Positions 1-64,000 of a stretch of DNA of 64,000 bases are shown piece after piece. Numbering within the stretch: the first letter of the stretch is position 1; each line of letters starts with the position of its first letter. Below the pieces are notes generated by a model that ran no database searches, was not told the DNA's origin, and saw only the letters and a list, made by a program, of their open reading frames with translations. This DNA is from Symbiodinium sp. CCMP2592 (taxonomy: Eukaryota; Sar; Dinophyceae; Suessiales; Symbiodiniaceae). A program made the position numbers and the translations under genes. The stretch lies in contig CAJNDT010001313.1 of NCBI GenBank assembly GCA_905221615.1, positions 310,001-374,000 of the forward strand, given 5' to 3'.

Positions 1-1228
1 CAGCTTTGGTGGTTTCGGTGAGTGTGAGAACTTTGAGCCTACGGCCTGCATGGCCCCTCTTGAGACTTTCTCCTTGAATGGTCGCACGGATGAGAACCAA
101 CGACTTTTCAGTGTTGGTGAGCTTGGTCTTAAGAATTTGGATACGACATTCAAGGATGTTGCTTTGGAGGAGCATTTGATTGCTTCTACTTTAAGGAGGA
201 CACTGAGCCTTGGATCCTCTTTGACTCGGGTGCTGCGACCCACTGCTGTCCGAAGGACTTTGCTTCTGAGTGACCACTTTTGCCACTCACTGGGAAGGCC
301 CCACCTTTGAGGAGCATTTCGGGTCAGCCTTTGACGGTCTTTGGACGCAGACTTGTGAAGGTTGACTTTGAGGGCCAGCCCTGCTTGCTGCACTTTTACG
401 TTTGCAGCGTTCCCTACTGTGTGGTTTCAGTCGGCAGACTTTTGAGGTCAAGATTTTCGATATCTTAACTTTTTCCTGGCGATTCCTTCGACTGGGACTG
501 GGAAGGATTCCTTGGGATTTGATTCCCAAGAGGGCAGGTGCATGCTGCAAAGTGGAGTTCTACTTTTTCACCCACAAAATGATGATGGTTACTTTCTGTG
601 TGAGAATCTGGACACACTTTTCGACGATCGGACTCGCCATGGTGGAGACTTTTCCACTTGCCAGGCAACAAGCGACTTTGGGATGCCAGCACGAAGTCTC
701 AGACTTGGGACTTTGTCCCTCGTGCGCTTTGGCAGGCCATGGCAAGGACACGGCTATGAGCCTACATGGTTGGTCAGTTTGATTCCTTGGTTGCTGTACT
801 TTGGTACCAACCTACGTACTTTTCTGGTCACTACGAAGCCACTTTGTCGCTGCACTTCAATGGGCCGACTTCGCTTTACTTTTCTCCCTACGTGCAAGTT
901 GTGATGCTGTAGATATGAGGCATTGTTGCGACTTTTGGTGTGAATGCAAAACCGCCAAACTTTTCTTCTTTCTCTTATGCCATAAACACGCTTTGTACGT
1001 GGTGCGTGTTATGTGCTGTACGAGAATAAAGTACTTTACTTTAGTCTCGAGGAGGCGTGTGAAAATAACACGTCCCTTTTTCCCCAGACTTTGCCACAAT
1101 GTGGCTCAAGACCACTTTGCCCTCTGCGAAAGGCGCTTCCGAACTTCAGGGCTACTTTGGTCTCAGTCGTGTGAGCTTGTGCAAAGAATTACTTTAGGGT
1201 AGTTTGGTGCGCATTCTGGACAAGTGTA
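1..1228 (+). repeat. Copy A of the 2213-bp-spaced retroelement repeat (left-truncated by the window)
   Basis: It matches 2214-3440 with few substitutions and a few short indels, for example 8 bp missing near 1099 and a 2-bp difference near 193. It opens inside the protease region and ends at ...ttctggacaagtg. AATAAA at 1024 could be an LTR polyadenylation signal. Homology with copy B stops at this end, and copy A is then followed by the primer-binding-like site. Confidence 0.85.
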
Positions 1229-1236
1229 ATTTCGCA

Positions 1237-1248
1237 TGGTAGCGGAGC
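1237..1248 (+). other. Primer-binding-site-like sequence
   Basis: TGGTAGCGGAGC resembles TGGTATCAGAGC, the initiator-Met-tRNA primer site usual for Ty1/copia elements, with a few mismatches. It lies just downstream of repeat copy A and 32 bp before the gag start, the expected position. Confidence 0.5.
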
Positions 1249-1279
1249 TGAAAGCTCCAAGGATCTTTGGTAGAAGAAC

Positions 1280-1666
1280 ATGGCACTAGAAACTTTCTCC
1301 GGGAACCCAGCAGACTGGGAAGAATGGTCATGGAACTTCAAGGCGTGCATTTCGATGTTCGAGGTAGGTGCTGTGACTTTGATGGATAACGCCGAAATGC
1401 GTACGGCCGCACAAGGTGACTTTACGGATGCGGATCTAACAGTCACTTTGGACACCGGTGATGTAGATCCTGAACAGACCGCCAACCGAGTACTTTTCTC
1501 CCGAAAGCTACATTACTTGATTTCGCAACTTGTGAAAGATTCGGCGAAACTTGTCGTGAGGCAGAACGAAGATTCGAACGGTTTCGAGATCATCCGGAAA
1601 AGGAAATCAGCATTGGAACTTTATGAAAGGAAAGAGGAAAGGAAAAGGAGGAAAGCCAACTTCTAG
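1280..1666 (+). pseudogene. gag-like polyprotein, N-terminal part
   Basis: 128 codons from ATG 1280 to TAG 1664. The N-terminus has a tryptophan-rich segment (DWEEWSWNFK, residues 12-21) like the start of copia gag proteins of the UBN2/retrotran_gag type. The tail is rich in Lys, Arg and Glu. The frame closes just before the zinc knuckle, which is in another frame, so a short frameshift separates two parts of what was one protein. It would act as the particle structural protein that packages element RNA. Assignment rests on motif content and gene order. Confidence 0.6.
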
Positions 1667-1787
1667 CTCTACTTCGGTCTGCTGGTCGTGTGGTAAGACA
1701 GGTCACTTTTCGAACAACTGCCCGAACTGCCGTGTTTCAGCTGTTGAAGGTGAAGAACGTTACCCGTCGGACGACACAGGAGATTGA
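1623..1787 (+). pseudogene. gag nucleocapsid zinc knuckle (CCHC)
   Basis: This frame overlaps the end of the gag frame and reads a Lys/Gly-rich stretch, a Ser/Thr linker, then a CCHC knuckle at about 1680-1721 (C-x2-C-x4-H-x4-C, reading CWSCGKTGHFSNNC). This is the nucleic-acid-binding module of retroelement Gag. It ends at TGA 1785. The same frame continues after the stop with a Trp/Asp-rich stretch, so the stop is probably a later mutation. Confidence 0.7.
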
Positions 1788-2144
1788 AATCACTTTGGTG
1801 AGGACGATTGGTCGGATTGGACCGACTGGGCGATCAACGCGGTAAATGAACTTTACAACGATGACAGTTGGGATCACACTTGGGATGACCAACTTTGGTC
1901 TTGGGATACTTGGTCCTGGAATGCTTAACTAAGACTTTACTTCGGACGCTTGGCCTTCAGAGGCCGCTCCTTCGGCGAAGGCCGAAACTTTGGCGAAGCC
2001 TAAGGAAGAGGCTTCTTCGTCAAGCTGCGCGGCAACTTTGCCCGTGCCAGCCGTGACTTTGCAAGGACCACCAGGGCTTTCAGCCACCAAAGCCAAACCG
2101 AAAGCTAAGGCAAGCATCAGCCCGAGCGCTGCTCATGTCGGCTG
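1788..2144 (+). pseudogene. Trp/Asp-rich and Ala/Lys/Pro-rich gag-protease linker, broken
   Basis: From 1788 to about 1927 the knuckle frame reads a tryptophan/aspartate-rich segment with DWSDWTDW and WSWDTWSW. After a stop and frame change, 1939-2130 reads an Ala/Lys/Ser/Pro-rich linker. Neither has a recognisable domain. They join nucleocapsid to protease in a decayed Gag-Pol. Confidence 0.45.
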
Positions 2145-2486
2145 TTGTTCTCGGCAACTCTGGTTTGGGGAACACTTTTCAGAGTTGATGGGATGACGAA
2201 TGGAGTTGTAGACTTCAGCTTTGGTGGTTTCAGTGATTGTGAGAACTTTGAGCCTACGGCCTGCATGGCCCCTCTTGAGACTTTCTCCTTGAATGGTCGC
2301 ACGGATGAGAACCAACGACTTTTCAGTGTTGGTGAGCTTGGTCTTAAGAATTTGGATACGACATTCAAGGATGTTGCTTTGGAGGAGCATTTGATTGCTT
2401 CTACTTTGGAGGACACTGAGCCTTGGATCCTCTTTGACTCGGGTGCTGCGACCCACTGCTGTCCGAAGGACTTTGCTTCTGAGTGA
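2145..2486 (+). pseudogene. Ty1/copia aspartic protease domain, truncated
   Basis: The frame leads into DSGAATHCCP (about 2438-2467), the active-site D-S/T-G-A signature of copia proteases. A TGA at 2484 stops it. The next frame (2493-2681) resumes with the strand expected after the active site (LTVFGRRLVKVDFEGQ), so a small insertion broke the gene here. The break sits at an ACTTT-containing string (gaccacttttgcc). Copy A carries the same region at about 225-470 and is broken again by 2 extra bases near 193. Confidence 0.7.
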
Positions 2487-3440
2487 CCACTTTTGCCACT
2501 CACTGGGAAGGCTCCACCTTTGAGGAGCATTTCGGGTCAGCCTTTGACGGTCTTTGGACGCAGACTTGTGAAGGTTGACTTTGAGGGCCAGCCCTGCTTG
2601 CTGCACTTTTACGTTTGCAGCGTTCCCTACTGTGTGGTTTCAGTCGGCAGACTTTTGAGGTCAGGATTTTCGATATCTTGACTTTTTCCTGGCGATTCCT
2701 TCGTCTGGGACTGGGAAGGATTCCTTGGGATTTGATTCCCAAGAGGGCAGGTGCATGCTGCAAAGTGGAGTTCTACTTTTTCACCCACAAAATGATGATG
2801 GTTACTTTCTGTGTGAGAATCTGGACACACTTTTCGACGATCGGACTCGCCATGGTGGAGACTTTTCCACTTGCCAGGCAACAAGCGACTTTGGGATGCC
2901 AGCACGAAGTCTCAGACTTGGGACTTTGTCCCTCGTGCGCTTTGGCAGGCCATGGCAAGGCCACGGCTATGAGCCTACATGGCTGGTCAGTTTGATTCCT
3001 TGGTTGCTGTACTTTGGTACCAACCTACGTACTTTTCTGGTCACTACGAAGCCACTTTGTCGCTGCACTTCAATGGGCCGACTTCGCTTTACTTTTCTCC
3101 CTACGTGCAAGTTGTGATGCTGTAGATATGAGGCATTGTTGCGACTTTTGGTGTGAATGCAAAACCGCCAAACTTTTCTTCTTTCTCTTATGCCATAAAC
3201 ACGCTTTGTACGTGGTGCGTGTTATGTGCTGTACGAGAAAAAAGTACTTTACTTTAGTCTCGAGGAGGCGTGTGAAAATAACACGTCCCTTTTTCCCCAG
3301 ACTTTGCCACAATGCTACATCGTGGCTCAAGACCACTTTGCCCTCTGCAGAGAGAAAGGCGCTTCCGAACTTCAGGGCTACTTTGGTCTCAGTCGTGTGA
3401 GCTTGTGCAAAGAATTACTTTAGGGTAGTTTGGTGCGCAT
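2214..3440 (+). repeat. Copy B of the retroelement repeat, ending the element
   Basis: It matches 1-1228. Between the protease remnant and the right end no frame gives a recognisable integrase or reverse transcriptase. The right end (...ttctggactagtg) abuts the GGAT microsatellite of the Y1 duplicate. ACTTT occurs about 28 times on the + strand and only two or three times on the - strand. Confidence 0.85.
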
Positions 3441-3603
3441 TCTGGACTAGTGTCCTTTGGCAGTGGATGGATGGATGGATGGATGGATGTGGCTATCTTT
3501 CTGTCTAGTCGATCTACTCTCTCTCTCTCTCTCTGCCGACCTACCTACCCACCGACCTACCTGCCTGTCTATCCATCCATCGATCTATCGATCGATCTAT
3601 CCA

Positions 3604-3623
3604 TGTCTTCGTCTCTCTCTCCG

Positions 3624-3691
<68 letters not shown>
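3604..3691. repeat. CT/TCTC microsatellite
   Basis: Almost uninterrupted (CT)n. A shorter CT run lies at 3518-3533 and (GGAT)n at 3466-3489. Open frames reading Ser-Leu repeats here are microsatellite artefacts. Confidence 0.95.
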
Positions 3692-4076
3692 GCCTTATGA
3701 GTTTATGCATGCATGTATGCATTTATGCATGTATGGATGTAGGTATGTATGCTTGCATGCATGTGTGCATGATGTACGCATGTGCATGCCTGCTTGTGCA
3801 TTCGTGGTGTTGATGATCTTTAAAAGCCGTTTCCGTCTGAGGATTGCTTTGCGAAGGCTTAGGGTAGTATCTGGTGCTCCAATTTTGCAAGGTCCCAAAC
3901 ACCATGCGCAAAGAACCTCTCAAGCATATATCATCAATAGTCAGATGAAAGGCTGGCCTGCCGGCTGCCTGTATTTGAATGAAATATTGAACAATGAGCT
4001 ATCCTAGATTTGCACTTCCACCTGCACGCCATTCTTCAGGCACGAGAAGCGCTTTCCGCAAAATACAAACAAGACC

Positions 4077-4560
4077 CAAGGAAATCCTAAACCCTAAACC
4101 CGAAACAGCCTAAATCCTCAACCCCACATACCCCTAAACCCTATATGCCCTAACCCTACATCCTATTCCCCGCAATACCCCTAAACCTATATACACCCAA
4201 ACCCCACATCCTTCGCCCCCACATACCCTTGAATCCTGAAACCCTACCCTAACCCCCTTACATCTGCCACCACATACCCTTAAACCCTATACAGCCTAAC
4301 CCCATACATCCTATGCCCCCACATGCCCTTAAACCCTAAACGGTAACCCTAAGTCCTACCCCCTAAGCCTGAAAGTTTCAGAGCCTCCGATTTCAGCCTC
4401 TGTCGGAGGTGACTCACGATCACATCGAGTGTCTGGAGTGCAAGGCACCTCGGTATTGGCGTTGGTGATGGGATTCGGGTTGTGCACGGGGTTCGGGGTT
4501 TCGGATTCTTTACGGGTTTTAGGTTTTAGGGCCAGGGTTTAGGCTTTTAGGGTTTCGGGT
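4077..4560. repeat. Degenerate interstitial telomere-type repeats
   Basis: Many imperfect CCCTAAA units on the + strand to about 4370, then TTTAGGG-type units at about 4500-4560, so the two arrays face each other. TTTAGGG is the plant/dinoflagellate-type telomere unit. The second copy is at 39120-39530. Confidence 0.7.
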
Positions 4561-5267
4561 TTAGCGCCCCTGGTGAGGCACCTTATTAAGGATCCCTGTG
4601 TTTTTAGGTGGGTCTTCTCTATGAGCCCTCATATTTTTCATTAGAAGGGGTCTTAAGAGGGTTAAGGGTTTTAGAAGCATTCTATGATAACAGGAAATTA
4701 GCGTATAGAGTTTCCTCATATATATATATATGTGGTATATGTCTGCACAAGGTGGGTTACTTGAGGTTAAGATAGAGCGTGCAGAGCTGAGGGTTGAGGG
4801 TTTGTGGTGTCCTGATGTCAACCGCGATTACTTCCGCAAGATCAGGGCATTCATTGCTCGAGGGTTCAGGACGGAGCACTAACACAAGACTCAGATGCGG
4901 GGCTTCAAACTAGTAAGGCTCTTTGGGTGGAATCTTTGCATGACTGAGGATCATCTTCAACGCTAGGGTCCTGAAACTCCTGGAGGGCCGAGTTTCAGCT
5001 TCATTGTGGTACCCTAAGAACGTTACCAATGCTACATGTCCTAGGAACCTTACCATGTCTCCATGTAGTAATTATGTTATATTTAATTCTATTAGAATAT
5101 ACTATACTGTGTGATTGTTTCTTGCATTATTTATAGGTTTGGATCATATTATGTTAAAAATGGTATTTTCTAATATTGTGTTATCTTATCTTGCTTTATA
5201 TTGCACTACATCAGATTGTGTTATGTGTTGAACAGGTTGTACATCTTTACAAATTTTTACAGTGTCA

Positions 5268-5269
<2 letters not shown>

Positions 5270-5302
<33 letters not shown>

Positions 5303-5497
5303 GCCGTATATGTATATGTATATATATATATGTATGTATGGATGTATGTATGTATGTATGTATGTATGTGTGTGTGTATGTGTGTATGTCTGTATGCATG
5401 TATGTATGTATGTATGTGTGTATGTGTGTATGTATGTATGTATGTATGTATGTATGTGTGTATGTATGTATGTATGTATGTATGTGTGTGTATGTAC
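5270..5497. repeat. (AT)n and (TATG)n microsatellite
   Basis: (AT)n at 5272-5300, then TATG/TGTG repeats to about 5497. All open frames here are low-complexity artefacts. The tract is much longer than in copy Y2, where only a few TATG units remain (about 40357-40379). Confidence 0.95.
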
Positions 5498-5510
5498 ACA
5501 AATACCAGCT

Positions 5511-5515
5511 TATTG
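5511..5515. other. Left target-site duplication TATTG
   Basis: TATTG directly precedes the left inverted repeat. The same 5 bp directly follows the right inverted repeat at 34316-34320, and occurs once at the empty site 40395-40399. Confidence 0.9.
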
Positions 5516-5586
5516 TCCACACACTCGTTTTGAGGGTTGGATCCTTGGGGGCTGGATCAGGGGGGTTTGAAGGCCAAAACCAATTT
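5516..5586 (+). repeat. Left terminal inverted repeat
   Basis: It begins TCCACACACTCG. The reverse complement of the right end begins TCCACATGCTCG. The shared core includes GGGTTGGATCC and GGGGGCTGGATCAG. Similarity fades after about 50 bp, with a weaker match (CCAAAACCAA) to about 70 bp. Confidence 0.88.
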
Positions 5587-6429
5587 CCTCAATAGTGCAG
5601 TTCAATATACCGATTTAAGGTTTCAAGCTGTTGTAGTATTAGCTTAATTTATGTATTTTATTAGGAATTTCAGTACCGGGGGCACGGCCGTTGACCAAAA
5701 CATTTTAAAGCACACTGGGAAGCCAGCGTGAGGAAACCCTTTTTTGCCAAACATTTTTGCATTTGTCCAAGCCGGATGTATTGAGCGATCACGTGCCACT
5801 GCTTGGTTGGCTTGGTTGGCTTGGTTGCTTGGTTGGCTTGGTTGGCTTGCTTGGCTTGGTTCGACTCGCCCTACCCATCCTGCACGCCCCAGCTCAGAGT
5901 GGTCTTGGAGACCGCTCCAGTCGGGCTCGGACCACGTGAGCAATGGGTCCTTGATCCGTGCGGGACAGTGTCGCTGGCCGGGCGCTGGGGATTTACTCTG
6001 TGTGCTGCTTGCCTGTTCAGCCAGGCGGTGTGTCCGCCGCAGGGTGAAATGCACACAGATTGCAGGGAAGGCCTTGCTAATATTAAATACTATGCCACGT
6101 ACCCACACCACGGTCGAAGTATTAACTTCGATCACTGCTGCTTGCCGGCATGGCCCCGCATGGCATCTTATGCTGTGCCTCATTGACAGGTCTTCAGTAA
6201 CCGGCGCGTCGCGCAGCGATTCCGGTGCACTCGATGACGAGCATGACCTGTCCTCTTGCGGGCCTGTATGCAGGGCAATTGGATTTCAGCGCTCCGCATA
6301 GGGCAAAGAAGGCGCATACTCAGCAGGGTGACCCCATCTTGGCCAAATGGGGGTGGCATTTAAATAAGAAGTCTCCAGTCCGCATGACTGTCAGAGCACG
6401 CTCGTGTTTGCAAAGACGCTGGGGAGGCC
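5587..6429. other. Left subterminal region, no supported gene
   Basis: It holds a short (TTGGTTGGC)n tract at about 5801-5862. Long open frames exist on both strands over this tract, but they read Trp/Leu/Gly or Ser/Gln/Pro repeats and show no domain. A TATTAA/TTAATA-containing stretch lies at 6079-6125. I see no exon here. Confidence 0.6.
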
Positions 6430-6880
6430 GTTACTGTGTCGGCATGGCATTGCTTGGCTTGGTTGATTCGATTCTGCAGTGGCATCAATTCTGGTAGCAT
6501 CAATCAATTGTGGTAGTCAGCATGGCATTGCTTGGCTTGGTTGATTCGATGCTGCAGTGGCATCAATTCTGGTAGCATCAATCAATGTCAATGGTGGTAG
6601 TCAGCATGGCATTGCATGGCTTGATTGCTTCGATTGTTGCGGTGGCATCTGATTCGATTTTGCGGTGGCATCAATTCTGATACCATCAGTTCTGGTAGCA
6701 GCAACTGTGGTAGTCAGCATGGCATTTCTTGGCTTGGTTGATTCGATTAATTTTGCAGTGGCATCAATTCTGGTAGCATCAGTTCTGGTAGCATCAATTT
6801 GTCAATTGTGGTAGCAACAATTGTGGTAGCGCTAATTGTGGTAGCATGATTTGCGGTAGTATAACTATTGTGGTAGCATC
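6430..6880. repeat. Subterminal tandem repeat with nested AATTGTGGTAGC units
   Basis: About four degenerate units of roughly 80-110 bp (near 6443, 6520, 6604 and 6714) share CATGGCATTGCTTGGCTTGG, TTGATTCGATT, GTGGCATCAATTCTGG and CAATTGTGGTAG. The last unit breaks into short copies of aattgtggtagc. The first CAATTG hexamers of the element occur here. Confidence 0.8.
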
Positions 6881-7101
6881 AATGGCAAGGTCTGCCTGGC
6901 ATGTTTTGACAGAGCCGGGGGGGGGGGCAGGGCTGGCATGAAATTTGCATTTTGCCAGGTGAAGTCGTTTCAGAAGGCATGTGAGTGATATTTGCGCGGA
7001 AGGCTCAGTGAGTGTGTGTGTGTGTGTGTGTGTCAGCTTGCTTGGTGATTGATTGTGAGCCCCTTGTAACCTAATGCTGCAGTTCTGGCTCAAGTTGTGC
7101 T

Positions 7102-8114
7102 ATGTCGAGTGTGGCCCTCCAGCATCTCCCTGAGGAATTGTGTCTCGAGGAGCAGGGCCAGGATCTCCGGAAAGCACAGCAAGCAATCTACTTGCTCTAT
7201 TTGCTCTGCCCGAGAAAGGCTGGTGATCTTGTGACACCTGCAGTACATTTCAGACAATTTCCAATTGAGAATAATTTGCTACCTGACATGTCATTGTTTC
7301 AATGCAACAACATTTGAGGAGATCTTTCAATCGGGCAAGAGACGGCATCAACAAACCAGAAGCCTGGATTCTGTCAGCCTGTAACAAGAACGTTAGAGAG
7401 CACTTTGGCAAAGATTGATGCAGCCCTTTTTTTGCGCTTAACCTTTCATCATTACAATTCCGTGTTCATTCGAGGCACAATCAAAGCTTGGGGATAGTAT
7501 ACAGCCAATTCGATGTCGGGAACTACAGCAGCAAGAAAGCAGACGCCTCAACGACGAAAAGTTCCGGTGACTTGGGGCGAGGCAAAGACGAAGAGGACTC
7601 GGACGATTGGGGACGCAAGTGGAAGGACCCCGAGAGAAACAAGAGACCACGAACCGGCTATTGATGCTACTGATGATGTGAGCTCTATTGACAACCCGAG
7701 CTCTTCGGCAGCTGCTTTCTGCTCCAACACTTCGAGGTCAGTTTTCCTGGGCGGCAAAACCTACGTTTGGCCGAAGAGAGTGGTGATCGTTGGTTATGGG
7801 GTTGCCCAACATGGAAATCGTCCATCACGTCAGATGACAAGATGACAGACTTGTTGGAGAGGTTGGACAGGGAATGTAACTTTTCTAACAAATGGGAGGT
7901 TCGCTTGCAGCAGTCAATGCGCATGTCGAAGCTTCATGACATTTGTACATTTTTCATTCATTTCAGTTTCACTCAATTGACAATTGAGGGCAGTGACAGT
8001 GACAGTCATGGATGGAAGCCAAGGGAGGCCGAAGGAGGAAGGTTTGGCAGAGAATGTGGCCTATACCAGCATATCATGGCACAGGTGCCTGGTCGAACAG
8101 GTGTTGCTTCATGA
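7102..8114 (+). CDS. Unknown multi-exon gene (model approximate)
   Basis: Several stretches look coding but their joins are not fully resolved. ATG 7102 opens MSSVALQHLPEELC... to about 7222. A short exon near 7319-7410 reads ...DGINKPEAWILSACNKNVREHF. A charged exon near 7498-7665 reads ...GRGKDEEDSDDWGRKWKDPE.... A third frame at about 7780-7945 reads ...DDKMTDLLERLDRECNFSNKWEVRLQQ.... A last piece at about 8000-8114 ends in TGA after a Ser/Asp/Gly-rich stretch. A GC-donor intron at about 7411-7497 keeps phase. No domain is recognised. The gene lies first in the + strand series of the giant element. It may be partly decayed, because stops lie between 7666 and 7690. Confidence 0.45.
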
Positions 8115-8497
8115 ATCGAGTTGTATAATAATTAATTTTAATTTTAATAAATAATTCACCCTACTGACCGAGGTGTATCGTCATCCCGCAGCGCTCAAGA
8201 CGCTCCACTTCATCCTCAATTTTCCCGACAAGTTGCTCAGGCTTCTCGAGTCTTTGAATGCTGAAGGTCTTGGAGGTTTTTTTTAGGTTCAGGGACTAGG
8301 ATAATTATAACCCTCCTATGTGGTCCTTCAATTGTCAGGATCTGCTGTTCGGCGGGATGGCACAGGACGTGTGCCATGATTGCGTTGGTCATGGCTCTCT
8401 TCCAAGTCGCTGTGCTGAATTGACTCATTGGTCCAGGTGACACTCAATTGTCTAGTTTTTGTAGGTATCAGCTGTCAGTGCAGGTCTGTGGCATCGA

Positions 8498-8857
8498 ATG
8501 CGTCGCATGGTTCGACACTTTAGTCCAGAAGCACAGAAACACAGATCACAGGGCCATCGCTGCCGATCAACAGCACATTATCGACTTCGCCAATGGCAAT
8601 CACGTGTCGCTGAGCAGCTTCAGATTTTCGAATGTTGTTTTGAGGTTGTAATATGTAAATATTTAAATGCAATCCATGGTTCTGCCAAAGTGTGCATCAG
8701 GAAGCAGAAGCATCTCCTGCCGTCCATTGGTTGGTCGTCGGATGAATGGAAGACAGCATTGCAAAATGCTTGGAACACATGGACCGACCAATTTGCAGGG
8801 CAGACTGATTGGGCTTCCATTCAGATGTGCCTGGACTCGAATTCCGCATTGATTTGA
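8498..8857 (+). CDS. Small hypothetical protein, 119 aa
   Basis: A single open frame from ATG 8498 (a second in-frame ATG at 8507) to TGA 8855. The first half is rich in Arg, His and Gln. The second half, with DEWKTALQNAWNTWTDQF, looks like an amphipathic helical protein. An AT-rich stretch at 8644-8690 in the middle could be an in-frame intron, but no phase-matched GT-AG pair is clear. No family is recognised. It ends 61 bp before the next gene. Confidence 0.4.
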   Translation: MRRMVRHFSPEAQKHRSQGHRCRSTAHYRLRQWQSRVAEQLQIFECCFEVVICKYLNAIHGSAKVCIRKQKHLLPSIGWSSDEWKTALQNAWNTWTDQFAGQTDWASIQMCLDSNSALI

Positions 8858-8918
8858 TTTGCAGCCTGCCCTGTAGTGCCAACACGTACCACTTTGACTC
8901 AGGAACTTGACAACAAGA

Positions 8919-10350
8919 ATGGTCAAGGACAAGCAGGAACATCCCGTGGACACACCTGCCAGGACAGTTCAGAAGCTTCAGAAGCGAAATCAGAAGACGA
9001 AGTCAAGAGGAACTGCTGCAGCAGCAGCAGCAGCTGGGAGCAACACTACATTTTCGCTTCAGCTTCAAGAATAAATAATAACATTTCAGTCACAATTGAC
9101 ATCCTCAATTGAGTGTGTGTGTGTCGTCTTCAATGCAAAGCATTTGAGGTGCTGCCAGATGCCAAAAGAGCACGAACTGCTCCGTGTGAGATCCCGGAGA
9201 CAGATGTCGATGACACCACAACAGGGGGTGGTGAACCTGCATCCTCCAGTTCTGCTACTCCGGCTTTTGCCAGGCCACCAGTGCCCGCTCCAGAGTGGCT
9301 TCCTTCAGTTTGGACCAATGATCCAAAAGCATCACCAGCAAAAAAAACAAAAGCCAGGGCAACAGCATCAACAGACGAGCCAGGGGCAGGACCAAAAGCA
9401 GGAGCACCACCAAAAGCAAGACCGCCAGCAAAAGAAGGGGCATCAGCAGAAGTAGGGGCAACGGCAAAAACAAAGCCAGCACCTCTTACGAAAAGCATGC
9501 CTGCAAAGCCGAAAAAGCCGGCTGCAAAGCCGCCAAAGCCGCTATCAGTGGTTGAGGTTGATTCTCCAGAGGGTGTGCCGGAACCGAAAGATCCGCCCAA
9601 GTCTCGTCCGTTACATCCAAGGGATGCACGTCTGGCAGCAACACATCCAGTTCAACCTGCCTTTCCTCCGACGGCGCCAGCAAACCCAACACTTCCGATG
9701 ATGACGGCATGTGAGATGGCTGTTGGGGAATGCTTTCAGACATTCCTAGGTGGTGGTGCTGCACTGCCGAGCAACAGTTCAGCTCGATCTTCAATTGAGA
9801 ACATGGTGTCGAGTTTGGCGAATGCTGTGTGGGAGAGGCTGCAGCCAAAACTTGTGGAACTTCAATTCATGTCAACACTTGAGCACAGTGTTCCACTGGC
9901 ACCTGCCGGTGCGCTGGCGGACCTCACAGCGTGGAATCCGAGTCTTCCTGAGAAGTCGGAGCCCTACAAGGCTGAGCAGGAGCAAATCGACCAGGAGGCG
10001 GAAGAGGAGGAAGCAGAGGAGCACGATGAAGAAGTAGCCCCTACCATCGACAGAGACCCTGTGATGCAGCCTGGCAGGGATTTGCATGCAGTTTACAGTG
10101 TTGTATTGTTTATATGAAACAGTTGAGGCTGGAGATCTTGGAGGACTACTATATCCCTGAGGATGTCAAGGACCAGTTCTTCCATGTGGCCACCCATCCC
10201 GATCTCCCATTGCAGCGCCAGGTCAAGCTCATGCCGCTTGAACTGTTCATTGATTCATTGTGCACCATTACATCCCTTTAAGACTCAGACTCACATGAAT
10301 CAATCAATATCTGTAGTGCCAAGGATGAACATGCTGATGCGCCATGGTGA
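8919..10350 (+). CDS. Unknown Ala/Pro/Lys-rich protein with acidic tail, 420 codons, 4 exons
   Basis: Model: 8919-9068, 9149-10090, 10123-10259, 10317-10350, giving exactly 420 codons before TGA 10348. Introns are 80 bp (GA-AG), 32 bp (GT-AG) and 57 bp (GT-AG). The N-terminus is basic, then comes an Ala run (about residues 34-40). Residues about 75-170 are Ala/Pro/Lys-rich and probably disordered. A more ordered stretch follows (...MTACEMAVGECFQTFLGGG... SSLANAVWERLQPKLVELQF), then a Glu-rich segment. The exon LRLEILEDYYIPEDVKDQFFHVATHPD... is too short to stand out on its own. No catalytic motif is seen. In-frame coding-like sequence continues past the TGA, so a further exon is possible. Confidence 0.6.
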
Positions 10351-11134
10351 GAGACAACAGAGTACGAGCTGGCTGAGACAATGTGTGGGCAACTTGTCCT
10401 TGTTCGGGGACAGTGCAAGTCCTTAAACTCAAATGTGGTGAAGTAGTGAGCTTGTGCTGGCTACAGGAAACGAAATGTCCCAGCCACACCCGCCATCCGC
10501 TTCGACAGAGCGGCCGCCACTGGAACTGTTCGACCCGACTTGAAGTGAGCTGACTGCCCGGCTGACTGAGCTGAAAGCTCCAATGAGATGTTGAGCTTTC
10601 ATCCATGGCACTTTCTGGTGCTCGTACACTAAGTACCATACTCAGCTGGTGATTTGGTTGAGTGAATCTACTCAGCTGATTCCAGCTCTTCTGATTGGTT
10701 CATTCTCCTCGACTCACACAGACTCTGACAATTCCGTGTCAGTCAGTTTGAAGTTAATTCATGCTATCACCCAAGCACACACACACACACACAGAAACAC
10801 ATAATATAATATCATATCATACAGCTTCCAATGTGCTCAGGTGCTGGAGTTCCTCGAGTTGCAGGAGGCAGTGACATCGATCTCACTGGTGAGTTGTCGA
10901 TGAAAATGTTGTGTTAGTCAGTCGTCTGGTCATAGATTCATGTTTTTGCAGCTGTTGGTGTCAAAGTTCAGAACTGCTCCGAACAGTAGTTACGCTTTGG
11001 ATTCCCATGCTACTGGATGAACACTTTCACAATTGAGTCTCAATTGTCACAATTGCAGCATTTTAGAATTGAGAGGTGGCTGCTGAGGCCAAACGCAAAT
11101 AGCATTTTTTCGCATGTGACTTTTCCTGGTGGCG
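10351..11134. other. Intergenic, possible exon debris
   Basis: 10357-10445 reads in the frame of the preceding gene as ...YELAETMCGQLVLVRGQ... and 10470-10543 reads a Pro/Ser-rich stretch, but both have unresolved joins. A CA microsatellite is at 10772-10796. 11024-11060 carries three CAATTG in 37 bp. No complete gene is supported. Confidence 0.4.
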
Positions 11135-12153
11135 ATGGAGTGTCCTTTTTGCAAGCGTTGCCTGGGTCATTCATACTGGAGGAAATCCCAGTGGTACCAG
11201 AAAACAGCTGAAACGCCAATTCGGCACTACTTCAATTGTTGCCGTGACTGTGGCAATGTCCTGGAGAACCTGTATGTGGATCCACGTGAAGTGCGGTCGG
11301 CAACACTATTTGTGGCCCAGATGATTGATCTTTTGAGAGCAGATTCAGGCCAACTTCAGCGCAGGTTTCGGAGTGTGTTCCAGGGCTTGGCTGACTACCC
11401 ATCACAATTTCGAAAACACATATCTCACGGAGGCTGCCTGTACTACAATGGGCAACCGCATGATCCTGGGAATGCGTTATACACAATGGCGTTGGAGTTG
11501 CTTCTGCCTGGATTTCGCAGAGCCTATCCTTGGGGCGAAGAGAAACTTGGAGACCTGGTTGAGGGGCTTCTTTGGGTATGGTCTCCGGAATTTTTTGCCT
11601 CGGAGGAGTTGCAGCGCCAGGCGGATGGAAGCATTATAACAAGAACATCAAGTGGCTTCTACACTGTGCCGAGCCGGCAATTACACGAGATTTGACGATG
11701 ATCGGATTCTTGCATGGGTGGTTTTCATCTGTTTTCATGCTTTCGAGAGCCACTGGCTACACACAACCGTTCTCAAAGGTGGAGGAGCTCCTTACTTTTC
11801 GGGATTGGACCCCTGAGAACGCTTGCCCAAACAAAAAAATGCGGGCAGAATTGGAAGCAATGGCTCTGAAGTTGGACGAGGTTCTGATGCAGTCGTCAGA
11901 GTCTGAGGAGTCACTGGACCCTTATCATTGTAAAGCAGATGAGGATCTAGAGGATGAAGACCCAGAGGAAGACAAAGTTCCCGAAAAGGAGGATATAGAG
12001 GATGAGGACGAAGACGAAGCCCATGCAATGAGTGATGATGAGCCAATGTACAGACATGAAGTGTGTGACGAAACATCAGACTCAGAGAACGAATACTTAC
12101 ACATGCTGTTGGAACAGTCCTCTGAATCCGAGGACGAGCACGATCCGGCCTGA
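11135..12153 (+). CDS. Zinc-ribbon protein with long acidic tail, 320 codons, 2 exons
   Basis: Exons 11135-11575 and 11632-12153 joined by a 56-bp GT-AG intron in phase 0 give 320 codons and remove a frame break. The N-terminus starts MECPFC and has CPFCKRC, then CCRDCG about 30 residues on, a possible zinc ribbon or treble clef. The middle (residues about 55-220) looks globular, with many Leu and aromatic residues across the splice (...VEGLLW|HYNKNIKWLL...). The last third is Glu/Asp-rich with Ser-Glu-Ser motifs, as in chromatin or nucleolar proteins. The role is unknown; nucleic-acid or protein binding is a guess from the zinc motif and acidic tail. ATG 11135 has a purine at -3. Confidence 0.65.
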
Positions 12154-12334
12154 AACTCTGACTCCTCGAATCGGTGTCGAGTCCTTTTGCCAATTAGGTC
12201 AGTGACACTGACAATGCGCCTACCTCTGCCTTTGTGACTCAAAACACACAATTGATTTATTGTGATGACAGTTTCGTGCACAATGAAGTGACAGTGTTGT
12301 ACACAATTAATTGAGAGTTTGCTTGACTTGCAGA

Positions 12335-12485
12335 TTCCTTATAAAAACCTGATGGTGCTGTACAACTCTATGAACCATCAGAGTGCAAAAGGAAACAGTG
12401 TCATGGGCACAGCAAAGTCATCCAGTGAAACTTTGCCTGACAAATCTGTGTCGGTGCATGAGTGGGCAACTGGCATGGCACATGT
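12335..12485 (+). repeat. Dispersed internal repeat, copy 1
   Basis: It shares ctgatggtgctgt, accatcagag, gaaacagt, catccagtg, actttgcctgac and ggcatggcaca with 14655-14825. The 3' half also matches 30920-31015, 33755-33840 and 33985-34075. In the sense frame it reads TLPDxSVSVxxxxxGMA. Confidence 0.7.
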
Positions 12486-12701
12486 TGCGGTTGAAAGCCA
12501 AGCCAAGAAATGAACAATTCTTCAATTCTGTCAGGTTGTTTGCGACAAAGAGAACCATCACCATGCAGCCGCCTCAGTCTTGAGTGAAAGCCTCTTACAT
12601 CCAGTCTTGGAATGGTTTGCCTGCTGTTAGAATTGTCTTGCTTCAGCTGCAGCCATTGTCCCCAAGATCAATTTGGTCTTTATTAATTTTGATTGACGAT
12701 C

Positions 12702-12938
12702 ATGTCGAATCCCAAGAAGGAGGGCTATGTGGAATCCCTTCAGTGCTATGTGGACGAAAAAAGGTGCCTCAGCTGCATGCTGTTCCACTTTGAAAGCTAC
12801 CTGCCGTCATGGGACTACAAGCGCTTGGAGATGATCTCGCAAGACTGCAAATGTGATGATGTGGTTTTGGCGGAGTCCAAAGGCAGTGTGTCAGAGGAAT
12901 CTGCAACCTGCAAAAGCCCGTTGCCGGTCAAGCACTGA
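12702..12938 (+). CDS. Small Cys-rich protein, 78 aa
   Basis: ATG 12702 (context atcATGtcg) to TGA 12936. The protein has six cysteines, with YVDEKRCLSCMLFHFE and QDCKCDD, possibly a small zinc-binding fold, and a Ser/Glu-rich tail. No family is recognised. It could be the first exon of a longer gene with the next short Cys/His exon. An upstream in-frame GTG/ATG does not improve the model. Confidence 0.5.
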   Translation: MSNPKKEGYVESLQCYVDEKRCLSCMLFHFESYLPSWDYKRLEMISQDCKCDDVVLAESKGSVSEESATCKSPLPVKH

Positions 12939-13020
12939 TGTTTCACCGATGTGATTCGCACAGGACAAATTTGAATTAGTAATTATTCTGCCATTTGCAG
13001 ATCACTAGCTGCAATTGCAG

Positions 13021-13172
13021 GTTCCAGAAGATTCCAGCAAGTTTCGATTGGGGGAAAAGCTGTGGGAAACCTGAGCTATTGCCGAAATTGTCCTTTGTCC
13101 AGTGATGCTTGTGGAAATGAATTGCATGTCCATGAATTGTGTCACAATTGTCGTGTCTCAGATCAATTGTGA
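13021..13172 (+). CDS. Short Cys/His-rich exon candidate
   Basis: After a good acceptor (gcaattgcag|G) the frame reads about 50 codons to TGA 13170, with YCRNC at its middle and CGNELHVHELCHNC near its end. The C-x2-C...C...H-x-H...C-x2-C spacing looks like a treble-clef or RING-like zinc site. It has no ATG of its own, so it should be an internal or terminal exon. A downstream frame (13162-13310) that reads ...ALRTGRFYIWSKEGSCTV... may be its continuation. Confidence 0.4.
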
Positions 13173-13304
13173 AGCGCTGAGAACTGGACGGTTCTACATC
13201 TGGAGCAAGGAAGGATCTTGCACAGTAGCAACTCAATCGTTGATTGAGTCAGCGGATAGCTCCAGTGACAATGGGCTGGACAGTTTCAAGGAAACAGCAG
13301 AATC

Positions 13305-14345
13305 ATGCAAAGGGGCCGTAGCCGGAGCAATTCGCCCTTGCAGCCGCCGTTGCCGCCGCCGTTTAATTATGATAATTTCAATTGGCGTCGCTTTTCCAGG
13401 AGCAGATCCAGCAGCCCTCGAAGCCCCTTCCCCCCGTGGTCCGAGTCCAACCGATCCGACACGCCGGAGAGACTGCGCATATATTACGGAAGAAACAGGC
13501 TTCGTTTTTACAGGACGAATCTCAATGGTTACGTTTTGTCCGGCTGGGAGGAGGAGCGCATGAAACGACTCAGGGCAAACAATCCGCCAATTTTGCCAGA
13601 GGAACGCCCCATATTGATCGATCATGTTTTACATTATGATGTCAATCGTCCTCTTTGGAGGTATGAGTATCCGTGGCAACCATTGCGAGGGCGAATCAAC
13701 CGCCTTGACCGCCATGACGATATGAACAAACAAGAGGGTGCAATGTCGGTACACCATCTAGTGAATTTGCAAGATGGTTACTATTGGCTTCATGTGACTC
13801 ACGAGTTGCTCACTGTGAACTGCCTTTGCAATTTTCGGACAACTTGCCGTCGTGCTCGCAGATGCTGGGTTATGAGTGAACCGGAGCTGGTCAGGAGGTG
13901 GATGCGGCACTGCCTCAGGACACTTGTTCACTCTCAGAGGAATATCGATTATGTTCAAAGGCTGGAAAGAGCCGACAGCTGGGTTGTGCTCCAGAGCAAC
14001 ATGTGGGACGAAGCACAAGAGTACGGGGTACAGTTTGCTTCATATATCATCCACGCAAGTCGTCGCAGCTATTTCCATCGGAACGAGCACTTTTCCCTGA
14101 CCCGCCCGACCCATCAGATTCTGCACATTCCTGGCACGCGCGGTCGGCGTGTTTTTCCTCCAGATGAACCGCAGGAAGAGCCTCAGACAGATCCTGACAG
14201 TGTGGCTGAGAGAGAGCTACGTGCACATCGTCCGGAGGAAGAGCCTGACACAGATCGTGACAGTGTGGATGAGACAGATTTAGATGATGGATGGCGGCTC
14301 TGGCGGGAAGAAGCCAGACGACTGCAAGTGAACAATGACAATTAA
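13305..14345 (+). CDS. Arg/Ser-rich N-terminus protein, 346 aa, unknown
   Basis: An open frame from ATG 13305 to TAA 14343. Residues 1-60 are RS- and Pro-rich (RGRSRSNSP, RSRSSSPRSP), as in splicing-related or nuclear proteins. Residues about 65-270 look globular and rich in Arg, Trp and Tyr, with CLCNFRTTCRRARRC near residue 175. The C-terminus carries two copies of a Pro/Glu/Asp unit (EEPQTDPDSV and EEPDTDRDSV). A donor at CAA|GTGAAC near 14331 could splice further. The basic RS region suggests RNA or nuclear localisation, by inference only. No transposase signature was recognised. Confidence 0.6.
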   Translation: MQRGRSRSNSPLQPPLPPPFNYDNFNWRRFSRSRSSSPRSPFPPWSESNRSDTPERLRIYYGRNRLRFYRTNLNGYVLSGWEEERMKRLRANNPPILPEERPILIDHVLHYDVNRPLWRYEYPWQPLRGRINRLDRHDDMNKQEGAMSVHHLVNLQDGYYWLHVTHELLTVNCLCNFRTTCRRARRCWVMSEPELVRRWMRHCLRTLVHSQRNIDYVQRLERADSWVVLQSNMWDEAQEYGVQFASYIIHASRRSYFHRNEHFSLTRPTHQILHIPGTRGRRVFPPDEPQEEPQTDPDSVAERELRAHRPEEEPDTDRDSVDETDLDDGWRLWREEARRLQVNNDN

Positions 14346-14654
14346 TTGAACGACAATTGAGTTTCACTGACTGGGACTGACAAGTCTGGAAATGAAGTCC
14401 CCCAGTTTTTGCTTGGCCTTGGCTGAGAAGACTTGACTCAATTGTGTTACACTCCCCAATTGTGGAAACACTTCAGCAAAATTTAGCTCCTGCTGTGGTC
14501 TGAGGCGAACCAGCTTGAGAAGAGCACTTGGCCGGGTCCCAGAACTCACAACTGTTGTGTTTGATTCATATATTGCATTTGATCTGCTGTCTAAGTCTAT
14601 TCAAGTCCTGCAAGATTGGTGGTGTGGACCTCTGTCTGGGTTTGTTTCACATGT

Positions 14655-14825
14655 TGTCAGTTCCTCTAGAGAATCTGATGGTGCTGTTGAGATTGCTCCA
14701 AAAACCATCAGAGCATCACAAGAGGAAACAGTATGGGCAGTCATCCAGGGGGACTTTGCCTGACTAAACAGTGTCAGTGCAAAGAGCATCATCTGGAATG
14801 GCACAGCTCTCCTTCAAGGTAATGA
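14655..14825 (+). repeat. Dispersed internal repeat, copy 2
   Basis: It matches 12335-12485 over about 150 bp with gaps. Here the sense frame is broken by a TGA inside the TLPD motif (actttgcctgactaa), so this copy is not coding in that frame. Confidence 0.7.
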
Positions 14826-14923
14826 GTGCAATTGTCCTGCAGGCTTCTTCCGACCTGGACACCCAGAAGCTCTTCTTCGCCGTGTCCTAAGCAGCCAAGC
14901 CTAGTTCAGCCTGTCAAACCCGG

Positions 14924-15331
14924 ATGCATGTTGGCAAATTGTCTTGGGAGCTGTCAGGCTCAGAATGCAGTTTCACAATAGTTTTCGAAGTATCACATGA
15001 CATGACTGAAGCCATGTTGAAACAGCGAAAGCGAAAGGCTGCAGAAGCGGGTCTGACCTTTGCCGCACAAAACTTTCGGGTGGATATTGTTATGGATCCT
15101 GATGGGGTGAACAATTTCCAAGGATATTCGAGTCACTTGGTGGTTTCGAGTACTGACTTGATCGACCGAGTCAAGTACATGATTGCAACAGAGCTCTGGA
15201 CTATTCACCACAGGTGGCTGAAGCCGGACACATTCCATCTTGTACAATGTGAGATTCATCTGCCATACTACTTTCCGGTGACAAGCTATGCCACAGGTCA
15301 CGTTGTGAGAATTGTTCGTAGTAATCCTTAG
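14924..15331 (+). CDS. Hypothetical protein, 135 aa
   Basis: A single open frame from ATG 14924 to TAG 15329. It has a short basic helix (MLKQRKRKAAEAG, about residues 31-43) between more hydrophobic segments. The rest, with DIVMDPDGVNNFQGYSSHLVV and HLPYYFPVTSYATGHVV, looks like a beta-rich globular domain. No family is recognised. Start context is cggATGc. Confidence 0.5.
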   Translation: MHVGKLSWELSGSECSFTIVFEVSHDMTEAMLKQRKRKAAEAGLTFAAQNFRVDIVMDPDGVNNFQGYSSHLVVSSTDLIDRVKYMIATELWTIHHRWLKPDTFHLVQCEIHLPYYFPVTSYATGHVVRIVRSNP

Positions 15332-15439
15332 ATTGAGACAAGGTTTCACTGCCACTGATGAATGTCTGTGTGTGCAAAACAGAATTGGCAGAACAGTGTA
15401 GTTCGGCAAATTGTGCATGTCTGCAGATGTGTTTGAGTT

Positions 15440-15710
15440 AATAGTCGTGCAGCTCGGCAGCAGAAGTCTGGCCCTACCAAGAGGGGTGACCACCCGCTCC
15501 AGTCACCCTTTCACACTGCTGGCCGGGTGTGGGGCACCCAGGGCCTGTGCTAATAAGCACAGCACTGCTGTGGCCAACAGGTTGGGGGTGCAACCTGAGC
15601 AGGACAATGAGCTAATGTGCTTGCTGGCAGTGCTTCCACAATAAGTGTGGGAACCCACACCGTGGCGGCCCTTGGGTTAGTTTGGGAGGCCGTTCTGCAT
15701 GATTATTAAG
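15440..15710. other. GC-rich, structured non-coding segment
   Basis: It contains several short inverted repeats: GTGCTAATAAGCAC (15549-15562), the perfect 16-bp palindrome GTGTGGGAACCCACAC (15646-15661), GGTGACCACCC and GGGCACCCAGGGCC. Composition differs from the AT-richer neighbours. It could be a short RNA-like or hairpin insertion; I cannot assign it to a known SINE or ncRNA. Confidence 0.35.
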
Positions 15711-15733
15711 TCTGGCTTGTTGGTTTTTTTTCA

Positions 15734-16387
15734 TTGTGTCCCAATAATGCAGTGTATAGTCTCCTGTTCAAATTTCTTGACCTGCCGGTAATGCTTTGGT
15801 ATGTGAGTGGAATTGAACCATTCTGCAGGTTTGTGGCTTCAAGCGTATTGCCAGTCCTACTTAGTGAGCACGGCATGTCGCAACATGCAGTGGAGAGGGT
15901 TCTGGAGAGGAGAGCAGAGCGTGCCGACGCTCTTCTGCGGGTCTTGGCGGAGGTGGCGACAGAATCTCCTGCGTCTGAGTCATCAGCTGTGTCATCGAAT
16001 AGCCAGGGCTTTGTTGAATTTGGCAACAACCCACAATTTTGGCGATTGCTGAGTGAGTTCATCACAAGCACTGATGAAGCCATTATTTCCTTACGGAATC
16101 GTGTCACACAATTGGAAGCAATTGTCAGCTGTGACACAGCATCTCAACGAGATGAAGTTCAATCTTATGTTCATCTGAGTGAATGAACTTGGACCTTGCA
16201 GAGGTTTCCAAAACACTTCAATGTTTCTTTTCAGTCACTTGCTTGCGCAGTGTGGACCAGACCAGGAGAACAGTTCCAGAGAGAGTGTGTGCGTGTTTGT
16301 CAAAAAGTCTGTGATGTGTACAATTATTCAGGAAGATGTGCCATGCTTGATCGGAGACCAGTTGAGTGCTCTCAGAATGTTAAATAG
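15734..16387 (+). CDS. Hypothetical protein, two exons, Cys-rich C-terminus
   Basis: The first frame is open to TGA 16184. The coding part probably starts after the acceptor attctgcag|G near 15828, or at ATG 15875. It has a helical, Arg/Glu/Ala-rich segment (HAVERVLERRAERADALLRVLAEV) and a second coiled-coil-like segment (DEAIISLRNRVTQLEAIV). A 33-bp GT-AG intron (16169-16201) keeps the frame and removes the stop, joining a Cys-rich exon ending in TAG at 16387, with CVRVCQKVCDVYNYSGRCAML. The coiled coil suggests oligomerisation. No family is recognised, and the 5' end is uncertain. Confidence 0.45.
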
Positions 16388-16498
16388 GACACTGTCACCT
16401 GTCGGTCTGTGCTGATTCGCAGCATTACTATTTGTCAAGTGAGTCAGTGAAGCTTCTTTGCAATAGGGCTACTTGCTGCTGCTGGTTCGCCCATTGCA

Positions 16499-16774
16499 AT
16501 GGGGAACCGATTTTGTACACACCGAGCAGGAGCTTCTTTGTCTCCCGGTGGTCATCGCGATTGTGGAGGAAGCTGTTTGTTCAATTGTGAGATGCACGAT
16601 CAACCTTGCATGAGAACAAAATGGGGACACCAAGTCCATTATTGCACACTGTGCATAGTGGATTGGTACAACGAGACGGATATAGGGCGTACCACCCTTG
16701 ACGACGTCAGACGGAGGTCCACAGCTGATTCCCAACAACGTGGTGAATTAAATGGAGAAGGTGATGATGATTGA
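16499..16774 (+). CDS. Small Cys/His-rich protein, 91 aa
   Basis: ATG 16499 to TGA 16772. It carries CTHRAG, HRDCGGSCLFNCEMHDQPC and HQVHYCTLC: eight Cys and four His within 57 residues, consistent with one or two zinc sites. The tail is acidic (GEGDDD). No family is recognised. It stands 112 bp after the preceding gene. Confidence 0.5.
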   Translation: MGNRFCTHRAGASLSPGGHRDCGGSCLFNCEMHDQPCMRTKWGHQVHYCTLCIVDWYNETDIGRTTLDDVRRRSTADSQQRGELNGEGDDD

Positions 16775-17221
16775 TTCCGTTTCACTGATTCTGCTGGCAT
16801 CTTGTGGCATTGCTGGCAAAACATCTCTTTGTGTTGCAAGGCTTCACATCTTTGCCAGTGCTTGTGATTTGTAAATCCCTGTTATCCAGAGCTTTGTGTG
16901 ATAGACAGACAAGCCCTGCACACATATTTGCATTGTGGAGCTGGGTGTGTGTGTGTGTGTGTTCTTTTCCTAAATGCGCCCGCACTTGTACTAAGGAGAT
17001 GATGCAAATCGTCAGTGGGCCGGCCCCCAGCAAAACAGATTGAATGTACAGCATGTTGTGACAATTCCAAACATGATTTTCAGTGGATGCTGGCTTGTTC
17101 TGTTTGATGTTTTTGTCATCGGTGTTCTTCATGTCAATGTCATCACTCGCAATATCACAATGTTCCTGCAGTGTTTTGGTTCAAGAGGAGGAGCACTCTT
17201 TGTAGCAAGTCGAGCTGCAAC

Positions 17222-17494
17222 ATGGGCTATGAGGCAGCTGCCCAGGAACGCCGACTGGCCAAACTTTGGCGGATGAACAAGCGATTGATCGATGACTCGG
17301 CTCCACTTTATGGCTGTGTCGGTTTTGACTTGATGAGCTGCCTGGTTCCACGCCCAATGCTTGGAGAAAGAAAACAAGAGTGGGAGGATAAGGTCTACAA
17401 CTTCAAAGCGCTCATGAAACTCAATCCTTCCGCCTCGCAGCTGATGGGGCTTGTCCTCCATGCTGCAATATTGGCAATGCGTGCACAGCAATGA
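17222..17494 (+). CDS. Hypothetical basic protein, 90 aa
   Basis: ATG 17222 (context aacATGg) to TGA 17492. It starts with a helical, Arg-rich stretch (AAAQERRLAKLWRMNKRLIDD) and ends with a hydrophobic helix (SQLMGLVLHAAILAMRA). The frame is open upstream to about 17171, so an earlier exon joined at ...ctgcag|tgttttgg is possible. No domain is recognised. It is the last gene before the satellite arrays. Confidence 0.45.
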   Translation: MGYEAAAQERRLAKLWRMNKRLIDDSAPLYGCVGFDLMSCLVPRPMLGERKQEWEDKVYNFKALMKLNPSASQLMGLVLHAAILAMRAQQ

Positions 17495-17826
17495 TTCTCA
17501 ATTTGTAATTCGATCAATTCAGCCAGCTGCCTGATTCGTGACCAAAACAATTGTGCAGATGCCCATTGAGAGTTGCATGTGAGCTTCACTGTCATATTCC
17601 ACCTTGCAGACAAGTTGAAGAAAGCAGCAGACGTGGTGTTGCATTGCACAGTCATGTGGTTCCATGATGACTGTGTTCGGAGAAAGAGTCTCAGTCCTAT
17701 CCTTGTCTCCTTCTGAATTACAACTGACAAGTGGATGAAGGAGTTGTGATGGTGGTCTCGGCTGTGACCAAATACATTTGTCATAATTCCAACCAATATT
17801 TGATGTATTCAACACCTGCAAGACAG

Positions 17827-18956
17827 GATGTCAAAGTGCATTTTGACAACAGTTCCAGCACAACTGGATGCATTTCGTCTGTTATCTCGGTTTGCTTGCA
17901 ATGCATCTCGGATCCAAAACGGACGTCCAAACCTTCATTTCAAATGCATTACCAGCTCACAGAATGCAGATGCTGGATGCATTCAACATGTGCCAGACAG
18001 CATCTCAAAGTGCATTTTGACAACAGTTCCAGCACAACTGGATGCATTTGGTCTGTTATTTCGGTTTGCTTGCTATGCATTTCGGATCCAAAACAGACGT
18101 CCAAACCTTCATTTCAAATGCATTACCAGCTCACAGAATCCAGATGCTGGATGCATTCAACATGTGCCAGACAGCATCTCAAAGTGCATTTTGACAACAG
18201 TTCCAGCACAACTGGATGCATTTTGTCTGTCATTTCGATTTGCTTGCAATGCATCTTGGATCCAAAACGGACGTCCAAACCTTCATTTCAAATGCATTTC
18301 CAGCTCACAGAATGCAGATGCTGGATGCATTCAACATGTGCCAGACAGCATCTCAAAGTGCATTTTGACAACAGTTCCAGCACAACTAGATGCATTTCGT
18401 CTGTCATTTCGGTTTGCTTGCAATGCATTTCGGATCCAAAACAGACGTCCAAACCTTCATTTCAAATGCATTACCAGCTCACAGAATGCAGATGCTGGAT
18501 GCACTCAACATGTGCCAGACAGCATCTCAAAGTGCATTTTGACAACAGTTCCAGCACAACTGGATGCATTTCGTCTGTCATTTCGGTTTGCTTGCAATGC
18601 ATTTCGGATCCAAAACGGAGGTCCAAACCTTCATTTCAAATGCATTTCCAGCTCACAGAATGCAGATGCTGGATGCATTCAACATGTGCCAGACAGCATC
18701 TCAAAGTGCATTTTGACAACAGTTCCAGCACAACTGGATGCATTTCGTCTGTTATTTCGGTTTGCTTGCAATGCATCTCGGATCCAAAACAGACGTCCAA
18801 ACCTTCATTTCAAATGCATTACCAGCTCACAGAATCCAGATGCTGGATGCATTCAACATGTGCCAGACAGCATCTCAAAGTGCATTTTGACAACAGTTCC
18901 AGCACAACTGGATGCATTTCGTCTGTTATTTCGGTTTGCTTGCAATGCATTCTTAG
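17827..18956 (+). repeat. 174-bp tandem repeat, about 6.5 copies
   Basis: The marker caaagtgc recurs every 174 bp (near 17833, 18007, 18181, 18355, 18529, 18703, 18877). 174 is 58 codons, so frames stay in register. At least two frames remain open across the whole array and read 58-residue repeats. Each unit has several copies of TGCATT. Copies differ by a few substitutions, such as TCTGTTATT versus TCTGTCATT. I treat it as satellite DNA rather than a gene. Confidence 0.9.
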
Positions 18957-19609
18957 TCCAGAAAAGTGTGCACAAATTTGATTTCAATGCAACATCGGCT
19001 CGCCAGAAATGCATTTCGACGAAGTGTTCAATGCATTTACATTCTCGCTAAACCTGTCTCAAATGTGCACATTGTTGTCGGAAGGACTGGCTGATTGCAC
19101 ACGTTCTGCTTCAATTCTGGTTCAATTCTGAAACCAAGGCATTTTGCAGTCAGCTTCTTTGCATGAAAGCTCAGCTACCAATGGCTCCGATACCAATTTG
19201 AATGCAAGAGTAAAGCTCCACTACCAATAATTTTCCAGCACCCACTGTCATTTCACCTAACTTGTGTCAGATTTCTGACAATCTGCAACAGAGCCAGAAG
19301 CTGCAAGGGTTGGGATCAAAGCTCAGCTACCAACCCCTAAAAACAGACCAAAGCTCAGCTACCAATGCAAACCCCTGGAAACATTTGAGTCAAACCACCC
19401 CTGAATGCATCGACTTTGTATATAGCCATCACCAATGCAATCAATGCATGTTCTGTGGTAGGCAGGCAAACCCTGAAAAAACCCCAAACCCGAAGCTACC
19501 AATGGAAACCGGAGCCAGAAGCTGCAAGCATTGGAATTACATTTCTGTCACCTTCCAAAATAGCAAAAACTACATTTCTGTCAACCTCGAAAATATCAAA
19601 AAGTCATCA

Positions 19610-19735
19610 AAAGTTCTCAAAAGTTCATCAAAAGTTCATCAAAATGTCATCAAAATGTCATCAAACCGTCGAAAATATCAAAAGTTCATCAAAAGTTCAT
19701 CAAAAGTTCATCAAAAGTTCATCAAAAATGTATGG
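19610..19735. repeat. Short tandem repeat TCATCAAAAGT
   Basis: About ten copies of an 11-12-bp unit (gttcatcaaaa, with atgtcatcaaa variants). The region from 18957 to 19609 before it holds scattered repeats of agctcagctaccaa (19321, 19352) but no gene. Confidence 0.85.
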
Positions 19736-19834
19736 AAACCTGTTAAGAAAATAGTTCTAAACTGTATTTCACTGATGAACAAGCTTACAATTGTCAATTT
19801 GGAACACAATTGCTGTTGCACTTTCAATCTACTC

Positions 19835-19880
19835 ATGCGCGCATGTGCGCGCGCGCCCGCGTGCATTCGCGCGCAAGTAT
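19835..19880. other. Alternating purine-pyrimidine GC tract
   Basis: catgcgcgcatgtgcgcgcgcgcccgcgtgc is nearly perfect alternating pu-py DNA, a Z-DNA-prone composition, and is unusual in this AT-rich part of the element. Confidence 0.6.
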
Positions 19881-19974
19881 CTGAAGAGAATGTTCATTAA
19901 TGTGCATCTGGACAGAGAAGAGCTGGGGCTTTAAACAGGTTCTCTTTGATGACAAGTGCATTTGCCTTGCATTC

Positions 19975-21540
19975 AAAATGCAAGAGTTCACTGCTTCAAA
20001 TGCATGGTAGCTTGAACTGTATCAACAATTCCTTGCAGTTGGAATGTTTCAAAATTCGGCCGTAATGCAAGAATGTCTGTGTGAAAATGCATTGGAACAA
20101 GAGTTTTTGTATGGGTGGAGCAAAATCTTTGCATGGAAGCTTGCATTTCGAATGTCTCCAAATTGGCCCACAATGCAAGAATGTCTGTGTAAAAATGCAT
20201 TGGTTGCATGGGTGGGACCAAATCTTTGCATGGAAGCTTGCATTTGGGATGTTTCAAAATTCGGCCGTAATGCAAGAAAGTCTGTGTGAAAATGCATTGG
20301 AACAAGAGTTTTTGTATGGGTGGAGCAAAATCTTTGCATGGAAGCTTGCATTTCGAATGTTTCCAAATTGGCCCACAATGCAAGAATGTCTGTGTAAAAA
20401 TGCATTGGTTGCATGGGTGGGACTAAATCTTTGCATGGAAGCTTGCATTTGGAATGTTTCAAAATTCGCCCGTAATGCAAGAATGTCTGTGTGAAAATGC
20501 ATTGAACAAGAGTTTTTGTATGGGTGGAGCAAAATCTTTGCATGGAAGCTTGCATTTCGAATGTCTCCAAATTGGCCCACAATGCAAGAATGTCTGTGTT
20601 GAAATGCATTGGTTGCATGTGTGGGTCTAAATCTTTGCATCGAAGCTTGCATTTGGGATGTTTAAAAATTCGCCCGTAATGCAAGAATGTCTGTGTGAAA
20701 ATGCATTGGAACCAAGGTTTTTGTATGGGCGGAGCACAATCTGCATGGAAGCTTGCATTCGAAATGTCGCCAACATTGGCCACAATGCAAGGAATGTCTG
20801 TTAAAAATGCATTGGTGCAGGGTGGGACCAAATCTTTGCATGGAAGCTTGCACTTGGGATGTTTCCAAAATCGGGCCGTAATGCAAGAAAGTCGTGTGAA
20901 AATGCTTGGAACAAGGAGTTTTGTAGGGGAGCCAAAATCTTTGATGGGAAGCTTGCATTTCGAATGTCTCAAATTGGCCACAATGCAAGAATGTCTGTGT
21001 AAAAATGCATTGGTTGCATGGGTGGGACTAAATCTTTGCATGGAAGCTTGCATTTGGGATGTTTCAAAATTCGCCCGTAATGCAAGAAAGTCTGTGTGAA
21101 AATGCATTGGAACAAGAGTTTTTGTATGGGTGGAGCAAAATCTTTGCATGGAAGCTTGCATTTCGAATGTCTCCAAATTGGCCCACAATGCAAGAATGTC
21201 TGTGTAAAAATGCATTGGTTGCATGGGTGGGACCAAATCTTTGCATGGAAGCTTGCATTTGGGATGTTTCAAAATTCGCCCGTAATGCAAGAAAGTTTGT
21301 GTGAAAATGCATTGGAACAAGAGTTTTTGTATGGGTGGAGCAAAATCTTTGCATGGAAGCTTGCATTTCAACTGTCTCCAAATTGGCCCACAATGCAAGA
21401 ATGTCTGTGTAAAAATGCATTGGTTGCATGGGTGGGTCTAAATCTTTGCATGGAAGCTTGCATTTCGAATGTCTCCAAATTGGCCCACAATGCAAGAATG
21501 TCTGTGTTGAAATGCATTGGTTGCATGGGTGAGTCTAAAT
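19975..21540. repeat. 205-bp dimeric satellite (two alternating ~102-bp monomers), about 7.5 copies
   Basis: The marker gtttcaaaattcg lies at 20046, 20251, 20456, 20661, 21061 and 21266. Monomer A (...ttggttgcatgggtggga...) and monomer B (...ttggaacaagagtttttgtatgg...) alternate, a simple higher-order repeat. One dimer (about 20700-20990) has many single-base deletions that its neighbours lack. A 449-codon frame on the - strand is produced by the repeat and reads only 68-residue periods. I do not call it a gene. Confidence 0.9.
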
Positions 21541-21646
21541 TTCTTTGTATGGGCACAGTCATGAAAATGGCAATTTCCCTTTTTCAAACAAAGTTCATAT
21601 TGGTTGGTGAGTTGTGTGAGCAGGACAATTGTTTGCATTGCCCGAA

Positions 21647-21659
21647 CATTTTGGCTCAA
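21647..21659 (+). other. Possible spliced-leader relic (CATTTTGGCTCAA)
   Basis: These 13 bases equal the 3' part of the conserved dinoflagellate spliced leader except its last G. The upstream 8 bases do not match. It lies 129 bp before the ATG of the next gene. A relic from reinsertion of a trans-spliced mRNA is possible, and so is chance. Confidence 0.3.
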
Positions 21660-21787
21660 CTCTGTGAATTGCATGAACATTGTGCTGGCTGTCTAACATG
21701 TCATATTCTCAATTGTCGAATAAGACCAGGTCAACATTGTGGTGGCTGTGTAGCTCATATTTCCTTTTGCCATCCTGGACGGCAAAC

Positions 21788-22624
21788 ATGTGGGTTCATG
21801 TCAATGGATGGGTCAAGCTTCCGCCTGGAGCACAGGTCTGGCATGAGGCTGAGTCGGGTGCACGCAACAAGCGGACTTGGGAACCCCCAAGCCGAAGCAG
21901 CGAAGACCCCACACCACATGAGACTACAGATTATTGGGCGGGTCGTGGCTGGCGGAACTACGATCAAACAGAAGGAGTTGCCATCCAGTCAAGTCAGGAC
22001 ACTCCAGTGGACATGGAAGAAGACAATGACCGTCCGATTCAGCAAAAGAGCAAACACCAGAGGATGACATATCCTTGCGACTCCTGGGAGGCAGACTCCT
22101 GGGATAATCCAAAAGACTCCTGGTGGAAATGGACATGGACTCCAGGCTGGAATGATTGGAATGAGTCCTACCCTTCTGTGCTGGATGACTCTGTGGGAGA
22201 GGCCAACCCGGGGGAGGTCAACCCGAACCCGGAGGCCAACCTGAACGCGGAGGGTGCCAGTTACACAAGTCTTCAAGGAGAGGAGTCAGTGGACGCAAAA
22301 ATGGCAGGTGCTGTGCAGTCAATGCAATTGAGTTCAGAGATTCCATTGCCTCCATTGCCTTCAGATTCCAATGCAGCTTTGCTCTTGCCGAATCCGAATG
22401 TGATCGCTTCTGCTGCTCCGGACTTGGTTCTTCCAGCAGCAACAGCAGCAGCAGCTGCCTCGAGCTCTTCAGGGGATTTGGCTCTGAGTCCAACCCGGTC
22501 TGAATCTCAGTTGCCAATGGCCAGTGGCGATGGTGTGCACACTAAATTCAAGTTGCAGCTTCTGAAACATAAGAACAACGAGTCCAAAAAGAGGAAGAGC
22601 CAAAGGAATGACAAGCACAAGTGA
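21788..22624 (+). CDS. Trp/Asp-rich protein with low-complexity C-terminus, 278 aa
   Basis: Open from ATG 21788 to TGA 22622. The frame is open upstream to 21680, where it is unlike protein. Residues about 100-135 are tryptophan/aspartate-rich (DSWEADSWDNPKDSWWKW). Then come an Asn/Pro/Glu-rich stretch, a Ser/Ala run and a basic tail (KKRKSQRNDKHK) like a nuclear localisation signal. The W/D-rich block resembles in style the one in the copia gag remnant at 1800-1925. I cannot tell common origin from shared composition. No enzyme motif is seen. Confidence 0.55.
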   Translation: MWVHVNGWVKLPPGAQVWHEAESGARNKRTWEPPSRSSEDPTPHETTDYWAGRGWRNYDQTEGVAIQSSQDTPVDMEEDNDRPIQQKSKHQRMTYPCDSWEADSWDNPKDSWWKWTWTPGWNDWNESYPSVLDDSVGEANPGEVNPNPEANLNAEGASYTSLQGEESVDAKMAGAVQSMQLSSEIPLPPLPSDSNAALLLPNPNVIASAAPDLVLPAATAAAAASSSSGDLALSPTRSESQLPMASGDGVHTKFKLQLLKHKNNESKKRKSQRNDKHK

Positions 22625-22913
22625 CAAATTTTGAACAACTGTATATAGGATCAAACAAGTTGAATTCACTACTTGTGCTTTTTTGCAGAATTGCAGCAGC
22701 ACCGTGCTCAATAACAGCTTCTTCCTTTGCCATGTGTATAGTTTATGTTGGCTTTTTTTGCATAGGGGCAAGCACGATTGTGACATTCATGTCAAAATTC
22801 CAGTGCGGTTCTTTGGGATGTTACTTGTTCAATTGCTTTGCCACCACTGTCAGTGAGGTCAGGCCATGTGATGTCCTCCATGAGTTGTGCATATCTTGGC
22901 TCAAGGCAGAAAC

Positions 22914-23507
22914 ATGACTTTGGCTGAAGAACAGCAATGGGCTTTGGAAGCAGTGCAGGCTCTACCGCCTACTTGGCCGGAGGTGGAAGGAAACCAAGTC
23001 AGTGATTGCTTGTTACATTTGTTGCAGTGTGACCTGCCATTGGCCTGGTCTCATCGATTGCTTGTCTTCAAAGCCAAGACCATGTTGGCGGCTCTCATAG
23101 CTCCGTCACCCCATGATGTGCCAGCAAACAATTCTGACGATGATGATACACTTCTGACAGCTGATTCATTTCAATTGAGGTGGCATTGTGTCAGTGCCTT
23201 CAGAGCAATCATCCTGATGTGTTTGTCCTTTGAACAAAACCGCTGTGTTGTTTGTTAAATCATAACACATAACCATAATAAAGTGTTGCTGCCCCACTGA
23301 GGTCACTACGTGCTGGAGGATCTGCAGGTGCTCTGTGACTTGGAGATTGACATTTCCGATTCACGGTCAACATGGCAACAAGTGAGGACTCTCTTGGCTG
23401 ACTGCTTTCAGTCAAATTCAATTTCGCAATGTTCACACCCGGGCCAGAAAGGGTCGGGCAAAACCAAAAGTGAGATTCGGCAGTGGTACAAGGACAATAC
23501 TTACTAG
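22914..23507 (+). CDS. Hypothetical protein, 158 aa, 2 exons
   Basis: Exons 22914-23187 and 23302-23507, intron 114 bp with GT-AG in phase 1. The coding part before TAG 23505 is 477 bases (159 codons, including the ATG). It reads a helical N-terminus (TLAEEQQWALEAVQAL), an Asp run (NNSDDDD) and a second helical part (VLEDLQVLCDLEIDISDSRSTWQQVRTLLADCF), and ends IRQWYKDNTY. No family is recognised. The spliced frame bypasses the stop at 23256. The start ATG has a purine at -3 (aacATGa). Confidence 0.55.
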
Positions 23508-23730
23508 CTCCCTTGTTTCTGCTAATACGGTGCGGACCAACACGGCTCGGAATGGCTGCAACAAATAAAAAGCTCTGTGCTTTTCGGAGCTTTCTGTACT
23601 GTAGTCAGCTGTATGTCCTGCAGTGTTGCTTCAACTTTGAATTGTCAATTGTGTTTGCCTGAATTGCTCAAGGGTTCGGTTTGAAGTACCATTGCTACAG
23701 GAACACCAATTGCCTGTAGTTGCAGAAGCC

Positions 23731-25800
23731 ATGGCAGGGCTTATTCCCCGACGCCACAAGCGGGCCCGTCTTGCGGATTCCAGGAATGGCAATGGACAGC
23801 ACATGGTCATGACAGGCCAGATGCAGCCGACCATGCCCCCAATGATGTTTCCAGCTCATCCTTACATGACCATGAACCCCGGCACATTGATGGGCATGAA
23901 CCCGGGTATGAACATGCCCATGATGCACCCATGCACTGGCATGCAGAATATGTCGATGCCCATGCACGGTTCGGCAAACCCGGCTGCTGCGATGCAGGGC
24001 AATCCGATGATGAATGCCCAGATGAATATGATGCCAGGATTCTCCCCCCCCCAGGTGAATGAGGTGGATGACGATTCGGAACAGGAAGAGGAGGAGGAAT
24101 CCGACAGGGCCACAGCACAACATCAGCAGGTGGTTCCGGAAGTTCCATCAGCATCGGGCTCGGGAAATGAAGTGCCTCAGGGCCCTGTGACAGTTCCTGC
24201 TCATCCTGTGCAGCCCCTCCCACCACCCACAGTCGGCTATGTTTACAACAAGGGGGAGGATGCCACAATCACAGGGAGCACAACAGTATTGAAAGGTCTT
24301 CCAAGGACAAGGCTTGTGGCCAGCTTGGAGAAATTGTACGGTGAGCTGGAGGCGGGACAGGAATTCCCATTTGTGACACTTGTTTTTCTTTTTGCATTTG
24401 ACAATTTGTCTAACATGATGAGAAGATGCTATGAACGCTGAGGCTGGGTACCTCAGTCAATTGAGCCAAAGGGGACTCTTGGTACTTCTGTGGATGCTGA
24501 CGAGGCTCAGGCCAAGTAGCCGGCTCTCTTATCTCCGTGACTTGTCAGATGTTATTGCCAGGACACTATAGAGGAAATGTCATTTTGGGTCAGTGAATGA
24601 TCATGCCATTACGGGTTGTTCGTTTGGTCGGTTTTTTCAGCTTTATTATTCATAAGAACATTCAATTGAGACTTCATCTTTGGCTGTGCAGGTGTGATAT
24701 CCTACGAAGACTTGCACATGCGGTTCCAAACGGCATTCAATCGTGTCCGACGGTGCGAACCACAGTTCATGGAACAGTTGGCCTCGAAGCTGCCCCTGAA
24801 TTTGACAGACGCTGCAATAGAGGAGATTGCTCGCCCTCTGGGCTGGCAGGACTCATTCATGAAGCCTGTCAGCATCTGTTTTGCGAAAGCTCCAACCTCA
24901 GGTGACGTTGGCATGATTTTGCAGGCAGGGGCGAAAGCAACAATGCCGCCAGCACGTGCCCGCCCAGCACCTGTGGCAGTAAGTGCAACTGCAAGCCCAC
25001 CACCTGCACCGGCAAAGGCGCCTCTGCCGGCACATGCCAAGGCTGTCACACCTGCCCCGATCCGGGTCCCACCTGTGCAGCACCCCGGGTGCCCCCTCCG
25101 CCCAAGCAGGCCGGCCATGCAGCAATGCCAACAATGCCTTCGGCAGAACCATCAACAAACACATCCCCTGCTGTGGCTCCCAAGGCTATGCAGACTTTGA
25201 GCAAAGCAATGCCAGCGATGCCCCCCGCATCCCCTGATCATGTTGTGCCTCCAGCCAACCCTCCCACAATTGAGCCCGAGACATTGGAGCATGCTGTGGT
25301 TGAACCAGTTGTGGCAGCAACACCCCCCGAGCATCCACCCGCTCCCGATGCAGCAGCCGGACCCCCAGCCACCCTTGCAGCTGGAACAGTTCAGCAGGAC
25401 CAGCAAGAGATCCAAGCAGAGTCAGAGGCCATTGAGCTTCCCATATGTCTCATTTGCCAGGACGGAATGGATCCCACGAGTGTTGCTTGCTTCAGCTCCA
25501 TCTCCAGTGTAGACCTTGTGAGTGTTGTGATGTCCTCATTTGACAATTTGTTTTGGTTGCCAGGACACCATGGATGAGGGGGAACAGGTCTTGCTGCAGC
25601 TCCACTGCGGGCATTGGTTTCACGAAGACTGCATCCTGCGCTGGGCGGAATCGACAAACAGCAGACCGGGAAGTCGTTGCCCACTACGTTGCTCGATTCC
25701 GGAGCCGATGGACGTGGATGAGGGAAATCGCAATGGTCAGGAGGCCGACCATGGCTTCGAGATCCTGGAGAACACTGAACCCAATACAATTTTTGCTTGA
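23731..25800 (+). CDS. RING-H2 finger protein, 561 codons, 5 exons
   Basis: Exons 23731-24340, 24423-24536, 24692-25065, 25110-25460 and 25564-25800. Introns are 82 bp (GT), 155 bp (GT), 44 bp (GT, tentative) and 103 bp (GA), all ending AG. The sum is exactly 561 codons before TGA 25798. The N-terminus is Met/Pro/Asn-rich (many MPM and NPGM units), then acidic. A globular part follows, spliced as ...SYLRVISYEDLHMRF.... Next is a long Ala/Pro-rich linker. A RING-H2 lies at the C-terminus: CLIC, then CGHWFHEDC, then CPLRC, with the second Cys to third Cys spacing normal only after the GA-AG intron is removed. RING-H2 proteins are usually E3 ubiquitin ligases. The RING is complete, so activity is plausible. 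ATG 23731 has a good context (gccATGg). Confidence 0.78.
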
Positions 25801-25915
25801 GTGGCAGTAACTCAGTAGATCAATTCAGCAGTTGCACAGCATTTCATTGTCTTGCATGGGTATGGATGGCACATTAAAGTGACAACCAATTCAATCCTAA
25901 ATACAATTTTCACAG

Positions 25916-26133
25916 GGAGCCCAAAGCACGCCAATGGCTGTTGCACTGATGACGATTACTGGATGCTGCATTGCCGATTGCGGCTCATTTCAGTTCCGAC
26001 ACAAGGCTGTCTTCAAATCCGTGAGGGGTTCGCGGAACAAGGGCGAAAAAAAATTGCAATTGCACTCATGGCCAATGGCTTCACAAGTTCTCATGTGGTT
26101 GTTCGGTGCAGACATTTTGTCATGTTTCTGTAG
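25916..26133 (+). CDS. Possible orphan exon
   Basis: After the acceptor ttttcacag|G the frame reads about 70 codons including EGFAEQGRKKIAIALMANGFTSSHVVV-like sequence, ending at TAG 26131. It lies between the RING gene and the large gene and has no clear partner exon. A second frame is also open. No function can be proposed. Confidence 0.3.
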
Positions 26134-26292
26134 CTTCAATTTCGCCTGGGATGTTCCACCTAAATAATAAGAGGGACATTTCCCCCCCACGTTAAGGCAA
26201 TGTGTGAACTGTAAAATTACATGGCTCAACATTTGTGCAATAGGACTTTGACATTTCAAATCGCAAAGTTACAGTACACATAATATGTGACC

Positions 26293-29200
26293 ATGGCTGA
26301 GCCATGTTTCCAGCATGTGCCCGCAAATGCAGACTCTTTGGTCATGGAAGGTCTTGCTGTGGCTTTTGGCCCGGTGGCATATCGCAATCCTGATGATTCC
26401 CAGCTGTACTGGGATCTGCAATATGTCATGGACAAGCTTATGGAGAATGGCGAGCAAAACGCTCTGACGAAACATGCCAAAACACTGAAAGACCTTTGCT
26501 TGTCCGAGGATATCCTGACAGAGAAAGATTTGCATTATCGTTCAATGAACCTCAGGCCACGAACCTCAACTCTACAAGTTTAAATTATGAATTCCTTGAC
26601 AGTACATGTATGCACACACATACTCAAATGCTTGTCAAAAGTAGTCCTGGTTCAGGACAAGTATGTTGAATTGCAATTGTGCCAGTACCATGCTGCTGAT
26701 GATGTTCTTTGCAAAGCTACTGGACAAAAGCCAAACTGCAGCCAAGTCGACCTACCTCTGGGATATGTTCCGGAAAATCTCAGCAGAGGCTACAACCCAG
26801 GCATACGCGGCTGGACAGCATGGCTTGAGCATCGATGTGCATGGCACTGCTGGGAACCATGTCCTCATGTTGCAGCCCAATGGAATGGTCTTGGGAGTGC
26901 AAGACTTTCTTTCCTCACTACATGCTTCAGTTCTGGAGTCTTGGAGAAAGGTTTGGGGCAACATGTACTCAGAAGCTGTACTGTCAGGCCCTTGGCAGGG
27001 AGAACTTCTGTTTTTGGATGTGCTCGCTTTTGTCCTCAATGCTGCGAAGGTCCGTCGATCCAGAAACATGTCACCCTGGAAAAACCATAGCTTGGCTGCT
27101 CTGCAACAATTGCGAGCCACTGTCTTCCAGATTTTGCATGGAGCTATGGCCCACAGCATTTTGGAGCATGTAGAGGCAAACCAATCGTTCGAGAGAGCAG
27201 TTCCTTCACGACGACTGTCAGGGCGAGGAAGGAGGTTGGCTGTTGGGTAAGGTTGATTTCTGCATTCAGGAGTCCGGGGGCATCATTTCATTTGAAATCA
27301 ATTTGTCAAGTGAGTTAAGTTATGAAGTTGCAGTTGCATTGCTCGCAGGTCTGCTGATGATGGAGAAGACCCTCGCCGGAAAATGTCCGTTCACCGGATT
27401 TGGGACTTCATTGAACAAGCACGCAACACAAAGGTCTCGATGATGAAGTTGGCTGAGATCAGAGAGACGGACAGAGATGGCGGTGTCAGGCCTGGCTCTG
27501 TTTCTCTGTGGCAGCGGAAGATGCTGAGCTTGTACAAGCAAGAAAGCTCCTTGTCATTTCTCAATGTTCGGAAGCTGACCATGGTCACTGATTCTTCCCA
27601 CCACAGCACGAAAGATTGGCTTGTGAGTCTTTTTTACAACAGTTCTGCCAATTGTTTTGCCCATGCCACTGCTCAATTTGTGAACTCGGCCAAAATCCTT
27701 CGCCCGGGACAATATGACCTTATGCCGGAAGTCGAACGTTTGGCGGCACGTCGAGAAATTGAGAGACTTTCGACCCTGAAGTTTTTCCAGGCTGTCAGCA
27801 GTCAGTGCTTCAAAATCGCCGGGTTGCAAATAACCGATTTCCAGCCGGACTCTCAGCTGCTGTCCATGTTGGCCCCATTGAACCCGGGAGACCAAGCAAC
27901 TTTTCGTGGTGCAGAATGGGAAGTCATCCGTACAGAGGATCCAGCCACAGTGCACAGTATGAGTTTTGACGCACAGTCTGCAGACATGATTCCGATGTTG
28001 CACATATTGATGGATCAAGGCAGCATCGGGTGTGCCGCCAACGCATTTTCCTTGGACCAGAACTTGCTCGTACATTACAGTTACGACAAAATCCATCGCC
28101 TGCATAGGGATATCAAGGGGCCGCTCAGAGGACAACTCCACAAAAATGTCCTCCTAACGACGTTCATGTGGACCCTGAACTACAAGCCCTTCGGCTCTGG
28201 CGGCTTCTTTGCAGAGAAACAGGACGCACTCGAAAGTTTTTTGCAGTCCAACAACGAGGCAAGGCTTTTCCAATTCAGTTCTCAATATTGTACAATTCAT
28301 ATAATAATTAATATAGTCAGTATTTGTTTAACCAATACAATTATTCTAGTTGTACCTCAGCCAGGAAAGCGAAATCTTCGACAAGTACAAGACTCGCATT
28401 GCTTTCGAGTTTAACATGAGGGGAGCCTCAGACCACGATGTTTGGACCGCGCTTCCGGAAAAAATGACATCCTGGAAAGTCAAGGGGGGTTGCACGAAAC
28501 CGTCTCGGTGGTTTTCGTGGAATGAGGCTGCTGCGGAAAATCTGTCCGAGTTTACTGCCTCCCGAATGGTTTTGGAGTGGTACCTGTGTTCCGAGCAAGG
28601 TCCGGATGACATCAACCAACCTCAATTGTGTTTCAAAGAAGCTAAAGGACTGAAACTGGCCTATCTGGGCCATTCATGGGTGACTTGGGAGAACGCACAC
28701 ATTATTGCACGGCTGCAGGAGCCTTGCTGGGACTACTACAGTGCACAACTCCACGAGATCAAAACTGTCGAGGACGCTTTGACCGAGACACAGGTCATGA
28801 GCACTAGCTGGAACCAGCACTGGAGTTTGAGAGGAATTGCGGCAATCATGGTTTCCGAAGAGACTTGGGATGATTTGCTGTTTTGGGTCCAGGAGTCTGA
28901 AACATTCATAACGAAAGTCATGGATTATGGCTTGGAGATGCTGGCGAATCGGTGTGCAACATTTTCCAAGTATGGCTCCCCTCCGGAGTGTTACACCCAA
29001 GTGCTGAGTGGTCCTTCTCCCCATGCCATCAATGCCATGAAACTGATGAAGACAGATTGGCTTTGCTTGCAAAGCCTGGAATGCAGTGGCGCGCCTAAGG
29101 CTCGCATGCTGAGTGCAGATCTCAGGTTGACTTTTGATCCTTGCATGCGCTACACTGCCCTTCAGTTTCAGTCAGTTGGCTGGCGTTTGAATTACCAAGC

Positions 29201-31454
29201 AGGACTAGATTTGTTGCGCTTTCTCACAGCCACATTTCCGGACAGCAAGATCGTCGAGGATTGTCACCAACTCTTACGAACAGCCACAGGTCCGAAAGCA
29301 CACCAAAAACTCACGGGGACATGTATCCAGCAGCTGCTGACCAACTCCGACATATTGGAGTGTCGGGGCATGGCTCACCCTGCCAAGTTGAGCAGAGAGA
29401 AGTTCCTGAGGTACTGGCACAAGGCCAAGGATGATTTCAGAGCCAATCCAGAATTTGTTGCCGCACATCACAAGCTCCCCAAGGAAATGTCGAAAGTCCT
29501 AGCAACCAAAACGTGGGACACCATTTCTGAACAACAATTGGTTGTTTCTGCAGCATCATGGTCCTTCCTGCGCTACTATTCGCAGAACAACTTGAGCACG
29601 CAGAACGTGAAATTGAAGGCCTGGGGTGAATCAGCAAAGTAGCGGTCTGTGATTGAATAGCTCTGTTCTAAGAACAACATGTTCCTGAGGACGGCTTGTG
29701 GGCTGTGTTTGCCCAGTTTGGGCAAATCATTACTTTGCGCAATGTGGAAGAGACCTACATTGTTCTGGGATCCTTCAAATGGGCAGTGTTGGCATGGCGG
29801 TTGTCCGAAGTTCATGAGGGCGGCAGGTGCTCGGGCTGGCAGTTGCAAGTGGAGGCCGGTTGCTCATGGCAGTTCCTTCACAACCCTGAGGAATGGGAAG
29901 CATGTGAAGCCACTCCGAAATTGTCAACACAGGCAGGACTCTATTTCAAAGCCACGTGTGGTTGGGAACCACTTGTGCAAAACACTTTGCGCTCCGGGCA
30001 CAAAAGGACCTTTGCGGAGTTGACATTGATGGCGGACTACTTGAATGTGACACAACCCCACAAGAATTCCAAGAAGGAGTTGTTGAAACAGTGTCAGGAG
30101 TGTTTCGGAGAAGAGTTTGCAGAAGCTTGCCGTGAAGCTGCAGAGTCAGACACTCAGAAGGCTCCTGATGCAGATATGCCTGATGGTTTTCTATCAGCAT
30201 TGTTGGACAACATGGAGCCCTCAGATAAACAGGATTTCCAGGACTTGGAGAAAGCCCTGATGCGACAGGAACAGCAGGCCGAGCAACAACGTTGGCAAAA
30301 CATGTGGGATGAGAAGGTTGCAGAACAAAAGGCACCCTGGCAAGACCTTCCAGTGAGTTTCTGAGCTAGGCTTAGACTCAATTGTTGTGATTCAAATGTG
30401 ACTCAATTGTGACTCAATTGTGATTCGATTGCAGGCCAAAAGAGCGAGGAGAGCTGTGGCAAAAGCCAAAGCAAAGTCAAAACCGTGTGCCAAAGCAAAA
30501 TGCAAAGGCAAGGGCAAAGGAAAAGGCAAAGGCCGTGGAAAAGGCAATGGGTTTGGAAGAGGCACAGCTTTGGGCTTGCAAGGGCTGGCTCGCAGGCAAG
30601 CAGCGTCACGAAAACGCAAGGAGCAGGTGCTCGAACAAATGCCCGGACCAGCAGTGGAAGAAGATCCAGATATCGCTGAACTCAAAGAGGAGTTGGAAAG
30701 CCAGCTGTTGGACATGAATGTCATGGACGATCGAACAAATCCTGATTCATTGCCGGCAGAGCCTTGTGTCCATGCTCCCAGTCCAAGAGAGCCCGCCCCC
30801 TCACCGGAGCCTTGCGCCCATCCTCCCAGTCCACACACTGGTGAAGGAGAGCCCGCCCCCCCGGCGGAGGAGCCCTGTGTCGATGCTTCCCGTCCACACT
30901 CTGTGCTTGGTGGTGCCGGGGTCGCACACGAGGAAACAAAAGTGCAAGCACAGCCATCCAATGGGACCTTGCCGGATCCAATATCCGGGCCAAGGGACAG
31001 TGGAATGGCACAGGCCTCGTCCTCGAGCGGATCAGCCCCTGAGCAGGTCCTTGATGATGCTGCACATCGTGGCCAGGCATCGCAACGTGCTCCGCGCGAG
31101 CATGGTCCACACTTGAATAACACTCCCGACTTCCTGTCGGAGTTGGATCCACCCGAAGACTTCAAGTTGCGTCTCAGCTTCAACGATCATCGCTTCAAAG
31201 CCGAGATCATGACAAAACAGTATGTGTCAAGTGAGGGGAAAAAGTCTTGCAGCAAAAGCTTTGCTAACGACAGATCAGACTGGAAGCAAGCACTGGCTCA
31301 AGTGCATCGCTGGGCGTGGACAGAGTGGGAGAAGGCCAAACCTGAAAGGCAACTGCCGCCTCATTGTCAGCCTGGCACTATCCCTGAGGCTGTCCTGGAA
31401 CGCCTTGCCCCGATTATCGACGCAATGCCTCCGCCCACAAAGTATGCCAAGTAG
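26293..31454 (+). CDS. Large unknown protein, 1569 codons, 6 exons (possible transposition protein)
   Basis: Exons 26293-26555, 26686-27246, 27349-28258, 28350-29625, 29673-30352 and 30435-31454 sum to 1569 codons before TAG 31452. Introns: 130 bp (GC, tentative), 102 bp (GT), 91 bp (GC), 47 bp (GT, tentative) and 82 bp (GT). The start accATGg is strong. Exons 1-5 look globular, with motifs such as LSIDVHGTAGNHVLML (exon 2), MLHILMDQGSIGCAANAF, HYSYDKIHRLHRDIKG and LNYKPFGSGGF (exon 3). Many acidic residues in ordered segments could supply a metal site, but I cannot align a DDE triad. Exon 6 starts with a Lys/Gly/Ala-rich, DNA-binding-like tail (KCKGKGKGKGKGRGKG), then a disordered Pro/Ser region containing one dispersed repeat copy, then a charged C-terminal domain. 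It is the largest gene of the element and the best position-based candidate for its transposition protein. Confidence 0.7.
30920..31015 (+). repeat. Dispersed internal repeat, copy 3, inside a coding exon
   Basis: gaggaaacaaaagtgcaagcac, catccaatgggaccttgcc and agtggaatggcacag match the other copies. Here it is in frame in exon 6 of the 1569-codon gene and reads PSNGTLPDPISGPRDSGMAQ. Confidence 0.65.
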
Positions 31455-31998
31455 CCTCTTCAGTTTTTTTTGGTGATAAACACATCACAGGGGAAAACAT
31501 GTCAGCAGGTTGCAGATTTCTGTCAATGTCATGTATGCAAGTATCGTGTTCTTAGCTTCAAGTCTTCGGTCGATTCAAGAAGTCACAGGGAGTGAGTTCA
31601 TCCAGCCGAGTCCAATGTGTGTGAATCTGCTCCTGCTGTCATAGCGGCAACATGTTCGATTCACAATTTTGGCTTCAGCTTGTGCGCAGTTGCTGTTCAT
31701 TCTGTGATTGAGTCTTTACAGTTACGTTGCAATTACAGTTGCTGAATGCCTGAAGTGTGCAATTGAAGATGACATGACATGAATCATGAAGTCTCACCAT
31801 AGTTATGCTGCAGATTGCTCGGGGAGAAAGCGATCAGCAAAAACAAGCCTTCCTGACATTGTGTCCTGTTAGTTTGTGGAATGTGCTTGATATGCCAGGC
31901 AAGCATTGAATCCATTTGTTGCTCAAGTTGGACCAGAGGTATGGTTTAAAGTTATGTGGGACAACAAATCAATGTATTGATGTCAGTGAATCACCAAC
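31455..31998. other. Intergenic spacer
   Basis: AT-rich, with a poly-T run at 31465-31472. No coding stretch of note on either strand. It separates the stop of the large gene from the methyltransferase-like gene. Confidence 0.6.
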
Positions 31999-33352
31999 AT
32001 GTCCAATTTCCAGTGGCCGTGCCAGCATGTGCTGGGATCATCGCTGGTCTTCAGTGGTAGTGCTGGGCCTGTGAAGCCAGCACGCAAGAAATGCAAAAGG
32101 AAAAAGAATGCTGCAGAGTCATTTGAGTTGGGAGGTAGATCAGTGGAGCGCCCGTGTACTCTTCCTGCCTTGAATTTTACCGATACAGTTACAGGAACTG
32201 ATGAAATTGATGATCGGTTTGACACTTGGGTAGAGGACGTCTTCGAGCAAACATCGCGATTGCAATGTTCGCATTTCCTTCCGTTTGCTTCCTTGTCTTT
32301 CTCCCCAAGGCCGGAGTCTGTTCAAGGTGTTATGGGTCACAGATTTTGTTATAATATGAATTTTTCATTAATGTAATACTACATAAACTTATCATCATCC
32401 TCAATTGATCTTGCTGGCCAGGTCCACAGAGCCTTGGTGTCACAGGCTCATGGTTGCAAGGATTTTGGTGCAAAATTTCTTGCGCTACGACCAGGACTTC
32501 AATGTGGGCAGAGTGGCCATGAAATGGCATGGGCTGATTGGATTGGCTTATCCCGCATTGAAGAACCGAACCATCGAGTGTCAGCTGATGTGCATCATTA
32601 GCCGTAGCTATGACAACAGAGCCAAGATTGAAGCAGCTTCAATCGATGTGGGACCCCATCAATGTGCGGGGTTGCTGCAATACATTGAATACTATGCAGG
32701 GAGCGCCAAACTTTCGAAGAAATTGATCGAATCCGGTCTCCGTGGGTGCAGCTTTGACATACTCTACAATGACGAACACAACATGTTGCTGGCGAAAGGG
32801 TTGCGTTTGTTTCTGGATGCAGCCACAGCGTGTGAGAAGAAGGCTTTGCATTGGTGGGGCACTCCGTGCTCTTCTTTTGTCATTATGTGCTCATTTCGTT
32901 CCCAACGTGCTGAAAGCAACGGCTGGGAAGGCGCATGGACTGAGCGGGACTTTGTATTGCAGGGAAATTGTCAGGCCCTTGTTTGCTCACTTGGGATTTT
33001 CCTGGGATGGGCATGTGAGTGCTGCCCTGTGGTGGAACAGCCCCTCAGCTCCTGTATGCCGCACCTCGAGTGTGTCAAAACAGTTCTATCCTTTTGTGGC
33101 TTCGAAAAGACTTGCACCTACATGGGTGCCTTTAACGGAAAGTCAGTGAAGCCCTTGCAACTGTGGCATTTGCCTGGGTTTCATTTTGAGAACCTGGCCA
33201 GGCCCAAACCAGATCATAATGCTTTCATTGGTCTGGTAAACCGAGGCGAAGACGGCCGTTTCACCGGTGTGCCAGCAGATGTACAGGCTAGTGGGGAATA
33301 CACTTCGATGTTCGGGGAAGCAGTTGCGCAGATTGTCCGGAATCTATTGTGA
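31999..33352 (+). CDS. Methyltransferase-like protein, about 413 codons, 2 exons
   Basis: Exon 1 starts at ATG 31999 and reads a basic stretch (PARKKCKRKKN) then an acidic one. Exon 2 runs from 32422 after ...ggccag. Two donors keep frame: GC at 32310 (413 codons) or GT at 32295 (408). Exon 2 has IEYYAGSAKLSKKLIESGL followed by SFDI, as in motif I/II of SAM-dependent DNA methyltransferases. It then has GTPCSSF, resembling motif IV (P-C-x-x-F/S) of C5-cytosine enzymes, and VEQPLSS, resembling the E-N/Q-P/V motif. Target-recognition and late motifs are not evident. It may be a divergent DNA C5-methyltransferase or a related inactive fold. Some dinoflagellate retroelements are known to carry cytosine methyltransferases; here it would sit in a DNA element. 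Confidence 0.55.
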
Positions 33353-33587
33353 CGATCCGCTTCGTCAGCCAAAATACGTTTCATAGCTTACTGAGCTGCA
33401 TGCTTTTTATTATTCAAGCCAATCTGCTGTGACTGGTTTTTGGGGTGTGAATGCTGTGACACAACAGCAACAGCAGGCCATGCAGCAACACAGGTAAAAC
33501 AGTGCGATGACTGATGAGAAGGTTGCATAACAATTGAGACACAAGTCTGATTTGCTTGCAGCCTTATGTCGATGTGGCTGTCTCAGT

Positions 33588-33743
33588 GAACACACTTGGA
33601 GGAACAGAATTGATATGGCTCTTTCAGTGAACACACTTGAGGAGGATTCCTCAAGATTTCCTCAATTCGAATCGTCAACCTTGCCAAGCAATGCCATGCT
33701 GACTCAAGATTTCCTCAACCTTGCAGCAACCTGTTTAAGTTGA
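33588..33743 (+). pseudogene. Short frame with degenerate copies of the right-end protein motif
   Basis: Reads ...MALSVNTLEEDSSRF... then STLPSNAM, ending at TAA 33741. MALSVNTLEED resembles GMAQVNTLEEQ in the next gene. A second gtgaacacacttgg(a)gga occurs at 33585 and 33627. It looks like decayed repeat units of the same protein. Confidence 0.4.
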
Positions 33744-33776
33744 CAGGTTGTTCTGAGCAGTGTGAGGAAACAATAG

Positions 33777-34115
33777 ATGCCATCCACTGTGACCTTGCCC
33801 GATGTGCCCATGTCGGTGCAAGGGGTCAGTGGCATGGCACAAGTGAACACACTTGAGGAACAATTTCTTGTTGACAATTTGGGAGTCACACCTTTGCAGC
33901 TTCTGCCGGCTCTTGCACAGACGTCCTCAGCCTTGCGAAAACCTGTTGGTGTTGCCGGGCTCTCACCCGAAGAGCCATCAAGTTTCCTTGCTTGGGGACA
34001 CAAAGGCCAGCCATCTAGTGTGACCTTGCCCGACGTGCCAATGTCGGTGCAAGGGGTCACTGGAATGGCACAGCTTCCGGTTGCTCTGTTCACACACCGG
34101 CTTGGACAGAAATAA
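33777..34115 (+). CDS. Small repeat protein, 112 aa
   Basis: ATG 33777 to TAA 34113. Two copies of a 20-residue motif, one starting TVTLPDVPMSVQGVSGMAQ (residues 3-21) and one SVTLPDVPMSVQGVTGMAQ (residues 82-100), lie 79 residues apart. The same motif, more diverged, is found at 12.4, 14.7 and 30.9 kb. Between the copies are Leu-rich stretches (LGVTPLQLLPALAQ). It is the last frame before the right terminus. Whether it is expressed is unknown. Confidence 0.45.
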   Translation: MPSTVTLPDVPMSVQGVSGMAQVNTLEEQFLVDNLGVTPLQLLPALAQTSSALRKPVGVAGLSPEEPSSFLAWGHKGQPSSVTLPDVPMSVQGVTGMAQLPVALFTHRLGQK

Positions 34116-34244
34116 TACTACATTTTTTCATGGTTTTCTCAACAATTTTCAGTGTCTGCAAATCTCCAGTTACATTAATTCTGGACAAACCTACCGTGTC
34201 GTAACGTATCCAATAAGTCTTTGTTCAGGTTGACTTCTGATTTT

Positions 34245-34315
34245 GATAACTTTGGTTTTTGCCAAGCCCACTGATCCAGCCCCCGCGGATCCAACCCTAC
34301 AAACGAGCATGTGGA
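34245..34315 (-). repeat. Right terminal inverted repeat
   Basis: It ends ...CGAGCATGTGGA. Its reverse complement aligns with 5516-5586, sharing GGGTTGGATCC and GGGGGCTGGATCAG at the same distances from the tip. Confidence 0.88.
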
Positions 34316-34320
34316 TATTG
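34316..34320. other. Right target-site duplication TATTG
   Basis: It directly follows the right tip GTGGA and leads into agaccctgcaaac, as at the empty site 40395. Confidence 0.9.
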
Positions 34321-35480
34321 AGACCCTGCAAACAACAGGCAGGCTTGCGGTACGTTAAGACGAGGGATTGTGTGGTTGAAGGAGCAGATTTCTGGTCCGG
34401 AACGTGACCTCGAGTTTTCTACATCGGGGATTTCTTGCCCACAGGGTCCTGCATACTCTTATGGGGATTCAGAAGTAGATTTAGGAGCCGCTGCACCCCA
34501 AACCCGAAAACCCGTGCCCGAAAAGCCGACACGCCAAACACACCTGCGGTAAGACTACATGTACTCCAAGAACGGAAATGAACATAATGTGCTTTATGCG
34601 TCCCAGTCCAGTTTTGTCAGCTACCAGGCAGGAACGCTTCAGCAACAAAACGTTTCCCGGATCTCTGAGCCAAAAATCCACAACAGGCCAAAGCATCCCA
34701 ATCCCAAATCCATCCTATTAGCACAAAAAAAGCATACCAGGAATCCCAAATGCCGAACCGAAAAACAGCTGTGTTCAGGGTATTGGTCGGCGAATCTCAC
34801 AGGCTCATGGTATTTGTTTTCGGTTGTTTGCGCTTTCGTGTTGCAGGGGGCCCTGGGGGGTCTGGGACTAGGACTTGGGAATTTGGGTCTTAGTGTCCTG
34901 GTTTGTTTTCGGATTGAACTATAATGATTTGCATTAATTTCTGTGAGTGTTACTATATAGGGCTCACAGGGTTTATGGTCGAAGATTTGGCGTTTCGGGT
35001 ATGGGCCTCTCAAGCAAACTTGCGCATGTCCAGCCTTCTCCGGGTCGGAGAGACGCCGTGAATGCTAATTCCAGATCCAAACCCCAGTGTGGCGAGGCCT
35101 GACAGCACTGCTGCCGAAAGCACCACCACCACTGCCACCCATTACCACGCGCGGCATGAGATCAACTGCACTTTGTGCAACACATGTTTCGTTGAGAGCT
35201 GGTGATGCTGTGAGATCTTGTAATGGCCATGAGGTCACTTTTTCCGTCGTCTTGGCTGTCACAGTCGTTGCAACATTGCCGAGCAAAAGGGTCTCAGATG
35301 ACGCCTGGCAACCTCATGTCCAAAGCTGGCGATCCGAATCGTGATCGCAAGTTTGAAGTTGTATCGAGAGGCGTTAGATGGACTAGGGATGCCATATCAA
35401 GTCTAAGACAAGAACAGAAAGCACCTCTTCTTTGCAGAAAAAATCACAATAGTCCTACTGTTCGGACATTTTGAACTGGA
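34321..35480. repeat. Segmental duplicate X, copy 1
   Basis: Nearly identical to 40400-41560 at a constant offset of about 6080 bp, with scattered single-base differences (for example a missing A near 34500). It ends at ...ttttgaactgga, after which the two loci diverge. Open frames of up to 124 codons are conserved between copies only because the DNA is. No domain is seen. Confidence 0.9.
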
Positions 35481-37560
35481 CCAACACCCTTAACCCCAAC
35501 AGCTATACTCTGGACTCCAACATTCGCATAATTTTAGGAGTCTCATCAGCTGTCGCCGATTGTCATGCCGCCGAAGCAGGCGTCTGGTAGGCCAAGGGGG
35601 CCGGCACACCTTGGAATGAATGGTTTAGGCTTGAAGGTTAAAGTTATAGGTAATGTATTTAGGGTTTCGTGATAGAGGAACTTAGGGTTTGGGTCATAAG
35701 TATTCAGGGTTTAGTCAGGTATTTTGCGGTTGGAGTTCAAGGTATTCAAGGCGAGCAATTGTGGAGTGTCTGGAATGGCCTTTCGGGTTTTCAGTTGCTG
35801 GTATAGGGTCCACAGCTCTAGGGAGTAGCAAGTACGGCATCGAAGTTTCAGTGTGGAGCAAGTTCTAGTGCAGTTCAAAATCAAGCGAACTGCGGTTCCT
35901 GTCAATTTAGAAACGAGTTCACGACGCGTCCGGTCCGTTTTTATGCTTTCGGTGTTGGATGCTGGATGCGTAGTGAAGTTTTTAAGGATCAGGGCTTGAC
36001 AGGATGTGCACCCGTGCTGGCCCTGAACCCCAAATCCTGAACCGCAACACTGCTGAACTCTAAACTCCCCAAAGCCAAACAGCATCAAACAACAGCTTCG
36101 CCTTTTCCCTTCCAGTACATCGCACCTTCCGCAGATGAGGTTCTTGCGGGTCAAAGGACACCTCCACAACTGCAGATGTGGTTGTACATTTGAGCTGGAC
36201 CTTCTGGGACAGAAATTGCCAAGCAGGAAGTGTCGTTCGTGTTGTCATGGTTGTTGCTGCTGCGGTGATTGCTTCCTGTTATTACTTGAACTTCCACAGG
36301 TCCGCATATCATACCTCGTATTGTCACACTTGCAGTTGCCATCCTTGTTCACATGTTCACGGCAGTTCCGAGCTGGCTTCAAGCAAGCAGGCCCTGCGAA
36401 GCGTGCGATGGCAGCGGAACCTCCGTGTCGAACTCAGACTGGCATGGAGTCCACAAAACCAAAGAAAGCAGATCATGCGCTGCGCCTTATGAGGTTTGTA
36501 GGATATAAGATACTAGAAATGTAAACAGAAACATTAGTAATAATGATAATGGTAACAGTAATGACAATAGCAATAATAACCTACGGTTCAAGATACCCTT
36601 CGCATTTGCAAGGCTGTGAGTCCGGGTCGCGGGATCTAGAGTTTGTTTACGTATCGCGTTGCCACTAGGTCCGATGTCCGCTGCAGATGCTGAAGTCCAA
36701 AATATTTCGCGCCGTGGAGTGTAGCCTCAAGATCTGCTGAAGCTAAAAACCCCAAGGCGATTTAATATGAAATCTCGCAGTGTCGTCCATATCCTGCAGG
36801 ATCTTTGCTTTCCACCGATACAGTGTGAGATCCAACAGTGTAGTTGGTGTTTAGAGCTTGGCAGGTGAAGACACGGCGTGTGGATTGCAAGAACTGCGAT
36901 GGAGCCGGCTATTGCACTGCAGGAAGGGGCAATAAGGCCCGGAGGGCGTCAAGCTTTGCTTCCAGCTTCTCACTGAAATCTTTAAGAGGGATATTGCACA
37001 CATCAGCTGCTGGTGGTGCTGCTGATGTCGCCTTCATTTCCGGTCGACAGGTTGTTTGGGGTCCTGAATTCGAAACCATCGTTACCGGAGTTGTCGGGAG
37101 ATTCGAGCTTTTCAAACGAGCTTCAAACTCTGGGCTACACCAGGCCATAACTAAGTCAGGATCAGCCGACTTCCGATGTAAGACTCATGTGAACTGTACA
37201 CTAGTCATGCAGACCCTGCATGATGGCCTTCCTTCAAGGGGACCGTGTGCGGTTCAAGGAATGAGGCGTGCCAGGCTCCTAGCTCCCGAAAGCCGGCATC
37301 GTTGATGAAGTTGAAAAACCCGCGGCAATTGAAGCCCATGCCACGAGCTGACATGGAGTGCGTCAGGGGGTTGACTGGGTTCCTGTTAAGCATCTTAATT
37401 TACCAGAATAGGGATCAAACGTCAGTATTATCATGGGTTTCTTTATTATGGTAACTTAAATTCAGCTCCTTCACAAGATTCCAGTTGAACATATTTGGGA
37501 AATCGAACTTGTGGATTCCTGTGTCGGGCTGCAAGTTGTAGGGTCCTTCTTTCGGCAAGT
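35481..37560. other. No supported gene
   Basis: It holds TTTAGGG-like fragments (35640-35720), a degenerate AAT/ATG-rich tract (36525-36585) and several open frames without recognisable domains. The best is on the - strand at 36909-37148: 79 codons with a Glu/Lys/Leu amphipathic end, possibly an exon. No splice partner was found. Confidence 0.45.
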
Positions 37561-37574
37561 TGCAACAGGAGTAG

Positions 37575-37687
37575 TTGCGCCAGTGGCAGCAGCACAACCA
37601 CCAGCAGCAGTGCAGCAGCAGCAGTACCACAGCAGCGGCAGCTGCAGGAGCAGCAGCAGTAGCAGTCCGCAGCAGCTGCAGCAGGAG

Positions 37688-37692
<5 letters not shown>
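37575..37692. repeat. CAG/CAC trinucleotide tract
   Basis: Interrupted cagcag/caccag repeats, leading directly into the GTA/CTA hairpin. Frames here read Gln, Ser or Ala runs and are not called as genes. Confidence 0.85.
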
Positions 37693-37725
<33 letters not shown>

Positions 37726-37737
37726 CTACTACTACTG

Positions 37738-37785
<48 letters not shown>

Positions 37786-37900
37786 TTAGTAGCAGTGCTA
37801 GTCGTAGTCGTACTCCAAGTGGTAGTGGCAGTGGTAGTCGTAGTGGAATGGTAATGGTAGTGGTAACGGTAGTGGTAGTGGTACGGGGGAGGGGAAGGGG
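37690..37900. repeat. (GTA)n-(CTA)n hairpin followed by (GTAGTG)n
   Basis: (AGT)n at 37690-37724 meets (ACT)n at 37725-37785, so the arms are complementary and can fold into a long near-perfect hairpin or cruciform. Degenerate GTAGTGGTA repeats follow to about 37895. Confidence 0.9.
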
Positions 37901-38562
37901 CAGGGGTCGAAGTCTAGGTCGGGGTGGTGGTTAGCGGTAGGGGTGGGGACCGTTGGGGACATAGGGTAAATGTCAATCAGAGATTCAGAGATGGCTACAC
38001 TGATTCACTGAGGGCCTGCTTCTATCCCGAAGCCTTTACCGTACCGAATTTCTCAGGGTTTCTAGCAGCCACCCGAAGGTCATGCATTGAGAATAGCCCC
38101 ATTCGGCTGTTTCGGTTGCAAATCTGAGGTTGGCTTGGAGAGGGTGTGAACGTTTGAGTCCTGTTGGAGGACCCAGGCGCATTCCATACCTCGCTGTGGA
38201 AGTTTAAAGGTCGGCCTCTAAACCTCGGGGCCTCAACACCCTAGATTTAGACATCTATCTGTATCCCTTCTCCAGCTCTGTGCTACTGCAAAGGCCACAG
38301 TATACACCCTGCTACTAAAGCCTCGCCCACTGTTCGATGAGCTTGACGGAACCTGGCTAAAAACGTGCTTGGTAGATCCCCTCTAAGCCGCCTTGATGTG
38401 CGCAGTTCGTGTGTCCCGCCTGCAGCGGCGAAGGCGAAGAGGCCGTGGCTGCCAAACTTCGTGTCAGCACGTATGACTGGCGCGTGTTTATGTATGCATG
38501 TATGCATGCATGAACGACCATAAATGAATGAATGCACATACGCGCAAATGAACGTATGTTTG

Positions 38563-40394
<1,832 letters not shown>

Positions 40395-40399
40395 TATTG
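40395..40399. other. Empty target site TATTG
   Basis: The junction accagct-TATTG-agaccctgc is the pre-insertion state of the locus that the giant element occupies at 5511-34320. Confidence 0.88.
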
Positions 40400-41560
40400 A
40401 GACCCTGCAAACAACAGGCAGGCTTGTGGCACGTTAAGACGAGGGATTGTGTGGTTGAAGGAGCAGATTTCTGGTCCGGAACGTGACCTCGAGTTTTCTA
40501 CATCGGAGATTTCTTGCCCACAGGGTCCTGCATACTCTTATGGGGATTCAGAAGTAGATTTAGGAGCCGCTGCACCCCAAAACCCGAAAACCCGTGCCCG
40601 AAAAGCCGACACGCCAAACACACCTGCGGTAAGACTACATGTACTCCAAGAACGGAAATGAACATAATGTGCTTTATGCGTCCCAGTCCAGTTTTGTCAG
40701 CTACCAGGCAGGAACGCTTCAGCAACAAAACGTTTCCCGGATCTCTGAGCCAAAAATCCACAACAGGCCAAAGCATCCCAATCCCAAATCCATCCTATTA
40801 GCACAAAAAAAGCATACCAGGAATCCCAAATGCCGAACCGAAAAACAGCTGTGTTCAGGGTACTGGTCGGCGAATCTCACAGGCTCATGGTATTTGTTTT
40901 CGGTTGTTTGCGCTTTCGTGTTGCAGGGGGCCCTGGGGGGTCTTGGACTAGGACTTGGGAATTTGGGTCTTAGTGTCCTGGTTTGTTTTCGGATTGAACT
41001 ATAATGATTTGCATTAATTTCTGTGAGTGTTACTATATAGGGCTCACAGGGTTTATGGTCGAAGATTTGGCATTTCGGGTATGGGCCTCTCAAGCAAACT
41101 TGCGCATGTCCAGCCTTCTCCGGGTCGGATAGACGCCGTGAATGCTAATTCCAGATCCAAACCCCAGTGTGGCGAGGCCTGACAGCACTGCTGCCGAAAG
41201 CACCACCACCACTGCCACCCATCACCGCACGCGGCATGAGATCAACTGCACTTTGTGCAACACATGTTTCGTTGAGAGCTGGTGATGCTGTGAGATCTTG
41301 TAGCGGCCATGAGGTCACTCTTTCCGTCGTCTTGGCTGTCACAGTCGTTGCAACATGGCCGAGCAAAAGGGTCTCAGATGACGCCTGGCAACCTCATGCC
41401 CAAACCTGGCGATCCGAATCGTGATCGCAAGTTTGAAATTGTATCGAGAGGCGTTAGATGGACTAGGGATGCCATATCAAGTCTAAGACAAGAACAGAAA
41501 GCACGTCTTCTTTGCACAAAGAATCACAATAGTCCTACTGTTAGGACATTTTGAACTGGA
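40400..41560. repeat. Segmental duplicate X, copy 2
   Basis: Near-identical partner of 34321-35480. After ...ttttgaactgga at 41560 the sequence becomes unique. No gene is called. Confidence 0.9.
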
Positions 41561-42401
41561 CGCGACAATGCATCAGAAGCTCGAAGTATGTTGTGCCTTC
41601 AAAACTGTTGCACTTTTCTCGAGCTACTTTGGAAGGCATTTTGGCTGAGGTTTAGGCTTTCCCAAATTGCGATGCCTGCTTGTACAGTGTAGTAGTGTAG
41701 TATGCTGGTGTGCACTTGGCATCTTGTTTGCAGGTCATTCTTCCTTTTGCTCTGTCATGGAACAGTAAAGAAGCAGGCTTCAGCACTTGACTCTTGACTT
41801 TGTGTATGGTTTCCATCGCCGTGACCTACATAACGCAGGGCAGTAGAACGTTGAGCTGGGAGTCCTGATCTTGATTCCACCCTAAAGCCTGAGACCTGAA
41901 CAACTCCACGATGCAAAAGCCAGCAAGAAGCTGCCGGAATGTCTGTCAGCACTGCTGCTGGCAAGCCCACTGAGGATGTTCCATGTCCTGTCATAGAGAG
42001 TCATGCCACAACATACACCTTGAAGCCTCCATGGTTTGTCGTTCATGCTCCTCGGACAGGTGGAGGCGCACACGGAGAGGCACTCCCGGGTTTAGGGTTT
42101 ACGGTCGGTGGTGACTTTGCGGCCTTTGGCTGCGATACTCGCTCAGTGGTACTAGTGAGACTCACTATGAACCTATTCGGCCTGGTTCAGGACTTTAAGG
42201 GTGGTCCAAGGTGTTTTAATGGTTTACAAGGCGTCTCTAACTTGTGACCCTTCCCTGCCCCTTTTGCTCCCACTTCAGTTCCAGCTTTTCGTTTTTTGCT
42301 TGTTGCTCTGCGCACCTACACCTTCATGCGATCTTCAGACAATGAGGTACCCTAATGTCGGTTTCACTAGTAATACCACGGTCCTTAAACATGGTAACTA
42401 G
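41561..42401. other. Upstream region of the ROCO gene, no supported exon
   Basis: A 102-codon frame at 41939-42247 has no recognisable domain. A further 5' exon of the ROCO gene, such as leucine-rich repeats, is not visible here. Confidence 0.45.
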
Positions 42402-45400
42402 ATGTTGATACGTTTTTTAAACAAGCAGCTATCTGCTCCCGAAAGGCATCGGGAGTCCCAAAACAAGTGGGAGCGCGAGTTCATTTCCTGGCAGCGATCC
42501 GGCACAGCCCCTCTGCCCGTGGTCCGGCTGTGTTTGGTGGGGCAGGGCAGAGCCGGGAAGACGACCACCCTGAGGTCAGGTCGAGAGCTGTGGCTAGCAT
42601 CAGTTTAACCTAGTATAGGCTATCTTTTGGTAGAGTCCCCGCCTTAAAGAAGGGGGTTTGCCAAGTTGAGGGTTGAAGGTCTGCGGAATCACGGAGACAT
42701 GCGCTGTGACTTGTCCCTGTCAGGAGACTGAGGGGCGACAAGTCGGTTCAGGAGGGTGAGGAAAGGTCCACCTATGGTATCGACGTGTCATGGGCGGAAA
42801 CATCTGGCGAACATGTCTCTGAATCCTGGCAGGTGTGCAAGTGCAGCATGTTGGACACTCTCGCTGTGAAAGCCTTGAAAGAGCCGCGAAAGTCCCCCCA
42901 GACAGAGCCCGGGCCTCGGCTAGACGGCGCAGCTGCCGGGGCCACGAAAGAGCGGCGAGAATCCCCCCAAAGTGATTCGCAGCCATGCTGGACAGAGACT
43001 GGTGGGCATGGCGATGTCAGCATGTTGGACGCCCCAGGTGTGGGGGCATTGAAAGAAGTTCAGCATGATACGCAGCCAGAAAACTCTTCAGCAGCGAGTG
43101 TTGCCGAGCTTCTCGCTGCACTACCCAGCTCGGCAGGAGCTTCGAACGGAGCAGCAAGTCCAGAAGCGGCAAGCTTGCGAGAAAGGCGGGAAGGGGCAAC
43201 TGAGCGAGGGAAGTCCACCAAGACTACATCGAAGAAAGCAGGTTTCAAGCACCAAGACGTTGTGCCACGATCGATGGGTGAGGACTTATTGGTGAAGCTC
43301 CAGGCAAAGGACACTCCAGGGTCTGAGACCAGCATGATCCGGTTGCGGCCTTGGGATTTTCCGGGACAGCAAGAATATTCGGATTTGAATCTCCTCTACT
43401 TCAATGGGACCGGTATTTACATTGTCTTCTGTGATGCCAGCCGGGAGTTGGAGGAGGCCTGGCAGGAATTCAGGTTTTGGCTCTGGGCCGTGGCCCGCTT
43501 TGCAGTGCATGAAGACCGCCCAACTCACAATGTTCGGGACCAAGGCGAGGCTTGCCCTCCGATAGTGCTAGTGGCCACCAAGTGGGCGACGAAACAGTTC
43601 GAGGCACATGAGATGGATGATCTACTGGAGCTTGCGTGCCAGGAGATGCACGGATTGAGCGTAAGGCTGAGGTGTCCACCTCAACCGAACGAGTCGAAGT
43701 GCTTTTTCTGCATGGAGAACTTCGGCGTGAATTCAGAGCAGCATATCCAGCCCCTACGAGCGTGCATTCAAAGCGTGGCCAGAGAGCTGCTGGAGCCGTC
43801 AGGCCTTCAGGGCAGTCTCTACCCGGTGCCGTACCTTCATGCTCATGATCTCCTTACCGAGCTTGCGGATGGCCTGGAGATTTGCGTCGCAATGAGCTTG
43901 AGCGAGCTTCGCGCCAAGGTAGAGGAAGGGGGTCGCCAGCTGAAGGAGGCCATCCAAGGCACACATGCGAGCCACGGAACTCGGGTGCTCGCCCCCAAGG
44001 GCTCGGTCTTAAAGAACAGCTGGGCGGAGCTTCAAGAGCAGAGCGGCCGTGTGACCCTGCGCCTGCAGTGCGATTCCTTGGAGTTTGTGCAGGTGGAGCA
44101 AGTTTTGCAGGGTACTGGGGTCGATGTGGATGGTGTGCTACGTCTCCTACACAGCCTCGGAGTACTTTTTTGGTTTGACAAGGAAAAGCTTCGGGACCAT
44201 GTTCTCCTGAACGTGCGCAGTGTGGCAGTCGCCCTGGCCCGACTTATGAGTTTACGTTTCTGGCAGGAGTCCAAGTTTGAACATGCAAGGGCTTACAAAG
44301 ACGAGCTGGAAGAGAGAACCCAAAAGATCCAGAAAGATGTGCGCCGCTTCAAGGCCAGCGGAGTAGCTTCGAGTGCCCTGCTGCACGGCTTGTGGGGCAT
44401 TGACTTTCCAGAATGTCAGTATGGAATACTTATTGAAGTCATGATTCAGAAGGGCATGATTCTCAATCGCGGAGTGGAGGGCGAATACTTGGTGCCTTCC
44501 TGCTTGCCGTCAATGGACGTTGCAGAATTCCCAGAAAGCGGCGTATGCGGCTACATTCAGCTTGGCAAGCAGATCTCACCAAGCATGTTCCCAAGGATTG
44601 TGAACGAGCTTTGCCAGCAGATGGCTACGACGACGCCGACTGAGTTGACATTGAAGCCGAGGCCACCGCAAATCTTTCGGAACCAGGCCGAGCTACAGAC
44701 ACACAGTGCAACCATCCTTATCTCGCTGTTTCCTGCCTCCAGCTTTGAGCTCCTCAGAATTCGCGTGCTCTCGCGGGGAGATGAGAAAGTGGAGATTGCA
44801 GAGGCGTGCTGGAAGCATGTCAAGGAGTGTTTGTTTGAAGTCTTGGGCCTTGATACCAGCAGGGACCTCGTCAAGACTGGACAGGACTGTGTCGTGCCGG
44901 ATCTGGATCCAAAGAAATTTGACAGGCTATTGCAACTTGCAAGGTGCCCCAAACCACAGTGCACCTTCGTCGGCTGGAGATCGCAATGTTCCCAATGCCG
45001 TGTCAGCGACTTGCTGCAGGAACGCTTTCTTCCAGACCTCAGCGAAGAACTGAGAAAGGTCGTGCGGTACATCTCTGTGGAGCAAGATGCTCGGCCCGAT
45101 GGCAGCTTCCGGTTCAAGCATATGGCTTACCCCGGCGATGTTGATGTGGAGGAATACGTGATCTTCGACGCAGAAGATCCGACAAAGGCTGCCCAGCGCT
45201 TCGCGGAGCTCTTGGACCAGGCTTGCCAACTCTGCAGCAGCCAGGAAGATCTGCACTGGGCCGGCTTGAAGGCAGGGAAGCGAGATGGAGATTCTACCCT
45301 GACATGGACCGCAGAGGATGTGAGGCGAGGCAAGATGACGAGGAGCGACGGCAGCGAGATCGCTTTGGTTGCGGCCCTGGCGGAAGGGCACCGTGGCCGA

Positions 45401-45631
45401 AGCGCGAAGATCGACCTTTATGCAAAGGTCAGCCTTTTCCGGGGTGGTAACTGTCGGCCACGCTTCTTTGAGGTGACGAACGTCCTTCGCTTCGGATACG
45501 GCAGCCGCGGCGGCCAGATCAAGCCAGTGACGAAGGAGAAAGACTTTCTGGATGTTGTTGAGATCTGCTTGCACGAGTATTCTGGCCCATGTCCCAAGAC
45601 GATGAAGTATGCCCTGGCCTCAGGTCTCTGA
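42402..45631 (+). CDS. ROCO-family GTPase (Roc-COR) with nucleotidyltransferase-like C-terminus, 1026 aa
   Basis: Exons 42402-42574 and 42724-45631, joined by a 149-bp GT-AG intron in phase 2, give 1026 codons. Roc motifs: P-loop GQGRAGKT (42540-42563, exon 1), switch I STYGID (42767-42784), DFPGQQEY (G3, about 43355-43378) and VATKWATK (G4, 43571-43594). About 185 residues of low-complexity sequence separate switch I from G3, where Roc domains usually have a few tens. The COR domain follows, with GVLFWFDKEKLRDHVLLNVRSVA and a C-COR segment ending in YLVPSCLP. No leucine-rich repeats or kinase are seen. Near the end, GSFRF...PGDVDVEEY fits the G-S-x(n)-D-x-D pattern of nucleotidyltransferases. 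ROCO proteins are GTP-regulated scaffolds in signalling. Confidence 0.8.
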
Positions 45632-45646
45632 AACTTCAACCTATAG

Positions 45647-45972
45647 GACATAAAGATTGCGCTGTGCACCAGGCGAAGCGGCTGTGGGAGCGGAGTGCCT
45701 TCCTCGCCCAGCGGAGCATCAGTTTGCGGGAGCACTTGGTGATGTTGGAAGCCTTGTCGCCCCTCTTGGGGCACTGGCTTGCTAAAATCAGCCAGATGGC
45801 TGCCCATGCGGAGACCCTCCACAACATGTTGAAGGGTTTCAAACCAAAAGGAGAACTGGTGCAGCTTGAGAAAGTGCAGAACGATGCCCTTAAAGACCTT
45901 CCAACTCTCTGCACGGAGCTTGGCATAGATGCAAGGGCAGCGCAGCACAGCATGCCTCCACAGACGAAGTGA
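45647..45972 (+). CDS. Probable continuation of the ROCO gene in another frame
   Basis: This frame reads a helical stretch (HQAKRLWERSAFLAQRSISLREHLVMLEALSPLL) to TGA 45970. Removing 45624-45646, a 23-bp GT...TAG segment flanked CAG| and |GA, joins it in phase to the ROCO frame and would give 1132 codons. A simple frameshift is the other explanation. A helical segment after a nucleotidyltransferase core is common in that fold, which favours one protein. Confidence 0.5.
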
Positions 45973-46002
45973 TTCTGTCACTGAGGCGATGATACGCAGG
46001 CA

Positions 46003-46686
46003 GTGCAGCAGGAGCTGAAGCAGAAGAAGCTTGATGCGACGCTTACATCAGACACTCAGGCCGAATTGGACGCATCACTGCTCTGCTTACAGGAGGCTTG
46101 GCAGTGCTTCGCGGCATCTGCAGAGAATTGCGAAGAGGCATCAAAAGACGTACAGAGATCTCTGCAGAGGGGCCAGGTATGGCTGGAAGCTTGCGTCGCC
46201 ATCGTCCTTGCCAACAAGTTCCGCAATCTACCTCGTCCAGTCACCCAGCCACTGCGAGACCGTTGGCACTTTCCCACCGGCCACCTGCCCATCGCAGCTG
46301 AGATTGAGCTTGTCGGCTTCGTTGGGCCCAAGTCCTGGCTTCATGTGGCCTCCTGGAACGTCCAGATTATTGCACAGGCCGAGGCCAAGCGGAAGTACCC
46401 GACTGAAAAGGTCTTGGATATTATTTTGGCGATGATGGCGCGAAACGCGAAGCACCTTCTTTTTCTGCAGGGGTGTTCACCGGAGCTTTTGCAAACTCTG
46501 GAGCAACGGCTCAGTCGCGATGTCGCCTTGCTGCACAACGGAGCCAGCGCCGAGCAGGCCACCCGCATGCGACTGGCAGACTCAGATGCTCTTCTGTCGC
46601 ACATGCATCCGGTGCCAGTGCAGGCCGTGGTTTTTGACAAGCGCTGTGTCAGTGAGCCTGGCGTTGTCAAGCAGGAGTCTAGTTGA
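46003..46686 (+). pseudogene. Endonuclease/exonuclease/phosphatase (EEP)-like exon
   Basis: In the same frame as the preceding piece but after two in-frame stops (45970, 45982). It starts with a Gln/Lys/Glu/Ala helical stretch. Then VASWNVQ (about 46344-46364) and LLFLQGCS (about 46456-46479) resemble the first two EEP motifs, W-N-[IVL] and L-Q-E. The catalytic Glu is replaced by Gly. The C-terminal D-x-N and S-D-H motifs are not seen. It may be a downstream domain of the ROCO gene or a separate, decayed gene. Confidence 0.4.
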
Positions 46687-46690
46687 AGAC

Positions 46691-47040
46691 ATGCCTCATC
46701 CTCGGACCATGGCAGCCTTGAGTTATAGCAAGTCTGCAGAGGATCGCTCCGTGACGGTCTTCCAGTTCGCTTGCAAGAGCGGTCAGCGCCAGTTCAAGCT
46801 GCAGGTTGCCGGGGCGCCTCTTGGTACTAATGTGTGAGTGCAAATGCATGCATCCAGTCTGAGACAGCAAGTTGCCAAGCATCGATGGCTTCTAAGTTGA
46901 ACACTTTTATGCCCAGGCAGCTACCTGCCGCACCCATCGAGACCTTCTGCGAAGAATGCAAGCACTTGCAGGGCATGCTCCAGGCGCCGACGTGTCATCA
47001 ACAGAGCCGAGTGGGAATCAACAATCGTGCCCGCTCGCCA
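46691..47040 (+). pseudogene. Further exon remnants after the EEP-like exon
   Basis: 46691-46837 reads EDMPHPRTMAALSYSKSAEDRSVTVFQFACKSG-type sequence to TGA, followed by gtgagt-like bases. After an acceptor near 46921, LPAAPIETFCEECKHLQGM follows. The reading dissolves before the hairpin element at 47167. Confidence 0.35.
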
Positions 47041-47166
47041 ACATCAGTATTTTCTGCAGTTCCTGTTCGCACAAATGATAGCCCGTGCCGATGCGAACGT
47101 CCACAGAGTCACACACTAAGCAATCGCACGCAAGTAATCAGCGCTACTGATTCAAGAGTGCACATA

Positions 47167-47256
47167 CACATAGGCTCCATAGTAGTTCCTCTTTGGGTTT
47201 ACCTTATCGGATTCTACATACGAGCCCCAAAAAGGAACTACTATGGAGCCTATGGG
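47167..47256. mobile_element. 90-bp hairpin element (MITE-like family 1), copy 1
   Basis: Arms CATAGGCTCCATAGTAGTTCC and the inverse pair around a short loop, total 90 bp, flanked by TA on both sides. The second copy at 58344-58433 has the same length, arms and flanking TA. It is too short to code. Confidence 0.85.
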
Positions 47257-47877
47257 TATAGATAGTGCCAATAATTGGCATATAAGGGCTCTCAGCTGGA
47301 AGCTTGATGTGCCTTGTTCAGGGTGGGTGCGTGAAATTTTTGCTCGCACCACGACTCTACAAAGTAACGGTAACGGAAGGGTTGCATGGAGTCGGAGTCC
47401 CGGATGTTGGACTGATACCGACGGAGTGCAGAAGTTTTGCTGGATGCAAGCATCCATGGTCTGGTAGTGTCCCGTCGAGACGATGCGCCATTGGTCAACC
47501 GGCAAAAACACACACGGTTAACCCGCAGACACAATGCAAGCAGGCTTCACATCGTGTCTGGAACTCCAGCTGCAGGCTGTCTGGTCGAACTGCTTCGTTT
47601 TCCACTTCCGTGTTTCGTCCAGCATGAAACCTCAACTGGACAATTGAAAGATTTCCGCTTGCCCATTAAATTAAACTTGGCTCATATAGTCATGTAGAGT
47701 CATATAGAGGTTGTGTTGTATCTGACAGGGCCTCGACACCACTCCGACTCTCCTCGTTGGCGATCTGGGTTTGCCAGAGGAGGCCAGTGATGCTTCGCGC
47801 GGTAAAACCCCCTACTCTAGGTCCGAACTATGCGTCCGGGCAAACCCAAACTCGAGATGTGAGACGCCTGAGAGAGA

Positions 47878-47930
47878 AAAAGCCCTAAACCCTAAACCTT
47901 AAACCCTATAAACCCTAAACCGTGGCTCCC
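47878..47930. repeat. Interstitial CCCTAAA repeats
   Basis: Five near-tandem CCCTAAA/CCTTAAA units. 47257-47877 and 47931-48636 hold open frames without recognised domains; I support no gene there. Confidence 0.75.
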
Positions 47931-48630
47931 CGAGCCAGGCAATCGGACCGTGGCTCCCGGCAGAGGTCAGCTTTGCAAAGGTGCGTTATCCCACAACGAT
48001 CTGCCAGGCTCGGGTCCACCAGTCGTTTTGCATCTTTGCCTGCTCAAGACTTCTCCTCAGAGTTCGTGACAGCGGGCCACCGGACACTGCAAGCCGCCAG
48101 GGTTCACTGCTGCCCCGGCGCCCAGACAGCCTTGCTTCCCTTTCGCCAAAGCTCCAGGCCGGCAGCACAAACAGCGAACTCCGCACATTCAGACGCCTTT
48201 CCTGAGCATGTGCCTTCTAGACTGCTAGACTTCGAGACCCCTCAAATTTCGAACTCTCCCAGCGCAGAAGCAGGTGAAAGCACTGCCGGCAGAAAGTGTG
48301 CACGCCGGCTTGCTCGAGCACGTGGGCCTCCTGCAGTCGAGGCGCCTTTAAGCTTTGATCTGCAGCCACACGTTCTGATGGTAGCTCTTCCTACGTAATT
48401 AGGCACAGTTGCAATCTTGTCACTTCACCGGGCAGGACTGAAACCTGAATCATGCCTTCAAACCCCAAAACAATCAACCCAGAGACTTATGCTCTACGCA
48501 CCTCTAAGCTGCAAGCCACCAAAGCCCGCAATGGTCTGGAGGGCTGCATTGCAGCCCCAATCTTCGAGAAACAAAGATCTTCCAGGTCGCTGGGCCTTGC
48601 TGACGCAGATTCCAAGGCCTCTCTCTGTTT

Positions 48631-48636
<6 letters not shown>

Positions 48637-48694
<58 letters not shown>

Positions 48695-48712
48695 TCCCTC
48701 TCTCTCATCTGG
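48637..48712. repeat. CT microsatellite
   Basis: Nearly uninterrupted (CT)n. Confidence 0.95.
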
Positions 48713-48839
48713 GGTGTGTAGGTTCTGGGGGCTTTCTGAATGTAGCCGCTGCGCAAACCCGCCTCGACCATGTGCAAGCAGGGTTTGAGAAGAACACCAA
48801 CCATCGGAGACATCCGATGACTAGGTCAAGAAGAACAAT

Positions 48840-49030
48840 CACAACGACATCGGCATCAACATCGGCAACGACCTCAACTGCAACAGCAACCACAGCAGCA
48901 GAAGCAGCAGCAGCAGCAGCAGCAGCACCAGCAACAACTACAGCAACCGCAAAAAAAACAACAACCTCCGCAACCGCAACAGCAACCGGCTCCACAACCA
49001 CAACAACAACAGCAACCAACAGCTACTGGT
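48840..49030. repeat. CAA/CAG/GCA trinucleotide-rich tract
   Basis: Degenerate triplets (acaaca, cagcag, gcaaca). The + frame reads a Thr/Ala-rich stretch and the - frame a Val/Ala stretch, both artefacts of the repeat. Confidence 0.8.
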
Positions 49031-49070
49031 ACCAAGAGCAACCGACAACAACGAACAAAGCCAGCGACCC

Positions 49071-51369
49071 CAGTGCTAAGATGTACGAATTGTTGCCAGT
49101 GTCTGGTGCTGCAAGTGGGGTCCCAGTGCTAAGGTACGATTTGTTGCCGGTGTCTGGTGCTCCAAGTGGGGTCCAAAGGCTAAGATGTACGATTTGTTGC
49201 CGGTGTCTGGTGCTTTAAGTGGGGTCCCAGTGCTAAGACGCACGATTTGACGATTTGTTGGCGGTGTCTGGTGCTCCAAGTGGGGTCCCAGTGCTAAGAT
49301 GTACGATTTGTTGCCGGTGTCTGGTGCTCCAAGTGGGGTCCCAGTGCTAAGAGGTACGATTTGTTGGCGGTGTCTGGTGCTCCAAGTGGGGTCCCAGTGC
49401 TAAGTTGCCGGTGTCTGGTGCTCCAAGTCAGGTCCCATTGCTAAGATGTGCGGGTTTGCTGTCGGTGTCTGGTGCTCCAAGTGGGGTCCCAGTGCTAAGC
49501 TGTACGATTTGTTGCCGGTGTCTGGCGCTCCAAGCGGGGTCCCAGTGTTAAGATGTACGATTTGTTGCCGGTGTCTGGTGCTCCAAGTGAGGTCGCAGTG
49601 CTAAGATTTACGATTTGTTCCCGGTGTCTGGTGCTCCGAGCGGGGTCCCAGTGCTAAGATGTACGATTTGTTGGCGGTGTCTGGTGCTCCATGTGGGGTC
49701 CCAGTGCTAAGATGTACGATTTGTTGCCGGTGTCTGGTGCTCCAAGTGCGATTTGTTGCCGGTATTTGGTGATCCAAGTGAGGTCCCAGTGCTAAGATGT
49801 ACGATTTGTTGCCGCTGTCTGGTGCTCCAAGTGGGGTCCCAGTGCTAAGATGTACGATTTGTTGCCGGTGTCTGGTGCTCCAGGCGGGGTTCCAGGGTTC
49901 CAGTGCTAAGATGCACGATTTGTTGCCGGTGTCTGGTGCTCCAAGCGGGGTCCCAGTGCTAAGATGTACGATTTGTTTCCGGTGTCTGGTGCTCCAATTG
50001 GGGTCCCAGTGCTAAGATGTGCGATTTGTTGCCGGTGTCTGGCGTCCTGCTGCTAAGATGTACGATTTGTTGCCGGTGTCTGGTGCTCCAAGTGCGGTCC
50101 CAGTGCTAAGATGTACGATATGTTGATGGTGTCTGCTGCTCCAAGTCAGGTCCCAGTGCTAAGATATACGATTTGTTGTCGGTGTCTGGTGCTCCAAGTG
50201 GGGTCCCAGTGCTAAGATGTACGATTTGTTGCCGGTGTCTGGTGCTCCAAGTGAGGTCCCGGTGTTAAGATGTACGATTTGCTTCCGGGGTGTCTGGTGC
50301 TCCACGTGGCGTCCCAGTGCTAAGATGTACGATTTGTTGCCGGTGTCTGGTGCTCCAAGTGAGGTCCCAGTGCTAAGCTGTACGATTTGTTGTCGGTGTC
50401 TGGTGCTCCAAGTGGGGTCCCGGTGCTAAGATGCACGATTTGTTGCTGGTGTCTGGTGCTCCAAGTGGGGTCCCAGTGCTAAGATGTACGATTTGTTTCC
50501 AGTGTCGGGTGCTCCAAGTGGGGTCCAAGTGCTAAGAGGTACGATTTGTTGCCGGTGTCTGGTGCTCCAAGTGGGGTCCCAGTGCTAAGATGTGCGATTT
50601 GTTGCCGGTGTCTGGTGCTCCAAGTGGGGTCCCAATGCTAAGATGCACGATTTGTTGCCGGTGTCTGGTGCTCCAAGTGAAATCTCAGTGCTAAGATGTA
50701 CGATTTTTTGCCGGTGCCTGGTGCTTCAAGCGGGGTCCCAGTGCTACGATGTACGATTTGTTGCTGGTGTCTGGTGCTCCAAGTGGGGTCCCATTGCTAA
50801 GATGTACGGGTTTGTTGCCGGTGTCTGGTGCTCCAAGCGGGGTCCCAGTGCTAAGATGTACGATTTGTTGGCGGTGTCTGGTGCTTCCAAGTGGGGTCCC
50901 AGTGCTGAAACGCACGATTTGTTGCCGGTGTCTGGAGCTCCAAGTGGGGTCCCAGTGCTAAGATGTACGAGTTGTTGCCGGTGTGTGGAGCTCCAAGTGG
51001 GGTCCCAGTGCTAAGATGTAGGATTTGTTGCCGGTGTCTGGTGCGCCAAGTGGGGTCCCAGTGCTACGATGTACGATTTGTTGCCGTTGTCTGGTGCTCC
51101 AAGTGGGGTCCCAGTGCTAGGATGTACGATTTGTTGCCGGTGTCTGGTGCTCCAAGTGGGGTCCCAGTGCTAAGATGTTCGATGTGTTGATGGTGTCTGC
51201 TGCTCCAAGTCAGGTCCCGGTGCTACGATGTACGCTTTGTTGCCGGTGTCTGGTGCTCCAAGTGGGGTCCCAGTGCTGGGATGTACGATTTGTTGCCGGT
51301 GTCTGGTGCCCCAAGTGGGGTCCCAGTGCTAAGATGTACGATTTGTTGCCGGTGTCTGGTGCTCCAAGT
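49071..51369. repeat. 53-bp minisatellite, about 43 copies
   Basis: The unit contains gtacgatttgttgccggtgt, ctggtgctccaagtggggtc and ccagtgctaagat. Copies vary by substitutions and short indels. Because 53 is not a multiple of 3, each frame cycles through all three phases in 159 bp, and long stretches are open on both strands. No known domain is encoded. Confidence 0.95.
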
Positions 51370-53062
51370 AGCAACAATCAGCAATAACCAGCAACAACCA
51401 ACAACCAACAATAATCAACAACAGCTAATAGGAGGAAATCCTGGAGCCCCCTCCCCTCCCCTCCCCCCCAACCCCGCCACGCCCCCACCATCTCGAGCCG
51501 AGAAGGGTTCCAGGTTTGGGATTTGGGGGCGGTTTTGTGGGAATTCCCCGGAACCCAGCCCCCCTCGTATCTCGAGCCAAAAAAAAGCATGTCTGGGAGC
51601 CAACAAGAGTCTAGTTTTCTCGGAAGCTTGGATAATGCATGTCCAGAAATACCTTAATTAATGCAGGAAGGCCAAAGGTTACCCCGACCAGGAGCGGATC
51701 TTCGAGTTGCAGAATCCCCGTGAAGGCACGTTGGCAGGAAGTGAGGCACCATGTCTCGATTGACCTAAGCTGCTCTTCACAATATCGGGGCCCATGAAGG
51801 CCACAAGGTTCGCAGCTTGGTTTCAACCGATTGCAGTAACGGGCTGGTTCTGGCCGGGCAGGCAGTGCATGATCGCGCCTGAGTCGTGCCCCGATCTCCG
51901 CAAAGACGTTGAGACAGGGGCAGGAGTGAGGAGGTATACGGCCTCATCCAAAAACTGACGCTGCGGCGTGCCAAATCTCTGGCACCCTTGCTCAATGTGG
52001 GAGTTTCAGAGTTTTAAGCATTCCTAATGGTATAAACCATCAGTTAGCATAGATCCCGCTCCCTCCTGGGCGGCATTTGTAAGAAACCACCACATCGATT
52101 TCCAACTGCCACCGTTTAGGAGACATGACTGATCTAATGATCTAACGGCTGGCAGACTTTCCAATCCAAGGCATCCCTGCTGAGCAGCTGCCGAAAAGCA
52201 TCCACCTGCCTGCCGTGCTCAGGTTTATAAATGCTAGACCAGGGATTCAGGGCGAAGGGCCAGGGTGCAGTGTTCCTATTTCATGTTGGTTCTGTCTGCC
52301 TTTCTACATCTGAAGAAATCACTATCGAAGGCTTTAGTCGCTTATGCGAAAAAAAAAGGCCATTTTTTACCCAGAAACCGTAGCGCATGCCCTCAACTTC
52401 AAAGTGTGTGACAAATCCCTTGACTCCATTTCCAAACCCCCATCCCCGATACCATTTGATGCCATTCTTTTCGGTCGCTCGAGTGCACTTTGTTGGCCAG
52501 AGAGCCTTCAGAGATACCTAAGGAGGGGATTCTCTCAGGGTGCTCTCGAAGCAAACGAGCTTTTCCCAAAAGGTCCAGATCCTGTGTCCATATCTTCTCT
52601 TTCTTGGCTCCGGGCAATGTACGGACCCTTAGGCTTTTGAAAGAGGGCAAAATGCGTTCAATGCTTTGGGCCCTTACGTGGCTCGCCGCGGAGCTCCAAT
52701 CCGGGGAGATCAGGTTTTAGGGTTTACAGGGCTTAAGCAGTTCATCTCGGGATTTAGAGTATCGGTAAGAATCTTACTCGGTTTTGTCGGATCTGGAATT
52801 TCGGGCTAGGGGTTTGCACAGTCTAGGTGGAGTGATAGCAGCAGGAGGAGGTCAAACATTCAAGGCTGAGGATGTTGGTGTGTCAGCTACACGGAGAATG
52901 AAAAACTGCAACTCCCCCATACGTGACCTCATCCCTGCTGGCCTCAACTCCAGACCACATGGAGCCATTGGGCTCAAAGGGCGCCCTTGCATTGGGTCGT
53001 TCTAGAGCGGTGGTGGGCAACTACAGGCAGACCAGCTGGACACCGAAGCAGTTGAAGTATGA
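51370..53062. other. No supported gene
   Basis: It starts with a CAACAA-rich edge of the minisatellite (to 51430), then a C-rich stretch (51450-51490). Open frames of 60-106 codons show no domain. Confidence 0.5.
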
Positions 53063-53180
53063 TTACAGTGAACCCCAAAAAAGTTGGAACATGGATTTAG
53101 GATGGCTGGTGCTTGAATCCCCTTGTTTTACCTCAGGGTCATTAGGATATTCATGTTCCAGCTTTTTGGCTTCTACTTCA
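53063..53180. mobile_element. Hairpin element (MITE-like family 2), copy 1, imperfect
   Basis: The left arm (ttacagtgaacc...aagttggaacatg) pairs with the right arm (catgttccagctttttggcttctacttcag). Family partner at 60609-60719. Confidence 0.65.
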
Positions 53181-53492
53181 GGGCCCCGGAATGTGTCGGT
53201 TGAAGGTGCCGAACCCCACGAACTCAGTGCTTTTTCTAGGTAGCTAATGCATAGACATCCCCCCAGACAAGGGCGATTGATCCGTCCAGGGCTTCGCTGA
53301 TCATTCCAAGCTCACTGTCGTTTGTATAGAGGTGGCGGTTGTTGGGCATGGTCAGGAGATGTCAGGAGGATACCGTATAAGTACTTGCCCGACAAGGTTG
53401 AGTCACTGCAAATGCCGTCCAAAACACGTTTGGCCATGGTGCGGCTGTTGTTTCCTAATCGTAGCTTGAGAGGAGTGAAGTCTCCAGCTCAT

Positions 53493-53634
53493 ACAGTACT
53501 TGGAGGATCATGGGACTCAGTAAGTAAGTTTATTAGTACATGAATTATATTTGGGGCCATATGCAGTTATGTGTCTAGTTACCCTAATGGTAGGTAGCCC
53601 TAGATACTAAGTCCCATGATCCTCTAGGTACAGT
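53493..53634. mobile_element. Hairpin element with GGAGGATCATGGGACT arms
   Basis: acagtacttggaggatcatg... pairs with ...catgatcctctaggtacagt around about 85 bp of loop. A single copy in this window. Confidence 0.7.
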
Positions 53635-54242
53635 AAACCACGTCACCATAGCTTGAGACCTTTGCGTGCTCTGATCAGCGCAATGCCGTCAACAAACGGA
53701 TTGGCACATAACGCTTCGTCAAGTTTGTGACAGGACAGCAAAAGACCAATCGCAATAGTCCTAATACTCAGGGTCAATCACAAGAACAATATAATGGTGA
53801 TATTCTTCACAATACCGATGATGCTGGTAATACGAAGTATAACAGTCTTAATCTTAATGATAATAAATACTGTAGCAATAAGGGCAGTAATGAAAACAAT
53901 AAGCTGATGAGAGCAAGAATAAGAGTGCTAATGAAGAACAAGAAGAAGCCACCTTCCGACCCCCAAGTCCTTAATGAGTCTGCCCTGTAAGTTCCAGTGC
54001 GCAGTACTCAGGTCCTGCATCCCTGAACTCATTATTTTTGGGGGAAGGATTTTTGAGGGCTGAAGAGAGTTTCGAGGAGGATTCTAGGGTTTTGGAAGGA
54101 TCTTGTAGGGCTTGTAAGGGTTTAGGAAGTTTAAGGATTGTTCTTCAAACCAGAAATTCCAAGCCATAGCTTGTGGATGCTGGAGCTCCGGCGCGACTAT
54201 CACCAGAAGGTGCCTAAGGTATCGGAAGATGGTGTATCCGCC
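53635..54242. other. AAT/AAC-rich degenerate tract, no gene
   Basis: 53740-53945 is dominated by aat/aac triplets and reads Asn runs. The rest has gggtttt/aggg fragments. Confidence 0.5.
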
Positions 54243-54407
54243 TACCTAAACCCCCCAAAGTAGATAAAATAATGGCCCAATACCCATGTAAGGCTATGAT
54301 TCTACATACTTTTGGGGTCCAGGTATAGATCCCGTATAGTACCCTTATAATACCCCTATAGTACCCTTATAGTCTATTATTCTACATACTTTTTGGAGGT
54401 CCAGGTA
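54243..54407. mobile_element. 165-bp hairpin-ended element (MITE-like family 4), copy 1
   Basis: Starts tacctaaaccccccaaag and ends with the imperfect inverse (...tactttttggaggtccaggta). The interior has tatagtacccttat repeats. The copy at 62915-63079 has the same length and high identity. Confidence 0.85.
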
Positions 54408-56858
54408 TGCCCTAAACCGTCAATATTCCTGGAGCTGCCGACTCTCAAAGGCGAAGCTTCAACCCTCGACAGGTTCTCATGGAGCCTGCTGGGCCTCCCC
54501 CAGAAGATGAGGCTCCCTAACGGGCTTAGGGTTGGGGTTTGTGGGGTTTGGGGGTTTATGGGGATTGGGGTCTTAGGGGGCTTTGGGTTATGATGGATTT
54601 GGGTATTTCGAGCTTGCGGTTCTGAAGCTCAACCTGTGTTTCAGAGCAGTTTGAGGACTCGTGGTTTCGAAGATCAAGTCAAGTCGGCCGTGCCGAGAGG
54701 ATCCTTGGGACGTAAAGAGCGCCAAACTACCAAACGGAGGTCCGATGTAAGGGCCTGAACGGTTCTTTACTCGGGTTAAGGATTGGAAGGACTTCAGGTA
54801 GAATGGATATATGGGGGACCACTAAAGGAAATGAAGACCCTCAAGCCCTCGTGCATGGAGGAAGATGGGACCTGCACCCCTCGGTCAAGGGCTTCAGGGT
54901 ACTGGGCGTTTTAGGGTTTGGGGGCGAGTAAAATCCACGATTGCTAATATTTCTCAAACCCTGATTAACCAAAGCTTTCGAAGGCAGACGAATGTTGTGC
55001 GATCTGCTTCGAGCCTGGCGTCTTCGTAGATTTGCCATGTTCCTGCCGCTTGGTGGGACCGGGTTTAGTTGCGAGTGCTGCTTTGGCATGCGCAAATTTT
55101 CTTTTTCTCCAAATTCCGGCTTGCCAAGCCCGAAATCCTTGCCCCAATGAAAGCCGAGCACCCAAACTCCACAGCAAGGCCAAGGCAGGCTGAGGATTCC
55201 CAAGCCTTGAATCCATATGTTGAGATCCGAAGATGTATGTAGACAGCCCTCAAGCCTTTCATGCCCTGTGTTATGACAACATCGACTGCATGTTGCCGGA
55301 AGCATTTGGGCATTGAGGCATCTGGACGCCAGGGAGCCTGCAGCCTCAATCATGAGGAGCTGCGTAGCATAGGCCCAGGAAACAGACAACCGCGCGGGAT
55401 AAAACGACGACAGGCAGAACAAACCCTGAAGAAGCCCCTCCGCCCTTAAACATCAAAAGCAACACCCAAACCGATAGACCTTAAGCACAAAATCGTGGTA
55501 AACCCCCTCTAGGCATCAAACCCTCTGAGGCTCCTGGAGCCTTCTGCAGTCCCTCCACCCTAAACATGAGTGACTAAAAACCTTCAAAAAGCTGAACCTA
55601 AACCCTTACAAGGCCTAACACCCCAAAGCCCAATAAGGCGCCGTGAAGTACTGCAGCTCTTGCTGGGATCGCGCCCTGGCATCCTCTGTTGCACTGAGGG
55701 GCCGAGCTACTCGTTCGCATCGAGGGAAACCTGCGATTTTTATGGCATGTTGCAGGGGAGTGGGTTTAGTGTTGTACGTAGCATGTTGGGCGTTGAAGGG
55801 ATGTTCCGTGGTTTGAAAATGGTGGCCGGATGGTTTTTCAGAGGGCTGAAGAGGGTTTCACGCAGGATTGTAGGGTTTTACAAGGCTCTTGTAGGGCTTA
55901 TAAGGGTTTTGCGCTTTTAGGGATCATGGGTTCAATCCTGCGGTTTTTATGTTGTGGTTGTTTGAGCTGCTGGGGCTTTTTGTGCCTGTGGCTGTTACAG
56001 TCTGCGCTGCAGGCACTAAAGTCTGAATCCCGTGTGAACGAGGACCCAAAAATCTCGGAACCTTTGCCCCCAAAGCCCTGGAGCTCTAAATTCCTGCGAA
56101 AATCCTGAGCCCCGCAATCCTTCAACCCTACAAACCCCAAAGCGCAACACGCGAAGCCCTGCTGAAACTTTAAAGCCTCTCCTATAGATCCTTAAAGCTC
56201 GCGAGCTGCAGGCCCACTGCCCTTCGTGTCGGTCTGCTTTCAAGGCGTCCTGGAGGGTACATTTGGGCTCTGCCTGACATGTGCATTTCGGAAGTCATGG
56301 ACTTTGAAAAGCCTTCGACACGCGAGGCTTGGCAAGGGACGTGATCAGGTGATTCTGGAATGAGCTGCCAGGGCGCAGGAATGTCGAGGGAGTGTGAGTT
56401 TTGTAGTTCTGTGGCAGTGGCCGTCCTGTCATTAAATTCCTCAACAAGAACCCAGTAGGATGTGAACCGGTCGACGCTTTGGTCCATGGCGAGACTCCGA
56501 CTCCGGCGCTTGGGGCATCAGGTCCCAGCGCAACATCTCAAGCAACTGGATGTTGTAGTTGGTGCAAATGAGAATAGGGCTTTGGGTATAATCTACCAAA
56601 ACTCTACTACAGCTAGAACACGGAGCTGTAAAATATTGGTAATTACTTGGGCCCTATGTTTGTCCCAGCCGGGCTCCGACAAAAAACTGAGCCGGGAATC
56701 CGAAGCCTATCGGCCTCAGACCTTGTCAGCCCCTGATGAACTCTGTCTCATCACTACATCCTGAACAGGAAAGGAACTGGGTGCCAGTATCAGGCTTGAA
56801 TGTCTGGTTCCTGAATCTAGGCCATAGGGTCTAGTCTAGGTGTACACTCCTCATCTAT
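54408..56858. other. No supported gene
   Basis: Degenerate TTTAGGG/CCCTAAA fragments are frequent (for example 54530-54560, 55440-55480, 55560-55630). The longest frames (193 codons on -, 116 on +) have telomere-repeat-like or unrelated composition and no domain. Confidence 0.5.
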
Positions 56859-56947
56859 GGGAGTTTCCGAAAATTAGGGGTACCTGATTTTGGGGTGCTT
56901 ATAATAAGGATCACTATATTGGGGTCCCTTATTTTCAGAAAGCTCCC
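56859..56947. mobile_element. Hairpin element (MITE-like family 3), copy a
   Basis: Arms gggagtttccgaaaattagg / ccttattttcagaaagctccc around about 45 bp containing ataataagga. Other copies at 58766, 62096, 62477 and a half-copy at 63628. Confidence 0.8.
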
Positions 56948-58343
56948 CGACGACTCCCTGGCTTTTGTCGAGCCCGGAACTGACTGTCTCCTTGCAAGGT
57001 GGACTATGACACCGAGAGAGGTGGCCTGCTCCTGTCGCGGGATCCGCAAGGCCCGGATCATCCCCGTTGTTGACCCCACCGGTAGGTTCTACTAATTCTA
57101 CTACATAATTACATAATATTGCATGGCATTCTGTACATATGTGTGTATGCCGCGTATGAATGGATTCGAGCATGCATGCAAGCATGTGTGCATGCATGCC
57201 TCCAAGTATGCACATCTACATCGGCGTGTGGACGTGGCACACAGATGTGCGATCGTGTGGCATGTATGCGTCCATAGAAGACTATTATGCAGCACACTTT
57301 GTGTATGCGGGCGCTTATGCGTATGTATGTCCCCAGTGTATACACACCTAGATAATACGAAGCCTGAAATACGGCTTGTGCATCGAGTACATGCATCTGA
57401 TTTCTATACCTGCATGATTACCTGCTATACCTAGGATGTGTACACTGCATACGTAGGTTCATGGTTCATATCTATGCTTTAGGCAGTTGAGGTTGAGGAC
57501 TCAGTGTCAAATGTACATACACACACACACACACCCAACGGGCATTCCAAAGGAAGAAGAAGAAGATAAGCAGCACTCCCGATTCTTGTGCAGACTCCGA
57601 CATGGCGTGTTGTGTAGACTCCTGGCCAACTTGAACTAAATTGGTTGGTTGCCCGAGGGGTCGGGGTGGGGAGGGGGCAGAGCTTGTTGCACTGAGCACT
57701 TGCTTAATCTTGTGCCAGATTTCTGGAGCGTGATTTGTCTGATAGCGGAGTGTCATGAATTTTCAAGCTGGCCTGCAGGCAATGCGTCTTGCGACTGGAG
57801 AACGCAGCTTTATGAAAAGGCCCTGCTGTTTCAGTGTCCTTCCACTCAAGATCTTGGTGAGGCAGAATCGACGAGGGCCTTGAGGTCTTAATATAGGGGC
57901 CTAAATATGGGGGGTTCCTTATTATGCGTATAGTATAATGGGCCCCCAAACCCTGGTCTAGTCATTAAGGCCCCTATGTTCGGGCTTTTTGTGTGGAGTC
58001 GGGGTTTGAGGCGGCTTGCCGTAGTATAAGGATTCCTGAATCTACTATGTGATAATCACCCGAATCACCCGACCCTATTCTACTTGTTTAAGACCTCTGT
58101 TGTAGTGCTGCCTCAGAGGTTTCGCTGCTTTCGGTTCGCGCAGTGGGTTTTCCTTCTAACTAAGGGATCATAACCTGCTATTCGGCAGGCAGCTAATTAC
58201 CACAACATAACCGTTCCTAGAAACCAGCCCTACAGACCCGAAAATGCAGAATCTGTATCGGGTTAATTACCTCACTTCCTTATTGCAGGATCCGAACCAT
58301 CGAACAGGACATGTAACAAACGGCACGCGTTCGCTAGTTGTTA
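56948..58343. other. No supported gene
   Basis: Includes a TGCATG-rich stretch (57160-57210), a CA run (57517-57535) and an imperfect hairpin at 57890-57985 built on ataggggcc/ggcccctat. An isolated reading at 56950-57080 (LPDDSLAFVEPGTDCLLARWTM) is short and unplaced. Confidence 0.45.
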
Positions 58344-58433
58344 CCCATAGGCTCCATAGTAGTTCCTTTTGGGCTTTACCTTATAGGGTTCTACATATGA
58401 ACCCCAAAAAGGAACTACCATGGAGCCTATGGG
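58344..58433. mobile_element. 90-bp hairpin element (MITE-like family 1), copy 2
   Basis: cccataggctccatagtagt... / ...ggagcctatggg with TA on both sides (58342-58343 and 58434-58435). Same size as 47167-47256. Confidence 0.88.
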
Positions 58434-58765
58434 TAGCAGGTGCGGTCGGTGCAGATCAATAAGCTCCGTGGCTTCGGCGCCGCCGCCTCAAGGCACGGGA
58501 GCTGTTGAGTTGAGATTCAAAGCGCGCCTAGACTATTCCCGAAGTACCCACTATTCGGCACAATAGGTTCTCTACAAAAGGTACGCTCGGGGATCCCTGA
58601 TAGTGTGCGCTTCAGGCGATCCGGCTCCAGTTTCATCTTTAATTATTCCCCACAAGCCCTTGGGAGTAGAGCTATACCTTCACCTACCAAAACCTACTTT
58701 TAGTAGGGTCCCTATGAATTCTGTATTAGGGTTCCTATTCGGAGCCTACAAATAAGGTGTACTAT

Positions 58766-58866
58766 GGGAGTTTCCGAAAATGGGGGACCCTAATGGAGCA
58801 CCCTAAATAGTAGGATCCCGATCATACGGACCCCAAAATAAGGTACCCCTAATTTTCGGAAACTCT
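58766..58866. mobile_element. Hairpin element (MITE-like family 3), copy b
   Basis: gggagtttccgaaaatgggg / ccctaattttcggaaactc arms, about 101 bp. Confidence 0.8.
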
Positions 58867-58994
58867 GAACCCCAAACCCGTTATAGAACCCCTATAGATC
58901 CCTTTAAGGAACCCTATAGTAACTTTCGGAAACTCTAAACCCTAGAGCCTTTATGGAACCCCTATAGATCCCTTTAAGGAACCCTATAGTAACC
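58854..58994. repeat. 70-bp tandem duplication
   Basis: ttcggaaactct at 58855 and 58925; both units contain cccctatagatccctttaag. The first unit overlaps the right arm of the hairpin element before it. Confidence 0.8.
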
Positions 58995-59071
58995 CTTTAA
59001 AGGAGCCCTATGTTCAAGGCAGGGCTCGAGGATCAGAGGCTCTCCTCCGCCAGTGGGCGTCCGAAGCCAAG

Positions 59072-59325
59072 TGGGTGGTTGTCAAAATTATGGTCACTTT
59101 TGGGGGTCCTTATTATAACTTTTGGGGTCCTCCTTATAACTTTTTGGGTCCTTATTATAACTTTTTGGGGGACTAGAATAGGGTTCCGTTAAAAGGGCCT
59201 ACAAGGGATGTATAAGGGTACTATATTATAGTTGTCAAATTATGGTCACTTTTTGGGTCCTTATTATAATTACGGCACCTGATATTTAGGGTGCCCAAAA
59301 GGGACCATAATTTTGACAACCACCC
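59072..59325. mobile_element. 254-bp element with GGGTGGTTGTCAAAATTATG arms
   Basis: The left arm 59073-59096 pairs with 59301-59325 (gaccataattttgacaaccac). A second, internal copy of ttgtcaaattatggtcac lies near 59230, suggesting nested or duplicated insertion. Confidence 0.75.
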
Positions 59326-60608
59326 AAGTCTCAAAGTGTTCCGGATTGCAAAAGCGACGAACCGCACACCCGGAACTCAATATGGAAGATACCACAAAGT
59401 CCAAGATTTCACGCCAAATGCTAGAAGGTACAGTTAAATAGCAGTAATAGCAACAACAATAGTGTCATTACTACGCTTATGAGTAGATTTATAGTACAGT
59501 AAGTTGAATCCCAAGCCATGCTCCGCAGGAGAGCAGGCCCTAACAAAGGATGTGGATGCGAAGTTCAGCCGCGCTGCGCCATCTTCAGCACTGGCTTCCG
59601 TGGGTTTTTTGGGTAAGATTTCTTTTGTGCCAAACTGTAAGGGTCCATGAACCTACATGGTATATACTCTGGCCTGAAAGGGGCCTCTGCAAGATTCTAC
59701 AAAACTGAGTTCAGGCTACGTGATTATGTGGACCCTTAGGGAAAGGGGCGGTCTAGAGTCTAGTGTTTGGCCCGGCCTTGTCCTTTTTCATGGTTCCCCC
59801 AAAAGAATAAACAGACCGGCTAGTAGACCTTCTTAAATAATTCCTACTAAGGGATATAGGTATAGGGCTTTGTCTATTACTTCTAAAAGGACAAGGGTGG
59901 TTTGGCCTGCATCCGAAGAGTGAGTTCCGAATTCTAGCTCTTCGAGGCATGTCTTTGATCACAGGACCCTCCTTGTACCCTCAAATAGGGGTATAAGGAC
60001 TCATCTATATTAAGGCTTTTGGGCCCAAAGACCATACTATATAAGGCTTTTGGGCTATTTTGATCCCTAGGGAAATAGGGGTATATGTTCCCAAAATCGG
60101 GCATTCAGGGTCAAATAGAGGGTAGTTGGAGGGTCTAGGGAGTTCGAAACCGAGGTGTTTGCGGTGCTGAACTCGAGCACATCAGTAGTCGTTCCCGTCG
60201 CTTGGCTTCAAGACCTTGTCCACAAGCCCTGTAAGTCCTGAGTTTAAAGCCCCGAAAACCTAAAGCCTAAGCCCCATAAAACCTAAACCCTAGCCCCTAC
60301 ATCCAGGAACCCCGAGTCTTAGACTCCGAAACCCTGAAGCCTCATGTTCACTCGCAGTCCTTGCAGCCCACGGCTCCCACAGCCATGCACCTGAAGCCCA
60401 TTATAGAAGATTAGTAATCCTAGTTGTTAGGGTTCTGCTTCGCAAGTGTACTATAATGCACCCTCGAACCCTATTCCAGTGATAAAGGCCCCTACATCAT
60501 GTTGCGATTTTGAGTCCGTAGGAATGCCAGATGATTCTGGTGGTCTCCATGGAGTCAATTGCTAGACTCCTAAGAAAGCCTAAACCCTAAACCTTCTGTT
60601 CTGGTTGC
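59326..60608. other. No supported gene
   Basis: Repeated short motifs (gggcccaaag, tataaggctttt, cctaaaccct). No coding evidence. Confidence 0.5.
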
Positions 60609-60719
60609 TTTACAGGGAACTCCAGAAAGTTGGAATATGGATTAATGGTAGGATCCCCTATAATTTACCTTAAAGGGGTTACGATAATGATATTCCAACT
60701 TTCTGGCTTCTACTGTAAA
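60609..60719. mobile_element. Hairpin element (MITE-like family 2), copy 2
   Basis: tttacagggaactccagaaa... / ...atattccaactttctggctt then ctactgtaaa. Arms of about 30 bp around about 50 bp. Flanked on the right by CCCTAAA repeats. Confidence 0.8.
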
Positions 60720-60905
60720 CCCTAAACCCTAAACCCTATTCCCTAAACCCTTAGTTCCTTATGAAAGGATCCTGACCACACCCTGGAGCCGAAAGCCCCA
60801 GGCCCAAGCCCTGAACTCCAAAACCCGAAGCCCTGTGTAAACCCGAACATTCCCTGCTCATCCCCAGAATGCCGAACTCGGTTAGGGTTTAGGGTTTAGG
60901 GTTTA
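60717..60905. repeat. Interstitial telomere-type repeats, both orientations
   Basis: (CCCTAAA)n at 60719-60750 and (TTTAGGG)n at 60881-60909 face each other. Further CCCTAAA units at 60584-60593 and 61226-61250. Confidence 0.8.
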
Positions 60906-60909
60906 GGGC

Positions 60910-62095
60910 TCTAAACCCCAAAGCCATGAACCTTAAACCCTTCTGAGGCATTCTTAGACTACTAGAAGACATGGAACCGGGCTGGCGATCGCGAGTGGCT
61001 CAAGCAGATGAGATGGTCGAAAGGCTTCTCGCACCCTGGCTCGTTCTAGGCGCCGCATTGTGGGCTTGCAAATGCAGATGCATACCTGCGAATCCTCAAT
61101 CCTACACTCTTTGAGGGTTCGTTGTGCGAATCGTCATGAAGCGTGATTACCGCAATGTTGAACTTCCTCTTTCACCCAGGATTGGATCAGCGGGTGTGTG
61201 GGTTTGGAGATGTCAATGTTTGCCCCCTAAACCCTAAACCCTAAAACCCGATTCGTTTTTGGACCGACCGCCGGCCGCCTGAAGTGCACCCGACGACCGC
61301 GTTCGATCAAGCTCGGTAACCCAGACCCACCACGAGTAGCTAAAAAGGTAGATCAATATGGGTTCCAAAGTAATACTAGGGAATACTTCGTCGGAGCTCC
61401 TTTAAGAGATCTAGTTTTTGGATCGTCCCCAGAGTCTGGGAAGTTGACTCACGACATGGGCTTTGCAGTAGAGAAGAGGCTGCCTTTGCCAGCTCGATTG
61501 GGCTTGCTGGGACAAGGTTGTTGTCGTTTGCTGAAGTTTCTTGTGCCCTTGACTCTGTTGTCCACTTTCAGTCATTTTCACTCTGGTAACATACGGGCCT
61601 CGATGATCACTTAGGGTTCCGTAGTATAAGCATGCTATTCTCTGACCCAGGACCTCATTCTAAATACTTGTTAACGTTCCTGGTCGCCCTGGGCCCAGGA
61701 CAGTTCGCTGGTGACTTGCGACCTGTGCGACCAAGTCGCGATCCGTCCCGCAGCTCAACATCAGGGGAGTTTTTGTTCGTGTTGGACAAAGTCTAGGAGT
61801 CAAGGGTTTAGGGCGCATGAGGAGTCAGAGTTTAGTATTTAGGGTTTCCTAAAGCGCCGGGTGGCATCTAGGTCGATCAGGGCACTAGGGTTTTGAGTTG
61901 AGTTCGAGGTTGGGACGCAGTAGCCAGAAAATTGTCACACTGTCATCCTGGTGTTGGAAGATATTACATACACCTATGCAGATTTAGTTGCCATGCCATG
62001 ACCGCAACCCGATACCTGCTATCCTGCACTCCAGAATCCTCAAGCCCTGCTCCGAACCCTGACCCGTAGGTCTTATGAGTCCTCCGACCATATAT
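60910..62095. other. No supported gene
   Basis: Holds the short CCCTAAA array at 61226-61250 and TTTAGGG fragments near 61800-61860. No frame with recognisable protein features. Confidence 0.5.
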
Positions 62096-62157
62096 GGGAG
62101 TTTCCGAACAAATTATAAGAACCCCAGCATAGGGTACCCTGATTTTCGGAAACCCCC
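62096..62157. mobile_element. Hairpin element (MITE-like family 3), copy c, short
   Basis: gggagtttccgaacaaatta / ctgattttcggaaaccccc; 62 bp, internally deleted relative to copies a and b. Confidence 0.7.
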
Positions 62158-62269
62158 ATAAAACCTCAATCCTTAAGAGCCAGGCCAAGCCCAAAGCCCT
62201 GAGCCCCAAGCCCTGCCTGTTTCTCCATTGTAGTTCCTTTCCGGGGTTACTTCGTAGGATCTTGGATAC

Positions 62270-62278
62270 TTTTATATA

Positions 62279-62311
<33 letters not shown>

Positions 62312-62362
62312 ATATATATATATATGTAGATATATATATATATATATATATGTGTATGTATG
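62270..62362. repeat. (TA)n/(TATG)n microsatellite
   Basis: Tatata/tatg repeats; overlapping frames reading Tyr-Ile repeats are artefacts. Confidence 0.95.
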
Positions 62363-62476
62363 TATAGGTAAGCCCTTGAAAATCGAAGAGGTGCCAAAGG
62401 CGTGTGGACCTGCAAAGCCGGGCCTCACACCGTCATGCACCCGGCGGCATACGACGTGTGCAACTCGACAATATCT

Positions 62477-62640
62477 GGGAGCTTCCGAAAATTAGGGGGT
62501 ACCTTTAAAGGGTTACCTTAAAGGGCTACTCTAAGGGTACAATAAGGGTTCCTTTAAAGGGCTCTATAAGGGTTTAGGGTTTCCGAAAATTAGGGGGTAC
62601 CTCATTTTGGCGGTCCTTAGAATAAGGATCCTGCTATTCA
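62477..62640. repeat. Family 3 element ends in direct orientation
   Basis: cttccgaaaattagggggta (62482) and tttccgaaaattagggggta (62580) are direct, not inverted, repeats about 98 bp apart, with ctttaaagggcta/ctctaagggta repeats between. Probably two overlapping or partly deleted copies. Confidence 0.65.
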
Positions 62641-62914
62641 GGGTACTGTACGCCCATCTGAATCCTATGGCTTTCAGGATTGTGGGAGCCTGGAGCTACT
62701 TGAGCGGGTTCGGATTGTGGGACATTGGGCCCCAAAACCCCAAGCCGCAAGCCCTAAGCCCTAAACCTAATCCTACAAGCCCTAACCATATCCACCCAAG
62801 GCCAACCCAAAACCCCAAAACCCCAAGAGGGATCTCCTCAGCTTAAGGAACCTCCATCCTGCGTCCTCTTGTCGATTCGGGCCTCTAAACACGCAGAGGA
62901 CTTCTGTGATCTCT
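62641..62914. other. No supported gene
   Basis: C/A-rich degenerate CCCTAAA-like sequence (62740-62830). Confidence 0.5.
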
Positions 62915-63079
62915 TACCTAAACCCCCCAAAGTAGGTAAAATAATGGCCCAATGCCCATCCAAGGCGATGATTCTACATATTTTTGAGATCCAGGTATAG
63001 ATCCCTTATAGTACCCTTATAATACCCCTATAGTACCCTTATAGTCTATTATTCTACATACTTTTGGGGTTCCCAGGTA
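62915..63079. mobile_element. 165-bp hairpin-ended element (MITE-like family 4), copy 2
   Basis: Same ends and interior as 54243-54407; differs by scattered substitutions only. Confidence 0.85.
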
Positions 63080-63627
63080 GAGGTTTCGGAGCCAGAGTTG
63101 GGGTCCTGGAGGCACCGGGGATGGCATAGCAAGACCCTAGAATTTCATGCGTTGCCTTTTTTTGGGGGGGGGGGGGAGGGCATGATTTTTTTTTTATGGG
63201 AAGGATGCTGTAAGGAAATCAAGGTAACACCAAAAACACTACCGTTTAGGGTCTACGGTAGAGCTTGCAGGTGGCGACCACAGGATTCTCCGTCCAATCT
63301 GCACGCCATCAACATCGGGGATTTGGGGGTGTAGCAAGCCCTGCTTAGCCGCTGCAGTGGCGCAACGTTGAAAGTCTCCATCTGCACCACCCGACTGCAG
63401 GTGAGTCTTGCTTCGAGGCTTATTCGGGAATGGCGATGCCGTTGCCGGGACATGTACAGAAGCTCCTCGCCACGAAACGGGCTTAGTGATTTTCTTACAA
63501 GTCTTTAAAATACTTATCAAGCAGGTTCTCGAGGATTGTCTTCGGGCCTGGATCCTAGACAGGAAAGATAGTAAACTTTACAGGCAGATTGGAGCCACCA
63601 CACTGAGAAAGTAAGCATCCACCAAGA
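63080..63627. other. No supported gene; homopolymer tracts
   Basis: A (T)6(G)12 run at 63158-63176 and a (T)10 run at 63186-63195 lie in otherwise unique sequence. Small frames on both strands (78-93 codons) lack domains. Confidence 0.5.
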
Positions 63628-63656
63628 TAAGGTACCCCGAATTTTCGGAAACTCCC
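63628..63656. mobile_element. Family 3 element, single arm
   Basis: ggtaccccgaattttcggaa then actccc is one right arm without a partner within 150 bp. Confidence 0.6.
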
Positions 63657-63689
63657 AAATGCCTACGCCCAAACTCGTAATCCCTGAAC

Positions 63690-64000
63690 CTTTTATGGGT
63701 TTCTTCAAGGGTGTCCTTAATAGGATTCCTGCAAGGATTCCTTTAATCAGGTTCATTTAAGGATTCCTTTCATGATATTCCTTTAGGGTTTCTTTCTGGG
63801 TTCCTTCAAGAAAATTCCTTGAAGGATTCCGTATGAGGGTTTCCTTTGCTGGGTTTAATAAGGTTCCTTAATGAATTCCTTTAATCAGGTTCCTTTATAG
63901 GGTTTCCTTTAATAGTTTTAAGATTCCTTTATGTATTCCTTACAAGGTTCATGTAATATGGTTCCTTTGTAATTAAGAACTCCTTTAATGGTTTTAGGAT
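63690..64000. repeat. Degenerate GATTCCTTTAA-type short repeat, runs off the window
   Basis: ggattcctttaa/gggtttcctt/ggttcctttaa recur every 12-25 bp to the window end. Confidence 0.75.

Follow-up and report, generated by a model that had tools for sequence, protein, structure and literature searches.

The window, a 64,000-nucleotide stretch of the genome of Symbiodinium sp. CCMP2592, contains a multi-gene element with inverted ends and a flanking 5-bp target duplication, as well as a paralogous copy of its insertion site in which the element is absent. The features are listed below.

5516-34315, + strand: whole element, 28,800 bp, free of N in the window copy
5511-5515, + strand: left target duplication, TATTG
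34316-34320, + strand: right target duplication, TATTG
5516-5583, + strand: left terminal inverted repeat, 81% over 68 columns against the right end
34252-34315, - strand: right terminal inverted repeat, with tip TCCACATGCTCG in the window and TCAATATGCTCG in most other copies seen
40395-40399, + strand: paralogous empty site, single TATTG
6438-6883, + strand: left subterminal tandem repeats, part of which recurs inverted near the right end
33669-33704, - strand: inverted single copy of the left subterminal motif, matching 28/36 positions at 6515 and 27/36 at 6712
17802-18951, + strand: satellite, 6.6 copies of a 174-bp unit
20032-21520, + strand: satellite, 7.3 copies of a 205-bp unit
9113-10117, + strand: left-hand ORF, stop-free in the aligned C14 copy, with 13 nonsynonymous and 0 synonymous codon changes
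13269-14345, + strand: left-hand ORF, stop-free in the aligned C14 copy, with 26 nonsynonymous and 5 synonymous codon changes
21788-22532, 22906-23179 and 23673-24340, + strand: probable upstream exons (within 21788-24340), of either the transposase gene or a separate gene
24692-31453, + strand: gene B, spliced, the probable transposase gene, 1,892 codons without a stop from a provisional 5' limit; exons 24692-25065, 25110-25481, 25564-25794, 26314-26555, 26656-27246, 27349-28258, 28365-29625, 29673-30352 and 30435-31453
25110-25794, + strand: RING-H2 finger across two exons in the upstream part of gene B (PF13639, E 1.7e-9)
27349-29625, + strand: transposase core, with D (TDSSHHS), D (LMDQGSIG), RW (SRWFSWN) and E (KIVEDCH)
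32423-33349, + strand: 3' ORF, 41% over 235 residues against the C-terminal part of Cladocopium protein P0016

The element starts with TCCACACACTCG and its reverse-complemented right end with TCCACATGCTCG, and the first 50 bp of the two ends are identical at 42 positions, whereas among 200,000 pairs of positions drawn at random from the window the best reached 32 of 50. An initial annotation of this DNA had correctly noted the inverted tips but had counted about 43 matches; the TATTG that it placed on both sides of the element was found at both positions. When the element and one TATTG were removed, the joined flanks aligned to the second copy at 98.2% over 1,205 columns with one gap column, and the alignment ran through the junction (the left side contributing 43 bp), which bears out the earlier claim of an empty site with a single TATTG. 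Further left, past a variable TATG microsatellite, the paralogy continues for 1.7 kb at 82.5%. The left subterminal motif gave five matches at a threshold of at least 25, as against none for each of 20 shuffled motifs, and the two satellites described earlier were both recovered. A spliced model of a gene A (7102-14345) was rejected as drawn because indels in its second exon sum to 8 bp between copies. Rfam gave no match in the window at gathering scores, and no relic of the dinoflagellate spliced leader was seen in the window at up to four substitutions from a query sequence taken from recall.

We searched the genome (1,098 Mb in 5,383 contigs) with 200 bp from each end. The left end returned 269 candidates, of which the 40 scored all matched at 99-100%, and the right end returned 277, of which the 40 scored all matched at ~100%; 33 of these 40 right-end matches stopped five bases before the tip because their last bases differ from those of the window. 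Exact-pattern counts, which enumerate ends rather than whole elements, found 110 occurrences of a 45-bp left tip and 122 of a 38-bp right-end core, and zero for each of the reversed patterns. Eight left-end loci that we retrieved shared a common first base of similarity and had differing flanks. The initial annotation had proposed looking for further copies with these ends in the same genome, the lack of which would speak against a transposon; many were found. The copies compared in detail below were drawn from the best-scoring ends.

Taking 100 of the 110 left ends and 100 of the 122 right ends, we matched by eye 41 contigs common to both lists, each with a correctly ordered pair on the same strand. 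Perfect 5-bp duplications flanked 34 of the 41 pairs, window included (9 of 11 read by eye, and 25 of the other 30), the exceptions being C668, C202, C2502, C2557, C2624, C2668 and C3057; when left and right flanks were taken from different pairs among the 30, 12 of 870 combinations agreed. Because C365/C1942 and C1599/C1335 have both flanks in common, and are probably allelic or duplicated, the 34 pairs represent 32 distinct sites. The duplicated bases are 84% A+T, and the 34 pairs span 4.5-47.6 kb (median 31.6 kb), the two shortest crossing 100-N gaps. We had considered the short copies C1209 (4.5 kb) and C2979 (8.7 kb) as deletion derivatives, an idea that we dropped because both contain such assembly gaps. 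The C14 copy has one 100-N gap, the five right-hand pieces that we compared have none, and the whole window is free of N. Such gaps inside some copies elsewhere, and the tandem duplication of the flanks, might suggest that the structure is a segmental duplication or an assembly artefact; however, 34 pairs occupying 32 distinct sites have common tips and agreeing 5-bp duplications, and these refute this reading, to which we attach practically no credence. The element has inserted at 5-bp sites with duplication of the target, has precise ends and has spread recently. Its ends, target duplication, empty site and duplicated pairs uphold the earlier interpretation of the window copy as one insertion event of a giant transposon.

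The earlier count of about 16 + strand genes was too high, inflated by introns: the ORFs between 24.7 and 31.45 kb belong as exons to a single gene, which we call gene B. We joined the right-hand ORFs with a custom splice finder that allowed GT, GC and GA donors at a single setting, moving one exon end by hand, and obtained the model listed above, with its stop at 31454. This model is supported by codon-by-codon alignments that are stop-free in all four other copies (their sole indel being a 1-bp frameshifting deletion in C447), by the confinement of all 18 indels between C14 and the window across the gene B stretch to predicted introns, which together account for 1,082 of its 6,762 bp, and by protein P0004 (named Skav225500, which we take to be a Fugacium gene), which ends at the same point. 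Among the compared copies, the reading frame of the transposase gene remains open. Synonymous and nonsynonymous changes in the four copies numbered 13/17, 7/14, 13/16 and 12/14, in comparisons that all use the window as reference and hence are not independent, and dN/dS was ~0.37 for C14. A Pfam scan of the raw unspliced ORFs gave no match of weight and lacked the RING-H2 finger, which is visible only after splicing.

The structure model of a gene B relative contains an RNase H-like D-D-E core in which a helical insertion separates the second D from the E. Its best alignments, ranks 1-6, are to Hermes, a member of the hAT superfamily, and on this basis a hAT-type fold is predicted for the relative. 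D70, D204, E587 and RW are invariant, and the RW motif sits in the helical insertion. Transib, RAG1 and P-element structures were absent among the matches listed in this comparison, and Foldseek alone gave no significant match for the model. At the sequence level, a Pfam search of 17 members (15 relatives and the two core exons) at a cutoff of E<=10 yielded three chance-level names (best E 0.02) and no transposase, and three long relatives had no match at E<=1; a PDB sequence search gave no match at E<=10. The named-source records of the transposase lineage come from Cladocopium and Fugacium (the Skav gene), both Symbiodiniaceae. No relative was found in viral contigs, and in prokaryote genomes one locus was found among 58 pattern matches, on a 7.8-kb contig of a bacterial metagenome-assembled genome (MAG) that has intron-like breaks and is probably mis-binned eukaryotic DNA.

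The 3' ORF differs by one synonymous change from each of four other copies. Its EYYAG and GTPCSS motifs gave it what we took to be a methyltransferase-like look, a reading that we rejected: the relative from Cladocopium carries ATRCSS, and searching PDB sequences gave no match. Because of these two results and a structure model from three sequences with a pLDDT of 33, we claim no function for this ORF. The Cladocopium proteins P0016 and P0017 each consist of the transposase followed by the 3' ORF as one predicted protein, at 40-45% to the window over the two core exons and, for P0016, 28% over the next exon. The 7.8-kb contig also carries relatives of both on one strand, with the 3' ORF first. 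These arrangements indicate that the transposase and the 3' ORF keep company, in an order that can differ. The genes earlier described as cargo include the probable transposase and the 3' ORF that also accompanies it in Cladocopium.

With protein P0007 as query, we detected a further transposase in this genome at 44% identity, with 1,016 candidates, of which the best 38 were scored, each with an open frame of 950-962 residues. Two copies of this second family have ~30 kb in common in blocks mostly of 96-99%, each with a 100-N gap and repeated segments adjoining; the family has a sharp common right boundary with differing DNA beyond, and its left end was not reached within 30 kb. Giant size is therefore probably not peculiar to the family in the window. 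The presence of a related transposase in this other giant family, together with the unassigned ORFs in the left half of the window element, would fit a scenario in which another enzyme moves the giant element, the hAT-like gene representing a nested or hitch-hiking transposon. We regard this as very unlikely, given a manual comparison of eight copies that showed the gene at a constant distance from the right end, the purifying pattern in gene B and the joint presence of transposase and 3' ORF in Cladocopium.

The ends, the duplications at 34 of 41 pairs, the empty site, the roughly one hundred near-identical ends and the conserved multi-exon D-D-E gene, with the predicted hAT-type fold of its relative, lead us to conclude with high confidence that we are dealing with a giant DNA transposon, autonomous in appearance and recently active, whose mode of movement is cut-and-paste. 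In such a mechanism, the gene B protein would bind the inverted ends and subterminal repeats, excise the element as double-stranded DNA and join it to an A+T-rich target with a 5-bp stagger, the repair of which would leave the duplication. We take the 3' ORF and the RING-H2 finger to be accessory functions borne by the element, as opposed to host genes that it has recently captured. Gain in copy number would need sister-copy repair or replication timing, by which other cut-and-paste elements gain copies.

With respect to known systems, CACTA elements have CACTA tips and 3-bp duplications, and Transib/RAG elements have a 5-bp duplication and CACWRTG tips. Our element shares its duplication length with Transib/RAG but has the tips TCCACA and TCAATA, and unlike CACTA/EnSpm it is without CAC tips or a 3-bp duplication. 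Like the Chondrus CACTA families, which at 16-20 kb are termed significantly enlarged in a 2019 review (PMC6431247, in excerpt), it is a cut-and-paste element with terminal inverted repeats and extra ORFs, although it is larger. A Polinton/Maverick, or a polinton-like virus with a retroviral-type integrase, would agree in size class and inverted ends, and Maverick-labelled repeats, reported to be enriched at chromatin-domain boundaries, occur in the related Breviolum minutum (PMC11071213, in excerpt). However, no integrase, protein-primed polymerase or capsid family was found in 20 of the 68 listed ORFs and two spliced pieces, and we consider such an origin highly improbable. The 5-bp duplication also differs from the 6 bp of Polintons (5-6 bp for Mavericks). 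KDZ (Kyakuja-Dileera-Zisupton) elements can be large and multi-gene with a large D-D-E transposase, and our element resembles them as a large eukaryotic D-D-E element with accessory genes. Membership in this group is nevertheless quite improbable, since no KDZ or CxC profile appeared among the matches of the 17 family members and the duplication is 5 bp, as against a reported 8 bp for Zisupton and Dileera and 7 bp for Kyakuja (PMC12730594, in excerpt). Polintons, KDZ and CACTA, to which the initial annotation could not match the element, all differ from it in duplication length, and KDZ in profiles too.

The likeness to hAT transposons such as Hermes lies in the predicted RNase H core, the large helical insertion separating the second D from the E, the RW motif and the inverted ends. 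Unlike hAT elements, ours is ~30 kb with several genes, Pfam found no BED finger or hAT dimerisation domain, and in place of the usual 8-bp duplication, 34 of 41 pairs have exactly 5 bp and 0 of 30 have 8 bp. Its tips, TCCAC and TCAAT or TCCAT, depart from the hAT consensus YARNG. A bona fide but very diverged hAT5 element, in which only size and divergence would be new, is a possible though less probable alternative, which competes on classification and not on mechanism. The Hermes-like model with RW in its helical insertion argues for it, as does the duplication length, hAT5 being the hAT group with 5-bp duplications (PMC12730594, in excerpt); the absence of any match to a hAT profile, or to a PDB sequence at E<=10, and the divergent tips argue against it. 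By predicted fold and duplication length, the element may work like a hAT5-type transposon; because it lacks hAT profiles and tips, we call it hAT-like. The earlier statement that no described superfamily obviously fits therefore holds for sequence (Pfam, 17 members and three long relatives) but not for fold (Hermes) or duplication length (hAT5; PMC12730594, in excerpt).

Searches of the listings of an open-access library turned up no description of the element. It could be the first representative of a new superfamily of giant cut-and-paste transposons of eukaryotes, with dinoflagellates as the only known hosts to date and with ~30-kb units, mobilised by a hAT-type D-D-E transposase, that carry a recurring RING-H2/transposase/3' ORF set. 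On this proposal, at least two families have amplified in one genome, and some Maverick-annotated repeats of Symbiodiniaceae may be such elements; our confidence in it is evenly divided. D-D-E cut-and-paste transposons are usually a few kb long; the present element, which spans a median of 31.6 kb and has roughly 100 near-identical ends in a single genome, far exceeds that size. If confirmed, it would provide a native mobile element, complete with defined ends and a candidate enzyme, for dinoflagellates, a group that is hard to study genetically, it would be a likely source of insertional variation, and the Maverick-labelled repeats of Breviolum would deserve a second look.

Two couples of element copies, C365/C1942 and C1599/C1335, lie on separate contigs within each couple, with identical flanks and unequal spans, and are likely alleles or duplicated sites. 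Two left-hand ORFs of the element were compared between two copies:

Window 9113-10117: left-hand ORF, open in both copies, nonsynonymous:synonymous changes 13:0.
Window 13269-14345: left-hand ORF, open in both copies, nonsynonymous:synonymous changes 26:5.

Nonsynonymous changes predominate in both ORFs, on which basis we would regard them as fast-evolving or unconstrained. Outside the element, a tandem duplication (window 1-1236 versus 2216-3462, 97.8%) adjoins the larger flank duplication (3464-5515 and 34316 onward versus 38561-41561), and the flanking DNA holds two further features:

Window 42710-45631: long ORF, with Roc and COR-A matches under Pfam cut-offs.
Window 49069-51369: tandem array, 53-bp unit, ~43 copies.

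These weak domain matches hint at a ROCO-like product for the flank ORF.

The same genome contains many copies of a second giant family (including C80:1244500-1274465 and C324; loci L128-L133), which has a related transposase (44%). Its copies reach ~30 kb or more, as measured up to the right boundary (terminal sequence GGGCAATGA), the left end lying beyond the stretch compared.

A contig binned as Methyloceanibacter (L127, JASJEH010000121.1) codes for relatives of both the transposase and the 3′ ORF product (window 32423-33349), which are interrupted by intron-like breaks; the contig is probably mis-binned eukaryotic DNA. Within the window's own genome, transposase matches unlike the main group (C160, C202, C654, C1690, C3992 and C5184), with open frames of 760-773 residues and a stop in some, perhaps represent an older or sister subfamily.
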